Below are positions 1 through 64,000 of a DNA stretch of 64,000 nucleotides, one piece after another. The notes under the pieces were generated by a model. That model had not been told where the DNA came from, ran no database searches, and worked only from the letters and a program-made list of their open reading frames with translations. Position 1 is the first letter of the stretch; every line of letters begins with the position of its first letter. The translations under genes and the position numbers were made by a program. This DNA comes from Lepidostoma basale (Eukaryota; Arthropoda; Insecta; Trichoptera; Lepidostomatidae), in NCBI GenBank assembly GCA_022606425.2, contig JAHDVF020000215.1:62001-126000 (forward strand). The letters run 5' to 3'.

Positions 1-19
1 ATTAATAATTTGAAGTCAG

Positions 20-156
20 AAAAATTTACGAGCATGCATGTTACGACCTATGAATGTAGAGGAATCAATATAGGTATGTTAGTAACAGTACGATGGTCCA
101 TCGTATCTACCTGCCCCTTGGGGGAAACGGCCTGATGGTAAGTAAGTTAGTTAGTA
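20..156 (+). mobile_element. LINE-T 3' end fragment
   Basis: The reading 'RPMNVEES' and the terminal block 'tacctgccccttgggggaaacgg' lead into gtaagtaagttagttag. This matches the C-terminus and TTAG-type tail of the LINE-T family seen best at 60585-61150. Only the last ~110 bp survive and the frame is broken. Confidence 0.75.
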
Positions 157-640
157 AATTTAATTTTAAAATATTATGATACCAAAAATGATTATATTGA
201 TTCTTATATCGATCAATTCTACCCATCACTAGTATTCATACAAATTATAAAGGGTTATGAAGAATGAAATAATTTATTTTGAAATGATTAAAAATAGACC
301 AAAGTTTGGCACACGCTTATGAGTTGTTCTTTTTCAATGCGCAGGTGAACTTCTGTTCCACCTGTTCGCTGTTTTGTAATAGCTCTCGATTTCCCCCGGC
401 AATCTATTAACCGGCAAGCGGATTTACCGCGATCGAAATATCCTCGTGTATTACTCAACACTAGCTTTACGGTGCTAAATTCATCCTGTACCCGCAGAGT
501 TTGACTCTGATCATTTAGCAGACTCAAACGGTCGTCGATTTCCCCAAATGAGCTAAAAAAAAGGTTGCCGATGATTTCGATATTCGTTTTGAGTTTCAAT
601 ATTCGGCTCTTTAATTTAGTTGAACCATCTCGTGGACCCC
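157..640. other. Unassigned AT-rich stretch with a 103-codon minus-strand ORF
   Basis: A minus-strand open frame at 288-599 encodes a 103-residue product with no motif I recognise. It is somewhat GC-richer than its surroundings. It could be part of the decayed hAT-like element whose end lies at 762, but nothing proves this. Confidence 0.3.
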
Positions 641-762
641 CATTTACATCTCATGGACCCCTAATTTTTTTTACAATTGTCGTGTATTTTTTTTTACAAT
701 TGTCCCCTTGCAAGTTGTCGTGGACTCCTGGGGGTCTATATAGACCACTTTTGGAATCACTG
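641..762 (-). mobile_element. Possible hAT-type transposon end
   Basis: Read on the minus strand, the segment begins CAGTGATTCC followed by AAAAGTGGTC, which resembles the subterminal consensus of many animal hAT elements. The matching opposite end and an 8-bp target duplication were not found, so this is a single-ended, low-confidence call. Confidence 0.35.
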
Positions 763-911
763 GTTTAGTTGAAAATGTGCGTTTTAAATTAATTCAAAGA
801 ATACTCTACAAGAGTACTTATTGTACGAGTAATTAGCTATCTTCTACGTAGTTTTAATCGTAGGTATTGGTTTGCAGCAAAGTCTGCTGACAGCTTAGGA
901 TAGAATAATAT

Positions 912-1215
912 TATTATTTTTCTTCTTCTTTTAATAGATCTGACGATCTGTGACATAGAAATCATATCTCGTCGGATGATGAGGTCCAGCTGTCCCTCCA
1001 TCTCTTAGGCGGTCTTCTAGGTGGGCGGTGTCCGGAAGGGATTTCATAAGCAGCTGTGTATGCGAGTCTGTCACTATCCATTCGGGCTACATGGTCCCTT
1101 CAGTATCATCTTTTAGATCTACTCCACCGAACGATATCTTCTATTTCGCAAGTTTTTCTTATGTCTGCGTTGCGAACACACTCTAGGAGAGTTTTTCCAG
1201 TAATCGATCTTAGGA
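912..1215 (-). mobile_element. LINE-G 3' fragment
   Basis: On the minus strand this reads through a decayed reverse-transcriptase C-terminus (KTLLECVRNADI-like) and ends in an (AAG)n tail at 912-930. It pairs with an inverted copy of its last ~95 bp at 1339-1437. Confidence 0.7.
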
Positions 1216-1227
1216 CCTAGGATAATA

Positions 1228-1285
1228 ATGTTACTGCCCATTATCTCTGCTTGCCCTTTAGAGGAAACGGCGTGATGGTTTGCAG
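1228..1285 (+). mobile_element. LINE-T 3' end stub
   Basis: The block 'tctgcttgccctttagaggaaacggcgtgatggt' matches the last codons and terminus of LINE-T. The TTAG tail is lost. Confidence 0.6.
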
Positions 1286-1338
1286 TTGTTGTGAAGAAAT
1301 GTAATGTTCTTTATATTCGACGAAATGTCATTACATTA

Positions 1339-1437
1339 CCGCCTAAGAGATGGAGGGACAGCTGGACCTCATCATCCGACGAGACATGATTTCTGTGTCA
1401 CAGATCGTCAGATCCAATAAAAGAAGAAGAAAAAAAA
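1339..1437 (+). mobile_element. LINE-G 3' end, inverted partner of 912-1011
   Basis: About 95 bp nearly identical, in inverted orientation, to the minus-strand LINE-G end upstream. It terminates in an A-rich GAA tail. Confidence 0.7.
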
Positions 1438-1439
1438 TA

Positions 1440-2046
1440 TTATATCCTAACACACCTCTCAAGCTTCCTCCACATTCACGCAGCGAATCATATACTCGTA
1501 CGTACGTCGATTTTTCATTGTCAATATTTTTATTCGGCTAATAGAAGGAAACTATGAGCCTAAACTTACTTAGCAATTATATCTAGATAAGTTTCACAAT
1601 TAAAGATGAAATGAATAAAAAAAAAGTTTTCTTCAGATCTCAACGGTCTGAACTCTATCCCTTTACGACTTCCGTTCATAACTTATCACTCTGAATTAAA
1701 ATACATTACATTGAAGCATTTTTTCCGGTCTAGTAAAAAACACGCTATTTGAGAGATCGTTTGGTAGGAAAAATAATCTTCCCGCTTCTTACAAACACAG
1801 TTGCCACTATTATATAAACCAGACCGTAGTTTGTTATTTATATTCTAATTACCGGAGTGTACTTAAGGTCGCATCTGTTTGCAATGTTAGATGAGGAATG
1901 TACTCAGTAAAGAATAACACACGCGTTTATGTAATGTGTGAAGTGAATGGACTATTGGTTATTAAATCGATAAATACAGGGTTATTTCCAATGATACGTA
2001 AAACCTGTATTGGAGGGTATTTGGCAGATGATATAACAAAATTTAA
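1440..2046. other. No recognisable feature
   Basis: AT-rich sequence without a convincing ORF or repeat match inside the window. The start of the 2047 PLE remnant may extend leftward into it. Confidence 0.4.
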
Positions 2047-2211
2047 TTTGAGAAAATATCTCTTAATATAGAAAATCTCTTTTATATAGGAAAAACAAGG
2101 CGTTACTTTAAATTAAGAATAAAAGAGCACATAAGATGTGTCTCTACTAATATTTTTTCTAAATTAATGAATACATTTTGTTTTTTGAATCACAATTGTA
2201 TGTTATTTTAA
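2047..2211 (+). pseudogene. GIY-YIG endonuclease remnant, Penelope-like element
   Basis: A 54-codon open frame between stops contains FYIGKTRRYFKLRIKEH. It matches the GIY-YIG core: the YIG element, then the conserved R/F/R/EH spacing of Penelope-like (PLE) endonucleases. In PLEs this domain nicks target DNA downstream of the reverse transcriptase. No reverse transcriptase is left upstream, because a stop lies at 2044. The last codons already lie in PLE-A terminal sequence: 'aatcacaattgtat' recurs reverse-complemented beside other PLE-A copies. A degenerate hammerhead block follows at once on the minus strand. The fragment is dead, but it links the fold-back families to PLEs. Bacterial-type GIY-YIG proteins are a less likely source given this context. 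Confidence 0.6.
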
Positions 2212-2395
2212 GCGACAGCTGTTTCATCAACCTATGTTGACATAATCGGGTTTTACAATAATATATCAAATGTCAAATATTCGTGATTTTTCGAATCTTT
2301 ATGTGTATTTGTTCCTATGTCAATTTGAATAATTTCTTTGATATAATTTTGAAGATCTTGCTGAAATTGAGTTAGGTACCTAAATATTTTTATTG
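2212..2395 (-). mobile_element. PLE-A terminal repeat with degenerate hammerhead
   Basis: Minus strand: a CCGATTA-type core replaces CUGAUGA, then a GUCAAC/GUUGAU stem, GAAAC and AGCTGTC. The core carries several substitutions, so it is probably inactive. The sequence at 2250-2330 matches the PLE-A flank at 12500-12580 in inverted orientation. Confidence 0.6.
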
Positions 2396-2508
2396 AAAGA
2401 ACGGTTAGTTACTATTTATAGGAAAAAATATTAAAGGTGGAAAATATAATAATAAAATAATAAAACACGATGAAACATAATAAATTAAAAACGATAAACA
2501 ATAACAAA

Positions 2509-2583
<75 letters not shown>

Positions 2584-2665
2584 AACAGTTGGTTACTATT
2601 ATGGGAAAAATATTAGGAAGTAAATAATAAATAATAAAACACGATAAAAACATAACAAATATAAA
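2396..2665. repeat. Direct duplication split by a (TA)n microsatellite
   Basis: Two imperfect ~75-bp copies (2396-2480 and 2584-2665, both starting gaac-gttrgttacta and sharing 'aataataaaacacgat') flank a pure (TA)n tract at 2512-2581. Expansion inside a tandem duplicate is the simplest reading. Confidence 0.8.
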
Positions 2666-2794
2666 TAATAATAATAATAATAATATATATATGTATATGT
2701 GTAATAATAATATATGTATGTATATATATATGTATATGTATGTATGTATATGTGTGTGTAGCAACAACAATAATATGTATATAACTGCTATAAT

Positions 2795-2832
<38 letters not shown>

Positions 2833-2870
2833 CCTATATATATATATATATATATAAATATATATAATAT
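2666..2870. repeat. Compound AAT/TA/GTAT microsatellites
   Basis: (AAT)n at about 2666-2690, TATG-rich sequence to 2760 and (TA)n at about 2799-2870. The open frames across 2405-2890 are artefacts of these simple repeats. Confidence 0.85.
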
Positions 2871-2894
2871 TTTTCTGAATTCGCTAACCATCCC

Positions 2895-3120
2895 ATATTA
2901 AGCGCCAATGTATATTTTGGACCTCTGCGTGACACCCATGCCAACGAAAAGGCAACGTTCACTCCGATCAATAAAAACAAGTGCAAACAACAAAACATTT
3001 CCAGTCAGAGCCAATAAAGCAAGTTTATATGATCGTGCTTTCAACTGTTCGCTCAGTCTTTTGTAGTGCGCCCTTGGAGTAATTGATTTTACAAAACGCG
3101 CACTTAAAATGTAAGTCATC
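2895..3120 (-). other. Candidate host-like exon, function unknown
   Basis: On the minus strand an open frame from about 3158 to 2898 includes SITPRAHYKRLSEQLKARS, then one hydrophobic stretch (LALLALTGNVLLFALVFI). That is a basic segment followed by a transmembrane-like helix. Base composition and amino-acid mix look more protein-like than the neighbourhood. A 'tacattttaag' before TGCGCG (about 3105) could be a splice acceptor, and 'GCAGAG-gtccaa' (about 2920) a weak donor. I do not recognise the family. It could equally be a chance frame or a decayed transposon piece. Confidence 0.25.
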
Positions 3121-4554
3121 AAAATAATAATAATAATAATCTCATTGAAAAAGATCATTCATTCAATGGCGTTGAAATTTGCATGCTAAAAATAAAAATA
3201 TAACTAACTCTCGAAATTTTAGAAATTAAAAATAAAGAAAATATTGTATGTTAAAATTTTTTTTTAACACTTATTGCCCCAGTATATAACAACCACCAAA
3301 TCATACTTCAACAATATGCTAGGGCTGCTAGGCTAACAGTAAACTCGGGCAAAGACGAGACTTGCACTTGAGTGTTCACATTCACTTTTAAACTCTGAGT
3401 CATGTAGGTCTGTTCGTCCCTAATAATTATCTTTGACAGTGATGCAGAACCAACCTGCCAAAGGCTATGGACGGTAGGTAGTACATATAAAAATTACTAA
3501 CGACACACATTTAAACCAATGATTTGTGTCATTTAAAGATTTATCAATTGTTTCTATTGAACAAAATACATATTTTTTTTCGTGATACATCGTATCTTTT
3601 GAAATCCTTGACGATTCATTGATCTGGTCCCCCGCTTATTCATCGTAAGACCTTCGCGTTCTTACGGCACGAAAACACATTAGAATCTCTTTGCTTTAGC
3701 AATCGTTTGAACATTGGTAATATGTTTAGTGTACTGCAAATTCTTTTCTTTTGAATGTACGAATGTACATTTTGATTCCAAACAATCTCGCATCAATAAT
3801 TCCGACATTTCTTTAAGACCCTGTTAATGCATTTTATATATAGGCGTTTCAAAAACATCAGAAGCTTTTTGTTGACGATTGAGATAAAACAACGGAAATT
3901 CGAAATTTGAAAAATTCGAAAACAATTGCATTTACAAAATTTAGTACATTAATGAAAGATGTAATTTGTTTATGTTCAGGCAACGTAATTAGTGGTGCCG
4001 TGCCTTCGTCTGGCTTAGTGCTGACGGTACGGTATAACGTAGCAATGGATATACGCACTTTTTGACCCGACGCGTTGCTGGCAACAAGGTATCGCCATCG
4101 AACAGCTTAGCACCTGTTGTTTGTTTAAATACTGAAACGACATGCTACTGTTAAGATGGAGTAAACTAAAGTCTTTGCATAGCATTTTTAAACATCTATA
4201 ATATTTCTGAAGATGTATTATATAAATATATTTTCTAACTTGTCTTGTATACTCAATTACTTCATGTGCTTCTTCTTCCACTAATTACACTGTTTTTTTT
4301 TTCTTGGATCCAACATTTATTTACCCTCTGCCACTTACAACTGTGTCCCGCTTCCTTAGACTATTTTATTTGAGATTTTAAATATTTTATTCAACTGCAG
4401 TTAAGATGATTATTTTGTCGTTATATATCATGCGTTTGTATTTGTAAGAGATGAACAAAGAATGGGAAAAAATACAGTAGCTTAAATGCGGCCTGGTGTC
4501 CCTTTGATTTGTTTATGAAATAACTGTTAACGTCAGTCTCTATTGGATGGCGGA
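3121..4554. other. Mostly unassigned; one short repeat match
   Basis: At 3270-3310, 'ataacaaccaccaaatca' plus 'cttcaacaat' recurs in the AAGTCC-tailed repeat at 6185-6240 and 40065-40085. ORFs at 3858-4281 show no recognisable domain. Confidence 0.4.
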
Positions 4555-4632
4555 TAGGCCTAGGAAATGAATGAGCGAGGCTGACGAAAGGGCACCGCTG
4601 CGCCCTATAACAACCTCTGGTAAGCGGTGGTA
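4555..4632 (+). repeat. Short GC-rich hairpin element, copy 1
   Basis: Contains CTGACGA, then the near-perfect hairpin arms AGGGCAC and GCGCCCT with a CGCT loop, then ATAACA. A relative lies inverted at 14830-14906, inserted in a SINE. Arm differences between the copies partly compensate. Confidence 0.5.
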
Positions 4633-4895
4633 CTTTTTTTATAATATTTGCATTGTACCCACAGCAAATAATACACAGATGGAAACAGGATATTCGAACG
4701 TAAAGGACACCGCAAAACACGCGTAATACGACGATCATAAGAAATACGTAATTTGTATGTTTCTCATACCGGTAATTCAATTCTTAATCATTCCATTACT
4801 ATGCTTAAAAATCTACGCATTACTATGGCAACTTATAGAGTTTGACCTGCCGGTTGTTTATGTTATATGGACAAATACGGAAGTTTTCTAACTTA
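4633..4895. other. No recognisable feature
   Basis: Nothing beyond an uninterpreted minus-strand ORF (4421-4780) that overlaps the short hairpin element. Confidence 0.4.
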
Positions 4896-5130
4896 TCTTC
4901 TGTTTATAGTATAAATGAAAAATATGAATTAAATATTGTTTCTTGAACAATATTAAAAATTAAATATTATATAATGAGAACGTCTTTTCTACAAGTCTTA
5001 TTATTTATGAGAATGACATGTTTTGCCCTCCCAAGGCATTAATAAATTAGATTTTTTATAGTGTATTAGAAGGGAGAAACACGGCATAAACTATTATAAA
5101 ACTTCTAGAAAATTCGTATTAATTATGAAT
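4896..5130. mobile_element. PLE fold-back of the GTTTCTTGAACAATG type, decayed
   Basis: Contains 'gtttcttgaacaat', 'gagaacgtcttttctacaag', 'gaatgacatgttttgccctcc' and an inverted 'gaagggagaaacacgg' with 'aacttctagaaaattcgtatt'. The two arms face each other, as in the better copy at 19498-19745. Confidence 0.65.
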
Positions 5131-5554
5131 TACTCGTAGGTAGTTACATACAATTTTATGCAAATCCACAATATAGAATTTCATGGTTGTGCAATTATGC
5201 GCAAGCTTATTAAGATTGTTTGTAGAGCTACCAGGTAGTCAATTGCCAGATAAGATCAGTTATGAAGTGACTAACGAGAAGAGAGTGACTTGACTTGACG
5301 GGATTTCGGAACAAAAACCGGTACATGAGTTTAGTTAATGAAATCATGCCATTAAGTGCATACAGAAGAATGCGACATTTTTAAATGATGTTTCGTTAAG
5401 ATAAAATCCATTCATAGAGGATACTGAGTTCTGTCAATGTCACTAGTTAGGTAGGTTATGTTCAATAGTATTTTTGTTCGCAAGAATTTTAATGAAATAA
5501 TAATTCGTTATTTGGTTAACTAAGCGATTATTAATTTAATTTAATATTTCTTCT
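5131..5554. other. No recognisable feature
   Basis: AT-rich, without ORFs over 60 codons or window-internal repeat matches that I can see. Confidence 0.4.
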
Positions 5555-5820
5555 ATATTCGCCATAACTTTATGTTGTAGATGTTTAACGTTTTTTTATA
5601 TACTAAGTATACAACACTCACTTTATTAAAAAAATGTAAATTAGAAACCAAACATGTTTCAGACACACTTCATTAGTGATATTTTATAAATATAAATATT
5701 AAAAATATTGTAATTTTTTTGGTTCACTAATGAAGGGCTTCTGTGTCCGAAACCTTTTTGGTATTTATTTTTTATTTTTGAATAAAGTGAGTGTTGTATA
5801 CTAAGTATATTAAAAAATAA
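5555..5820. mobile_element. PLE-B fold-back element with two decayed hammerheads
   Basis: A perfect 30-bp inverted repeat (5598-5627 and 5781-5810, starting ATATACTAAGTATACAACAC) bounds the element. The minus-strand motif (about 5645-5690) and plus-strand motif (about 5720-5762) both carry CTAATGA in place of CUGAUGA, with a GGGC/GUCC stem II and GAAAC. The G5-to-A change predicts loss of cleavage. The 5' flank 'cgccataactttatgttgtagatgttt' recurs at other PLE-B copies. Confidence 0.75.
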
Positions 5821-5984
5821 ACATTATTTAATATTGATGAAAACTTAATTTTCTTTTTTCGAAGTTTTATTATATTTTATGGAAATGAATAAAGAATTAT
5901 GTTGTATTTTATGGAATAATGAAAAAAATATTGCCTTCATATATAAAATGTTGCTTAGTAAAAAATTTAAAAAATTCTTCATCT

Positions 5985-6320
5985 TCTTGGCGCTACGTCC
6001 CAGCGTGAGATTTGGCCATCTCTGGCCAGATGAATTCATTCTGAAACTTGCCGAACGTTTTTACAAAGGACTCCCTTCACATCCTAGCCCCACAATAAAA
6101 TATCTCTCAAATTGCGACCCAAATACCTCCAGCGGCCACAAGCGCTCAAAATCGATCATCCTTCAGAAGAACACTCCGGGCCACACAAATCATGCCCCAG
6201 CATAAACTAACAACCCACCAAATCACCTTCCAACAATGTTCCTATCAGACGTAAGAGGAAAAGCCACATGAGCTGAATCTCTGTAAGCCAGTCCAAGTCC
6301 AAGTCCAGAAACGCTTGAGA
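5985..6320. repeat. Dispersed repeat with (AAGTCC)n tail, copy 1
   Basis: Shares 'cactc-gggccac-ca', 'aacaa-ccaccaaatcac', 'ttccaacaatgtt' and 'gctgaa-ctctgtaagccag' with 39930-40165. Both end in repeated CCAAGT units. A plus-strand frame at 5879-6205 crosses it, without recognisable domains. Confidence 0.6.
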
Positions 6321-6379
6321 GATGGTTCGACATTAGGTCGAATAATAAATAAACCAGCCAAAGAGTACCCAAATATGCA

Positions 6380-6449
<70 letters not shown>
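6380..6449. repeat. (TG)n microsatellite
   Basis: About 35 TG units with one TTTG interruption. It produces spurious His-Thr ORFs on the minus strand. Confidence 0.97.
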
Positions 6450-7010
6450 TGTGTTCTCCGTGCAATGTTAATAAGAAATCTTATGTTCCTAATGACTTGA
6501 ATGTATAGGTTTTTGCTTTTATACACTACAGAAATAATCGTCAACCATACGAAGCCAGTAGTTCTATTTCGGCCTATTAAGCTGTATATCGCTTTCATAA
6601 TATTCAAAATAGAGCCTCAACATGATTTCATTGATTTTAAATTACTTTGTATAGTATTTATGCAAAGATTTATTAGATAAAATTGTGTTGGTTAGTAGTT
6701 CAGCAAACTGGTTTGTTAAATAAATTTATTTCTGAAGGAGAGGCAAAAATATCGAACATGGTTCTAAGTATTTAATATGAGTCATAGTTTTACTATTGCC
6801 GCATGATTTTGAAGTGCTGGATCTTACAGACATCTTGAATTGCTAGATACATCTGAAGGTTATGAATACGTGTAATAAATCTCGCACGTGTAACTATTTT
6901 TTAATTACACCTATTCACAATTATAACTAGTTATGTATACATACGTTGAGTAAATGTTTGATACTCGTATATTCGGTATACATTTTGTACTAGGTGTACA
7001 AAATTAAAAA
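6450..7010. other. No recognisable feature
   Basis: AT-rich, no domain-bearing ORF and no repeat match noticed. Confidence 0.4.
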
Positions 7011-7013
7011 AAA

Positions 7014-7380
7014 AAAACTAACTAACCATCACGCCATCCAGAAAGAATGGAACGCCACACTGTCCTGTCCTGACATACTTCTCTCGCTTCTTCTACATTT
7101 ATATATCTTGTCATGTATGGACGTCGATTTCTCCGACTTCTCACGTGACCGATATTCAATATTTGATTGATTTGATCGTGCCACGTTTTCCTCGGCCTTC
7201 CTCTATTTCTAGCTCCGTTCACGTCGTTTACATATACCTTATTTACCATTCTGTCTTCACCAATTCTTTCCATGTGTCTAAACCATCTTAATGACCCTTT
7301 CCTTATTTTGTTTATAACAATTTCATTCGCACCACATTCACTTCTTATATTTGAATTTGTCACTTTATCATATACAAAAT
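7014..7380 (-). mobile_element. LINE-T C-terminal fragment
   Basis: Minus-strand frame at 7022-7363 (113 codons) contains IRKGSLRWFRHMERIGEDRM, RGRPRKTWHDQINQIL and TRYINVEEAREVCQDR, the conserved C-terminal order of this family. A short TAAC tail sits at 7014-7024. It is 5'-truncated. The domain function past the reverse transcriptase is not known to me. Confidence 0.85.
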
Positions 7381-7469
7381 TAATAACATTCCAAAATTAA
7401 GTTAAAAGTAATTCGTATTCTATACATGATAACGTAATGTATTCATTTAAATTAATTACTGATAATACA

Positions 7470-7645
7470 TATAGTGCACAATGGTATTCTTGCGCCGACC
7501 CTTATTTATGGAAGTGAAGCATGTAACTGGTAAAAGAATAATGAACATATAATAAATTTATTATATGTTCATTATTCTTTTACCAGTTACATTATTTCTG
7601 CCTATCCTCTCAGGAGAAACGCCGTGATGGTTAGTTAGCTAGTTA
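7470..7645 (+). mobile_element. LINE-T remnant containing a perfect palindrome
   Basis: LINE-T sequence (rcgccgacccttatttatggaagtgaagc) runs into a 72-bp perfect palindrome at 7521-7592. It then resumes at the extreme 3' end (tctgcctatcctctcaggagaaacgccgtgatggttag). About 350 bp of expected C-terminal sequence are missing between the two parts. Confidence 0.85.
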
Positions 7646-7965
7646 GTCAATAAATATGACCTTTTTATCATACTTTGTTGTCTTATGAGAAAAATAAACT
7701 GATTTGATTTGTGATTAATAGGAATGAAAATATGTGTTTTCTCGAAGAGTTATTTTATTTTATGGCATTGACTGGTTTGCATTCCTAAGGCAATATCAAA
7801 CGTTGTGTTTCTATATATGTTGTTTTATATAATATGTTCATACATTTGAAAATACACAACTCGTTGATTTTTTTATTGTGTTTAATAGACAGTGTTAAAT
7901 TAAAACATATATCCAAATCATTTAAAATTTGAAAGGAAAACTTTGTGTAAAATAGCTTTCAGTAT
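7646..7965. other. LINE-C tail trace, otherwise unassigned
   Basis: 'aaaataaactgatttgattt' at about 7691-7710 matches the LINE-C 3' terminus. The remainder is not recognised. Confidence 0.4.
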
Positions 7966-7967
7966 AT

Positions 7968-8353
7968 TTTTCTTCTTCTTCTTCACTTTTAGTAGACTCA
8001 GGAGTCGCTGAACTCCAGCTTTATCTCCACCGTTTCGGGGGTCTTCCTGGTTGGCGTTGTCCGTTTGGCGTTCCATGGAGAGCCATGTGTGGTATCCTAT
8101 TTGAGCTCATCCTTACAACGTGTTGATGCCAGTATCGCCGTCTTTGACGTCCCCATCTGATCACATCTTCGACCTCGCAGATTTCTCGAATTGCTGTATT
8201 TCTAACTCGATCACGTAGGGTCTTGCCAGCTATAGCACGGAGCGTTTTCATCTCGGTTGTCCTGAGAATGCTCTTTGTCTTGACAGTGTCTGCCCTCGAT
8301 TCAATGCCATATGTGAGGGTTGGTCGCACACAACAATATATTTTTGTTATCAT
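7968..8353 (-). mobile_element. LINE-G C-terminal region
   Basis: The minus-strand frame at 8021-8353 has a VRPTLTYGIESRADT motif at its start, then TEMKTLRAIAGKTLRDR, RWGRQRRRYWHQHV and PGRPPKRWR. That is the order found after the RT domain in RTE/CR1-like LINEs. The tail is (AAG)n at 7968-7983. Related pieces lie at 912-1215, 20470-20715, 41097-41395, 54280-54480 and 59720-60175. Confidence 0.85.
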
Positions 8354-8399
8354 AAAAATAAATGCTGTTACTGTTTTTCATCGGATGTAAATGTAACTG

Positions 8400-8512
8400 A
8401 TACCTGATGATATAATGCTCGACTCCTGATCTAGGTAACATGGGTTCGAGCCTACACACGATCCTATTCCTTCTTTGTAATAATAAACTATTTGTTTCTT
8501 ATATTGCAAAAA
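8400..8512 (+). mobile_element. SINE-2 fragment
   Basis: 'gctcgactcctgatctagg' and 'gggttcgagcct' match the tRNA-like head of SINE-2 at 45200 and 12722-12878. The latter string is a Pol III B box. The A-box side is lost. Confidence 0.6.
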
Positions 8513-8747
8513 CACCTAACTAACCATTCAAAAGCTGTCATACAGTGTGACTCATATTCATAATGACACTGTACAATTATAAGATTTCCAAGAAAATAGT
8601 TAAATTTAAATATTTCAATTGTCTTGTGTCCCGGCTTTTTTAAAAATATTTATTTTTGAAAAATTTCTAACGAAGTATAATGTAAAGTACATTATTGTAG
8701 ACATATAATTTGAAATTAAAATATAAAATATAGGTACATGTTTGGGG

Positions 8748-8911
8748 CAGTGGCGGTACTCCTACAGAAGCCAAGAAGCCCGGACGTTCAGTTCTTGTGG
8801 CTATTCCTCTTATGTCTGATGGGAACATTGTTGGAAAGTGATTTGGTGGGTTGTGGGTTTATGCGGGGGCATGATGCCGGGTTCTGGGCTTCTATGGGAG
8901 TACCGCCACTG
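8748..8911. mobile_element. Non-autonomous hAT-like MITE
   Basis: Terminal inverted repeats CAGTGGCGGTACTCC / GGAGTACCGCCACTG bound a 164-bp GC-rich insert. Flanking octamers gtttgggg (8740-8747) and gtttgagg (8912-8919) match 7 of 8, as expected for a hAT target-site duplication. It has no ORF. Its interior shares motifs with the AAGTCC-tailed repeat, including an inverted 'ggtgggttgt' stretch. Confidence 0.88.
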
Positions 8912-8993
8912 GTTTGAGGACACACAAGAGGGGTTTCTTTCTTCAATGTATGAATTAATTATTATTTTTAATTGATATTTAATTATTTATTGT

Positions 8994-9160
8994 ATCTCAA
9001 TAGAGATGAAGATGTAAATTATCGAGGAGGCGTTTACAGGACTTATGACCTGTCATTGGTTGGGTTAAGCGATCGCTTTATGTAATACAACATTCCTCAT
9101 TCCGCCGTAATGGGTAAAATCCAGTATTTGTCTACAAGTATTTGTATATTATATTATACA
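8994..9160 (+). mobile_element. M-TTAA MITE, truncated copy
   Basis: 'ttgtatctcaatagag' terminus, then 'gtttacaggacttatgacc', 'tgtcattggttgggttaagc' and 'acaacattcctcattccgcc', all hallmarks of the family defined by the full copy at 42896-43361. Confidence 0.75.
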
Positions 9161-9169
9161 TTAAAAAAA

Positions 9170-9290
9170 AATGTTGAAATTAAATTCATTCACTGAAGAA
9201 GGGAAGTCTGTGTCCAGAAACTATTTGTGAAAGTTGCAAAAAAGTGTTGTGAAAATACAATGTTTTCAAAAAGTTATTCAAACTAATTTT
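9170..9290 (+). mobile_element. PLE-B fragment with degenerate hammerhead
   Basis: An intact CTGAAGA core at 9193-9199 is followed by a weakened GGGA/GUCC stem and an extra A before GAAAC. Stem III is lost, so activity is unlikely. Confidence 0.6.
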
Positions 9291-9689
9291 TTGTTAGAAA
9301 TTTAATATATTTTTATTGGTTAAATTTTGAGTATTTTGTTTTGTAGTGTGAACGTATTTATTATTTTCTGTTTTTTTTTTCACGGACAGCTTCCCTTACT
9401 GAGGCCATGCCAGAGTACCAGCATGACCGAATCTTCAATTAGCATAGAAACGGTTTGATTGGCTATGCGGGTTCCCGATCTCACGGATAAGCGGTGTCCT
9501 TTGGTGTTCGGGACACTAAATTGTATGTTGCACGGACCCAGTGTGGGATTAGAGTTCTAAATATTCCGAAAATCGTTGTTCTTTTATTTTTCTTTTATGT
9601 AAAGTTAGCCACGTTCCCAGAACCACTCGGATAAGTTTAATATCAGAGCTGACTGGAATTGTTCAAATAACATTATGACCATTCAAAGA
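9291..9689. other. Unassigned; GC-richer block at 9375-9560
   Basis: The 9375-9560 block (starting cacggacagcttccctta) stands out by composition but has no ORF, tRNA boxes or window-internal match that I can identify. Confidence 0.35.
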
Positions 9690-10230
9690 TGGCACGTGAA
9701 CATTTTTTTAAGCTTATTATTTTGTTTATTGTGTCTTGAACAATGATGTTAAACTCCATATTAAACAATTAATATGAATGAAAACGTTTCTAGAAAACTG
9801 ACGTTTTCATTCGTATTTTTTGTAATAAAATTTTAATGTTATGTGCACAAAGTTTTGTGTCATAGTCGTATGTACGAAACAAAACATGTCGTGTTATGCG
9901 TACGAAACAATAAAAAAATATTAATACACCTTGCAAATTGTTTTTACATCACTTTTTTTTAACAACAAAAATAAAGTATTAATATGTATGAAAAACGATA
10001 GTTTTCAAGGAGTTTTATTATAATATTTATGTATGACATGTTTCGCACTTCAAAAGCATTTTCAAAATGAGATTTCAAATTGACATTTTGAAAATGCCTT
10101 AGAAGGGCGAAACTCATACATAAATATTATAGTAAAACTCCTTGAAAACTATCGTTTTTCATACATATTCATAATTTGATATGGAGTTTAACATCATTTT
10201 TCAAGAAACAATAAATAAAAATAAATTAGT
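9690..10230. mobile_element. Two PLE fold-back copies of the GTTTCTTGAACAATG type
   Basis: 9717-9835 joins 'aatgaaaacg' to its inverse 'ctgacgttttcattcgtatt', so the centre is deleted. 9975-10215 is a longer palindromic copy with inverted 'gacatgtttcgc' and 'gaagggcgaaact' blocks. The flank 'atgtacgaaacaaaacatgtcgtgttatg' type sequence occurs at about 9870-9895 and again at 10315-10345. Confidence 0.7.
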
Positions 10231-10632
10231 GTACAATCAAATTAATGTTATATTTAATAACGCCACACCACGAATTAAGTGCTTAATTCGAAAGTGTACT
10301 TTATTTGTGTTATGTGTACAAAATAAAACATGTCGTGTTATGTATATGAAACAATAATGTTTGTATTTTGTGTACGATATGAAACATTTTATGTGTAGGA
10401 AAGAGTCAATTAATTAATTTCTACCCTAAGTACATACATAACCCAAATATGACACGTTATGGGATTTAATGTTAGTCAATAATTCTCTATCACCTCTGGC
10501 TCTATAGCTAACATCCATGTTGCTTTATATCTTTCGCATCTTCGACAATACTATTTTTTTTTGACCGGTTTCGATTTCAATGAGCTTGATTCACCCTTTC
10601 ACAATATCCATCATTATTCAACTAACTTACTT
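10231..10632. other. No recognisable feature
   Basis: AT-rich. Contains a second copy of the 'aaacatgtcgtgttatg' string noted at 9885. Confidence 0.35.
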
Positions 10633-10928
10633 ACTAACCAACTAACCAATACTCCGTATCTCCGGGATAGGAAGAAATAATGGACTGCCACACTTTTCAT
10701 TCCTGACACACTTCTCACCGAATTCTCAACAGAATCTCACCACTGTTTCCTGGTTAATCAGTACTTCAAGTTTAAGATTTCTTTTGATTATGTGAGTCCC
10801 ATCCTCCAGCGTGGGTCTAATTTTTTTCTCCGAATTTTACTCTCAAAAACTGTAAGCCTGCTTTCCTTTCTTTACGTTAGAGACCATGTCTCACAGCCAT
10901 AGTTAACTGCCTGTCTTATAATAGTCTT
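10633..10928 (-). mobile_element. LINE-T 3' stub fused to another LINE fragment
   Basis: 10633-10715 is a LINE-T terminus. 10716-10928 reads on the minus strand as a different LINE C-terminus (VNYGCETWS-like, then 'DPRW'-like near 10806). The 'cccacgctggagg' string recurs at 36877. Confidence 0.65.
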
Positions 10929-11450
10929 ATAACTAACTAACTAACTAACTAACCATCACGCCGTCTCCCCTGTGGGGTAAGCAGAAAGAATGGAACGCCA
11001 CACTGTTCTGTCCTGACATACTTCTCTCGATTCCTCTACATTCATAAATCATGCACGCACGTCGATTTTTCCGACTCCTCACGTGACCGACATTCAATAT
11101 TTGATTGATTTGATCGTGCCACGTTTTCCTTGGCCTTCCTCTATTTCTAGCTCCGTTTACGCCGTTTACATATACCTTCTTTACCATTCTGTCTTCACTC
11201 ATTCTTTCCATGTGTCCAAACCATCTTAATGACCCTTTCCTTATTTTGTTCATAACACTTTCATTTGCACCACATTCACTTCTTATACTTGCATTTGTCA
11301 CTTTATCATATGCAGATTTGTCACACATTCGTCTTAGAGATCCCATTTCTGCTGCATTTATTCTACTTTCATCCTTCTTTTGCCAGTTCCATGCTTCACT
11401 TCCATACATAAGGATCGGCACAAGAACACCATTGTGCACTGCCAAAGAAT
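10929..11450 (-). mobile_element. LINE-T C-terminal half with TAAC/TTAG tail
   Basis: Frame 10945-11445 (166 codons) starts at MAVHNGVLVPILMYGSEAWN, continues with KDESRINAAEMGSLRRMC and SLRWFGHMERMSEDRM, then RGRPRKTWHDQINQIL. It then frameshifts near 11055, so the normal terminus NVEEAREVCQDR...SAYP appears in another frame. The tail is (TAAC)4 at 10930-10953. Truncated at the 5' end. Confidence 0.9.
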
Positions 11451-11467
11451 ATAAAAATAATAAATAA

Positions 11468-12260
11468 GATTAAAATTACGTTACGTGTTACCTTTCATTT
11501 TTTCTAAATTTGCTACCTAATTTACAGCCGTTTCACGCCAAAATTATGTATTGAAAAATACTCTAACTTGGACTAGGATCTTAAGGTATACAGAATTAAA
11601 GCCCTTTTCCACTTATGTTGTTGGATACTTTATTGAATATGTGATTTAGTGGTTCGTTTATATGGGGGCTATATATGGTTATTCGAAAGAGGGTGAGGAA
11701 GGAATAAGGGTTAATGGTAAAGTCCTATTTTTTTCTCGGCCAAGTTTGCATTAATTGAAGACCAGTTAGTATTGCATGGTAGGGTATAATGGGATCATTC
11801 TAATTATTTTAGAAAGGAAGCTGATTCCGAGGGAAGAGAAAATGAGCTACGTATTCTGGCGGGTTGTATGAAATGATTTTAGTTTCTACCGATGTTCGCG
11901 TATGTTAAATACGCAAGACATTACTTGTATATCCACCTTGTACATTGTACATGTAATTACAAGAGATCACGTTGGGTCATGCGACAAAACACGTGATATT
12001 TTACTGCTCTTAAACGTGGAGCACTGCAACTGAATGTTTAGCAATTTAAATTGATATATGGGGATAAGGACTCGCATGCGATAGCGCCCTAGCGTGAATT
12101 TATTAGAATATATACAGTAAATTTATTCGCATAGTAAAACCATTGCAACACACAGGCATTTAACATAGTTTTTGTAACTAATATCGCAATATTCATAATG
12201 GATCTGTATGATAGAATATCGAACTCAGGCGTCAAAGGAGAATACAAGGTAGACGAAAGC
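11468..12260. other. No recognisable feature
   Basis: About 800 bp of AT-rich sequence with no domain-bearing ORF or repeat match noticed. Confidence 0.4.
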
Positions 12261-12262
12261 AT

Positions 12263-12288
12263 TTTAATAATAATAATAATAATAATAG

Positions 12289-12323
<35 letters not shown>

Positions 12324-12325
12324 TA
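12263..12325. repeat. (AAT)n microsatellite
   Basis: Near-continuous AAT units with AGT and ACT interruptions. Confidence 0.95.
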
Positions 12326-12450
12326 CTAAATTTTAAGCGCCGTTTTTGTGATGTAATCACCGTAAGGGCGCATCATCAATTAATATTTATCAATTATAAT
12401 ATATATTAAAATTTTGTATATTTGTATTTAAACCACTTTATTCTTTACAA

Positions 12451-12492
12451 CAACCAACCGGTTTCGCTCCCGCCGGAGCTTCGTCAGGGATA
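12451..12492 (-). ncRNA. Hammerhead ribozyme candidate, PLE-D
   Basis: On the minus strand: CUGACGA core, then stem II GCUCC/GGAGC (5 bp) around a GGCG loop, GAAAC, a two-pair stem III with CG loop, and a GUU cleavage triplet. Stem I starts with two C-G pairs (UAUCC against GGUUG). All catalytic-core positions of the hammerhead consensus are met (N7 is free). The second copy at 27452-27496 keeps the fold. Cleavage is predicted, not shown. Confidence 0.75.
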
Positions 12493-12574
12493 CAATGGAC
12501 ACAGTCAGTGCACATACACAACAAATACACAACAAGATTCGAAAAATCATAAATTTGACATTTGATATATTATT

Positions 12575-12619
12575 GTAACACCTGATGATGTCAACATAGG
12601 TTGATGAAAAGGCTGTCGG
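12575..12619 (+). ncRNA. Hammerhead candidate, PLE-A, partly decayed
   Basis: CUGAUGA core at 12582-12588, stem II GUCAAC/GUUGAU (one G-U), then GAAAAGGCUGUC instead of GAAACAGCUGUC. The catalytic core is kept but stem III is weakened. Confidence 0.6.
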
Positions 12620-12721
12620 TAAAATAAAATACAATTGTGATACAAAAAACAAAGTTATTTAATTTAACAGTTGAAAAAAAAAATGTTATTATTTAAAAAA
12701 AAAATTTATAAAGACTAACAT

Positions 12722-12878
12722 CAAGGATTTATATCAATGATATTAGAATTTATTTTACAATCTTCAATGTGAGCAGAAAATAGCTCATTATTATGAAGAA
12801 GGAACCTGGTGGTGTCCAGGCTTGAACCCATGCCCCCTGGATCAGGAGCCAAGCGTTCTATCCCCTAGACACCACCCG
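12722..12878 (-). mobile_element. SINE-2, tRNA-derived
   Basis: On the minus strand: TGGTGTCTAGGGG (A-box-like), GCTCCTGATCCAGG, GGGTTCAAGCC (B-box-like), then a body 'ataatgagctattttctgctcaca' shared with 45280-45320. The tRNA-like head is too diverged at its acceptor ends to be a functional tRNA gene. Confidence 0.8.
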
Positions 12879-12917
12879 ATTAAAACAAAAATAAGCTTCA
12901 AAAAATTTATCCCGGGT

Positions 12918-13253
12918 GCCAACAATCTACGTTACGAAAATCATTCTCCATAGATGGCGTTAGTGGGTCGGTTGTATAGGTTAATTCTTGAAAAAATTCA
13001 CAAGTGCAACCAAATCTACATAGATGGCTGACTGAAACTGACACGTGAAGATGAATATGGATTTTGAAGTATATACGAGTATACATCTTCCAAAAATTTG
13101 TCATGCATGATCAAAATAACAAAGGTGGAATGGGGAATGTTGTAATTACACAAAGCGTGCGCTTAACCCGACCAATGACAGGTCATAAGTCCTGTAAACA
13201 CCTTGATCATCCATGTTCAGTTTCCAGTTTACGTCTTCGTCTCTACTGAGATA
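12918..13253 (-). mobile_element. M-TTAA MITE copy
   Basis: Terminus 'tctactgagatacaattaa' at 13239-13257 ends in the TTAA-type boundary. Some 290 bp (12940-13232) are almost identical to 18529-18822, suggesting a recent shared source copy. Confidence 0.8.
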
Positions 13254-13676
13254 CAATTAAAATCTACGTTTAATCTGAGAATGAAATGTGATAATTTAAA
13301 TGTTTTTGCAAATAATATTGGTCAAAATATTCGAAATTACCCCACTAAATATTATTGGCTAACTTCATCATTTTGCACTTCCGATCACGGCTACACATTT
13401 ATATGTTTACTGTAAGAATTTAAATGTTTCGTCTTAGTTATTCGTGCAAGCTTTGCTTTGCTCTAACGGTGTGTTGTCATTTTTCACTCTGATTTGTAAC
13501 ACGCCCCGGGCAGTCGGGTTCACGGGTGATAGTTCAAGTCCGCGAGTCGGCTCGCATAAACAAAGGAGCAACGGTGACGTCACAATCGTCTCCATTAACA
13601 AAGAACATCGCATTCGAATTGTTCCTCCGACTTCCCACCTCAACACAGTGGCGGATCGAGTGAAATAGGTACCCAA
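13254..13676. other. Unassigned; GC-richer block 13490-13670
   Basis: The block includes 'cagtggcggatcgag' at 13648, which resembles a hAT terminus, but no partner end was found. Overlapping ORFs on both strands have no recognised domain. Confidence 0.35.
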
Positions 13677-14205
13677 GCAATAGAGATTGTCTTCCTAATG
13701 TTGAACCATCTCTCATGCGTTTCTGGTAGTATTCTTCTTTCTTTCTTTCTTCTTTAATAGCCGTTGTCGTCCACTGCTGGACACATAGGCCTCCCCCATA
13801 CTTCTTCATGTATGACATGTCATACGGGGGGTGGTTGGCATTACAACGCCACGCTTGCCAGACGGGTTGGCGAGGTGTCCTTCCACGTTAGCCTATGCAT
13901 CAATATTATCCACCGAGGTTATTCACACTCGATCTCTAACATTTCGCATAGTTTCCAGGGGAGACCAAAGTCGAGGAGGTGTGGATAGGTACTTGGGATC
14001 AGATCAATCCTCCAGCGTAGCATGGCCATCACCACGGTGATGGCCATGCACCGCTCGAAGAGTCAATAGGATCCCCCTTACTCCCCCTGTCTGGTAGTAT
14101 ACTATACACAATATATTATTTTACCTGTTCTCAATAGATTCCTTAAAAATAAAATTTGGAATGTCTGTTGATGAAATAAACTGATTTGATTTGATTTAGA
14201 GAAAT
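13677..14205 (+). mobile_element. LINE-C 3' end interrupted by a 357-bp LINE-R insertion
   Basis: 'gtcttcctaatgttgaacc' at 13688 and the 3' terminus AATAAACTGATTTGATTTGATTT (about 14175-14198) belong to one LINE-C copy. Between them sits a minus-strand insert flanked by the identical 11-mer TCTGGTAGTAT at 13722-13732 and 14090-14100. Confidence 0.85.
13733..14089 (-). mobile_element. 5'-truncated LINE-R-type retroposon with 11-bp TSD
   Basis: Minus strand: ends in a GAAAGAAAGAAGAA-type tail at 13733-13756, directly preceded by codons for VQQWTTTA. The rest (13830-14089) is non-coding and includes a 13-bp-arm hairpin at 14021-14048. Truncation, tail and target duplication indicate target-primed reverse transcription. 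Confidence 0.85.
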
Positions 14206-14209
14206 TTTC

Positions 14210-14358
14210 TTCTTTGCGATTTCAATCCTTCCTTCAAGGATTGGTATGCAGCAATATCTTGCACCTCATCGCCTTCTGCAGTCTTCTTTAACTCAACATC
14301 TTCTTCTGGTACGTGTCAGGTCTCCCCAACGATCACTGCAGCGAAGGGGTCTCTGTCT
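14210..14358. other. Unassigned, possibly LINE-derived
   Basis: GC-richer than its surroundings with a possible coding bias on the minus strand, but no motif I recognise. Confidence 0.3.
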
Positions 14359-14720
14359 TAATTAACTAACTAACTAACCATCACGCCGTTTCCACGGAGG
14401 GTTAGGCAGAGAGGATGGATCGCCACATTGTTCTATCCTGACATAACTCTCGCGCCTCTACTACATTTACACATCGTGACATGCACGCCGCCTTTTAGTA
14501 ATTGATTTATTTGGTCATGCCATGTCTTCCTTGGCTTTCCTCAACTTGTTTTTCCATTCACACTACTTGTATATATCTTTTTAACCATTCTTCCCTCATC
14601 CATTTGTTCCATATGTCCAAACCATCTTAGTGACCCTTTCATGTTTTTATTTATTACGCATTCATCCGCTTTACATTCCTTTCTTACTTCATCATTAGAT
14701 ATTCTATCATTTATTTATTT
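14359..14720 (-). mobile_element. LINE-T fragment, frame decayed
   Basis: TAAC tail at 14363-14378, then the family terminus and 'ggtttggacat' (WFGHM region near 14610). No long frame survives, so this is an older copy. Confidence 0.75.
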
Positions 14721-14734
14721 ATTTTATTATTTTT

Positions 14735-15072
14735 TTTTTTTAATGTATACAACAGGTCGTTTGAACCCAATTAGTGTATGCAATTTATTTTTAGCTATTA
14801 TATATTGATTCTCGTGACATATATAAGGTTCCCACCACCACCCGAGACTGTTATAGGACGCAGCGACGCCCTTTCGTCAGTCTCGCTGCACTATCTAGGC
14901 CTATTCTCGTGACATGTGATAGGTAGCCAATCTATCGCCATTTTATTGTCACGTGAATTCTACACCAGACCAAATACAGTTTGACAATCACACTGCCAAT
15001 GCCGGGAATCGAACCCGGGACCTTCGGTATGGAAGTCAGAGCTCTTATCACTCTGCCACCTTTCTGTCTTGC
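14735..15072 (-). mobile_element. SINE-1 (B tail) with a nested hairpin element
   Basis: Minus strand: tRNA-like head with A-box-like TGGCAGAGTGA and B box GGTTCGATTCC near 15010, body 'agtgtgattgtcaaactg', and tail B (caggtcgtttgaaccc on the plus strand) at 14750. Positions 14826-14910 are foreign: they hold copy 2 of the short GC-rich hairpin element, and a short SINE segment (ctcgtgacat) is duplicated at both sides. Confidence 0.85.
14830..14906 (-). repeat. Short GC-rich hairpin element, copy 2
   Basis: Minus strand: CTGACGA, arms AGGGCGT / GCGTCCT around CGCT, then ATAACA, as at 4555-4632. The flanking 'ctcgtgacat' repeat (14811-14820 and 14904-14913) may be its target duplication. Confidence 0.6.
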
Positions 15073-15725
15073 GCCCTTTGAAATAGGTTCTCAACTTAGA
15101 TCATTCCTGTCCATTCTCTTATATTTCGCAGAATTGCCTTCTACCAACTCCCCGACGGCCTTCTATTTTACACATGATTATCAGCGGAAGGAGGTAGTAT
15201 TTTTCTCCTCGATTTAACGTTTCCAGCACCATGGGTAAATGATAAATCTAACTCCGTAAAGCACGTATTAGTCGTGGTTCTATCATAATTATAAGTTATT
15301 GCTTTTTATTAAAATATTATTCATGACGATTGCATTAATATGGGATTTATCCATGTGGGAATATTTTGCATAATAATTCAAACTGGTAGAATGGATAACT
15401 TTTCAATTGTGTAGATTCAATGGAATGGAATGTAAGGATGGACCACACCTTGTCTGCAGTTTAAATCGACCATAAAGGGAATCGATTAATATTCTGCATA
15501 CACCCGTAAAACGCTATGCTATTTATACGATTGATTCATTACGTGTTGCACTTTACGTATGGAAATCTGATTCCATATTAAAATATCCAGACAGATACGA
15601 ATACACACGTATATTTATTTTGTCTCGATAATGAAAGTATAATATCTTCGAAACATGGCAAAATTTAGTTTAACTTCAATTTCGTTTCATACTGTCGTTT
15701 ATATATACGAGTATATAATACTATT
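15073..15725. other. No recognisable feature
   Basis: AT-rich; no ORF with a domain and no match noticed. Confidence 0.4.
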
Positions 15726-15727
15726 AT

Positions 15728-15890
15728 AATTAACTCGTCCATTGTTTTGGCCGAAACACTATGATACTTCAACATTATAAGTGTTAAAATTTAAAACACT
15801 GTTATAATATCACAATTTATTTTTATTCACTGAGAGTGTCGTGACAGCTGTTTCGCCAACCGATGTTGGCATCAGGTGTTACAATATACT
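15728..15890 (-). mobile_element. PLE-A terminal repeat
   Basis: Starts with 'tccattgttttggccgaaac' and 'actatgatacttcaacatta', the shared left block of PLE-A. It ends with a minus-strand hammerhead-like motif. Confidence 0.75.
15843..15881 (-). ncRNA. Hammerhead-like motif, PLE-A variant
   Basis: CTGATG, stem II GCCAAC/GUUGGC, GAAAC, AGCTGTC. Compared with other PLE-A copies (GUCAAC/GUUGAC), one stem II pair changed U-A to C-G on both sides, a compensatory change. Two core-flanking bases (A9 and the next) appear deleted, so this copy may not cleave. Confidence 0.6.
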
Positions 15891-16112
15891 GAATGAACCG
15901 AAAAAACTGAAAAAAGTTTCATTTCGCATGCATACCTCATACATACTATTCACCAGAATTTGTAGTTCATGCTCGTTGTCTGCAAGTAGGACAGCGTCAT
16001 CCGCATACAAGAGACAGCTTACTGACACCCCGCTCATTTTGGCACCTACATCCAACACTTTCGCCTCTTTCATACACTTGTCCATATATAGATTAAATAC
16101 CACGGGGACATT
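15890..16112 (-). pseudogene. LINE-T reverse transcriptase fragment (YADD)
   Basis: Minus-strand frame 15879-16103 encodes a piece of the reverse-transcriptase palm: MDKCMKEAKVLDVGAKMSGV, then SCLLYADDAVLLADNEHELQ. YADD at about residues 33-36 carries the catalytic aspartates. It ends after EVCMRNE, where PLE-A sequence begins. The 55365-55620 fragment covers the same region of the same family. Confidence 0.85.
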
Positions 16113-16258
16113 ACTTTCTTTTTCTTCTAATACATGTTATTGATATCGCTGTATGTTTGCCCTTAATAGATAAAAAAAATCAAATAAATTAATGAAATGT
16201 CGATAAAAACAATCGCAATTTTTAGTAGAAGTTCAGTGTAAGTTCATAGTATTATATT
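16113..16258. other. No recognisable feature
   Basis: Short AT-rich spacer before the fold-back MITE. Confidence 0.35.
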
Positions 16259-16520
16259 ATATCGTCGGTTCAAAGGTAAAACTCATTAAGTGACATTTGA
16301 TTTTTTTTTTTTTTTTTTGCAATTTCTGATCAGATTTGTGAATTCTATGTCAGAAAGTAATCATCAAGTGTTTTTATTAAAGAATAACTGTTATTCTTTA
16401 ATAAATACACTTGGTGATTGTTTTCTGACGTAGAATTCACAAGTCTGATGCGGAAGTTGCAAAAAAATGAGAAAATTTTGAAATGTTACTTAATGAGTTT
16501 TACCTTTGAACCGACGATAT
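16259..16520. mobile_element. Fold-back MITE, arms of about 130 bp
   Basis: Near-palindromic around base 16389. Terminal ATATCGTCGG / CCGACGATAT and subterminal 'ttcaaaggtaaaactcatta' are inverted at both ends. Possible 3-bp duplication ATT at 16256-16258 and 16521-16523. No coding capacity and no second copy noticed. One arm carries a T18 tract that the other lacks. Confidence 0.8.
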
Positions 16521-17080
16521 ATTCTTTCGAATTGTATCCTTCGGGTGTATCGTATATTGGAAGGTTAGACTAAAAATACTAGGAGTTTAAAGGGTTAAGA
16601 GGCCTTGGAAGGTCAATTCGACTATAATATTAATACAAATGAGTAATATAAGTAGGTACCACACGTATAATGTATTAAAATATGTATGTATGAAGATTTA
16701 TGCTGGTACTAATAATTCAAATAAAGAACGCTTTATTGATATCCATTCTGGTCCTACCTATCAATGTTATTCAACCATTTTTTTTTTCGTTCTTTTCTCA
16801 TACTTGAATGAACTGTTTTTACGTACATACTTTTTTACATCTATTGAAATTATGCCAACTGGTTTATATTTCATTCAAGTTTACCTAGTCGCGATGCGAT
16901 ACCCATAATTCAAAGCTCTGTTTACACTCGAAAGTAAAGCAGTTCGAACATTATAGTTGGTTCGTACTCGGTTGATAGATACGTGAATGGTTTGCGTTAC
17001 AAATAGTTTCATACAAATTACATGTGTCAACACTCGTTACGTTCGTGCATACATTGACTACGAATTACAAAACCGCACTT
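16521..17080. other. Unassigned, one 89-codon ORF
   Basis: The plus-strand ORF 16639-16908 has a hydrophobic centre but no recognised motif. It is probably fortuitous in AT-rich DNA. Confidence 0.35.
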
Positions 17081-17937
17081 TTAACTAGTTCTAAGTACTA
17101 GAAAAAAACTATTAACCGTCGCGTTGCCATGTGGTAAATTGAGTTTCCACTGCCAATTTAAAGTTGATTTTCTTAAAACCTATGGACCCTAATATTATAA
17201 AATAAATTGTAATCCTCCATTGAAGTGTTCTCAATATTTCGTAATAAAAAAAAAAGCAAAAAATTACTTCCTTCATCCCAAAAAAAAATATTTTCTAAGA
17301 CTGCCCTCACCTTCATTCGTGTTAAGGTAGAATTTGTTTTGCTAATATTTACAACTTTATCAAAAGTGACAAATACTTACTCGCTGTTTTGAACGTATTA
17401 TAAATTATATCTTTGGCTTTTTCAATAGGTACGTAATAATACCGACTGTTGATGGAAACGCAGAACGCAACTTAATAATATCAGAACTGTGAAAATATTA
17501 ACACTTTACCAAAAGGGACAAATATTAATACGTACTCGTTGTCTTGAACGTACTATACATTTTGCCTAGGTGCCTTTATCATACGTAAAATCTCGTAATG
17601 TCTCGCCTCGCCGGCTGCGGCGCGCAGACAAGTTTATACCTGATGTCTAGTCGATCGTATGCTGTGACGCATTCCATATCAGAAATCGCATGGTTCCAGA
17701 AAAAAATTAATAATGATATGTTTTTCAAATAATCCATGTATGTTATAGATATCGATCTATTCCTAATGAAATTCCCTACAAGATGACATAAATTAAATTT
17801 TGATTCATCTAGTCATATGCTTGATATTTAGATAAAGTTAGCGGTAAACTGAACTTACCACATGGGAGCAAGCGTTTTGTTTTGAACACGGTACGTTAAG
17901 GGTTAACTAGTTCTAAGTACTAGAAAAAAACTATTAA
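17081..17937. mobile_element. 787-bp element between identical 35-bp direct repeats
   Basis: The 35-mer beginning TTAACTAGTTCTAAG occurs at 17081-17115 and 17903-17937 without a mismatch and itself starts with TTAA and ends in TTAA. Inside, 'ccatgtggtaaattgagttt' (17128) faces inverted 'aaactgaacttaccacatgg' (17847). Two internal direct repeats (about 17343 and 17495) share 'gacaaatatta'-type sequence. The TTAA borders suggest a piggyBac/Kolobok-type MITE, but a 35-bp duplication is not explained by that. Confidence 0.65.
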
Positions 17938-18189
17938 AAAACATACAAGCACTATTGAAGTCAGGACGTTTAGTTTATGTGAGAGTCATCTTGTAATCGC
18001 GTTTCAATAGATTATCTTTACCGCATCGTTGATGGGTTAAAAATTAGGACAGAATCATTTGAATGACAGCTCATTAACTTCACTATAATAATGAAGGAGG
18101 TACTCACGTTCACGCGTATAAAATAAATTCCTACGCAATATGGTAATGTTGAAACCGTTTTTCTCTTGGGTATGCTGGGACACAATTGT
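17938..18189. other. No recognisable feature
   Basis: AT-rich, with a low-information minus-strand ORF only. Confidence 0.35.
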
Positions 18190-18305
18190 CTTGAACGGAT
18201 GAAATTACTTAATACGAATGAAAACGTCAGTTTTCTAGAAGTTTTATAATATTTTATGGGAATGACATGTTTCGCTCTTCTAGGCATTATCAAATGTGAC
18301 GAAAC
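18190..18305 (-). mobile_element. PLE half-copy of the GTTTCTTGAACAATG type
   Basis: Minus strand carries TTGATAATGCC, a GCC/GGC-type hairpin with AGA loop, GCGAAACATGTC. Relative to CUGAUGA the core has C3-to-U and G8-to-A, so it is a derived, probably silent hammerhead relative. Confidence 0.65.
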
Positions 18306-18429
18306 TTCAACTCATTGCAGTTTATATACACTAGTAAATGGAGCAGAATATGGTAATTTACGAAAATTGATGTGAGTTTATACATTTTTAACAAATAATT
18401 ATTTGGGTTGGTCCAGAAATATTGGAAAT

Positions 18430-18830
18430 TCTTTGGCATATAGAATGGAATAATACTCTTAGCGGCTTCTAACAATATGTTAGGCGATAGCCTTCGCATT
18501 GTGTTAATAAGGTAGTTTGATAAAACGCCGAAAATCATTCTCCATAGATGGCGTTAGTGGGTCGGTTGTATAGGTTAATTCTTGAAAAAATTCACTAGTG
18601 CAACCAAATCTACATAGATGGCTGACTGAAACTGACACGTGAAGATAAATATGGATTTTGAAGTATATATACATCTTCCAAAAATTTGTCGTGCATGATC
18701 ACAATAACAAAGGTGGAATGGGGAATGTTGTAATTACATAAAGCGTGCGCTTAACCCAACCAATGACAGGTCATAAGTCCTGTAAACACCTTGATCATCC
18801 ATGTTCAGTTTCCAGTTTGCGAACTCGTTA
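18430..18830 (-). mobile_element. M-TTAA MITE copy
   Basis: Covers the central block ('gcggcttctaacaat', 'gcgatagccttcgcattgtg') as well as the 290 bp shared with 12940-13232. The terminus is cut at 18822. Confidence 0.75.
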
Positions 18831-19497
18831 AGAAATTTTATGACAATGATTACATGGTTAAGGGATACTAAATGATATTATATAAATAAAAAGTAAGTTA
18901 TTTGAGGTAGGACGAAATAAAGTGTTTCTAAGAAAACATCTTTTTAATAATTGTTTAAAAATGATTTTACATATTTCAAGGGGACTTATGATTCTAAGTT
19001 TTATATATACTCGTAAAATAAAATAGCCATCCTGTGTGCGTAGACTCAATTGATGTATTCTTCTCTTCTGCATCTGAAATGTGAAATAAATACATTGCAA
19101 AATCAAGAGTTCTTTGAATCTAATTATATATTGGAACTACATTAAGGAGTGGGGATGAATATATGATAGCTTGTTCATTGATTAAAGTTAAATTAGGGTT
19201 TTCGTTGATCAAATAATTTTTTTTTCAAGGATTTATTATCAGCTATATTGAGGATGCCAACATTTTGATAAATATATGGGTTCATGCTATTCGTAAGAAT
19301 TATAATGGGATTCTTTTAGAACTCCACCATCTTGGTGGGTATCCATCTTTATCTTACGGATCGAACGAAAGCTCTATGAACGTTTATGGCATGAATTGAT
19401 TAAGAAATAGGTAGACAAAACAATTGAAAAAGTGTCATGTCATCAAATCAATCAACTTTTAAATGTCGGCTACTTGGGTATTCGGAGAAATCTAGGA
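18831..19497. other. No recognisable feature
   Basis: AT-rich. The ORF at 18858-19106 has no motif. A short LINE-C-like 'cttggtgggtatccatcttta' string occurs at 19331, as also seen near 51936. Confidence 0.35.
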
Positions 19498-19745
19498 TAT
19501 TTATTTATTGTTTCTTGAACAATGATGTAAAACTCCATATTAAATAATTAATACGAATGAAAACGTCAGTTCTCTACAAGCTTTAATAATTTTTTTGGGA
19601 ATGATATGTTTCGCCCTGCTAAGGCATTATCAAATGTCTGAAAAATGGCATTTGATAATGCCTTAGAAGGGCGAAACATGTCATTCCCATAAAATATTAT
19701 AAAAATTCTATTATAGAAAACTGTCGTTTTCATTCGTATTAATTA
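19498..19745. mobile_element. Complete PLE fold-back, GTTTCTTGAACAATG type
   Basis: Both arms are present: 'aatgaaaacgtcagtt' (19556) and 'aactgtcgttttcattcg' (19718). Each arm carries a 'gggcgaaacatgtc'-like block, on opposite strands, meeting at 'aaaaatgg' (19645). This best copy shows the family is intrinsically palindromic. Confidence 0.8.
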
Positions 19746-20460
19746 GGATATTTATTTTTATTAAACACATATGAGACATTACAAACGAAAAACATTAAGA
19801 TAGTTAGTAAGTTAGTTAGTCAATGTTTATTTTTATTGTCCTTATAATATGTGGCCTATTATTGGTTTGCAATGTCGCTTAAAAACCAAAATTTGAAATA
19901 AGAACTTTAGATATGTCAGACACAATTTTTTTTTATGTTCACAATAAAAGTGATTGTCTGTCCCTATACGTGTGTTGGGTTAAGTAGGTTATTTGGTCGA
20001 AATGTCATGTGTGCTCATCACAAATTTATAGATAAGTAAACCAATTAAGCGTTGACAGCTGATATATGTAAATATTATTTTTTGATAGTCAGTAGACATT
20101 GATTTCAAAAGGTACAATCCTAGTACAAAGGCGAAATAACTGAAGAGATATGTTAGTTAATTAGATGTACATTTTAGCAACTAGAAATTCATTAAGTTTT
20201 GCTGTTTTCATGTACAACAAAAAAAACATGACAAACAAATACATTGGATAATGGACTATCTGTGTTTTGGTTTAGCCATTAGACAGTTCACTTGAAAACA
20301 CAATTTTACAGAAACCATGTCATGTGTCATTAGCATGGCTTATGTTTAACAAAGCAAGTGACAATTAACTTAATAGCATTCTTCATTCAATGTTTATCTC
20401 TGTAGACTACTATAGTGTTTTGTGACCTAGAAAAAAAAAACAATGAAAAAAATATATACT
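19746..20460. other. Unassigned; TTAG trace at 19800
   Basis: 'agttagtaagttagttagt' at 19801-19820 is a bare LINE-T-type tail. Otherwise nothing recognised. Confidence 0.4.
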
Positions 20461-20469
20461 TGTATTTCT

Positions 20470-20715
20470 CTCGACCAATCTTCCTTCTTGTAGAAATATG
20501 TGGTGTGTTTTCCAGTGGGTTGCTTCTCGTGTGTGGTATATTCCCAGCTGTCCTTCCATATTTTAGGAGGTCTTCCACGAGGGCGAGTCCCGTGAAGCTG
20601 ATTTGGGAGTCTGGTGGTGTCCATTCTTTGGACATGACCATATCAGTCCCTTCTTCGCTGTCTACTCCATCTTATAAAATATTCTCAGTCTCACATATGG
20701 TGCCTGCATATCTAA
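20470..20715 (-). mobile_element. LINE-G fragment
   Basis: Minus strand: MDTTRLPNQLHG, then RPRGRPPKIWKDSWE, matching the family C-terminus. The (GAA)n tail is degraded near 20480. Confidence 0.7.
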
Positions 20716-20737
20716 CTAAAATGTAGCATAAAGTTAT

Positions 20738-20932
20738 GAAATACATGACTATTTGACGAGAGCCCGTGATAGATTCCGACTCCGAAGACCCAGACTTGAA
20801 AGTACAGAGAAAGGTGTTTTTTATAGAGGATTTAAATTATATAACGAATTGTCAAATGAAGTAAGAGATGCCGGTTCTCTCGCGATCTTTCATCGAAAAT
20901 GCTTGCAATATGTTCTAAGTACCGATATTTAA
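20738..20932 (+). pseudogene. LINE ORF C-terminus (FYRGFKLYNEL type)
   Basis: A 64-codon frame with no internal stop, from EIHDYLTRARDRFRL through GVFYRGFKLYNELSNEVR to an in-frame TAA. The charge pattern and 'FYRGFKLYN.L...VR' resemble the extreme C-terminus of R1/Jockey/CR1-like non-LTR ORFs. 3' sequence to about 21052 (ending aacattaaataaa) may be its 3' UTR. It was too short for a typical ORF cut-off. Confidence 0.55.
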
Positions 20933-21054
20933 TGTTTTTGTTTTTCTCATTTGCGATTTTTATATATTATTAATTAATTGTTTATAAAATATTGTTATAT
21001 AAGTTGTAAAATGTTCCTGTCGTTTTTTACAACTTAATTTAACATTAAATAAAT

Positions 21055-21325
21055 AGTCTATTGTTTTGGCCGAAACACTATGATACTTTAACATAATAAA
21101 CTGTTAAATTAAAAAAAAAACTTTGTTTTTAGTATCACAAATGTATTTTTAATTTACGTGACAGCTGTTTCGTAAAAATATGTTGACATCATCAGGTGCT
21201 ATAACAGGTGTTTCAATTATTGTAACACGTGATGATGTCAACATAGGTTGACGAAACAGCTGTCGCGTAAAATAAAAACACATTTGTGATACACAAAAAA
21301 GTTTTTTTATTTAACAGTTTATTTA
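21055..21325. mobile_element. PLE-A fold-back, two opposed hammerhead remnants
   Basis: Left arm (minus motif 21160-21195): CUGAUGA is intact, but stem II partner GGUUGAC has become U-rich. Right arm (plus motif 21222-21268): stem II GUCAAC/GUUGAC and GAAACAGCUGUC are intact, but C3 reads G. Each arm has lost a different part. Confidence 0.75.
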
Positions 21326-21964
21326 ATAAATAATTATTAAATAAAAATATATCTCTCTAATTATAATGTACCTTACGTGATCTTCATAAACTTTTTCATA
21401 TTTTTTTTATTTAATTATTTAATTATTAGGTACTACTACCCAAAAAATACTTTATTTTATTTATTAAAGAAGCATAACACATTCATTACTATTACAGATT
21501 TTTAAAATAAACAATAAATGGCTTGCAGTTAACAATTATGATGGAATAAAAAATGTATAGATCGATAGTGTCAACATGACAGAACACAATTTTAAATATG
21601 AAATATGTAAATAGCCCTCTGATTTCCAGTCTCCGCAGTATGTAAATATCGTATCGAAGTATTGACGATCCGTGTTCTCAATTCAATTTGAATATAAGAA
21701 CAAAACACGAATCAAAGGTCGTGGCATGTTGAATTATGTATGTGAGATATGGTCGAGGAATAACTGCTGGATAGAAAACGGAAATTCTATATTATATATT
21801 TATATAATACTTAGCTAGTATCGCATAGGCAAACAGAACATTACTTTGATACTGTATATAATAGTCATAAAACAATTAATATATCTATTTTCGTATACCA
21901 GCTATCAATGTATTTTAATTAACAGTGAGCGTTGTTGAAATAATAGAACTACATAAATTTAATA
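21326..21964. other. No recognisable feature
   Basis: AT-rich, no ORF over 60 codons. Confidence 0.4.
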
Positions 21965-22260
21965 AAATATTCATAACTAACTAAATTACTAACCATCACA
22001 CCGTCTCCGTAGATGGAAATAGTGGACCACCACTCTGTTGTTTTCTGACATCTTTCGTTACTCAAAATTCATACATCGTGTCGTACATGCACGTCGATTT
22101 CTCCGACTCCTCACGCGGACGGCATTTAATATATGATTGATTTGATCGTGTCACGTTTTCCTTGATTTTCATCTATTTCTAGTTCCGTTTTTGTCGTTTA
22201 CATAAACTTTCTTTACCTTTATTTCTTCATTCATTCATTCCAATGATCCATACATTATTT
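21965..22260 (-). mobile_element. LINE-T fragment, minus
   Basis: TAAC tail at 21973-21995, family terminus and the RKTWHDQI-equivalent 'gatcgtgtcacgttttcc'. It faces the plus-strand pieces that follow. Confidence 0.75.
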
Positions 22261-22279
22261 TGTTCAAAACACTTTTATT

Positions 22280-22715
22280 CAAACTATATATTTTACAACG
22301 ATGTAAATGGAACCAGAAATAGAGAAAGACCGAGGAAAACGTGGCGCGATCAAATAAATCAAATATTGAATGTCGGCCATGTGAAGAGTCAGAGAATATT
22401 ATATTTTACAAATTTTAATTTATACTCAAAATGTGTACAGGTAAACTATTGAGTGTCCAAAGAAGAGGATGTAAACGACGTGAACGGGACTAGAAATCGA
22501 GGACGACATTTAATATTTGATTGATTTAAATCAATCATATATTAAATGTCGCCCACGTGAGGAGTCAAAGAAAGTGTGAAGAGTCGTGCGTCCATGACAC
22601 GATATATGAATGTTGAGGAAGTGAGGGAAGTATGTCAGGAAAGAACATTTTGGCGGTGGTTCCATCTGCCTCATTGGGAAGAGGGCGTGATGGTGAGTTA
22701 GTGTTAGTTTTGTGT
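22280..22715 (+). mobile_element. Two LINE-T pieces with an internal palindrome
   Basis: 22280-22400 (NDVNGTRNRERPRKTWRDQ) and 22466-22715. At 22504-22549 'gacatttaatatttgattgattt' meets its near-perfect inverse, so part of the RKTW...QIL region is folded back inside one copy. It ends with 'gaagagggcgtgatggtgagttag'. Confidence 0.75.
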
Positions 22716-23183
22716 AAAAATTTATGTTAGATATAACATTTTATTATCAATGTAATTATCAGAACTTTGAGATTTTGTGAAACGTGTTTAATCGTAGTGA
22801 AATTTGATAACGACTCTATTTATAACGTTGTTAGTATTCGCTTGTCCACTAAGGGTCATAGGTCTTTTTCGGACTTTCTCTATTTAACAAGTTCTCATTA
22901 ATAATGACTTATGACAGCAATTTTATCGATGCGAACATATTTTGTACAGGTAAGGGAATTCTTAGGGTCAAATAAGTACTAATTTATATTTGGGTCATGA
23001 TTTCAAGCCGGAACGCTTTTTTCGTGATGAGTTGTCTCTTTAGAACTGTCAGTATCTAAATACGGCATTCGCATATAAAACCAATCGTGTCAAATTTATA
23101 AAATTAGAAATAGAAAAAGTATAATTGAACAGTATGTATGGAATGTTTTTGATTGAAATTTCTCGGTAGAAGTTCATATTAAA
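22716..23183. other. No recognisable feature
   Basis: AT-rich; ORFs in this range lack motifs. Confidence 0.4.
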
Positions 23184-23345
23184 TAATGAAAACAAAAAAA
23201 AATTGATACAAAATTTCTTTATTATTATCACCAGAAGATGGCAGCAAGCTGCCAAAACCGGTCGAACATAAACACAAGTGAAAGCACACTAAATACATAA
23301 TAATAAATAAATTTTGTATAATTTTTTGTTCGTTTTCATTATCAG
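23184..23345. mobile_element. PLE-E fold-back with hammerhead-like centre
   Basis: Arms 'aatgaaaacaaaaaaaaatt' (23184) and 'aattttttgttcgttttcatt' (23320) are inverted. Centre: CAGAAGA, a perfect UGGCAG/CUGCCA hairpin with CAAG loop, AAAAC, CG loop and GUC. U4-to-A and G12-to-A relative to the hammerhead core predict inactivity. Confidence 0.65.
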
Positions 23346-23394
23346 TATGTATGTCTTTGTAAAACAACACACATTATTATTTTTATTTATTTAA

Positions 23395-23545
23395 TTAGTA
23401 CAAACAGGTTTCGGACACAGAAGCCCTTCATCGTTGTTGTTAAAAATGGTATGGTACATACAAAATAAATATTTAAACATTTTTTTTTTCATGAATGTGG
23501 TCAGATTTGAATATACCATTTTTAACACAACACGGATGATAGGAT
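23395..23545 (-). mobile_element. PLE-B fragment with decayed hammerhead
   Basis: Minus strand: ACGATGA core remnant, A, GGGC/GUCC stem II, GAAAC, CU loop, GUU. Positions C3 and U4 are altered. Confidence 0.6.
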
Positions 23546-23577
23546 AACCTCAAAAAGCTAATAATAATAAATATTAC

Positions 23578-23630
23578 TTCTGCCTTCCCCTTCAGAGAGA
23601 CGGCGTGAAAGTTAATTATCTAATGGGTAA
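23578..23630 (+). mobile_element. LINE-T 3' stub
   Basis: 'tctgccttccccttcagag' with 'agacggcgtgaaagttaa' matches the LINE-T terminus without a tail. Confidence 0.55.
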
Positions 23631-23839
23631 AGTAGAGGAAAGATGGTGTCAACGGAGAGATCGAAAAAAAAAACACATTAGAGGTTTGAATAAATATAAC
23701 AACTCTACTTTTAAAACACTTTTTTTACATTTTTCACAGATTTTTAAATTTCAAACAATTATTGATTTTGAAAATTTGGTTTGGTTCATATGGTGCTCCC
23801 GTCAATTTGGAGATATTTCGTGTATAAGTGGATTGTTTT

Positions 23840-24432
23840 GCTCAATTTGATTATTGCCGCTCTTGATGATAGTTATTTGTGGCAAAAAATACGTTTTTAC
23901 TGTTTTGGTGTTAAAATTATATACGTTTTTCGTTTATAAAAAGAATTTTGACAGGTGTAAAAATAAATTTTTCATTTGTTCCAATGACAATTTGAATAAA
24001 TTCTTCAATGACATTTTTAAGTTCTTGCTGGTGTTGGATTGTTTTAAGTGCCTAATTACAGTAAATAAAATAAAAACAGTGGATAACGTGGAATAAAAAT
24101 TAAATAAACACAAATGTCCGGATCGTCCAGCTGACGACAAGTGCACCATTTAAAAGAACATTATGTGTTAAATTATGTTTCTTTGTTATTTTATTTTATA
24201 TCATTGTATTTCAGATAATTTGTTTTAGATTTATTATGTAGACGTTGAACGATCGAACTGTGCGCGAGAGATCCCTGTTGGTGGCGATGAGGTTCGCAAC
24301 CCATCACACCGCGTCTCTCGCGATGGCGAAAAGAGAAGGATGGAGTGCCGCATCGATTAAAGTGTGGCAAACTATTCTTTCTGCCTACCCTTTCGGGGAG
24401 ACGGCGTGATGGTTAGTTAGTTAGTTAGTTTT
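23840..24432 (+). mobile_element. LINE-T-tailed repeat, VRGRC subfamily, copy 1
   Basis: Shares 'cctaattacagt' and 'tccggatcgtcca' and the coding block for MRFATHHTAS with copies at 53790, 47385 and 56327. It ends in the LINE-T terminus (CTACCCTTTCGGGGAGACGG) plus TTAG. The 5' part is non-coding here, so it may be a non-autonomous passenger of the LINE-T machinery. Confidence 0.75.
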
Positions 24433-24670
24433 CAAATTTCAATCCAATTCCCATACTCGAAACGTTCCCATTATCTCCCCCTCTCCTCAGTCCTAAACCC
24501 CCTCCACATTTATACAATATTCCACCCTTATAAGTATATATGTAATCACTCAGTTGTATTTTATTTTGTTAAATTTGTATATTGAAAAAGGTTATGTCAC
24601 AACCGAAACATGTCTGAAAAGTTTTATAAAAATACTAAGTGTAGTTTTTTTATTCAATTAACTTAGGTTT
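24433..24670 (+). mobile_element. PLE-F element with degenerate hammerhead
   Basis: A C-rich leader (24470-24540, 'tctccccctctcctcag') precedes TTGAAAAA, stem II GGUU/AACC, GAAACAUGUC at about 24580-24613. C3 and G8 are changed. The inverted-arm copy lies at 36955-37158. Confidence 0.6.
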
Positions 24671-24727
24671 GCTAAAATATCATTTTTTCGATCATTTAAA
24701 ATCTACTTTGTCCAGTAGAATTAGCTT

Positions 24728-24782
24728 ATCAACTAACTAACCATCACGCCGTCTCTCCGAATGGGTGGGCAGAAAGAATGCT
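24728..24782 (-). mobile_element. LINE-T 3' stub
   Basis: 'caactaactaaccatcacgc' and 'gggcagaaagaatg' correspond to only the last ~45 bp of the family, a severely truncated insertion. Confidence 0.8.
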
Positions 24783-24804
24783 TATTATTATTAACTCTTC
24801 AAGG

Positions 24805-25134
24805 TTATCCTTTTATTTGTGTTGTGATCCCAAAATATTTTAACAATTGTTCTGAATTTATTAAGATTAAAAATATATAATAGTTATCTTGTATAAAAGT
24901 CAAATACACATAGAGAAAAAAAACAAACCACTTCAACATGGCTTCATGTGACTCGAATGAACTTTTCGTGCTGCATGATTGAGATACAACCCCCGTCGCA
25001 TTATTCATGCACATTTGATCCGATCTGTAGTCGTCCATTGTACCAGGTCGTGTGCCTATCCGTCTATTGTATTTGATCGTGTCTCTATCTCCTGAGACAT
25101 CTTCGTGATGATTGGTTTTTCGAATGGGAGGCAT
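24805..25134 (-). other. Uncharacterised 109-codon ORF
   Basis: Minus-strand ORF. The N-terminal 70 residues are polar and mixed (MPPIRKTNHHEDVSGDRD at the start), the rest hydrophobic and AT-encoded. The first 180 bp are GC-richer than the flanks, which could mean a coding exon or a LINE remnant. No splice sites stand out and I recognise no family. Confidence 0.2.
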
Positions 25135-25440
25135 TCACAACATGTTTGTTTAAATTTATGCCAATTTTCCCATACAATGCCCTGGACGGTTTGAACAAAA
25201 TAACAAAGACCTTTTTGACCCTTTTGAATATTCCACGGCTCTTTGTGTTGTTTGAACTATAATACTATACAAATTTGAAGCTTTGCTTATTCTTTTGAAT
25301 TTCTTTTGATTATAATTCCTTTACTCACCTTCCTAAATTGGAATCAAATATTACAATCAAATTACATAGGTATAGGTTTAATAAAACTAAACCGGAAGAT
25401 GAGTTAATACGTGGTAACACATTTGATAACCTTGATACAT
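25135..25440. other. No recognisable feature
   Basis: AT-rich with no repeat match noticed. Confidence 0.35.
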
Positions 25441-25442
25441 TT

Positions 25443-25535
25443 AAGGCCACAATAAAATGGCCATAGATTAACTACCTATCACATGTTATGAGAATCAATA
25501 TAATAGCTTAAACAAATTGTATTGACAACATTTTG
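25443..25535 (+). mobile_element. 5'-truncated SINE-1 (B tail)
   Basis: 'acaataaaatggccatagatt' to 'gagaatcaatataatagct' without the tRNA-like head. The tail-B start 'aaattgtatt' follows. Confidence 0.7.
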
Positions 25536-25584
25536 AATGTATACAAATACTTGTAGACAAATACTGGATTTAACCCATTGCGAG

Positions 25585-25865
25585 TTACTCAGTTTTAATG
25601 ATTAATTTTATCTCAATAGAGACCTTTTGAAAGATGTATATATGCTAATATATTGAAGAATACTTCACATATTCTTGTTTAATCTACACTAGCACCATCT
25701 ATTAAGATTAGGTGTCAGATAGAATCCATCCATCTATTAAGATAATATTAGGTGTCAGGCAGGTAAATTTGTCAGACGTGGTGGTCATAAGAAGGGCGGA
25801 ATAGGGAATGTTGTATCACATAAAGCGATTGCTTAACCCAACCAATGACAAGTCATAAGACGAGA
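25585..25865 (-). mobile_element. M-TTAA MITE, diverged
   Basis: Contains 'tgtcagacgtggtggtcata', 'ggaatagggaatgttgta' and 'taacccaaccaatgaca'. The SINE-1 that follows begins directly at its truncated end. Confidence 0.65.
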
Positions 25866-26122
25866 CAACCAATGACGGCCACGAGTGGTAAGTGCATTGA
25901 CTGCCACCCCGAAGGTTCCGGGTTCGATTCCCGGCGAGGTCAGTGTGATTGTCACACTGCCTTTGGTCTGGTGTAGAATTCACGTGACAATTAAATGGCG
26001 ATAGATTAACTACCTATCACATGTCACGAGAATCAATATGACAGCTATACCCTTTACATCGATTTGGCTCGCGCTGTCATGATGTAAAGAGCGATTTAAC
26101 AAAATAATAATAATAATAAGCT
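25866..26122 (+). mobile_element. SINE-1 (A tail)
   Basis: Head with GGCCACGAGTGG (A box, one extra base) and a perfect GGTTCGATTCC B box at about 25921, SINE body, then tail A (ctttacatcgatttggctc ... gcgattt) and an AAT microsatellite at 26103-26118. Confidence 0.85.
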
Positions 26123-26214
26123 CTGTAAACGCTTCTATCACCATATTCAGTTTCCAAAAAAACAATATACTTCTTCGTTTCTATTACTATAAAATTAATC
26201 CTTAAAATTGTATA

Positions 26215-26305
26215 GATTAAATAGTCCATTGTTTTGGCCGAAACACTATGATACTTCAATATAATAAACTGTTAAATTATAGAACTCTGTTTATGTATCA
26301 CTATA
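26215..26305 (+). mobile_element. PLE-A terminal fragment without ribozyme
   Basis: Only the 'tccattgttttggccgaaac' to 'aaactgttaaat' block and the start of the next segment are present. Confidence 0.65.
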
Positions 26306-26786
26306 TAAATTACTAAGCTAATAAAATAAAATAATAATACATGTTTACATAAAAGAGTACTCCATTAAAGGCACTCCTAAAAAGCCCGATAAGAACGAAA
26401 AAAAAACAAGGAAGAAACATATTACGCCACACGGAAAATAAGATAACAAAAATATAGCAGCCTATATACGGTAACGTAAAGAATATGTTTTGTTAATCTT
26501 ATATAAATTATAATAATGTACAATTACAAATTTATTTTGTAACCTTCGTAATATTGTTGGAGCACATACAATATCGATACAACATTAAAATAGAAATCGT
26601 TTAGCACGTAACCTTTTAATACGTCATATTGGTTAATTCATCAATCGCTTAAAATAATAAGTTTATTCTAACACGAAATAACAACTGGTTAACACAAATA
26701 GTAATACTGTATTTTTAGTGAAGTCAATACAAATTAATATCGCCTTTTATCCTGATGTTTTTTGAAATCATATCACACTTTTTATG
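26306..26786. other. No recognisable feature
   Basis: AT-rich, no informative ORF. Confidence 0.35.
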
Positions 26787-26788
26787 AT

Positions 26789-26990
26789 TTAATTGTGTCT
26801 CAATAGAAACGAAGATGCAAATTGGAAACTGAATATGGTTGATCAAGGTGTTTACAGGACTTATGACCTGTCATTGGTTGGGTTAAGTGCACACTTTATG
26901 TAATTATAACATTCCGCATTCCACCTTTCTTATGACCATGTCTGACAAATTTTTGGAAGTTGTATATATGTTAAAGTACAATGTACTTCA
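26789..26990 (+). mobile_element. M-TTAA MITE, 5' half
   Basis: Begins 'ttaattgtgtctcaatag' at a TTAA boundary and runs to 'ttggaagttgtatatatgtt'. Confidence 0.75.
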
Positions 26991-27300
26991 ACACTTTTTA
27001 TATTTATTGAATTTTTTTTTTAAAGTAACAGTTCAATCCTAATCGTAAATAACTAAATCAAATAAAACATGTAGAATGAAAATTATCAAATTAATACATA
27101 ATAAATAAACGCTTTCTGAGGTAAACCTCTTCTTCTTTCGGTGCCGAACTAGAGAAATATGTGAATTTTTGCACAGGTGATAAAAATGATTACAATACAT
27201 ACAATAAAAAAAATTAACCTATATAAAAATTCAGTTTGCTTTATTAGTACGTGATTGGCGTGTTTTTCTTTTTCGTCTTTTTTAGATAGTATTTTGTTTA
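26991..27300. other. No recognisable feature
   Basis: AT-rich spacer. Confidence 0.35.
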
Positions 27301-27525
27301 CCTGCCCACGCCCTCATTGTACCATCTAAACGCCCCCAAATTTTCTCTGGGTCTTCCACTCCCCCCCTGAAAGTCTCAAACGTCCACAAGGGGCGTTATC
27401 GCCCACGTTGAGTTTACACAAACCTAGGTTTTAATCAAACAAAAAAGTTTTCCAATCCTGACGAAACTCCAGCGGGAGCGAAACCGGTTGGTGTGACAAT
27501 AATAAAGTGGTGTAAAAATATGTAA
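27301..27525 (+). mobile_element. PLE-D terminal repeat with C-rich leader
   Basis: A C-rich 120-bp leader (27300-27420) is followed by a hammerhead candidate and 'aataataaagtggtgta', the inverse of which borders the copy at 12418-12455. Confidence 0.7.
27452..27496 (+). ncRNA. Hammerhead ribozyme candidate, PLE-D
   Basis: CUGACGA at 27458-27464, stem II CUCC/GGAG (outer A-C mismatch) with AGCG loop, GAAAC at 27480-27484, CG loop, GUU cleavage triplet ending 27489. Stem I pairs C-G, U-G, A-U. The core is intact; stem I is shorter than usual. Confidence 0.7.
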
Positions 27526-27928
27526 TAGTGTTAAATTTCTTTTACATATTTTTGTATTTTGTTTTTTATTCGCTTGATTTCGTATTAAACGATTTTCATT
27601 ATAATCTCTTGTGGTTTCCTGTGTTTGAAGTATTGTGTAGTTTAATCATCAAAACAAACCATTTACTCCGATTTCACTACAATGATTCTCGTGTGTCCAT
27701 GGAATGTTGCATTTCTACGTTTCCTGAATGAGATTCCACTCTTGATCCATATAAGAGCAAAGCAGGTATGAAGTCGCATGGACACAAGGTGAACTCGATT
27801 AAAACCGCAGAAGAACATGTTGTATATATTGTATGAACATTGTTGATGCTGTCTCGAAGCAGATTTTGAGATCGATACTATAAGACCGCTTTACTTTTAA
27901 AGTAGATATTTTTATAATAAGAATTAAA
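27526..27928. other. No recognisable feature
   Basis: Contains a 67-codon ORF (27528-27731) with no motif. Confidence 0.35.
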
Positions 27929-28055
27929 ACTTGTAGCTGGAAAAAAAATGATGAAAGTAGGATACATGCCGTATAAATGCGATCACTGAGAAGAATGTGC
28001 GGGTAAACGATATATGATAGAATACCGAACGATGCAATAAGGCAGAAATGTAAGG
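27929..28055 (+). mobile_element. LINE-T internal fragment
   Basis: Decayed reading of the SWKKNDESRIHAV...MRSLRRMCG region (compare 60690-60790). Both ends are missing. Confidence 0.65.
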
Positions 28056-28062
28056 CAAATGA

Positions 28063-28560
28063 AGGATTAATTGTATCTTAATAGAGACGAAGATGCAAAC
28101 CGGAAACTGAATATGGTGATCGAGGTGTTTACAGGACTTATGACCTGTCATTGGTTGGGTTAAGCGCACGCTTTGTGTAATACAACATTCCCCATTCCAC
28201 CTTTCTTATAATTATTATTTTGTTGAATTCCTCTTTACATCATGACAGCATTAGCCAAATCGATGTAAAGGATATTATAGCTATCATAGTGATTCTCGTG
28301 ACATGTGATAGGTAGCTAATCTATCGCCAATTTATTGTCACGTGAATCCTACACCAGACCAAAGACAGTGTAACAATCACACTGCCCTCGCCGAGAATCG
28401 AACCCGGAACATGAAGATCGGCCATGCCCACCATGTCTGACAAATTTTTGGAAGTTGTATATATGTTAATATCCAACACCACAATTCACATGACAGTCTT
28501 AATTTATAGACCAGCGCCATCTATGAAGATTAGATTTAAGCATTGCATCATAAGTCAAAT
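28063..28560 (+). mobile_element. M-TTAA MITE split by a SINE-1
   Basis: 28063-28212 is the 5' half and 28428-28560 the continuation ('accatgtctgacaaattttt'). They are separated by a minus-strand SINE-1 (A tail), so the SINE is younger than the MITE. Confidence 0.8.
28213..28427 (-). mobile_element. SINE-1 (A tail) nested in M-TTAA
   Basis: Minus strand: B-box region GGTTCGATTCTCGGCGAGGGC around 28385-28405, body, tail A (gcattagccaaatcgatgt on plus) and an AAT tail at 28206-28215. The A box is missing, so the copy is 5'-truncated. Confidence 0.8.
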
Positions 28561-28858
28561 TAAAAAAAGGATCCCTGAGATGGTTTGGACAGCACTAAAA
28601 TGGCGCTGGGCAGGCCATGTCGCTCGAAGTTCTGACGATAGATGGACAAAACGCCTCCTTTGCTGGTGTCCTAGAACTGCAACCCGAAACCCAGGACGTC
28701 CTCAACTTCGACGGAGGGACATTAAAGAAACCGCTGGTATGACGTGGATGCGTTTTGCCCAGGAACGCCAGACATGGAAGCAGATGGAGGAGGCCTATGT
28801 CCAGGAGTGGACGGATATGGGCTTATGATGATGATGATGATGATACAAAACATATCGA
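28561..28858 (+). mobile_element. LINE-R (RTE/BovB-like) 3' end with (TGA)n tail
   Basis: Frame to 28828 contains LKWRWAGHVARSSDDRW, NPGRPQLRRRDI, GMTWMRFAQERQTWK and EEAYVQEWTDMGL, then TGA and (TGA)n at 28826-28843. This is the RTE-clade C-terminal pattern with its microsatellite tail. Confidence 0.85.
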
Positions 28859-28949
28859 GGCATTGATTTGCATGGACTCACTGGGTGTTTTAATTGCATT
28901 TAACGGGTTTATATAATAAAATATTCAATTAATACCCACGTATTTGAGA

Positions 28950-29640
28950 TAACTAACTAACTAACCATTACGCCGTCTCCCCGGAGGGGTAGGCAGAAAG
29001 AATGGAACGCTACACTGTTCTGTCCTGACATACTTCTCTCGATTCCTCTACATTCATACATCTTGTTAAGCACGCACGTCGATTTCTTCGACTCCTCACG
29101 TGACCGACATTCAATATTTGATTGATTTGATCGTGCCACGTTTTCCTCAGCCTTCCTCTAATTCTAGCTCCGTTCATGCCGTTTACATATACCATCTTTA
29201 CCATTCTGTATTCATTCATTCTTTCCATGTGTCCAAACCATCTTAATGACCCTTTCCTTATTTTGTTCATAACACTTTCATTCGCACCACATTCACTCAT
29301 TATACTTGCATTTGTCAAAAACCACGCAAAATTTGTCATTTGCCACGCAAGAGTAGGCAGAGAGAATGGACCACCACACTATTCTATCCTGGCACACCTC
29401 TCTAGCTTCCTCCACATTCATACATCGAGTCATACACGCACGTCGATTCTTCCGGCTTCTGACATGACCAACCTTTAATATTTGATTAATTTGGTCATGC
29501 CATGTTTTCCTCGGTCCTTGCATTTGTCACTCTATCAAATACAGATTTGCCACACATTCGTCTTAGAGATCTCATTTGTACTGCATTTATTCTACTTTCA
29601 TCCTTCTTTTGCCAGTCCCATGCTTCACTTCCAAATTATT
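28950..29640 (-). mobile_element. LINE-T copy carrying a nested LINE-T copy
   Basis: Outer copy: 28950-29317 and 29530-29640, covering KDESRIN to the tail. Inner copy: 29318-29516. The 13-mer CTTGCATTTGTCA at 29305-29317 is repeated at 29517-29529. The inner copy ends atypically, in 'ttgcgtggttt' (minus strand) rather than TTAG. Confidence 0.88.
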
Positions 29641-30119
29641 AACAAGTTTATGTAATGCTTTTATTTTGAAAAGTAACTTTGTGATTTTGTTAAGTTTCAA
29701 TTGTTAGCGCTAAAGCTCCCCATAGCATTATCGTCGCGTTTAATTTGAGCACATTTTATTCAAGGCTCTCGCTATCCGCTGACATTAGTAAGTTCGCATG
29801 TCGCACTACCGCAAGTGAAATAATTTCCTTCTAGAACAGTCCGCCTACCACAATGATTTTGCGGTCAAAAGAACGGACTACATATTTTTTACAACATGTA
29901 ATAACTGTAATGAGTCTAATAACGTGCATTTTTCTTTTATGATGTTAACTGTTATAAGTAGCAATAAAAAAGCGTATCGCAATGAGATTCAGATATTTGA
30001 GAGTAGATCTGCAGCCATAACGAACTATTAACCGAAGTACGAGAACAAGCAATAATGCGTCTACTATATTATGTCTAAAAATATGACCTGGAAGACAAAG
30101 TAATCCGTGTTGACTTATC
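29641..30119. other. No recognisable feature
   Basis: Moderately AT-rich with no ORF over 60 codons. Confidence 0.4.
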
Positions 30120-30440
30120 CTAAGATCCGAAAATCTTAATATAAATGTAAACGTCTATCTTTTAGGAGTTTTATTAAGTTATTTATGGAAAAATGAATAT
30201 GATTTAAATCATAGTAAGTGTTTCAGAGAAAAACGTATTTGCATATTTATTTACAATTTTTTTTTCAATGTCCTTTATTTAGCAAGTATTTTTCATTTGT
30301 ACGTTGCGGACATGATCTCGGAGAGTTTTTTCAGTTATATATTTTAGGATTTATTGAACAATGATGTAAAACTCCATAATAAATAATGAATATAAATTAA
30401 AACGTCTGTCTTCTAATTTTAAATTGTTTTAAAACAATGA
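30120..30440. mobile_element. PLE remnants around a LINE-G scrap
   Basis: 30140-30180 and 30355-30410 hold 'aaacgtctatcttttaggag' and 'aacaatgatgtaaaactcc' blocks. 30290-30352 reads on the minus strand as a LINE-G piece. Confidence 0.5.
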
Positions 30441-30514
30441 TTTTTTTCAGTTTTAAATATCGTCATTTAATATTCATTACCTATGTAAATATTTTAGATA
30501 AACTTAAGGTGTTA

Positions 30515-30775
30515 ACACTGTGGAATTCCATAATGGCGAATTTTTATGAATTAAAACACTGTTTTTTTTCACTTTTGAGTTTATTTTTCTCGACATGTTT
30601 CCGATAGTTTACATCGATATATTTAATATCGATATATTTAATTTTAGTTTATAAACGATAGTTTATATCGTTCTCCTGATGATGAAGGTGTAAACCCTCG
30701 AAACATGTCAAGAAAAATAATCTCACAAGTGGAAAAAACAGTGTTTTAATTCATAAAATGTGTAAACATTTTTTT
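30515..30775. mobile_element. PLE-C fold-back
   Basis: 'gaattaaaacactgtttttt' (30549) is inverted at 30733 ('aaaacagtgttttaattcat'). Each arm has a 'gacatgttt'/'aaacatgtc' block. Only the right arm keeps a full hammerhead. Confidence 0.8.
30671..30714 (+). ncRNA. Hammerhead ribozyme candidate, PLE-C
   Basis: CUGAUGA at 30676-30682, stem II around GUAA loop (GGU/ACC plus outer pairs), GAAAC, AU loop, GUC ending at 30709. Stem I UUCUC against AAGAA has one mismatch, which in the copy at 50512-50554 is a full match (GAGAA). Confidence 0.72.
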
Positions 30776-31555
30776 TTATAAATTTAGCTAATTCCAGGTA
30801 ATAATTTCCTGTATTCTGGGGTTTACCCTTTATCCCTTTGTTTTCGACAATGTATTGGGCCATGTCAATAACCTTAATTATGGTATTCAGCTTTTTTAAC
30901 TCGTGTGTATAAATAGCAACGCGTTTGATTATCGCTACCTTTGATAATGCCTTCGACAGACCAAACTCGTCATTTACATTAAATATAATTAAACTTATAG
31001 GAAACGTATGTTTTCATTCGTATTAATTAATAAATTTGTTTGAAATGGGAAATGCAATTTTATCATAAATCGTCGATTAATCATAGATCGAAAACTTACA
31101 CATAAGAACTGTATAAGACCATGTCTCTTAACTGGAATGACCCGTTCTAAGGAGAGAATTGAAATGACTAATAATATGACATCAATCCTTAACACACAAA
31201 TATTTTATTTAGTGATTCATAATCTCTATCAAACTGTCATTTCGTAAAGTATAAAATGAATACATTTTAAATAAATATGTTATTCGATCTATTAGGGAGT
31301 CAGTTAAGGGTCAAATGTTAACAGCTTTTTCAATGAATCATTGCAACTTAAGTTACCGATGTCAAATCGTATAAGAAAACGTGCTATTATGATGCACCTA
31401 CGTACAAATAAATACCCATCAAAACAAACAAAATACAGTTATTTATATAGTATATGTATATACGAGTATTATTAATAATAACGATATTAAGTGATAAATT
31501 ATTACGGATATAATATAAGAGTCCAGGCCTTATCACCCTGCAAAGTAAAATAACA
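30776..31555. other. Mostly unassigned; PLE scrap at 30945-31030
   Basis: 'aacttataggaaacgtatgtt' with 'ttcattcgtattaatt' is a half-arm of the GTTTCTTGAACAATG family. The rest is AT-rich and unrecognised. Confidence 0.4.
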
Positions 31556-31556
31556 T

Positions 31557-31795
31557 GACGACCTTCGTGGCAGAGTGGTAAAAGCTCTGACTTCCATACT
31601 GAAGGTCCCGGGTTCGATTCCCGGCGATGGCAGTGTGATTGTCACACTGTCTTTGGTCTGGTGTAGAATTCACGTGACAATAAAATGGCGATAGATTGGG
31701 TACCTATCACATGTCACGAGAATCAATATAATAGCTAAAAAAATAAATTGTATACAGTAATAGGGTTCAAACGACCTGTTGTACACATAAAAAAT
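31557..31795 (+). mobile_element. SINE-1 (B tail), near complete
   Basis: A box TGGCAGAGTGG at 31569-31579, B box GGTTCGATTCC at about 31611, body to 'gagaatcaatataatagct', tail B 'cagtaatagggttcaaacga' to about 31790. The head loop reads 'tctgacttccatact', unlike the A-tail copies. Confidence 0.9.
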
Positions 31796-31854
31796 AAAAA
31801 AAACATATGATTACGAACACCAACACAATCGCCTCCTAACTTGGACTTTTCAAT

Positions 31855-32245
31855 GATTAACAAACAAACAAACAAACCATCAAGCTTTTCCCCCGCAGGG
31901 GTAGGCAGAGAGAATGGACTGCCACACAACTCTATCCTGACACACTTCTCTAGTTCCTCCACATTCATAAAACAAGTCATACACGTCGATTCTTCCGACT
32001 TCTAACATGACCAACCTTTTAAATTTGATTAATTTGGTCATGCCATGTTTTATACCTCGACTGCGTACTCCATTTACATTATTAACGTATACTTTCTTAA
32101 CCATTCTTACTCCATCCATGCGCTCCATATGTCCGAACCAAAGCAGCGATCCTTTCATAATTTCTTTCATAATACCTTCTTCCGCTCTACATTCATTTCT
32201 CATATCACCATTTGAGATTCTGTCGTATATCGTTCTACCACATCA
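31855..32245 (-). mobile_element. LINE-T variant with (GTTT)n tail
   Basis: Frame 31880-32203: MRNECRAEEGIMKEIMKGSL, WFGHMERMDGVRMVKKVYV. It lacks the RGRPRKTW block, replaced by SRGIKHGMTKLIKF after a frameshift. The minus-strand tail is GTTTGTTTGTTTGTT (31858-31876), not TTAG. Confidence 0.85.
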
Positions 32246-32612
32246 TACCGTATCATATCATACCGAGATGTAGCACCGAGAAGAAGAAGAATATAGTGTT
32301 CTACAATATTGGTCTGGCAACAATCAATAAATTTGATGGTATATATTAAATCACAAATCTTCTATACTTACTCTTATGCTATACGTATTTTAACACACGA
32401 TTTCGTGAGCTCAATAATTGATCGTTGTAATAGACTAACTGCGTTATGAAATAATTTCTTCAAAGGTTCCGATACCGTGACATTCACGACTGCACTATTT
32501 CTTAATTTACTTGCATCTTTATAACTGTCTCTACAGTTTTCTGACTGCACAGCAAATCATATAAATTGTAAGCATTCAATTTTACAATCTCATGGACAAA
32601 ACCTTCGATTGA
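32246..32612. other. No recognisable feature
   Basis: Contains a short repeat of 'tcataccg' units around 32245-32268; otherwise AT-rich and unassigned. Confidence 0.35.
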
Positions 32613-32865
32613 CGACCTTCGTGGCCGAGTGGTAAGTGCATTGACTGCCACCCCGAATGTTCCGGGTTCGATTCCTGGCGAGGGCAGTGTGATTGTCGCA
32701 CTGTCTTTGCTCTGGTATAGAATTCACGTGTCAATAAAATGGCGATAGATTAACAATCTATCACATGTCATGAGAATCACAATGATAGCTATAAAATACC
32801 CTTTACAACGATTTGGCTCATGCTGTCATGATTTAAAGAGCGATTAAAAAAATATATAAAAATAA
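32613..32865 (+). mobile_element. SINE-1 (A tail)
   Basis: TGGCCGAGTGG at 32622 and GGTTCGATTCC at about 32665, body, tail A ending in 'gcgattaaaaaaatatat'. Confidence 0.9.
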
Positions 32866-32879
32866 AATAACATTAAGTT

Positions 32880-33358
32880 TAAATTTATTTTGTATACAAC
32901 AGATCGTTTGAAGCTATTTACTTTTTACAATTTGTTTTTGCTATTATATTGATTCTCATGACATGTGATAAGTAACTAATCTATGACCATTTTATTTTCT
33001 CGTGAATTCTACACCAGACCAAAGAAAGTCGATTCTCTTGGCGGAGCGGTAAGAGCTCTTTCCCTACCGAAGGTCCCGGGTTCGATTCCGGTGAGGGCAG
33101 TGTAATTGTCACACTCTTTGGTCTGGTGTAGAATTCACGTGACAATAAAATGGCGATAGATTGGCTACCTATCACATGTCATGAGAATCAATATAACAGC
33201 TAAAATAAATGTTATATAGTAATTGGGTTCAAACGACCTGTTGTAGACGCGGAAAAAAAGAAGAAAGTGTAAGAGTCACACTGCCATCGCCGGGATTTTA
33301 CCCCGGGACCTTCGGTGCGGCAGTTAAAGCTCTTGGTTCTCTGCCACGAAGGTCGTCA
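32880..33358. mobile_element. Cluster of three SINE-1 pieces
   Basis: 32888-33027 is a headless B-tail SINE-1 on the minus strand. 33028-33262 is a full B-tail copy on the plus strand (GGTTCGATTCC with the following C lost). 33264-33358 is a head-only minus copy. The alternating orientation makes the region palindromic. Confidence 0.85.
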
Positions 33359-33359
33359 T

Positions 33360-33530
33360 TTTATATTGTCCTTCGGGGAGACGGACATTATAATTTTACG
33401 ATGTATGTATGGACATTATAATAAGATGATGTATGTATGGACATTATAATATGACGATGTATGCATGGACATTATAATATGACGATGTATGTATGGACAT
33501 TATAATATGACGATGTATGTATGGACATTA
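33360..33530. repeat. 28-bp minisatellite, left block
   Basis: About five units of a 28-mer containing GACATTATAATATGACGATG. It begins directly after a LINE-T terminus fragment, 'tccttcggggagacgg' (33370-33385). Confidence 0.92.
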
Positions 33531-35510
33531 GGGTGTCCCTTATTTTTCAAAGTTTTAATTTTACAATGCATAGGTTATTGTTTTATTCATTTGGGCCTAA
33601 AACATTCGGAAACATTTTTTTCCTTATTCGGAACAGTGTAACCCGTGCCGACTTACGCGCAAAGATGTCCCATACAAATTGCGTCACAGGAGCGGCGCGT
33701 TGTCGTTGTTATTATAATTTAGTCTCGGTTTGTCGGGTAATAGCACGGATTGTTTTATATTTCGAAGATGTCAGTGGAACTAAGAAGCAATTAAAAAAGT
33801 ATTTTCTTGGTTGATGAAGTAAATCACAAAATAACAGGTGTAAGCTACCATCTAATCGTCAAATTCTCGCAGTTCTATTTTTCAACATACGTGAAGTTAA
33901 TTTGACTGTTAATGAAAGCGCATATCTTGTCATTCTGGAGTGCAATATATTATTAAAAAAGGCTAAAATACCTACTAGAGCTGTTTCTAATTATATTAAG
34001 AAATTAGTGGATCTTTATCAGGTCTGACGAGAACTGCAAAAAATAGCAAGAAGATTCAGAACTTACATAGGCGCCGCGAAGAGAACTTTCAACTTGAAAT
34101 AGATAATTTATTCGATATGGCACACGCCAATGCTCTTGAATGTACTGCGATACGACAGTATCTTATACAGAATGCTTAAACGGAGCTTGTGTGCAAAAAC
34201 TAGAAAGAGATTTGTTACTCTTTGCTTGCCGCCATCATATATACGAACTGATGCTCAAAAGTGCATTTGAATCGCAAAATCGATTGTACAAGATGATTAT
34301 AGCGAACTCATTGAGCTTGCTATTGTTTTTCTGGGTGAAGGCAATGAAAATAAAATAAAAATCATACCTGCTGGCCCAACGCATCAAGCACGATGGATGG
34401 CAAGAGCTATTTACTCCTTAAAAATACGTTTACTGCAGTCCCAGTTTAAAATATGCGCTAAGGACAAATAAGCTTTACGAGATGTTTGTTTATTTATTGT
34501 GGCAATTTATGTGAAGCTCTGGCTTGAATGTAGTTTGGTGATAAAAGCTCCGAATCAAGATTTTTGTTTTTTAAGGACCTTATAAGATTACGAAGAAGTT
34601 GACAATTTTATTTCCAAAGCGGCTTTAAACAAGTTCAGTCAACATTTGTGGTACTTGTCAGAGGAAATAGCTATCTTTTTAATTTTTTGATGACAACGTT
34701 GATGAGCAGACCGAAGGAAACATTTTAGAAAACTTACAAAAAGAAAGTTTTGGTGATTCGGGAAAGAGATATGTTCCATCGAAGGAACAGATGTCTGGCT
34801 CTCTATATGGTACGTAAGTAGTGTTTAATCTAGTATTTAATTTAGAACTTATTTGTTTTATTTACAGGTACTAAAAGTATTTGTTATCTTGTTTATTGGA
34901 AATATTTGAGTGATTTGGTTTCTGTCAAGAGTAAATATTTATTTTCATGACTGAAACTAGATAGTAGTTTCCTTCAAGAAATTGTATCTTCATAGAAAGA
35001 CAGCGCGGCGTTTGTGGAAGCTAAAAAGAAGGTCACTAGCTTAAAAGCAGTTAATGACACAGCTGAAAGAGCTGTTAATCTAATGACAGACTTTCATGGT
35101 TTGACTACCGCAGATGAAGAACATAAGCAGTTCACATTATGTTGTGTGCAAGAACATAGAAAAATTTACCCAGACTGTAAAAAAAGAGACTTCGAAGAGG
35201 AAATATCCAAGTAAATAAATATAAATTTGGATCTTTTTTGATAATTACAAGAAAAGTATTACATAAATATATGTTTTCCTCAATATTTATATAACATAAT
35301 GGTTTTAAGTGATCATCTACAACTTCATTTAAGAGACACCGAAAGCAGGTATTTTCTAAAACTTTGAGGCCAAGTCGGCACGGGTTAGAATTAACGTAGG
35401 AAGTTGAAATTATGTATTTGGGTAACTAGTAGGCTATTAAACACAATTAGGGGGTATGCGTTTCAATAATCCAAAAAAAAAATTTTTTTGCCCATATAAG
35501 GGACACCCTA
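33529..35510 (+). mobile_element. Decayed DNA transposon inserted in the minisatellite
   Basis: Termini GGGTGTCCCTTAT (33531-33543) and ATAAGGGACACCC (35496-35508) are perfect 13-bp inverted repeats flanked by TA on both sides. A 16-bp subterminal inverted repeat (TAACCCGTGCCGACTT at 33639-33654, inverse at 35372-35387) supports the boundaries. The interior holds broken transposase-like exons. Confidence 0.88.
34048..35214 (+). pseudogene. Transposase-like coding remnants
   Basis: Frame 34048-34179 encodes a basic run then FQLEIDNLFDMAHANALE. Frame ending 34471 includes PAGPTHQARWMARAIYSLKI. After several frameshifts KFSQHLWYLSEEI (about 34632-34670) follows. The last piece, 35014-35214, holds VNDTAERAVNLMTDF and HRKIYPDCKKRDFEEEI before a TAA. 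A 'ggtacgtaag' at 34808 and 'tcttcatag' at 34990 could be splice donor and acceptor. The order and motifs resemble a metazoan DNA-transposase family that I cannot name with confidence. At least four frame breaks make it non-functional. Confidence 0.6.
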
Positions 35511-36167
35511 ATGGACATTATAATAAGACATTATAATTTGACGATGTATGTATTGACATTATAATATGACAATGTATGTATGGACATTATAATAATTATG
35601 ACGATGTTTGTATGGACATTATAATAGGACGATGTATGCATGGACATTATAATATGACGATGTATGTATGGACATTATAATATGACGATGTATGTATAGA
35701 CATTATAATATGACGATGTATGTATGGACATTACAATAAGACGATGTTTGTATGGACATTATAATAAGACATTATAATTTGACGATGTATGTATTGACAT
35801 TATAATATGACAATGTATGTATGGACATTATAATAATTATGACGATGTTTGTATGGACATTATAATAGGACGATGTATGCATGGACATTATAATATGACG
35901 ATGTATATATGGACATTATAATATGACGATGTATGTATGGACATTATAATATGACGATGTATGTATGGACATTACAATAAGACGATGTTTGTATGGACAT
36001 TATAATAAGACATTATAATTTGACGATGTATCTATTGACATTATAATATGACGATGTATGTATGGACATTATAATATGACGATGTTTGTATGGACATTAT
36101 AATAGGACGATGTATGTATGGACATTATAATATGACGATATATGTATGAAAATTATGATATGACGAT
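35511..36167. repeat. 28-bp minisatellite, right block with 241-bp higher-order unit
   Basis: The variant pattern 'taataagacattataatttg' recurs at about 35521, 35762 and 36003, giving a 241-bp period made of roughly eight to nine 28-mers. The first two higher-order units are almost identical. Confidence 0.92.
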
Positions 36168-36202
36168 AAATAATGTCCTTCGGGTTAGTTAGTTAGTTTT
36201 TT
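36168..36202 (+). mobile_element. LINE-T 3' terminus and TTAG tail
   Basis: 'tgtccttcgggttagttagttag' mirrors the 'ccttcggggagacgg' stub on the other side of the array. The minisatellite therefore appears to have grown within a LINE-T 3' end. Confidence 0.6.
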
Positions 36203-36875
36203 TTATTTTAATGTACTAGGTTTCTTTCGACAGTGCACATGGAAATGACAAAATATTTGGGACTGGGACACAGGAAAAACGTAGAAGATAAACACGTGAA
36301 GAAACTAATAACAATGTTATTAGCAAATACAAACAAATTTTGTAGAACAACAGTGTTTTAAATTAAACGGTTAAAATAGTATTTTTTGTAGAAAGTTAAT
36401 GTAATCATATGGTCTTCATCTCAGTGTTAGCATGTAAGCTTTTAATAAATAAAATAATGAAATATTTTATAAATAAGAAATATTCATAATCAATTATTCA
36501 TCTTCGGTAACCCTATTACAACGTGGGCAGTAAATGGCTCCATAATACATATTATTATGGGGCAACATGTAATTACCTCGTGTACTTAGAATACAAAGGG
36601 CAAGGTATACAGTATTATGGTGAAATTATAACTCACCCTCGGGATGCGATTGCTTAATATGGACGGTAACTGATATCCAGATTGGCTAGCTTATAATCGC
36701 AAATATTATACTGCGTTGGCGAATTATTAACAATGTTATTATTGTTATAATTGCATACTTACTTCCTATATCCACACAACTCTTGAAGAGTTTTCGCCTC
36801 CATGACGATTTTCATATCATAAGTTTTCGTATAACAACTGAGGAAATCTGAGGAAATTGATCCTAAGGAAAATTT
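36203..36875. other. No recognisable feature
   Basis: AT-rich; nothing recognised. Confidence 0.4.
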
Positions 36876-36876
36876 T

Positions 36877-36950
36877 TGACCCACGCTGGAGGATGGTACT
36901 TATAGAATCAAAAGAAATTTGAACTATAAGAACTGATTGATCTGGAAACA
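36877..36950 (+). mobile_element. LINE fragment (DPRW region)
   Basis: 'gacccacgctggaggatgg' and following bases match, inverted, the LINE piece at 10735-10815. Confidence 0.5.
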
Positions 36951-36954
36951 TTTT

Positions 36955-37300
36955 CTTCAATATTCGCCTTCACTTTGTGTTGTGGATTCATATTTGAATA
37001 AATATAATTATACTTTGTATTACAACACTTTTTATTTTCACTGAACTCAGACATGTTTCGGTTACAAGTATTCTTTATCAATGTATACAATTTTAACATT
37101 AGTTAAAATGAGTTCAGTGAAAATAAAAAAAGTGTTGTAATACAAAGTTATATTTATTTTATTCTTTCTTGAAGAATGATGTAAAACTCCATATTAAATA
37201 ATTAATACCAATGAAAACGTAAGTTTTCTAGAAGATTTATTATATTTTATGGGAATGACATGTTTCGCCCTTCTAAGGCATTATCAAATATATTTATTCA
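36955..37300. mobile_element. PLE-F fold-back followed by a GTTTCTTGAACAATG half-copy
   Basis: Arms at 36999-37048 and 37108-37158 are inverted (actttgtattacaacacttt and aaagtgttgtaatacaaag). The minus-strand centre TTGATAAAG...AACCGAAACAUGUC is a decayed hammerhead. 37160-37300 is the second family. Confidence 0.7.
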
Positions 37301-37460
37301 AAATGGAAACATTTTGTTCATAACACTTTCATTTGCAATGCATTCACTTCTTACATTTTCATTCGACACTCTTATCATACACAAATTTTCCACACATTCG
37401 TCTAAGAGAACTTACATCCTTTTTTACCAGTTTCACGCTTTGCTTCCATACATAAGGTCT
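37301..37460 (-). mobile_element. LINE-T internal fragment
   Basis: Minus-strand reading of the KDESR..., SLRRMC and SECGANESVMNK regions, heavily mutated. Confidence 0.6.
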
Positions 37461-37900
37461 TCTTGTACATTATTAACACTGTAATAAATAAGAAGTTTGA
37501 TCCACTTTGTTGTCAATTATAAACTTTCTCATCAATTTTTTTTAAATTATTCTAAGAATTTTAATGCCATAAACAACTATAGATCATGCGCGGTGTACCT
37601 TTGGTTCTAGATTCTCTTGGGGTAATAATGTTTTAATAAACCGTAGACAGAACATCTCCCGTTCTTCATTAACTGTAAATAATATTTAAAAAGCAATTAT
37701 TCCATCACGGCTGCCTTATTTATTGGATGGTTTCATAACTCGCTTGGAGCACTTTCTCTGTAGCATCTGTACCCGATACTACACGCCGTGTGCTTAGATC
37801 AGTGGTTCAGAACCAGCTACCATTTGAGGACTTAAGTGCCTTCCGATTAGTACATTCAGGTTTTTAAAAAATATTTTAACTAAACTAACAATTGAACAAC
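37461..37900. other. No recognisable feature
   Basis: No ORF with a domain. 'agtggttcagaaccag' at 37801 is a weak hAT-end resemblance only. Confidence 0.35.
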
Positions 37901-37904
37901 AGAA

Positions 37905-38195
37905 TCGAAAATGTCCAAGAATATACATACCTGGGACACAATATTCGATTGGACCGACAAAACCAAACCGCAAGGAGCGGCGCCAAGGAGCTTCAAACTT
38001 CGCGAATCGCGCTTTTTGCATCGCGGGACCAGCGGCGTGGAACAGGCTGCCCTACAATATCCGCAATCAAGACGATGAAGGAGTGTTCAGAAGCTCTTTT
38101 AAAACTTTTCATTTAAGGGAAGCTTTCCGGATGACGAGTGCCCTTGAAGTGAATCTCTCAAAAAATTGAGTTATACAAATCATCATCATCATCAC
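37905..38195 (+). mobile_element. LINE-P 3' end with CAT-rich tail
   Basis: Contains, across frames, RSFKLRESRF, TSGVEQAALQYPQ and the RSVQKLF equivalents of the minus-strand copy at 62435-62720. It ends 'aatcatcatcatcatcacc' (38180-38199). Frame-shifted. Confidence 0.75.
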
Positions 38196-38490
38196 CATTG
38201 CGTCAATTTTTCCGGTTCCTCACGAGGCCGACATTTAATTTTTCATTTGTATTTTTTCTTATTTTATTTTTGCATAAAATGTATTACTAAAAAACGAGGA
38301 AAACGAGGCACATTCAAATCAATTAAGTAGTAAATGTCAGCCACGTGGGGAGTCTAATAAATCGATGAGCGTACATGACACAATATATGGATGTTAACAA
38401 GTGAGAAAGTATGTCTGAAATGAACAGTGTGACGATCCATTATTTCTGCCTACCCCTTCTGGGAGATGTTGTGATGGTTTGTTAGTTAGT
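38196..38490. mobile_element. Head-to-head LINE-T fragments
   Basis: 38197-38265 is a minus-strand piece and 38290-38490 a plus-strand piece ending in 'gatggtttgttagttagt'. They share the RKTW...NVGHV region in inverted order, as at 21965-22715. Confidence 0.7.
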
Positions 38491-38925
38491 AATTTATAAA
38501 TGAAAATTTTGCTGATTAATGTTAATCAATGCCAGTGAACATTAAAAGGTGTCCTACCGCTGAGTTGGCAACTAAGACTACTATTATTACGTTAGACAGA
38601 TGATGAATGAAAACATCTTGGTAGTCTATGAAGGTATAGCTTTGTCTATTTACATGGAGCAAGAAGTGAGCACAGCGAAAAACTAAAAACATGTTAAAAT
38701 TTTCGTATATTTTAACTTAAAAATTTGAATTGATGATGTTAATTTTAATTTAACGTCATTAAGAAGAAAAAAATGTATAGAGTGCATAAAGGATTTGATA
38801 TTTAGATATTTAAAATTTAAAAAATAATGTTCTTATTTTTTTTCTATATAATGTAGACCCTTTGGCCTGTTCCTTTGTTTCTCGAGGGGGATTGTAAATT
38901 ACTTTTTATTTCTATATAAATGAAT
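38491..38925. other. No recognisable feature
   Basis: AT-rich, unassigned. Confidence 0.4.
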
Positions 38926-38929
38926 TCTG

Positions 38930-39056
38930 TGGAATTCCATGACACTGTGGATCATAATGACGAATTTTTATGGTTTAATTTTTTTTTTCCACTTTCGAGT
39001 TTATTTTTCTCGACGTGTTTCGAAGGCTTACACCTTCACCATCAAACGATTTAATA
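38930..39056 (-). mobile_element. PLE-C half-copy, degenerate hammerhead
   Basis: Minus strand: UUGAUGG core remnant, GAAGG/CCUUC stem II with UGUAAG loop, GAAAC, GUC, GAGAA. The core has lost C3 and A9. Confidence 0.65.
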
Positions 39057-39442
39057 TGCGGAGAGAATCAACTGCCACACCACTCGATCCCGACACACCT
39101 CTCTAATTCCTCCACATTCATACAGCGAGTCAGACATGCACGTCGATTTGCCAAAGCCAATTTTTCTTCGGTCTACCACGATACTCCGTACTCCATTCAC
39201 ACCGTTAACGTACACTTTCTTAACCATTCTTTCTTCATCCATGCATTCCATAAGTCCAAACGTTTTTTCATAGTATAATACTTTTATTCGTTCTACATTC
39301 TTTCCTAAAATCAGCATTTGAAATTCAGTCGTACATCGTTTTACAACACATACGTCTAAGGAATCTAATTTCTACCGCATTTATTCTGCTCTCATCCTTC
39401 TTCGGTCAGCTTCGTGTTTCACTTCCATACAACAGACCTTCG
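39057..39442 (-). mobile_element. LINE-T variant fragment
   Basis: Minus frame 39051-39317: LMECMDEERMVKKVYVNGVN, then GGIREVCRDRVVWQLILSAY. Belongs with the variant at 31855. No tail because PLE-C abuts its 3' end. Confidence 0.8.
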
Positions 39443-39446
39443 GCGT

Positions 39447-39690
39447 CCTTCGTAGCAGAGTAGTTAGAGCTCCGACGGCATACCGAAGGTTCCGGGTTCG
39501 ATTCCCGGTGATTGCAGTGTGATTGTCACACTGTCTTTGGTCTGGTGTAGAATTCTTGTGACAATAAAATGGCGATAGATTAGCTACCTATGACACGTCA
39601 CGAGAATCAGTATATCAGCTAAAAACATGTAAAAATTGTATACAGTAATTGGGTTCAAGGGACCTGTTGTATACAAAAAAAACAGGGTTA
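39447..39690 (+). mobile_element. SINE-1 (B tail)
   Basis: Head 'ccttcgtagcagagtagttag' (A box mutated), B box GGTTCGATTCC at about 39494, body, tail B to 'gggacctgttgtatac'. Confidence 0.88.
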
Positions 39691-40170
39691 GTGCTAAAAT
39701 TCCATTGTGAACGACCATTTTTGCTTTCTTCCTTATCAATAATGACCCTTTACCACTAATTTATCCACCATCATTCAGTCCTTTACCCCTCCCGTAATCA
39801 ATGCGGATAAAAAAAAATCCTCCCCGATAGCCCACTACGTACTGCGCCAAACAAAATGATCTCACGTAGGATGCTATCTCCTACCACTGCTTCTCTTATC
39901 TTCCCCTCGGGAACAAACTTTTTTTTATAAATACAATCCCAACCCTAACTGGTCTTCCATTCCTTGTCAATAATGTAAGACTTTATCATAAACCTTAAAT
40001 CCTCCCTCGCCCTATTTCGGAGGCACACTCTGGGCCATACATTTAGCCCCATCATAAAACAACTACCAAATCACATTCCAACAATGTTTTCTATAAGTTA
40101 AGAGGAATAGCCATTAGAGCTGAACCTCTGTAAGCCAGAAGATCCAAGTCCAAGTCCAAGTCCAACGTGT
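39691..40170. repeat. Dispersed repeat with (AAGTCC)n tail, copy 2
   Basis: 39930-40165 matches 6150-6320. The upstream 240 bp are unassigned. Tail: CCAAGTCCAAGTCCAAGTCC at 40143-40162. Confidence 0.65.
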
Positions 40171-40550
40171 CATTTATAATTTTTTGTTTCCAATAACAGT
40201 TTTAAACAGTTTACTAATGTGTATTATATAATAGTTTGTAACTTAATAATCAGGTTTAGTTTACATTTCCTGCTCCCTAATAGGTCTTAAACGTTAGACT
40301 AAAAGTCACCACAACTACCCTATATTTACGCCTAGTTTATGATCTTGTAACTAGAGCCGCCTGGAGATTAGTTCAGGAGTAATTCAAAACAATTCTACTA
40401 GTCCAGTTTTATTAATCGTCATTCTATTAAAAAAATTAACTCACGAAATAATTCGAAACAAAAGAATGAAAGTATTTGAATCGTCGATAGTTAAAACAAA
40501 ATACTTTCGCTTATCGATTTCAACGCAGGTGTAAACGCGCAACCTAAATT
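40171..40550. other. No recognisable feature
   Basis: AT-rich spacer before the TTAA element. Confidence 0.35.
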
Positions 40551-40552
40551 AA

Positions 40553-41561
40553 GGGGTTAGGGGCAGTCAGAGGTATGAAAAAACTAGTATTTTAAATAAA
40601 AAATTAACAGTTATTTAATTTATTTTATAAAAACAACAATATTAAATTATCATATTATGTTTTAACATGATTTGACCCAAATTTGAATAATATATGAAGT
40701 TATCGCCATATCTGTTGGACCCTATTCCATAATGCGGTGACCATTATAACTTCTTACAGATTATCTTAAATCATTCAAATAAATAAAAAATACTTTAATA
40801 GATAATTGAGTGCTTGATCGAAAGATTTTTTTCTTTTTAAAAACTATAATTTTTATAAACAATTAATTGTTGCATTTTTTCCTTGAACATCTGTAAGTAA
40901 ATTATCAGAGGCCGGTATTTTGTTTATTTTCAAAATAAATGAAAAACTTCGATCAAGCACTAGATTAACTATTGAAATAATAATAATATTTTTTATTTGA
41001 ATGATTATTCATAGATCAACCTGTAAAAGTAATAATGGTCACCGCAAAGCACCAATTATGGAACATGGTCCTATAAATATGTCGATAACTTCTTCACCTT
41101 CTTCTTCTTCTTCTTCTGATTGTAGATCTTGCAATCTGTTTATGCAGGATATCAACTTTCTTCCTGTGATGAAGACGACCAGCCTTCTCTCCATCTCTTT
41201 GGTGGTCGTCCTGGTGGTCGACGGCCCTCTGGAGTCTCGTGCATCACGATGTTAAGAATTCTTACGAGATCCATTCTCTCGTTGTGGTCCCTCCAGAATC
41301 GTCTTTTCTGCCTACTCCATCTCACTATATCTTCAATTTTGCAGATTAGTAGCTTGCCCGGAGTAAAAAGTCGACATCTCTCACAGAACAGGAACAGGAT
41401 AACTTCTTATACAATTTATATATTTTTTTAAAATTTGGCCAAATCAAGTTAAAATATAATATTATAGTTTAATAATGTTAGTTTTATAAAACATATTAAA
41501 TTACTGACAAAAACAGTATTGAAAATCCTTTTTTGTCATATCTCTGACTGGCCCTTACCCC
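40553..41561. mobile_element. TTAA-flanked fold-back element of about 1 kb
   Basis: Ends GGGGTTAGGGGCAGTCAGAG and CTCTGACTGGCCCTTACCCC, each bordered by TTAA (40549-40552 and 41562-41565). Long imperfect inversion continues inward, for example 'gaagttatcgccatatctgt' (40695) against 'tatgtcgataacttctt' (41079). The TTAA target and G-rich ends suggest a Kolobok or piggyBac derivative. The right arm is split by a LINE-G insertion. Confidence 0.82.
41097..41398 (-). mobile_element. LINE-G insertion in the TTAA element
   Basis: (GAA)n tail at 41099-41117, then the usual LINE-G 3' sequence, minus strand. It interrupts the right arm. Confidence 0.75.
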
Positions 41562-41596
41562 TTAACTAAAATATTTTTTATGTAAGAAACTAAAAC

Positions 41597-41815
41597 TAAC
41601 TAACTAACTTACCATCACGCTGTCTCCCCGATGGGTTAGGCAGAAATCAAGGATCGCCCAACTGTTCTTTCCTGACATACTTCTCTCTCTTCCTCAACAT
41701 TTATACTCGAACGCACGTCGATTTCTCCGACACCTCAATAATTGATTTTATTTGATCCTGCCACGAGTTTATCTGTCTTACTCTATTTCCGATTCCGTCC
41801 TTCTCCAGTGTTAAA
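41597..41815 (-). mobile_element. LINE-T 3' fragment
   Basis: TAAC tail at 41597-41612, family terminus to the RKTW region; frame decayed. Confidence 0.75.
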
Positions 41816-41964
41816 AAACGAAAGCATGTTTTTTTATAAGTTATTTTGTATAATTATAACTTGAATATATGATTTTATATTTTTATTTCTATTGCATATC
41901 TAGTCATGCGTATTCAACTTTTATGTACATCTTAGGTTAACAATCTTTATTCCTAGGTTTTGTT

Positions 41965-42360
41965 ATCTGTTTATGATAGAGTGACAAATGCAAGTATAAG
42001 AAGTGAATGTGGTGCGAATGAAAGTGTTATGAACAAAATAAGGAGAGGGTCATTAAGATGGTTTGGACACATGGAAAGAATGAGTGAAGACAGAATGGTA
42101 AAGAAGGTATATGTAAACGGCGTGAACTGAGCTAGAAATAGAGGAAGGCCGAGGAAAACGTGGCACGATCAAATCAATCAAATATTGAATGTCGGTCACG
42201 TGAGGAGTCGGAAAAATCGACGTGCGTGCATGACAAGATGTATGAATGTAGAGGAAGCGAGAGACGTATGTCAGGACAGAACAGTGTGGCGTTCCATTCT
42301 TTCTGCCTACCCCTCCGGGGAGACGGCGTGATGGTAAGTTAGTTAGTTAAGTTAGTTAGG
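41965..42360 (+). mobile_element. LINE-T C-terminal fragment with TTAG tail
   Basis: From 'ATNASIRSECGANESVMNK' in frame to the tail at 42332-42358. One in-frame TGA (42127) replaces a codon in VNGVN-GARNRGRP, otherwise close to the copy at 10929. Confidence 0.85.
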
Positions 42361-42894
42361 TTTTCTCCTCTGAATGGTTGACGAGGAAGACTCACAGAAA
42401 AATCCCCATTTTCTGTGTGGTCTGGTGGTCTCCGTTTTATATGCCCGTACCATATTAATAATTTGAATTTGGAAAAATAAAGAAATTAGAATTTGAGACT
42501 AGTGAATGTCCTGGGTTTGAAGCGAAGCATAAGCGTTTTAAATGTATGTTTTATTTGTACTTCAATATAAAAATAAAAAAAACAATTATCATATGTTAAT
42601 TGCGTGGGTAGATTCGCGTGCTTGTTATCGTGCATAGCTTGTTGCTGAAATATAATGATAACATTAAAATGTGTGAATAATTTAAAATGCGATACAAATA
42701 TGTAACTAATATTATGTGTTAAAGTACGGTATACTTTCAACGATTTACGCCGAGTCCACGCGAAAGGGTTACTTTACCCATCCCGCAGCAACCACCAGTC
42801 CAGCAAATGGGTATTAATACTATTTTGTGAATGTATACTTATACTTGTACACGAATCCTGGATTTCACCCATGGTGGGTGATTAATTCATGAAA
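42361..42894. other. No recognisable feature
   Basis: GC-richer block at 42745-42820; no motif or match recognised. Confidence 0.35.
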
Positions 42895-42895
42895 T

Positions 42896-43361
42896 TTAAT
42901 TGTATCTCAATAAAGACGAAGATGCAAACTGGAAACTGAATATTCTTTGGGATATAGATAGGAGTGATATCTCCAGGCGGCTTCTAAACAATGCGCTAAT
43001 GGCGATAGCCTTCACATTGTGTTAATAAAGTAGTTCTGCTAAATGCTAAAAATAGATGGCGTTAGTGTGTGGATTATATAGATTAATCTTTAAAACATTA
43101 ACATATGTAATCAAATCTACAAAGATGGCGTATTGAAACTGACATGTGAAGATAAGTATAGATTTGTAGCATATATACAACCTCCAAAAATTTGTCTTAC
43201 ATGGTCATAAAGAAAATAGGTGGAATGGGGAATGTTGTATAATAATTACATAAAGCGTGCGCTTAACCCAACCAATGACAGGTCATAAGTCCTGTAAACA
43301 CCTTGATCAACCATATTCAGTTTCCAGTTTGCATCTTCGTCTCTATTGAGATACAATTAAT
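42896..43361. mobile_element. M-TTAA MITE, complete copy
   Basis: Reference copy for the family. Both termini carry TTGTATCTCAATA...GACGAAGATGCAAAC inverted over about 45 bp, each bordered by TTAA. About 466 bp, no ORF. The centre includes 'gcgatagccttcacattgtg'. Confidence 0.88.
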
Positions 43362-43600
43362 TTTCGGGTATTAATACCTTTTCTGCGGTGAATAACAATT
43401 AACATCGATTATTGGTTAAATTATAACTTACAACAAGGTGGAAACTTCGTAATTAAATTAATAAGCGAGTTGATTGCCTAATTAAGATCTTCTTGACCAA
43501 GCCATTTCACAGAGCAATGATTACCTTTTGAGAAAATAAACTGATTTGATTTTATTTGTATATATTGTACAATCCACGTATGTTTAAAAACGAACCCTCG
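43362..43600. other. LINE-C tail trace, otherwise unassigned
   Basis: 'gagaaaataaactgatttga' at 43531 matches the LINE-C terminus. Confidence 0.4.
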
Positions 43601-43810
43601 TTAGGGTAGGGTAATGGCAATAAGCGCTCGAGCTGTGATATCTCGCGGTCCAGGTTCCGAGTGCTCGCACTCGGCAGTTTGTCGGGAAATGGATGGCTGG
43701 TGTGCACGAGGATGACAGGTGTGGTGAGCTTTCGAGAATTACCATAATCTGAGCTGTACCACACTAAATACTGCGGTTTATGTAGCGAGCTACATTCACA
43801 AGCTTTCATG
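43601..43810. other. GC-rich block of unknown identity
   Basis: Contrasts with the AT-rich surroundings. 'gcggtccaggttccgagtg' has a B-box-like string, so a third tRNA-derived SINE is possible, but no second copy was seen. Confidence 0.3.
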
Positions 43811-43869
43811 ATGTTTTAAAAACTGGTTTAGCTTTTAAAATGGTTATTGAATAGATTTCGTTTTTATTA

Positions 43870-44340
43870 TTTTAAGATATTAATTAATTCTTGAATAATG
43901 ATGATAAACTCTAAAACTCCCTTTTCTAAATATTTTGTTACATAAAATAATATACATTAAAGTGACATGTGACAGACAGGGTGACTCTTTGTTCCTTCAT
44001 TTCAACTTGCTAAGACATTTGATAATGCACTAGCAAGACGAAACATGTCACTTCGTTTCACCTTTCGGGGCATTTAATAAACGCCTTGTGACACTCAAAT
44101 ATAATGAAATTAAAGAAAATGATCATGAAAATTGAACATAAAATTTTATTGTAGTTAATACGAATAAAACGTCTGTTTTCTAGAAGTTTTATTATATTTT
44201 ATGGGAATGCCTTAAACAGGCAAAACATATCATTCACATAAAATATAATTAAACTTCTAGGAAACAGACGTTTTCATTCGTATAATTAATTTATTTGGAG
44301 ATTTATGTCATTGTTCAAGAAACAATAAATATCTTCCATA
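43870..44340. mobile_element. Two PLE fold-backs of the GTTTCTTGAACAATG type
   Basis: Motifs 'ttgaataatgatgataaact' (43892), TTGATAATGCACTAG with GCAAGACGAAACATGTC (44022-44050), and an inverted pair at 44160-44300 around 'aacaggcaaaacat'. Cores carry C3-to-U and G8-to-A. Confidence 0.7.
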
Positions 44341-44640
44341 TTCGCCATATATTTGTGTTGCGGATTCTTTGAATAATGTTTTTTTAAACACAACACGGAC
44401 TTTATTAAAAAAAATAATTAAAAAACAACATGTTTCGGACACAGAAGCCCTTCATCAGTGTTATAAATATTTTAGCAATTTTTTTTCTAAATATGGTCAG
44501 TTTTGACAGATTTTAAAATTAAAAACCATAAATAAATTAAAATGAATATCAAATAATGCGATAATCTAAATATTTCACAATTTAATAATATTATCTAATC
44601 AAATTTCAGTTTTTTAATTTTTTTTATTGTTTATGGTTTT
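44341..44640. mobile_element. PLE-B element
   Basis: Flank 'ttcgccatatatttgtgttg' and 'aacacaacacggac' precede a minus-strand hammerhead candidate. The opposite arm is not clearly preserved. Confidence 0.7.
44420..44464 (-). ncRNA. Hammerhead ribozyme candidate, PLE-B
   Basis: Minus strand: CUGAUGA (plus 44452-44458), A, stem II GGGC/GUCC with UUCUGU loop, GAAAC, AU loop, GUU. Core intact. Stem I (AACA against UGUU) pairs only if one base shifts, suggesting a 1-nt deletion after the cleavage position. Confidence 0.65.
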
Positions 44641-45194
44641 GAATAATCGCGAATCATGTGTTTTTGATTGCGCAACAAGATGTCGTTCATAGGCAGCTGT
44701 CATTTGAAAATTCTATTACGTATAATTTTTATTTATATGCATTTCGGCCATCGTTTTAGTACTTTTCAGATGGTAACATTGTTTTAAAGAATTTCTTATA
44801 CATATATGTGCATGATCGTGGGTGGATGAGTGTTTTTTTGGTGGTTCATAATGAAAGAAATATCACCCGGTGTACGATCTTATACCCAAGTTGTGTTTCA
44901 CTTTGCACATCTTCCTCAATAGGCTTCTCTACTCACATGCTGCTGCCACAGTTTCTGACCATCACACTCACTCACTGCTTCATTCTGCTGTTGCTACCAT
45001 CCTCTTGAACAGATGACACCATCGCCACAGCCGGTGCTCCTCGGACGCCTCCATCCATTGCTTCACCTGCCATCAACGACGCTGTCTCCTCTTGCCCTGC
45101 TTCTGCCATTGCTGTCGACCTGCTGATTTCTTCAAACGCCCTATGTTCTACATCTTTCTTATGTTTCTTAACCCCATCTAACCACCTCATTCAT
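44641..45194. other. Unassigned; GC-richer block 44890-45190
   Basis: The minus-strand ORF 44972-45190 begins MRWLDGVKKHKKDVEHRAFE, reminiscent of LINE C-terminal 'RW.D' segments, and is otherwise Ala/Met-rich. Identity not established. Confidence 0.3.
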
Positions 45195-45196
45195 TT

Positions 45197-45525
45197 CGGG
45201 TGGTGGTCTAGGGGATAGACCGCTTAGCTCCTGATCCAGGGGACTTGTGTTCGAGCCTGGACACAACCTGATTCTTTCTTCATGATAATGAGCTATTTTC
45301 TGCTCATATTGAAGATTGTAAAATAAATTCTAATACCATTTATAAACTGTTATGTATCACAATTTCATTATTATTTTTCGCGACAGTTTTTTCGTCAACC
45401 TAAAAATAAAATTGTGATACATATAAATGGAGTTTTATAATTTAACAGTTTATAATGTTGAAGTATCATAGTGTTTCGGCCAAAACAATGGACTATCTAA
45501 TAGCGTTGATTTAAATCCTTGGGGC
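45197..45525 (+). mobile_element. SINE-2 interrupted by PLE-A
   Basis: Head 'gggtggtggtctaggggat' with 'gtgttcgagcctgg' (B box), body to about 45344, then PLE-A, then SINE-2 sequence again at 45505-45525 (tgatttaaatccttg, as at 12724-12740). Confidence 0.8.
45345..45497. mobile_element. PLE-A fold-back inside SINE-2
   Basis: Inverted 'tgtatcacaattt' (45352) and 'aaaattgtgatacat' (45410) arms, a ribozyme remnant reduced to CGACAG...CGUCAACC, then 'gttttggccgaaacac' in inverse. The central hammerhead is deleted. Confidence 0.75.
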
Positions 45526-46015
45526 TGAACTTATTAAAACATACTTTTTTTAAAGGTTTCCATTGCCACATCGACCCTCACCCATGATCTCGGCCCCTGC
45601 TCTAAGCTACATTACTGGGTAGTCAGGTCCAAATGTGGGATCCAACCCACCATATTCTCCAAGAAAATCCTCCTCTCACCATCCATCTAAATATCAATTT
45701 CCAATATGTGGGGTCGCAATGGCCTCCGGGCTGGTTCACCCGAGAAGACTTGTATATTTTTTAATTGTTTATTATAAAAAAAAAACTGTTTTCTTCTTCT
45801 TTCAGATCTTATGGTGAGTTCAACTGTGAATCAACTTATAACGTGGGGGTGTAATTGATATATATGTAGGTGAGTGATTTTGCTTAAATGTTCAATGCTA
45901 TACACTATTATATTAAACTCCATATTTATACAATATTTTAATATTAAAATATCCCTTTTGATATAATACAATTTTTGAGCCCACGGCTTCCTAACTTTTC
46001 ATTATTTAAGCTAAT
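45526..46015. other. No recognisable feature
   Basis: 45555-45740 is GC-richer and weakly coding-like on the plus strand; no motif recognised. Confidence 0.35.
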
Positions 46016-46550
46016 TTGTGATTAAAACACTGAATTTTTCACTTTTGGGTTTTTGTTCTGGAAAATTTTCAATGGTTTTAGACTTTCATCATCGGGAAAG
46101 TTATATAAATTTATATCATCTAATATCATTAGATTATTAAGGGGATATTTTGAGAATTTGGCCGTGCTGGAGGGTGTTCGGCTTTTAGTCCCTGATAGAT
46201 ATCTCCGACAGTGACAGCATAGATTGTTTTACCTACCGGCCGCCAATACCAACCTGCCACTGGTGACACCGGTGGGAAGAGATTGGTGACAAGAGATGGT
46301 CTCCTCGGAGATTGACTTCTTTCATATTAGTGAAAGTACGTTCAGAAGGCAAATACTCTTGATTTTGGAGAGTATCCTGTCTTCCTAATGTCCAACCATC
46401 TCTTGATGAAATAAACTGATATGATTTGATTTGATTTAATATGATAGTTTATATCTCTCTCATAATGATGAAGGTGTAAAACCTTCAAAATATGTCAAGG
46501 AAAATTACCTCTAAAATATAAAAATATGTTTTAAATCGAATAAATTTTTG
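46016..46550 (+). mobile_element. PLE-C fold-back split by a LINE-C insertion
   Basis: Left PLE-C arm 46020-46140 and right arm 46440-46545 (decayed 'ataatgatgaaggtgtaaaaccttcaaaatatgtc') flank a LINE-C 3' end at 46150-46440 that ends AATAAACTGATATGATTTGATTTG. Confidence 0.75.
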
Positions 46551-47212
46551 ATTCTATGATATATGAGATTTTTAGGATTAACTTTTGATATATTGCTGGT
46601 TTGTTGTTTTTTTGTTCACGTTTAATCTTATTCTTAAATTTTTATATTAGAATAAGTTTTTCTAAATCTAATATTTTATTTATAAATGCGTTTATTTTTA
46701 TATTTTACACTATTTTTATATTTTAATTTCAGAGTGTGTGTTATTTAAAAATGCACCTTCTCAATCTTCAGTTGTAGTTATCAGCTTTCTCAATGTGCTT
46801 ATCGCAGTCCATAATGATAACGAGAATTAAAATGTTTCTTCACGAAAATTCCAGTTATTTAAGGTGAACACCAATTTACCTTCAATCCAGTGAAACTATT
46901 TACAATTTTATCTCAATATTGGGTTCTGAATTCAAAATGTAGATACATATGATAATTCCTGGTACACTTATATACATAATTCATTATGCACCTACATTCT
47001 CGGATCTAATTCTTAGACTTCATTACCGTTACCTTAAATCTCTATCATTAGGTGGCCATTAAACAGTTTGTTAATTGGGACTAGTTGCATCAACTTATAA
47101 ACAGATCCGGCGTTAGAACATTATTTGCCTGTTTAGTTTACTTTTGTTTATGTAAGCATTTTGTTATCAAAAATAATTTTATGAAAATGTTTATTTAATT
47201 AAATATTCAATT
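46551..47212. other. No recognisable feature
   Basis: AT-rich, no domain-bearing ORF. Confidence 0.4.
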
Positions 47213-47214
47213 TG

Positions 47215-47345
47215 TAACCTCCAATTTTTATGAAATTGTCTCGACAGCTGTATCGCCAACCTATGTTCGCATTATCAGATATTACAAACATAAGTTGCAA
47301 AATATGTAGTTGTCGCGACTATTTCATAGAAATGAAATTTTCATA
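47215..47345 (-). mobile_element. PLE-A fragment with decayed hammerhead
   Basis: Minus strand: CUGAUAA core (G8-to-A), stem II with one mismatch, GAUAC for GAAAC, AGCUGUC. Confidence 0.65.
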
Positions 47346-47384
47346 GAAATATATAAATTGTAATATTATAATTGTGTTCCAAAT

Positions 47385-47660
47385 TAAACTAACTAACTAA
47401 CTAACCATCACGCCGTTTCCCCGAAGGGGTAGGCAAAAATAATGGACTGACACACTTTAACCGATGCGGCACTCCATCCTTCTCTTTTCGCCCCCGCGGG
47501 AGACGCGGTGTGATGGGTTGCGAACCTCATCGCCACCAATAGGCATCTCCCACGCACATTTCGTTCAACATCCACAAAATAAATCTTAAACAATAAATAT
47601 ATAAAATACAATGATATAAAATAACAAAATAAAAATATCATAATAAATAATGTTCTTTTT
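47385..47660 (-). mobile_element. VRGRC subfamily, LINE-T-tailed, copy
   Basis: Minus frame to 47408: VRGRCLLVAMRFATHHTASP, then KREGWSAASVKVCQSI and AYPFGETA-stop, followed by TTAG units at 47387-47404. The frame is intact in this copy. Confidence 0.8.
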
Positions 47661-48212
47661 TATGGTCCACATATGTCATGGAATCTAATCATGTTATAGC
47701 TTATATATTTTCTTACCTTTAACACAGATTATCTATGCGGAAATAATACAATAAATAACGTTGAAAAGTAAAATAAAAATAAAAGAGAAACATAGATTTC
47801 ATTTTATTCTACGAGCTTTTAAGCCCACTGGATTTAAAAACATAACTACAATATACATTTACGAAGTTTCTTTCCTATTACTGGCCCTGCATTCGAGAAG
47901 AAATCCAATATTATTATTCATTATTCAAGATATTTCAAAACCATCAATGAACGTGTTTTAAAGTATTTATATGGGAGAATATTCTTTTAATGGAAGTGTA
48001 AAGATGTCATTAAGTAACCGAATATTAAAAATATGTATGTTGCATTTGGTATCGTGTTATTATGTGCGTTGTGGATATATTTCTTTATTATTTGATTCCA
48101 AGCATTCATGAGCATTTAAAGTATTTTTTTGTTTCTTCTATTTGAGATCCAAGATCAAACTCGAAAGTGTTCGTTTTTAAGAAAATTGTTTTGGGATTTA
48201 ATGGAATTTCAT
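47661..48212. other. No recognisable feature
   Basis: AT-rich; the 66-codon ORF at 47761 is not informative. Confidence 0.4.
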
Positions 48213-48216
48213 CAAC

Positions 48217-49059
48217 TTGAGAGAGAGAATGAGTCACAGAGAAGGTGTAAGGATACACGGGCAAAAGATAGACATGATAAGGTTTGCTGACGATATTGCT
48301 ATGGTTGCTGAAAGTGAGGAGGAACTGCAGGAGGCCTTAGATACTTTGCAAGACATTCTTCAAGATAGCTACAACATGAAGATAAATAAGGACAAAACAA
48401 AGCTGCTGACTGTAGGCCGAACGCAACATCAGATGAGAGTAGTGATGTCAGGAGTTCCACTAAAGAACACCAAGGAGTTTGTCTACCTCGGGAGCAAAAT
48501 AACATGGGACGGTCGGTCTAAGAGCGAGGTCGACAGCCGTATACATCAGGCTAGGCTTGCATTTAATAAAAGTTCGAAAATAATAGAATCAAATAATATA
48601 GACCAAAAACTGAGAATACTCCTCATCAAGACCTATGTATGGAGTGTCTTGATGTACGGCTGCGAGACATGGTGCCTATCCGAAAGGGATAAGCGGAGAC
48701 TAGAGGCTTTTGAGATGTGGTCCTATAGAAGACTCTTTGGAATTTCCTGGAGAGACCACATCACGAATGAGGAAGTTCTTCAAGGAATCGAAGGAGGAAG
48801 GCACCTGCTCAGGACCTTGTCCGAAAGGCGTGCAAGATGGATCGGCCATGTAATACGTCAAGAAGGTCTCTTGCATGCCATAATGGAGGGTATGATCGAG
48901 GGGACAAACTCTAGGGGACGCCCACGCCGAGAGTACCTGGAGGACCTGTTGGTGGACGTACGCTGCTCATCATATGCAGATCTCAAAAGAGTCGCACAAG
49001 ACAGGGAAAAATGGAAGAGAATAATGGAGGAAATTGCTGCAAACCAATCCCAGGATTGA
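48217..49059 (+). CDS. Non-LTR retrotransposon reverse transcriptase, C-terminal 280 codons
   Basis: The longest intact coding remnant in the window. Residues 21-32 (IRFADDIAMVAE) hold the FADD catalytic motif of the palm. MKINKDKTKLL (54-64) and FVYLGSKITWDG (88-99) are the following RT motifs. WSVLMYGCETWCL (142-154) and RRLEAFEMWSYRR (160-172) lead the C-terminal segment. RWIGHVIRQ and SRGRPRREYLEDL follow. The listed first codon is TTG; the first ATG is codon 5, and neither is a true start, because everything before the palm is lost by 5' truncation. In the element this enzyme would copy RNA at a nicked chromosomal target. Clade is uncertain: RTE, CR1 or L2-like. No frameshift or stop, so the insertion is relatively young. 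The 3' end near 49085 has a short AGAAGAAG-type tail. Confidence 0.85.
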   Translation: MRERMSHREGVRIHGQKIDMIRFADDIAMVAESEEELQEALDTLQDILQDSYNMKINKDKTKLLTVGRTQHQMRVVMSGVPLKNTKEFVYLGSKITWDGRSKSEVDSRIHQARLAFNKSSKIIESNNIDQKLRILLIKTYVWSVLMYGCETWCLSERDKRRLEAFEMWSYRRLFGISWRDHITNEEVLQGIEGGRHLLRTLSERRARWIGHVIRQEGLLHAIMEGMIEGTNSRGRPRREYLEDLLVDVRCSSYADLKRVAQDREKWKRIMEEIAANQSQD

Positions 49060-49129
49060 AACCAGAGAAGAAGATTAGGAAGATTTTTATTTTTACTTAT
49101 TACACATACTTACTTTTACTTATTACTTA

Positions 49130-49590
49130 AACAGCCGTTGTCGTCCACTAGTGGACATAGGCCTCCCTCATATTTCTCCACGTACTCCTGTCTTGTGTCT
49201 TTCGCATCCAATCGCCAGCAATTCTTCGAATATCATCGGACCATCGTGTGGGGGGTCTCCCTTTGTTTCTTTTATCTTCGCGGGGTCTCCACTCCACCAC
49301 CCTTCTGGTCCATCTATCGTCTACCAATCTGGCAACATGTCCCGCAAATGACCATTTAAGCTTAGCTACCCTTTCGACTAAATCTGTTACTCCCGACCTT
49401 CTACGTATTTCAGTATTTCTTTTCCGATCTGAGAGTCTTACGTGTAGCATGGCTCTTTCGCGTTTCCTCTGTGATACACCGAGTCTCCTTATGGTCGATT
49501 TGGCGAGGGTTATCGTTTCTGCTCCATATGTCAGTACTGGAAGTATGTATTGGTCAAACATTTTGCGTTTCATTACACATAGCAACTTTT
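49130..49590 (-). mobile_element. LINE-R (RTE/BovB-like) C-terminal region
   Basis: Minus frame 49148-49585 (145 codons): ILPVLTYGAETITLAKSTI, RRRSGVTDLVERVAKLKWSF, AGHVARLVDDRWTRRV, NKGRPPTRWSDDIRRIAGDW and REAYVH, continuing to EWTTTA in the 3' flank. Motif order is that of RTE-clade ORFs after the RT domain. The 5' end is cut at about 49590. Confidence 0.88.
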
Positions 49591-49870
49591 ATATTTATTA
49601 TATTATAAAAATATATAATAAAACAACACGTATTTACAATATTTATTATATCTAGTTACTACCGATCGGTATCTACACAGTTTGTATCAGGAAATTACTG
49701 AAGTAATGGTATGTATGTTTTGAAGAAAAGTAATAAAAAAGAAAAGATTTTTTAATGTACTGAAAATATATATTTGATGCATTCGTTTTCATTATTACGC
49801 ACAAAATGTTTTGAGTGAGCATCACTCTTTTTCTTCCACCAATATTTGACATTACTTTTGAAAAATATTG
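49591..49870. other. No recognisable feature
   Basis: AT-rich. Confidence 0.35.
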
Positions 49871-50010
49871 TATTATCATAACATTTTATAACATTCTTCA
49901 AAATTAAAAATTGTATACTGAAGAAGGATGAGAACCATCCGAAACGGGTTTGTAAAATATAGAAAAATATAATGTTATTCAGATATTTTTCTGGTCATGC
50001 TTTTTCATTT
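49871..50010 (+). mobile_element. PLE terminal repeat, distinct stem II type
   Basis: Single-arm copy. Flanked by AT-rich DNA and carrying the hammerhead candidate at 49912-49956. Confidence 0.6.
49912..49956 (+). ncRNA. Hammerhead ribozyme candidate with GGAUG/CAUCC stem II
   Basis: CUGAAGA at 49918-49924, A, perfect five-pair stem II (49926-49930 with 49936-49940) around AGAAC, GAAAC at 49941-49945, then GGGUU. Stem I UGUAUA against UUGUAAA pairs in four of five positions. Core intact; stem III has a C-G pair with a two-base loop. Confidence 0.7.
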
Positions 50011-50388
50011 GACCAAAGATAATGTTCTTATCACAAGAAGTAAGTGTTGTAAAAATACAATTTGTTTGAAATGAAGTTTTAAATATTGCAATAAATTAAA
50101 CGTATATAAGTTTACAAACTTATAATAAATTCTAGTCTGCACATACTGTGTATTGAAATATTCATTAAAAATTTCTAGTAATGTCTTATTTTTCTTCTCG
50201 GCGCTACATCCCAGTTCCGGTTCCGGGATAAGATCTCTTCCATACAACAGTCCTACATTGACTCCTGTCCCTGGCTATTTCTCTCCATTCTCCAGATATT
50301 TCTGGTTTCTCCCAGTCCTCATACACGTATTCCGCCCTTCTCTTCCTTGGTCTCTTTTTGCGCGGCACTCATTTGGATATAATTTTAG
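50011..50388. other. Unassigned; GC-richer block 50195-50388
   Basis: 'ttctcggcgctacatcccag' recalls the start of 5985-6005, but the rest does not match. Possible decayed retroelement. Confidence 0.35.
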
Positions 50389-50445
50389 TAATGACGAATT
50401 TTTATGAATTAAAACACTGTTTTTTCCACTTTTCAGTTTATTTTT

Positions 50446-50486
50446 CTCGACTTGTTTCGAAGGCCCTTCATCATCGAGAGAACGAT
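50446..50486 (-). ncRNA. Hammerhead motif, PLE-C minus arm
   Basis: Minus strand: UUCUC, UCGAUGA, stem II GAAGG/CCUUC, GAAAC, AAGUC, GAGAA. Stem I is a perfect UUCUC/GAGAA. C3 and U4 are swapped (UC for CU), so cleavage is doubtful. Confidence 0.55.
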
Positions 50487-50511
50487 TTAACATTATATCG
50501 AGTTTATATCG

Positions 50512-50554
50512 TTCTCCCGATGATGAAGGTCGAAATCTCGAAACATGTCGAGAA
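50512..50554 (+). ncRNA. Hammerhead motif, PLE-C plus arm
   Basis: UUCUC, CCGAUGA (U4-to-C), stem II, GAAAC, AU loop, GUC, GAGAA. Stem I is a perfect five pairs. A single core substitution separates it from a canonical hammerhead. Confidence 0.6.
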
Positions 50555-50640
50555 AAATAAGTGGAAAAAACAGTGTTTTAATTCATAAAAATTCGTCATT
50601 ATGGAATTCCACAGTGTGAACGCCTTCAGTTTATCTAAAA

Positions 50641-51262
50641 TTTTAGTAATGTATACTATAAAAAAATAGTGACTTTTTTTTCAACGGAGACTTAAAATCT
50701 TATCAGTATCGGAAAGTTCTGATAAGAATTAAGTATTAAACTAATAAGACGAACGAAAGTACTCTCTCCCACGTATGCAATTAAAGTTTCTCGGTTATTA
50801 GTAGCCCCTATCAATGATTTCATCTGAATTTAGATACTTAAGTATGGCCCCATACAGCGATAAGCTTTTACCACTTTATCTTACTAGCCGCGAGATAATT
50901 AATATGGACCATCAAAATGATTGGACCAATTAGCTTTTATTTAAGGATTTCGAATGTTGAAATCAGATAGGAATGCAAGTAAACGTGTTTGGATAGAATT
51001 AAAAAAAGTATACTTATGCGATTTGAGTAAATAAGACGAATGTGTACAGCAAATATAAAAGATTATGCAGATCGTGGATTTCCAACCAATTTCCGGATTA
51101 TCTCGCCTTTACAATAATGAATCCAACCCACCCTTTCTAATAATAGTAATATCAAATATTAAAATAAAGTTACATAATATCTATATCTACTTATAATCAC
51201 AAAGATACAATTTAAAATATTATCAAATGTATCAGAAAAAAAATATGTTTGTGTTGTTTTTC
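50641..51262. other. No recognisable feature
   Basis: AT-rich, unassigned. Confidence 0.4.
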
Positions 51263-51268
51263 TAAATT

Positions 51269-51534
51269 AACGACCTTCGTGGCCGAGTGGTAAGTGCATT
51301 GACTGCCACCCCGAAGGTTCCGGGTTCGATTCCCGGCGAGGGCAGTGTGATTGTCACATTGTCTTTGGTCTAGTGTAGAATTCACGTGACAACAAAATGG
51401 CAATAGATTAGCTACCTATCACATGTCACGAGAATCACTATGATAGCTATAATAATACCCTTTACATCGATTTGACTCATGCTGTCATGATGTTAAGAAT
51501 GATTCAATAAAATAATAATAATAATAATAATAAT
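51269..51534 (+). mobile_element. SINE-1 (A tail), reference copy
   Basis: Perfect A box TGGCCGAGTGG at 51280-51290 and B box GGTTCGATTCC at 51323-51333, spacing typical of a tRNA promoter. Body 'gattgtcacattgtctttgg' onward, tail A, then (AAT)n at 51512-51534. Transcription by RNA polymerase III is inferred from the boxes. Confidence 0.93.
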
Positions 51535-52135
51535 TTGTCATTATTTTTTATTAAAATGTATCCGCGACGATCGCCCCCCTTAACTGCTTTGGCCTCTGAT
51601 CATCTTGTTTGTGATCTGCCCAAATTTCTGTGGCTGATTTTTGGTTGCAACTCCAGAGTGGGTCTGGTCCACCGATCATCCATTGTCCTTTATATATGGC
51701 AGGACCAATTCTACTTCAACGAAGCTACTTTGCACGCTACATTGGCAACTTTGGTCCATTCTCGAATCAACTCATGGTCAATGGCGCGAGGAATAGAGAG
51801 TTGTGGATGTCAAGACGGGAGATTATGTCCTACCCTGGACGAAAAATAGCTAATGATGATATTATGTGGATCACACTAACCAATTTATTCAGATTTATCA
51901 GGGGATTCATTAAGAATTCCGTCATCTTGAAGGGTATCCATCTTTATGTTCCAAATGGTTATCTTCGACAGCGTCAGCACATACTGTTTTATTCCTAACA
52001 TGCAGAACGAATTTGTGGGGAGAGCAATCAAATTGATCAACATGATCGCTTTGGAGATCGATGTCTTTCATATTAGTGGAAGTACGTTCAGAAGACAAAT
52101 ACTCTTGACTTTATCTTGTATTCCTAATTTTGATC

Positions 52136-52470
52136 GCCATACTTTGTGTTGTAGATGTTTTATTTGTCTTTTCAAGTCCAATCTTTGATTTATTTCCTTT
52201 GTTGTAAGTAATTAACCTGAATCCCAATAAGAATTTTAAATTATTATTTAAATTTTTTAATTGATTCATAATATTTGTTATACCAAAAGCATAAACGTTC
52301 CAAAATAAATCTTTATAACATCTGTCAAAATTGATCATATTTGTAAACAATTTTATAATATTTTTAATATGTATCTTTATAATATGTATCACTGAAGAAG
52401 GACTGGTTGTCCGAAACATGTCGGATTTGTAATTTTAATAGCTTTGTATGTACCAAGTATACTAAAAAAA
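52136..52470. mobile_element. PLE-B element inserted in LINE-C
   Basis: Begins 'gatcgccatactttgtgttg' (shared flank of PLE-B) and ends 'agctttgtatgtaccaagtatac', with the hammerhead candidate near its right end. Only one arm carries a motif. Confidence 0.75.
52387..52427 (+). ncRNA. Hammerhead ribozyme candidate, PLE-B
   Basis: CUGAAGA at 52392-52398, A, stem II GGAC/GUCC around UGGUU, GAAAC at 52413-52417, AU loop, GUC ending 52422. Stem I: one A-G mismatch then C-G, U-A, A-U. Core intact. Confidence 0.75.
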
Positions 52471-52575
52471 AAAAAATCTCTCATTCGTTTATGGTAATGC
52501 GTAATTATATTTTACCTGTTATTTTACCATTATTATCTTTGAGAAATAAACTGAATTGATTTGATTTGATCTTCT

Positions 52576-53000
52576 AAAAATCCGTAAAAAACAGTTACAT
52601 ATTTAAGATGATTCGTGTATCAAAGTTTTTGACGTTTTGAGTGGTGTGGGTCAGAGGGGAGGAACTTTATGTATGCAAAGTAATCCCTTTCACCCGGTAG
52701 TTACACAATCAAATCAGTAAATCTCGGATGAACGTTTGCACCTTGTAGTGACGCCCAACTCCCGGCTAACGGATTACCCAACGCGTGACTTGTTGAAAAT
52801 TAACTTTCACAGTAAGCTTCAAAAATAATTTAACAATATCAACAATCTTTTCAAAACTGATATTAATTTTGTTTAAACTTTTGTTCAATCACAGATTCAA
52901 TTTATATCCCTAACGAACACCCCGAATCAAATAATTAAGCCCCTGCATTCTTTAAAAAACAAAATAATCTTATTTACAATAGTGTTACTATCAGATCATG
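52576..53000. other. No recognisable feature
   Basis: AT-rich, unassigned. Confidence 0.4.
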
Positions 53001-53004
53001 GATA

Positions 53005-53335
53005 AAATTAAAAAGGATCCCTGAGATGGTTTGGACATATGGAACGAATGGATGAGAGTAGGCTAAAAAGTTGTACACAAGTAGCGTGAGTGGAAAAAGA
53101 AGTCGAGGACGACCGAGGAAAACATAGCATTACCAAATTAATCAATTACTAAAAGGCGGCCACATTCGAAGTCGGAATAATCGACTTGCGTGCATGGTAC
53201 GATGTATAAATGTAGAGGAATCCCGAGATGTATGCCAGGACAAAGCATTGGTGGCGAGTGGCGATCCATTCTCTCTGCCTACCCCTCCGGAGGAATGGCG
53301 TGATGGTTAGTTAGTTAGTTAGTAGTAACTACCAG
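53005..53335 (+). mobile_element. LINE-T fragment with TTAG tail
   Basis: 'ggatccctgagatggtttggacatatgg' (LRWFGHME) to the tail at 53306-53324. Several frameshifts; a diverged copy. Confidence 0.78.
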
Positions 53336-53344
53336 AAGTTAGAT

Positions 53345-53575
53345 GCATAGTCACTGCGACCTTGGCAAGAGCTATATCTGCCACACAGAAGGTCCCAGGT
53401 TCGAATCCTGGCGATGGCAGTGTGATTGTCACAATATCATGGGTCTGGTGTAGAATTCACTTGACAATAAAATGGCCTTAGATTGGCTACCATGTCTACA
53501 TGAGAATTAATATAATAGCTAAAACAAATTGTATACAGTAATTCGGTTCAAACGACCTGATGTATACAAAAAGGG
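53345..53575 (+). mobile_element. SINE-1 (B tail)
   Basis: Head decayed (A box partly lost), GGTTCGAATCC B box at about 53398, body, tail B to 'cgacctgatgtatac'. Confidence 0.82.
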
Positions 53576-53788
53576 TTGAGGGTTACTATACCTGAAGATA
53601 TAAGTCAATGTCCAAATAAAAGATTAGCCTCTTTTATCGAAATGAAATTAATAAATATTTGATATTATGAATGTGTTTAGAAGTGCATTCACAGAAGGAT
53701 GATATTTGAAGCAATACAATGAGAAAATAGTATCAACGCACAATGTACGAGTATTTCGGATTTCTTTTTTTGCATGATTTAATTTTTT
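53576..53788. other. No recognisable feature
   Basis: AT-rich spacer. Confidence 0.35.
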
Positions 53789-53789
53789 T

Positions 53790-54228
53790 AACGTGTAACA
53801 TAAATTAAATAAACACAAAAGTCCGGATCGTCCATGTCAACATGTGCAACATCGAAAAAAACATTATGTGTTATTACTTTATGTGCTAAATTAAAAAGCG
53901 GTGGATATTTGGAACATAAATTAAATAGACAATATGTGCACCATCTAAAAAGAAAATTTTGTGTTAAATTATTTTTATTTTGTTATTTTATTTTATATCA
54001 TTGTATTTTATATTATTTATTTTAGATTTATTTTGTGGGTGTTGGACGATCGAAGTGTGCGCGGGAGATGCCTATTGGTGGCGATGAGGTTCGCAACCCA
54101 TCACACCGCGTCTCCCGCGGGGCGAAAAGAGAAGGATGGAGTGCCGCATCAGTAAAAGTGTGACAGTCCATTCTATCTGCCTACCCTTTCGGGGAAACGG
54201 CGTGATGGTTAGTTAGTTAGTTAGTTAA
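53790..54228 (+). mobile_element. VRGRC subfamily, LINE-T-tailed, copy
   Basis: 'aacacaaaagtccggatcgtcc', DDRSVRGRCLLVAMRFATHH in frame, then a frameshift at the SPAG region and the terminus with TTAG units at 54209-54226. Confidence 0.8.
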
Positions 54229-54279
54229 TTTTTTTAATCACTAAAAAATATTGTGTGCTATTCAATCCTTTAAGTTGAA

Positions 54280-54482
54280 ATTTCTTTTATTGTTCTTCTA
54301 CTTTCCCTTATTGAAGATCTTGCGATCTGTTTATACAGGATATTAAATTTATTCCTGTGATTTTGACCAAACCTTTCCTTCGTCTCTTTGGTGGTCTTTC
54401 TGGTGGTCCCTCCAGAATCGTCTTCTCTGCTTACTCCATCTCACAATATCTATTGTTGCTGTATATTAAAGTTCTTGAATTT
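54280..54482 (-). mobile_element. LINE-G 3' fragment
   Basis: 'gatcttgcgatctgtttatac' and 'tttggtggtctttctggtgg' match 41122-41220 on the minus strand. Tail degraded. Confidence 0.7.
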
Positions 54483-55298
54483 CGATGGGTGTGTTAAATA
54501 TATCGTTTATTTGATTTTTTAAATTATTTTATAAAAATGATTTTTTAAATAATTTTTAAATGTGGAATTGGAACTTCACCTCGATTTTTTACATAATTTT
54601 TAGATTAAACTATTAATCGACAGGGTAATCACCAAATAATGGCTTCAAAATTTAACATGAATAATTTTTTCAAATGTACTCGTACCATAGAAAAACTTTT
54701 TAACCAATTAAAAAATAAAATGGTTTCTAAGCTAATCAAAAGATTTTACTGAAATCTCTTGATGGAAGTTCATTTTAAAAGATTATTATATAAAACGATG
54801 TTTTTTAAAATTATTATTTAAAATGATTGTTTCATAAAGATCACTAAATTAATTTTTATTTTGTGAAAAAATAAGGAATATTAAGTAAATTTTTGTGGTA
54901 GTGGTTCAAATGCAATTGTTTTCGACTGTACTGGCCTTATCGATTCTGCCCACGGAGGCACTTTAATAATTATTTATTCGGGTCATTGTTTTATAAAATG
55001 TGGGATGTGACACAAAGCCATTGCACAATGGCTCCATTATTATACTAAATAAATCAGAATCAATCCATTTAAATCATTATAGAATTATAACACTAGAATT
55101 AAGAGTACATCCAAAAATAAATTAAATTCTCACTTTCTTGCGCAAGATTGATACTCCTATTTATAGATCCCCCAAAAATATTATATACGAGTATAATAGG
55201 TTTTTTTCAAGTAATCAATCCTAAGGATTGGTTTGCTGTTAACTCTAACTTATCAAGATCTTCTCTTGATCTTGGAATGCCACTTGGGCCTTTTAATA
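54483..55298. other. No recognisable feature
   Basis: About 800 bp of AT-rich DNA with no domain-bearing ORF. The minus strand has no long frame either. Confidence 0.4.
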
Positions 55299-55299
55299 T

Positions 55300-55625
55300 G
55301 AGAGTATTCAATTGCTCTTTTATACACTTGTCCATTTATAGATTAAATAGCTGAAAGGGTTGAATGTAGTTGGCAAAATTAGCGGAGTGTCAGTAAGCTG
55401 TCTCTTGTATGCGGATGACGCTGTCCTAGTTGCAGACAACGAGAATGGTCCTGGTGAATAGTATGTATGAGGTATGCATGCGAAATGATCCGATGATGAA
55501 TGTTAATAAGTCCAACGTAATGGTTTTTAAAAAATAAGAAATCATGACAGTCTGCAACACTAGCGTGAATGGTGAAAATTTGGAGCAAGTAGATTAGTTC
55601 GTGTATTTAGGTAGTATGTTTAAAA
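55300..55625 (+). pseudogene. LINE-T reverse transcriptase fragment
   Basis: Reads, with frameshifts, ISGVSVSCLLYADDAVLVAD (YADD catalytic motif), then CMRNDPMMNVNKSNVMVF and SVNGENLEQVD, FVYLGSMFKRYER. It extends the family upstream of the region seen at 10929-11445. A 30-bp deletion after ENE removes part of the palm. Confidence 0.82.
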
Positions 55626-55692
55626 GATATGAACGAGTTGTATATGCTTTGTATACAACACGCACATTTATTTAAAAAATAAAATAAAAATA

Positions 55693-55739
55693 AAATATCA
55701 AACATGTTTCGGACTAACGAGCTCTTCATCAGTGATATT
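55693..55739 (-). ncRNA. Hammerhead ribozyme candidate, best stem I
   Basis: Minus strand: AAUAUCA pairs perfectly over 7 bp with UGAUAUU. CUGAUGA core is canonical. Stem II GAGCU/AGUCC around CGUU has one A-C mismatch and one G-U. GAAAC, AU loop and GUU cleavage triplet follow. The strongest single candidate in the window. Confidence 0.8.
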
Positions 55740-55773
55740 ATATAAATATTTAAAATTATTTTAATAATTTATA

Positions 55774-55827
55774 TTATATTACTGATTAGAGAAGGGCTGG
55801 TTAGTCCGAAACATGTTTGATATTTTA
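55774..55827 (+). ncRNA. Hammerhead partner with core insertion
   Basis: Stem I AUAUUA/UGAUAU (one G-U) and a perfect stem II GGGCU/AGUCC around GGUU, GAAAC, GUU. The core reads CUGAUUAGAGAA, that is, an insertion inside CUGAUGA, so this arm is probably inactive although its stem II is better than its partner's. Confidence 0.65.
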
Positions 55828-55935
55828 TTTTTATTTTATTGTTTAATAAATGTTAGTGTTGCATACAAAGTACAAAAAAAAGAAACATTAAACATCTACA
55901 ATACAAATTTATGGCAAACAGAAAAAAATTTACAT

Positions 55936-56322
55936 TGTTGGTCACGAAACAATAAATATTATTTGTAATACATATGGCACGTGAATATTAAATAAATGTA
56001 TGCTTGCGCATGTACCAAATGACCTGTGTATGTGAAGGTACTTACCTAACATTATAAATAACGATCTTCCGCCTAATTGATGGCGCCCAGAAGCTCCGGG
56101 CGTCTAGTTTTGGTAATTTCCTTTTGATTAGGTGTCTAACTACTTGAAATTCCAACTAATGGACGAGTATTGAGGTGATAAATCTATTTCACAAGCCTAC
56201 ACAGTTTCACTCAATTAAATGAAAATAATTTAATTAATTTTATACTTATTTTTTCCGTGGGTATTATGAGCTATACATCATATCTATTAAGAAGTAGTTG
56301 TACCCAAATTTTTAAAACTATC
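55936..56322. other. No recognisable feature
   Basis: AT-rich, unassigned. Confidence 0.4.
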
Positions 56323-56326
56323 ATAA

Positions 56327-56800
56327 AATTAACTAACTAACTAACCATCACGCCGTCTCCCCGAAAGCGAAGGCAGAAAGAATGGACTGCCACACTTAAA
56401 CCGATGCGGCACTCCATCCTTCTCTTTTCGCCCCGCGATGCGGTGTGATGGGTTGCGAAACTCATCGCCACCAATAGGCATATCCCGCGCACACTTCGAT
56501 CGTCCAACGTCCACAAAATAAATCTAAAACAAATTATTTAAAATACAATGATATAAAATAAAATAACAAAATAAAAATAATTTAATACCTACGTAATGTT
56601 CTTTTAGATGGTGCACTTGTCGTCAGCTGGACGATCCGGACATTTGTGTTTATTTAATTTATAATCCACCGTTTTTTTTAAATTAACTGTAATTAGGCAC
56701 TTAAAACAACGCAACACCAGCAAAAACTTAAAAATATTATTGAAGAATTTATTCAGATTGTCATTGGAACAAAATAAAAATCATCATAAAATCATCATTA
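56327..56800 (-). mobile_element. VRGRC subfamily, LINE-T-tailed, copy
   Basis: TAAC tail at 56331-56347, terminus, VRGRC block, 'gtccggatcgtcc' at 56630 (inverted), extending to 'gttccaatgacaa'-type sequence at 56760-56773. Confidence 0.8.
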
Positions 56801-57105
56801 CTGTCCCATTTGAGCAATTTTGCTTCAAAAAGCTTAGGCTAAAGTTAGCTCAGTTCTTTACTTGGTGCTGAGCAAAGTATTTTTTAGTTTTCCACTTCGC
56901 GTCACATACAGTGTGGCCAACGTGATGTATAGTAGTATTCGCTAGGATATGTCACGTAGCTTGCAGCGTAGAACTTATCACTATGCGACGTTCCTTCCTG
57001 GGTGGCCGTATTCCTAAGGATTACATTGACCTCTGTATATTTATGTAATGTGAATTTTTTTTGTTATTGACGTCAAATTATAATGTATAAATATAAAAAA
57101 ATTAT
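56801..57105. other. No recognisable feature
   Basis: Unassigned. Confidence 0.35.
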
Positions 57106-57107
57106 AA

Positions 57108-57370
57108 TGACACCGATGGGAAGAGCAATTAATCTGCTGAACGCGGTCTCCTCGGAGATCAACGTCTTTCATATGAATGAAAGTACGTTCAGAAGACAAA
57201 TACTCTAGACTTTAGAGAGTATCTTGTCTTCCTAATATCGAACCATCTCTCATGCCTTCCTGCTATTATATTGTATATATTATATTTTACATGTAATCAA
57301 TAGATGCCTTAAACATTAATATTGTTTGTAATGTGTGTTGAGATATTAAACTGATTTGATTTGATTGGAT
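57108..57370 (+). mobile_element. LINE-C 3' end
   Basis: GRAINLLNAVSSEINVFHMN and ESTFRRQIL, a short 3' UTR, then the terminus (attaaactgatttgatttga) near 57346. It helps define the family's C-terminus. Confidence 0.8.
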
Positions 57371-58332
57371 TAGACAAAGGCAAGATGAATAAAAATGAAA
57401 TGACATTAATTTTGTAATATTCCATAATAACGAATTTTCTTCATATGAATCAAGCCCAATTTATTTCAATTCTAAAATTGTTATTTTTAAGTCTAAACAA
57501 TTTTAAAGATTTTGGTTTCTACATCAGAAGAAGTGTATAAACTAAAAGCTGTTTTTATGTTGTTAAGACATAGTTAATATCATTTACTCAATTTGGCTAA
57601 AATTAATTAATATTGAAAACTAAAATCTCTCGTAATAATTGTGGAGGAGGTGGACTGCTATCATTTTCTTCTTCTTTTTTGATATATTTTCGTCAGATTT
57701 CCAAGACAAATAAAACATTTCTATCCTTAGCAGGAAAAAGCAGTTCCATTAAAAATGCTTTCATTGACATGTCATTCGCGTTCAACGATTCTATGGCGTT
57801 CTACAGTGTTAATTTAAATGTTACTCTATCTAATATAAAAATCATTGCATAAACACCGCTCAATATATCAGTGTGTAACACAAAAATTTAATATGGTTCA
57901 CTGTCAACAGTTAAGCTAGAAGTAACATTCATTATCCACTCATAATTATCCGTAATTATTTATTACCTACCAGTTATTTCACTCAAAATAACGCTACGAG
58001 CGTTTCGTTAATACAGAAATACTAGAAACAAGATATTTACGAGTCGAACATAATGCATTGAATTGTAATTTTCTTCGGTAAATTACGTCGGTCTCTTACT
58101 GATTCTGGGTTTAAAATGGTATACCATTTGTTTGGCGGTGTGATTAACTCGAGATTGCTCTTAAACCTTATTAAGTATCATTAGACAGGATGCATAGTAG
58201 ATTCCTCCCGCGGAGACTAGATTAATGGCCACATATGAAATCATCCTGTCTTATTACTAATTATTAATTAATTGGGTGAGGTGCTACGATTAATTGTGAT
58301 GATATTGGGAATTGAAGGTTTGTTGATGGCAA
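57371..58332. other. No recognisable feature
   Basis: Nearly 1 kb AT-rich; the ORF at 57613-57852 has no motif. Confidence 0.4.
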
Positions 58333-58336
58333 AAAA

Positions 58337-58425
58337 CCTAAAAGTTACCATAAAGTTACCATAAAGTTACCATAAAGCTACCATAATGTTACCATAAAGT
58401 TACCATAAAGTTCTAGTTACCATAA
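58337..58425. repeat. 11-bp tandem repeat
   Basis: About seven units of AAAGTTACCAT with two single-base variants and one 7-bp interruption. Confidence 0.92.
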
Positions 58426-58439
58426 TAAACACAATGAAT

Positions 58440-58578
58440 TAAAAGTCGGAAGAATCTGCGTATGTGTATGACTCGCTGTATGAATATGAAGAAAGCTAGA
58501 GAGGTGTGTCAGTATAGAGTAGTGTGGGGGTCCATTATATCTGCCTAACTTTTCGGAGAAACGGAGTAATTGTTTTTT
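58440..58578 (+). mobile_element. LINE-T variant 3' end
   Basis: 'gtatgactcgctgtatgaatatgaag' to 'cttttcggagaaacggagtaattg'. The tail is T-rich rather than TTAG. Confidence 0.65.
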
Positions 58579-58904
58579 TGTAATTTTTGATAAAAAAGGT
58601 TGTTTTCAGGAGATTTAAAAAATTTACACAAAACCAAAAAGTAATCAAGCTTTCATTTTGCGTTAATTGGGTTTTAAAATATTGCAAGACATTGTCATTT
58701 TTCACACTATCAAATATCAAACTAAAAAGAAAATTAACTGACGAAGAAAGAGAATATTATGAAATTCAATTTATGCAAAGTAAAAAAACTTATTTTTACA
58801 AAATTAATGTTGTTATTCAAAATTCGTAGTATTTTAGAAGTTCATTGTAATTAATGAATATGTTTTTTTGTGTAAAAAATCTTTTAAAAATGCATAGTCA
58901 GTTA
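58579..58904. other. Unassigned, one 80-codon ORF
   Basis: The ORF at 58587-58829 contains KLKRKLTDEEREYYEIQF, somewhat protein-like, but AT-driven and unrecognised. Confidence 0.25.
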
Positions 58905-59125
58905 AAATCCACTAATGTTTGTGATCAACCGGTTTCGACAGCTTGCGACATTACATTCATTAAGTTCAATACGTTTTTTTATAAATTCAATTATATTTTA
59001 TGAGATTGACATGTTTCGCCTTGTTCAGGTATTTAATGACACCTAAGCAAGGCGATATATTATATATCACTCCTATTAAATATAATAAAAATTCTAGAAG
59101 TGATGACGTTTTCATTAATATTTTA
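58905..59125. mobile_element. PLE-E and GTTTCTTGAACAATG-type fragments
   Basis: 58920-58970 holds an inverted CAAGCUGUCGAAACCGGUU block (PLE-E-like). 58985-59115 holds 'gacatgtttcgcc' and an inverted 'aaggcga' arm. Confidence 0.55.
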
Positions 59126-59718
59126 TATTTCATAAGAAGTTTTAATGTAGTGTTCAATATAAATAAAAGTTTATTTTTAATCTCGAATTTTTCACATTCG
59201 GTCATTTTGGAATTAACCCATATTGTTATACATTATATAGGTATACGTATGCATCTAACAAGACGATATAAAAACTATCCCGTCCTCCTATACAGGTCCA
59301 ATTTGTAAACATTCCTCTCGGGAGACATAAGTAATGGTCCTTTCTTATGTTTATCTCTTATTCCGGGTTAAAAATCTAAATGAGATAGTGTTGCCAGTTG
59401 CGATGGGATGGTTTATGCGTGGAGTTCTGTGTTGAAGTAATTTTTCTTGTGTTGCTTCTTCGATACGATCTAACTGCATCTCTCTGCTTTGTTCGAATCG
59501 CTTCTCTAATGTTGATGAAATATGGAAGCCTCCGAGCACTTAACAGGGGGGCTATAAATGTTATTACTAAAAAAGTATTTAAAAATGATAATAAACACGA
59601 TGGTTATCAAGTGTACATAAAATTGTTATAATGTCTTGAATTTTGATAAATCAATAGTTAAGTAATATTTTTTATTATTTGATGAATTGAATTGCATATG
59701 GAGTATTCAATATTATTT
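59126..59718. other. No recognisable feature
   Basis: The short minus ORF 59351-59539 (SSTLEKRFEQSREMQLDRIE) is charged but unrecognised. Confidence 0.35.
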
Positions 59719-59719
59719 T

Positions 59720-60178
59720 TATTTTTCTTCTTCTTTCTTGTTGTAGACCTATATGATCTGTTCTGCAGCGTGTTGTTCCTACTGTGAGGTAGACTCCCAG
59801 CTGTCCTTACATCTTTTAGGAGATCTTCCACGAGGACGAGTCCCATTGAGGCTGATTATGAAATGCAATATAGGGGAGTCTGGTGGTGTCCATTGTTTGA
59901 ACATGACCGTATCAGTCCCTTTTTCGCTGTCTGCTCTATCTTATAATATCCTCAACCTCACATATCTCTCTTATTCTGGTGTTTCTCACGTGTCTTGCCT
60001 GCTATCGTCCTCAGTGTCTTCATTTCCGAAGTCCTCAAAACTTGTTTGGTCCTTCCTGTGTCTGCCCTTGCTTCGACGCCATATGTTATTATTGGTCTTA
60101 CGCATGCTTTATAGATTCTCATCTTACTCTTAATGGCGATTTTTTTGTTTTTCAATATATTGTGGATTTTAGGGCGCC
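59720..60178 (-). mobile_element. LINE-G C-terminal region
   Basis: Minus strand: MRIYKACVRPIITYGVEARA, DTGRTKQVLRTSEMKTLRTI, AGKTREKHQ, then a frameshift and the RLP...GRPP equivalents. (GAA)n tail near 59725-59738. Confidence 0.82.
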
Positions 60179-60284
60179 ATACTTATTGTAGTTTGTGAAA
60201 AATTATACATTAAATTACTTAAAACTAATTAAACTAAACAATCGAACAAATAACAAATTACAGCAAGTAAAAATTACTGATTTA
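60179..60284. other. Short AT-rich spacer
   Basis: Nothing recognised. Confidence 0.3.
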
Positions 60285-60285
60285 A

Positions 60286-60475
60286 TTGTATCTCAATAGA
60301 GACGAAGATGCAAATTGGAAACTGAATATGGTTGATCAAGGTGTTTACAGGGCTTATGACCTGTCATTGGTTGGGTTAAGCGCACGCTTTATGTAATTAT
60401 AACATTCCCATTCCACCTTTCTTAATGACCATGTCTGACAAATTTTTCGTATACATGTATAAGTATACATTCACA
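60286..60475 (+). mobile_element. M-TTAA MITE, 5' half
   Basis: TTAA border, 'ttgtatctcaatagagacga' terminus, to 'ccatgtctgacaaatttttc'. Confidence 0.8.
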
Positions 60476-60584
60476 AAAAATATAGTAAAAATTACATTCA
60501 AATTTAAGTTTTTAAAAGTTAAATATAAATTACTACGATAATACATCTATAATATTTACCTCATTGATAATAAATGAACGGCCA

Positions 60585-61152
60585 TATTTGGTGGAATGTT
60601 AATATGTTAAAAATTCAAATTAGACCTGTATGGTATGGAGGACGGGATAGTTTGTATATCGTCTTGTTTATTAAAAAACGGCCAGCATGGAACTGGCAAA
60701 AGAAGGATGAAAGTAGAATAAATGCAGTTGAAATGAGATCTCTTAGAAGAATGTGTGGATACTCTGTGTATGATAGAGTGCCGAATGAAAATATAAGAAG
60801 TGAATGCGGTGCGAATGATGGTGTCATGAACAAAATAATGAAAGTATCATTAAGATGGTTTGGACATATGGAAAGAATGAATGAAGAAAGAATGGTAAAA
60901 AAATTATATGTTAATGATGTAAATGGTACCAGAAATAGAGGAAGACCGAGGAAAACGTGGCACGATCAAATAAATCAAATATTGAATGTCGGCCATGTGA
61001 GGAGTCAGAGAAATCGACGCGCGTGCATGACACGATGTATGAATGTTGAGGAAGCGAGAGAAATATTTCAGGAAAGAAAAGTGTGGCAGTCCATTCTTTC
61101 TGCCTACCCCTTCGGGGAGACGGCGTGATGGTTAGTTAGTTAGTTAGTTAGT
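60585..61152 (+). mobile_element. LINE-T C-terminal reference copy with TTAG tail
   Basis: Open frame to the stop at 61126-61128: WNWQKKDESRINAVEMRSL, RRMCGYSVYDRVPNENIR, SLRWFGHMERMNEERMVKK, RNRGRPRKTWHDQINQIL, RACMTRCMNVEEAREIFQE, SILSAYPFGETA-stop. Only about 4 bp separate the stop from (TTAG)n at 61131-61155, so the family has almost no 3' UTR. Upstream of about 60685 the frame is unrelated sequence (5' truncation). Intact frame implies a recent insertion. Confidence 0.9.
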
Positions 61153-61155
61153 TAG

Positions 61156-61490
61156 CCATATTTGGTTTCATTGATTTGTGACAAAGGTTTGTGATTTTTT
61201 TTTACAATGTAATCAAGAACACCCTGTGTGCACGGGTGGGTGAATTTCTTATTATTTTTATGTTGCCTGATAAGGTTTCTATTATAAATGTACGCACCGA
61301 GAAAGTAACCTATGTTCTAGTAGACAGGTAACTTACGATATTGCCTCGTGGTGAAATTTGGATGAGTTTAGAACATTCTATTATGTTGAAAAAACTTCTT
61401 AGAGATATATCACAGAGGAAGATCGTTTATCTGTAATAACTATCCCAGATTCATACGTTATTTTATTGCTTCTTCGAATTTATATTAGAG
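61156..61490. other. No recognisable feature
   Basis: Unassigned AT-rich spacer. Confidence 0.35.
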
Positions 61491-61599
61491 AACATTTTTT
61501 GTTGTTGTATACAACACGATATTATATAATTCATCACTGTAAATATACATGTTTCATTTCTCTTTTTCTTTTTTAAATACAACACTAACATTAAAATTA

Positions 61600-61640
61600 C
61601 ATAGACATGTTTCGGACAACCAGTCCTTCTTCAGTGATAC
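61600..61640 (-). ncRNA. Hammerhead ribozyme candidate, left arm
   Basis: Minus strand: CUGAAGA, A, GGAC/GUCC stem II with UGGUU loop, GAAAC, AU loop, GUC. Core intact; stem I begins with an A-U pair but is otherwise weak. Confidence 0.68.
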
Positions 61641-61691
61641 ATATTATAAAGATACATATTTAAAATATTATAAAATTGTTTTATGATCTGT

Positions 61692-61731
61692 CAGATCTGA
61701 AGAAGGACTGGTTGTCCGAAACATGTCTATG
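61692..61731 (+). ncRNA. Hammerhead ribozyme candidate, right arm
   Basis: CUGAAGA at 61697-61703, same stem II and stem III as the left arm, GUC ending 61727. The sequence upstream differs (gtcagat), weakening stem I. Confidence 0.65.
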
Positions 61732-61844
61732 TAATTAAAAAAAATTTAATGTATGTATTGTATATACAAAAAAAAAGAAAAAGAGAAATAAAGCATCTAC
61801 AACACAAAGTATGGCAAACATAGAAGAAAAACATATTTCAAACT

Positions 61845-62068
61845 GTTAAAATAATAACTTCGTTTAAAGTATCACAATTGTATTTTTATTTTACGCAACA
61901 GCTGTTTCGTCAACCTATGTTGACATCATCAGGTGTTACAATGATGATGTCAACATAGGTTGACGAAAAAGCTGTCGCGTAAAATAAAAATACAATTGTG
62001 ATACGTAAAACAAAGTTTTTAATTTAGCAGTTTATAATTAGAGTGTTTCGGTCAAAACAATGGACTAT
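61845..62068. mobile_element. PLE-A fold-back
   Basis: Inverted arms around about 61935, left motif nearly canonical, right motif lacking the C3-containing bases. Ends in inverted 'gtgtttcggtcaaaacaatgg'. Confidence 0.82.
61895..61940 (-). ncRNA. Hammerhead ribozyme candidate, PLE-A
   Basis: Minus strand: CUGAUGA (plus 61926-61932), perfect six-pair stem II GUCAAC/GUUGAC with AUAG loop, GAAAC, a palindromic ACAGCUGU stem III and GUU. Stem I pairs C-G, C-G and A-U around mismatches. Core intact. Confidence 0.75.
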
Positions 62069-62094
62069 TATAAATATTTCAACTAAAGCAAAGA

Positions 62095-62285
62095 TGGCAG
62101 TACATAGGGAAGTTCTAGTGCCAACCCTTATGTATGGAAGTGAAGCTTGGAGCTGGAAAAAAATATGTAAGTAGGATAATGGCGTAGATATGAGATCTCT
62201 GAGAAAAATGTGAGGGAAAAACGATATATAATAGAATACCGATTGACAAAAAAAAGGAAGAAATGTAAGATAGATGATTCATATA
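62095..62285 (+). mobile_element. LINE-T internal fragment
   Basis: 'gatggcagtacatagggaagt' (MAVHNGV-like) through VPTLMYGSEAWSWK, then decay. Corresponds to the start of the 10929-11445 copy. Confidence 0.75.
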
Positions 62286-62369
62286 GGATATAGGATATAG
62301 GCCTCTGCCATTTTCTTCCACTCGTCCCAGTCTTGACTTTTCTGCATCAATGTCGTTCCAGCTATTCGG

Positions 62370-62722
62370 GCAATGATGATGATGATGATGATTTATATAG
62401 CGCCATTTTTGTGAGAGATTCACTTCAAGGGCGCTCATCGCCCAGAAAGAAAAGTTTTAAGAGAGCTTCTGAACACTCCTTCGTCGTCTTGATTGCGGAT
62501 ATTGTAGGGCAGCCTGTTCCACGCCGTCGGTCCCGCGATGCCAAAAGCTCGATCCGCGAATTTTGAAGCTCCTTGGCGCCGCGGGACCAGAAGTTTGTGT
62601 GTTGCTTCTTCCTTCGAGGATCGTAGAGTTGACTGCCGAGGGTTCAAATCTGTCAGCTTGCAAAGTTCTGTGAGATAGTGGGTCGCTCGTCCATGTAAGG
62701 CCTTGTGAACAAGTAGACACAG
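62370..62722 (-). mobile_element. LINE-P C-terminus with CAT tail
   Basis: Minus frame 62435-62647: PRRQGASKFADRAFGIAG, PTAWNRLPYNIRNQDDEG, VFRSSLKTFLSGR-stop. 'P..WN.LP..IR' and 'F+S.LKT.L' are typical of CR1/L2/Jockey-like ORF2 ends. Tail of ATC units at 62374-62395 (minus). Frame open. Confidence 0.82.
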
Positions 62723-62960
62723 TTTATAGTCGATTCGCTCAGGTAACCTTCAGTTCATATTTTAGGCGAACTCCCGACACTCCATTTCTTCGCGAAGTCA
62801 TCAAATAATCTTAAAAAAAAATTATGCTATTTTCAACGATATATCGTATTTGCATTTGCGAGATATAATTTTTCTGGCACTCAAAACTGTAAAATCTAGT
62901 GTGCTAAATATTCAACAACTCACAAATCAGAATAAAATTATTGATTTATCGTAAATGTTT
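62723..62960. other. No recognisable feature
   Basis: AT-rich, unassigned. Confidence 0.35.
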
Positions 62961-63250
62961 AGATATTTCGAGTGTGCCATCTATTCCGAGCTGGGCGCCA
63001 CTTGAGATGTCTATTAGCTTGCGTGATTTCGTCATTGGATGCTGCGTACGGAACGCACGCTCGGTTTACGATCCTGGGCGGTAGCGGTGGAGGGATCGAT
63101 AATGAAATATTTACGGCGGCTGATAGTGTTTCGATATCGGTTTGGCGCGCGATCGAGAGCAATGACACGTGCTGCTAGGATGCTGCAATCTTTACAAGTT
63201 GTAAACACTTGTATACAACAGTGGTTCCAGGGCGCAATTAAATACAAAAT
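62961..63250. other. GC-rich island with overlapping ORFs, unidentified
   Basis: About 290 bp distinctly GC-richer than the flanks, with open frames on both strands of about 70 codons. CpG-containing words (gcgcgcgatcg) are frequent. No domain recognised, no repeat copy in the window. Confidence 0.3.
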
Positions 63251-63324
63251 AAATTAATACTTAATACTAAAATAAACAAATTTACTAAAATAAATTTACT
63301 AAAATAAATTAATACTAAAAAAAA

Positions 63325-63575
63325 TTATATGTTAATGATGTAAATGGTACCAGAAATAGAGGAAGACCGAGGAAAACGTGGCACGATCAAATAAATCAAA
63401 TATTGAATGTCGGCCATGTGAGGAGTCAGAGAAATCGACGCGCGTGCATGACGCGATGTATGAATGTTGAGGAAGCGAGAGAAATATGTCAGGAAAGAAA
63501 GGTGTGGCAGTCCATTCTTTCTGCCTACCCCTTCGGGAAGACGGCGTGATGGTTAGTTAGTTAGTTAGTTATAAA
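63325..63575 (+). mobile_element. LINE-T 3' end, near-duplicate of 60904-61150
   Basis: About 240 bp with only a handful of differences from the 60904 copy, ending in TTAG units at 63551-63570. Truncated right at KLYVNDVNG. Confidence 0.88.
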
Positions 63576-63611
63576 TTAATATATTTTGTCAAAAATTGTA
63601 AACTGTTAAAA

Positions 63612-63680
63612 TTTATAACTAACTAACTAACTAACCATCACGCCATATCCCCGAGAGGTAGGCTGAAAGTTAACTTATAT
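63612..63680 (-). mobile_element. LINE-T 3' stub, tail-to-tail with the previous copy
   Basis: TAAC units at 63618-63640 then about 40 bp of family terminus. The two TTAG/TAAC tails face each other about 45 bp apart. Confidence 0.8.
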
Positions 63681-63759
63681 CATGATTCTTCTTCTTCTGA
63701 CGGTGTCATGTCAGGTCCCTCCTCTGCCCCATGAAGCTCAAAATAGCATTACATGATAA

Positions 63760-64000
63760 ACTAATTAACTTACCATCACGACGTCTCCCCGAATGTGCAG
63801 GCAGAAAGAATGGACTGCCACACTTTTCTTTTCTGACATATTTCTCTCGCTTCCTCAACATTTATACATCATGTCATGCACGCGCGTCGATTTCTCTGAT
63901 TCCTCACATGGTCGACATTCAATATTTGATTTATTTGATCGTGCCACGTTTTCCTCGGACTTCCTCTATTTCTAGTTCTATTTACATCGTTACCATATAA
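63760..64000 (-). mobile_element. LINE-T fragment running off the window
   Basis: Minus strand, from the terminus (gtgcaggcagaaagaatgg) through RGRPRKTW ('cacgttttcctcggac') to the KKVYVND region at 64000. Continues beyond the window. Confidence 0.85.

Follow-up and report, generated by a model that had tools for sequence, protein, structure and literature searches.

The window, meaning the whole 64,000-nucleotide stretch of Lepidostoma basale DNA analyzed here, carries hammerhead ribozyme (HHR) and HHR-like motifs that we sorted into families A to I. A preliminary description had placed HHRs at eight sites, and all eight carry the HHR core, with the first base of CUGANGA at 12487(-), 27458(+), 30676(+), 44458(-), 49918(+), 52392(+), 55732(-) and 61932(-). 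Across both strands of the window, CTGANGA-N(8-24)-GAAAC has 13 matches (mean 0.37 and maximum 3 in 200 dinucleotide shuffles of the window), and the core with a stem II of at least 4 bp has 7 (0.015 in the shuffles), these being counts of non-independent events because the copies belong to repeat families. A covariance model built from nine window sites found 28 sites at E<0.01, a number that includes the nine training rows and, among the others, some identical copies of those rows. The motifs have the CUGANGA...GAAAC...UH core of minimal type I HHRs, the kind found in Penelope-like elements (PLEs), except in family G (CAGAAGA), families D and I (U3-A8) and decayed copies.

The preliminary description had proposed a covariance-model check with hammerhead type I/III models, and the Rfam hammerhead models gave the motif no support: Rfam gave no hammerhead in the whole window (E<=1) or in the slice 61580-62000 (E<=10), and in a 181-base slice RF03152 matched 55696-55761(-) below significance, with E 3.4 and a score of 15 bits where the cut-off is 56.3. 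Short HHR models lacking stem III may be beyond Rfam's reach. The miRNA-like Rfam matches in the window were all below cut-off and are what long hairpins give. Two pattern scans of viral contigs returned 0 and 4 places, and the four resemble, by eye, chance words in coding-looking DNA. Within the 769-Mb assembly, one HHR 31-mer has 1818 exact copies (0 for the reversed pattern), a count that covers this one motif only and not the remaining families; the diversity is therefore not local, and the earlier idea that this locus keeps an unusual diversity of hammerheads is unsupported. As predicted motifs, the sites are minimal, dimer-type type I HHRs.

Stems and core variants

The preliminary description reported that stem II differs in sequence between families and keeps its pairing. 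We found the pairing to be kept, but only when one nucleotide after A9 is skipped. In this register, all 36 outer stem II pairs of nine family representatives are paired (15/36, 19/36 and 9/36 in the other registers tried), a result that is favored because the representatives were picked after inspection of the sites as one copy with an intact stem II per family; the sequence difference between families is unaffected by this choice. The 4-bp stem II of the nine representatives has a covariation score of 1.125 versus 0.204, and 14 compensatory cells were observed versus 4.2 in shuffles. Once the extra nucleotide is skipped, a covarying stem II thus adjoins the core, as in known HHRs, and mismatches in it occur at three of the eight sites described earlier (27458, 30676 and 55732). 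The extra nucleotide that separates A9 from stem II is present in 9 out of 9 representatives, as A (families A, B, F, H and I) or U (families C, D, E and G), which is only weakly surprising given the AT-rich DNA. The plus-strand hammerhead of CChMVd, with its extra A10, likewise has one additional nucleotide between A9 and G10.1, where A slows cleavage moderately, U accelerates it and C or G is harmful (PMC3705267); this is a viroid ribozyme, and we claim no common descent with the HHRs described here.

In most arms, what had been called a mini stem III lacks the length to close in cis; it is instead a palindrome (ACATGT, ACCGGT or ACAGCTGT) in 21 of 33 listed arms, a count that leaves out the arm at 61941, which reads GAAAA. 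A very short or palindromic stem III is characteristic of minimal type I HHRs. Stem I, judged by eye, is 7 bp long in 55732, 5 bp in family E and 2-4 bp elsewhere; among family A arms it has 9 bp in 22/140 and 1 bp in 90/140, and the commoner family A subtype has the stem I side deleted just past the predicted cut. Some sites that the preliminary description may have counted as decayed are not simple decay: family D and 24582 carry U3...A8 in place of C3...G8, a compensatory core exchange described in natural hammerheads and active in vitro (PMC3088659). Covariation of core positions 3 and 8 was not significant on its own (reached by 47 out of 500 shuffles) and may reflect one single event.

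Paired arms, tails and coding context

Below, core matches were all found by the covariance model as well, and CM marks arms found by that model. In family A, a tailless left arm at 61604..61634(-) and its tailed right partner at 61697..61727(+), whose tail codes MANIEE, are both core matches and form a head-to-head pair at 61547..61840, where the candidate flanking repeat ACATRTTTCA (10 bp with 1 mismatch) scores 8 and does not exceed the null. A single arm at 52392..52422(+), also a core match, has no tail that we found; 188 nt upstream of this HHR, at 52172..52204(+), lies SSPIFDLFPLL, the C-terminal end of an endonuclease frame (11 aa, E 0.015 only). Family B comprises a single arm with a tail at 44427..44458(-) (core match); a tailless arm at 55701..55732(-) (core match), with its 7-bp stem I and one stem II mismatch, and its tailed partner with a broken core at 55787..55817(+) (CM); a tailed arm with a shortened stem II at 5651..5676(-) (CM, E 0.47) and a tailless arm at 5727..5758(+) (CM), the pair being flanked by ATTTAATATT; and a single arm with a mutated core at 23403..23434(-) (CM). 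The family C pair at 61833..62082, with the 9-bp flanking repeat ATATTTCAA, consists of a tailless arm at 61897..61932(-) (core match) and a tailed arm at 61941..61976(+) (CM), whose core starts ATGATGA and continues with GAAAA; further family C arms lie at 21160..21195(-) (tailed, CM), 21229..21264(+) (tailless, CM) and 12582..12617(+) (single and decayed, CM, E 0.18).

HHR-like arms of family D are found at 10035..10065(-) (tailless, U3-A8 core, CM) and 10088..10118(+) (tailed, CM, E 0.015), and at 19603..19633(-) (tailed, CM) and 19652..19682(+) (tailless, CM) within a head-to-head pair at 19493..19757 that has the 14-bp flanking repeat TAGGATATTTATTT; single arms occur at 37257..37287(-) (CM), with a tail and the 10-bp flanking repeat TATATTTATT, and at 18264..18293(-) (CM), where no flanking repeat was found. 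In family E, the tailless arm at 30676..30709(+) (core match) has a tailed left partner, truncated within the HHR, near 30603; a tailless arm at 50449..50477(-) (CM) and a tailed arm at 50517..50549(+) (CM), whose tail codes MEFHSVNAFSLSK, belong to the head-to-head pair at 50378..50651 (flanking repeat of 16 bp, 1 mismatch); and a single arm lies at 39012..39045(-) (CM). Family F is represented at 12456..12487(-) and, with the outermost stem II pair broken, at 27458..27489(+), and family H at 49918..49950(+), all three core matches. HHR-like sites of family G (23232..23263(+), CAGAAGA core, AAAAC) and family I (24582..24614(+), U3-A8 core) were found by the covariance model.

Among the family A copies analyzed in the genome, neighbors less than 400 bp apart are oriented -+ in 45 instances and ++ in 1, with no other orientations, and those 400-1000 bp apart are -+ in 6, +- in 4 and -- in 1. 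At the threshold used, 41 of the 48 scoreable family A pairs have one tailed arm, 7 have no tail and none has two, as scored against a null from letter-shuffled pieces; both arms share one subtype in all 39 typable pairs. Tails end just inside an ORF start. Head-to-head pairs with one tailed arm had gone unnoticed in the preliminary description. Tail calls in the window compare scores with the 95% points of the null, as the automatic flag marked only 2 of 30 arms because its random window pieces included real tails. Of the 12 window elements, 8 have flanking repeats that score at least 9, as against 3 of 150 random site pairs, the other 4 elements falling below the chosen score; among the one-tail genome pairs, 20/41 reach at least 9 (null 9.9%) and 16/41 at least 10 (null 4.3%), 21/41 having no flanking repeat over the chosen score, and the duplications are 9 to 17 bp long. 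Upstream, tailed arms reach a median of 73 nt and tailless arms 71 nt (n=38, Wilcoxon P 0.63), and thus no asymmetry between leading and trailing arms was found. The centers of the pairs differ in length and content.

An endonuclease-like reading frame stops 114-186 nt upstream of the HHR in 14 of 20 loci, with CNDCSSFYIGKTR...KEHIRC further upstream in it. A 46-aa piece of it matches PF01541 at E 0.0054 (17.4 bits, under the Pfam cut-off of 22.6). In the window, a fragment at 2080..2193(+) (FYIGKTRRYFKLRIKEHIRC...) matches the L097 piece at E 1.6e-11 and, searched alone, had no match in Pfam; a possible further piece lies at 3141..3248(+) (E 0.001, gapped, contains a stop). The longer piece P0001 gave no GIY-YIG match in Pfam (best Prominin, E 0.0031, below cut-off), and searches of the protein collection and the PDB returned no relative. 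Elsewhere in the genome, locus L108 has an open frame of 758 aa in which RVT_1 (1.4e-13) and GIY-YIG (6.6e-5) both score above cut-off. This frame lies between inverted copies that are 99.6% identical and carry a tail and an HHR-like motif with the core CUGUCGA; L108 represents another family than family A. Reverse transcriptase (RT) and GIY-YIG in one ORF, as in PLEs, are thus found in L108, family A having endonuclease fragments only, and families F, G, H and I are tied to no coding sequence.

Direct or inverted pseudo-LTRs (pLTRs) with an optional 30-40 bp tail on one, and short target-site duplications (which here exceed the null in roughly half the pairs), are both features of PLEs. The Penelope link drawn in the preliminary description is supported by this pLTR anatomy with tails and duplications, by the endonuclease fragments upstream of HHRs and by the RT/GIY-YIG frame between HHR-like inverted repeats. 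We propose, with a probability of about 0.9, that the fold-backs are pLTR ends of several PLE families, inserted head-to-head. What we see directly is the anatomy and orientation of the elements, their tails and duplications and their coding context, best for family A. Neither HHRs within Penelope pLTRs nor inverted pLTRs with one tail are new: minimal type I HHRs occur in PLE pLTRs (PMC7761336) and share with ours a missing or tiny helix III, a need for dimers (predicted for ours) and a dispersed distribution in animal genomes and PLE pLTRs (PMC7761336, PMC6155905), and Adineta vaga Penelope has inverted pLTRs, one tail and an ORF start within the pLTR (PMC3846280). In contrast to the very many short, ORF-less pairs seen here, the A. 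vaga elements are mostly low-copy and have ORFs, and hammerheads go unmentioned in the part of their description cited here (PMC3846280).

Origin and insertion of the fold-back pairs

Other origins of such repeats fit less well. Hammerhead-like words arising by chance from AT-rich inverted repeats would suit an AT-rich window in which Rfam gives only sub-threshold hairpin matches, and are refuted by the counts (13 versus 0.37 and 7 versus 0.015 against shuffles; 1818 exact copies versus 0 of the reversed pattern), which leave this explanation next to no probability. Short palindromic elements with flanking duplications do look like MITEs, and DNA-transposon MITEs or fold-back elements could hold hammerhead-like words in their terminal inverted repeats by chance; we reject this as very improbable, as the ends differ regularly by a tail, the centers vary in length and content, the duplications range from 9 to 17 bp and the same pLTR is joined to a retroelement-type reading frame. 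Another candidate is the metazoan retrozyme, a small tandem-repeat element that carries type I HHRs and moves as circular RNA; the type I-like HHRs, low GC and non-autonomous look would fit it (PMC7229834). Retrozymes too are rejected, being hardly credible here: family A shows 1 tandem versus 45 head-to-head neighbors within 400 bp and hence no tandem arrays, and the arms of longer copies continue upstream into the endonuclease frame.

For insertion as a PLE, we envisage an RNA in which an RT - GIY-YIG ORF would be followed, after about 115-190 nt, by a minimal dimer-type type I HHR and, about 80-110 nt beyond that, by the start of the next ORF. The element's enzyme would cut both strands of A/T-rich target DNA, and reverse transcription would begin internally on the RNA, either close to the ORF start or about 35-45 nt further in, both positions being fixed and the latter yielding the tail. 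Both target strands would be extended, each cDNA ending shortly upstream of the hammerhead, and the two cDNAs would be joined head to head into a fold-back with a target duplication of about 9-17 bp. The proposed order of these steps largely follows what has been published for the Anolis PLE, and we infer that families B-I would work like family A. In this Poseidon PLE of Anolis carolinensis (PAc), which likewise has RT with a C-terminal GIY-YIG, an HHR at the pLTR and A/T-rich targets, two internal start sites bound the tail and both strands are cut and extended (PMC11167929). However, the PAc ORF begins at stem II of the HHR (PMC11167929), whereas the ORF in our copies begins about 80-110 nt beyond the HHR, and for PAc no start-site difference between strands is reported in bulk (PMC11167929), whereas here the two arms of single insertions differ.

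The one-tail rule and the same-subtype arms suggest two coordinated primings on one RNA. Our tentative version, to which we give somewhat less than an even chance, is that two reverse transcriptases cooperate, their template being a single RNA or a dimer of RNAs joined through the palindromic stem III, with each target strand priming one of the two and the tail and tailless sites each being used once; this would yield exactly one tail (41/48, with no two-tailed pair) and the same subtype in both arms (39/39). Alternatively, a single cDNA could snap back at its 3' end and self-prime, a mechanism suggested for A. vaga Penelope (PMC3846280), so that the second arm copies the first. Such copying would agree with the shared subtype in 39/39 typable pairs, the correlated truncation points of the two arms (Spearman 0.54, n=39), arm ends within 5 nt in 8 pairs versus 4.1 expected (P 0.033) and the young L109 arms, which start within one base of each other. 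Nevertheless, we consider it unlikely: the copied arm should bear the tail too, and two-tailed pairs number 0 out of 48 at the threshold used, and the upstream ends of many arms differ.

As a further part of the tentative two-transcriptase version, the stem I deletion in the commoner family A subtype and the A6 to U change in young L108 and L109 suggest that hammerhead cleavage may be dispensable for element multiplication, and cleavage may also be unnecessary for each insertion. If the motifs do cleave, cleavage in dimers would split tandem PLE transcripts into units. Published accounts describe PLE insertion and the role of the hammerhead as open questions or a mystery (PMC11167929, PMC7761336, PMC3846280). 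The caddis genome studied here supplies natural hammerhead variants (an additional A or U following A9, the U3-A8 core and the stem I deletion) and very many short insertion pairs, whose one-tail rule and same-subtype arms constrain any model of PLE insertion and can be tested in the in vitro PLE system already described.

Hammerhead cores and stem II pairing

The preliminary description had listed eight candidate hammerhead ribozyme (HHR) sites in the window, with a stem II that differs in sequence between families yet still pairs, and we found the HHR core at all eight places. We counted 13 matches to the pattern CTGANGA-N(8-24)-GAAAC in the window against a mean of 0.37 over 200 dinucleotide shuffles; requiring at least 4 bp in stem II left 7 matches, against 0.015. 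Because the sites belong to repeat families, these counts are not independent, and covariation between families is the better evidence. Using stem II as the criterion, we separated nine families (A-I), each represented by one intact copy, a choice that favours the outcome that all outer four stem II pairs form (36/36) when one nucleotide after A9 is skipped. This bears out the pairing claim, with the other registers giving 15, 19 and 9 of 36 pairs. When 3' strands were swapped between families, a mean of 21.2 pairs formed, and 36 were reached in 1 of 20,000 shuffles. The nine-row alignment held 14 compensatory cells in stem II (4.2 in shuffles) and a covariation score of 1.125 versus 0.204, a level reached by none of 500 shuffles. 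A covariance model built from the nine rows found 28 window sites at E<0.01, these rows included. A search with hammerhead covariance models had been proposed beforehand as a check, and those of Rfam gave no significant hits in the window.

The extra nucleotide after A9 is A in families A, B, F, H, and I and U in C, D, E, and G. A viroid hammerhead has the same insertion: there, U raises the rate, A lowers it moderately, and either C or G is detrimental (PMC3705267). A palindrome follows GAA in 21 of 33 window arms; it is too short for a hairpin and fit for a dimer. In families D and I, and in three unassigned or D-like sites, U3-A8 replaces C3-G8, an exchange that by itself is not significant on nine rows (47 of 500 shuffles reach the same level). 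According to PMC3088659, it occurs naturally in hammerheads, and such cores are active in vitro.

Fold-backs and the one-tail pattern

The fold-backs are pairs of arms, each arm being very probably one copy of the pseudo-LTR (pLTR) of a Penelope-like element (PLE), with the 5' sides of the HHRs pointing toward each other. Some arms stop about 80-110 nt past the HHR; others extend a further 35-45 nt, into the start of an ORF (MEFHSV, MEFY, or MANIEE), and we call this extension the tail. Each of ten window pairs, picked by eye after the pattern had been noticed, seems to have a single tailed arm (scores 41-65 for tailed versus 13-21 for tailless arms; null 95% points 18-24, the null point being equalled by one tailless arm and exceeded by a single point in another). 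Among 12 window elements (the ten pairs and two single arms, boundaries set by eye), 8 had flanking repeats that scored at least 9, a score that random site pairs attained in 3 of 150 cases; of the other four, the family A pair reached 8, and two pairs and one single arm gave no repeat. At 12456-12617, a family F arm on the minus strand stands opposite a family C arm on the plus strand, with about 95 nt between them, an arrangement that would make a head-to-head pair out of members of two families. Near-perfect inverted repeats at 7521-7592 and 16303-16475, in neither of which an HHR motif was seen, are possibly further fold-back families.

Across the assembly containing the window (769 Mb, 1572 contigs), one family A HHR 31-mer has 1818 copies (reversed control, 0). 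We sampled 100 of these places, the first by contig, which gave 83 loci and 141 HHR sites (≤6 mismatches); since an exact HHR was demanded in one arm, arms shortened before the HHR are missing from this sample. Neighbours less than 400 bp apart were head-to-head in 45 cases and tandem in 1, and those at 400-1000 bp were head-to-head in 6, tail-to-tail in 4, and tandem in 1. Among 49 head-to-head pairs, one of them unscorable, 41 had one tail, 7 had none, and none had two; shuffles expect 23.7 one-tail pairs and reached 41 in 0 of 20,000. A looser tail threshold (20) made two of the 48 pairs two-tailed, and a stricter one (30) left 39 one-tailed and 9 tailless. The 43 unpaired sites comprised 18 tailed, 24 tailless, and 1 unscored. 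Flanking repeats, 9-17 bp long, scored at least 9 in 20 of the 41 one-tail pairs versus 9.9% of mismatched pairs, and at least 10 in 16 versus 4.3%. Tailless ends in these one-tail pairs lie 72-105 nt after the core start, and upstream reach is equal for tailed and tailless family A arms. Eight long centres were inspected, and in three loci (L012, L031, and L044) the two pLTR arms enclose a fragment of LINE-like 3' coding sequence (GSLRWFGHMERM...) that is also frequent in the window and may have been captured through template switching or inserted later.

Coding context and young elements

Longer family A copies run into a C-terminal peptide upstream of the HHR, with at least 150 genome matches among those scored of 6883 candidates. 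In 14 of 20 loci the peptide ends 114-186 nt ahead of an HHR, and in one the distance is 373 nt; no downstream HHR was found in 5 of the 20. In several copies the sequence CNDCSSFYIGKTR...KEHIRC...FANHL lies still further upstream; we take it to be a PLE-type GIY-YIG endonuclease. A 46-aa piece matched Pfam GIY-YIG below the cut-off (E 0.0054), and a 104-aa piece had no Pfam GIY-YIG match, its best hit being Prominin, below the cut-off. In the window, an endonuclease fragment at 2080-2193 matches a piece from another locus, L097 (E 1.6e-11), and gave no hit when searched alone against Pfam; a weaker endonuclease-like fragment lies at 3141-3248, and eleven endonuclease residues (52172-52204, E 0.015) lie 188 nt before the HHR at 52392. 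The window also holds a 285-aa reverse-transcriptase fragment (48202-49059, RVT_1 E 1.3e-10), by our reading of LINE rather than PLE type, tRNA-like stretches (31561-31632, 32615-32686, and 51273-51344; 29.6-37.7 bits), candidate head regions of tRNA-derived SINEs, and arrays of a 28-bp unit, GACATTATAATATGACGATGTATGTATG (35511-36167 and 33383-33530).

Genome-wide, Pfam GIY-YIG exceeded the cut-off at no fewer than 62 places (150 of 541 candidates scored), with at least five neighbouring pairs among the matches scored, all in -,+ order. In one of these pairs, L108, an open frame of 758 aa, flanked by inverted copies 99.6% identical, gives both reverse transcriptase and GIY-YIG matches over the cut-off. 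At a second locus, L109, two arms that each carry the endonuclease form a young palindrome (99.5%); inspection by eye showed one of the arms to be tailed and a 12-bp repeat to lie at the ends of the palindrome. The HHR-like motif of both has stem II, the extra U, and ACCGGT, and all four arms read CUGUCGA for CUGANGA; changes at A6 reduce hammerhead activity, as PMC3088659 shows for A6C. Window positions 54733-54808 match the tail region of this PLE family at 93%.

Arm agreement and the insertion mechanism

HHRs in PLE pLTRs (PMC7761336, PMC6155905) and inverted pLTRs of which one is tailed (PMC3846280) are already published. In the part of the PLE and HHR literature covered, we met neither a per-insertion count of the one-tail rule nor a PLE HHR with the additional nucleotide after A9, and this partial coverage makes the novelty of both points uncertain.

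The bases that directly follow the predicted cut are TATGTAAT in 62 of 140 family A arms and TGATATGT in 28. The TGATATGT subtype can form a 9-bp stem I, as 22 arms do; TATGTAAT lacks three bases, which leaves a 1-bp stem I, and would thus be expected to make a poor ribozyme. Both arms were of the same subtype in all 39 typable pairs (28 of one and 11 of the other, where shuffles expect 23.0 agreeing pairs); the remaining ten of the 49 pairs were omitted for an untypable arm. Such agreement could also come from subtypes active at different times. Arm similarity was 0.82 within versus 0.76 between family A pairs, and the position at which one arm is truncated correlates with that of its partner (Spearman 0.54, n=39, leaving out centres that were long, very short, or a poor fit).

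The purified PLE protein of Anolis cleaves both strands and extends each of them, with reverse transcription beginning at two internal sites that bound the tail; insertion in vitro is normal when the HHR is mutated (PMC11167929). The single tail per pair and the same-subtype arms seen here fit a scheme of two primings on a shared template, with each start site used once. Snap-back, proposed for A. vaga in PMC3846280, explains the agreeing arms and their matching ends, but leaves the missing second tail unexplained. We somewhat favour coordinated double priming over snap-back as the way in which these fold-backs arose.
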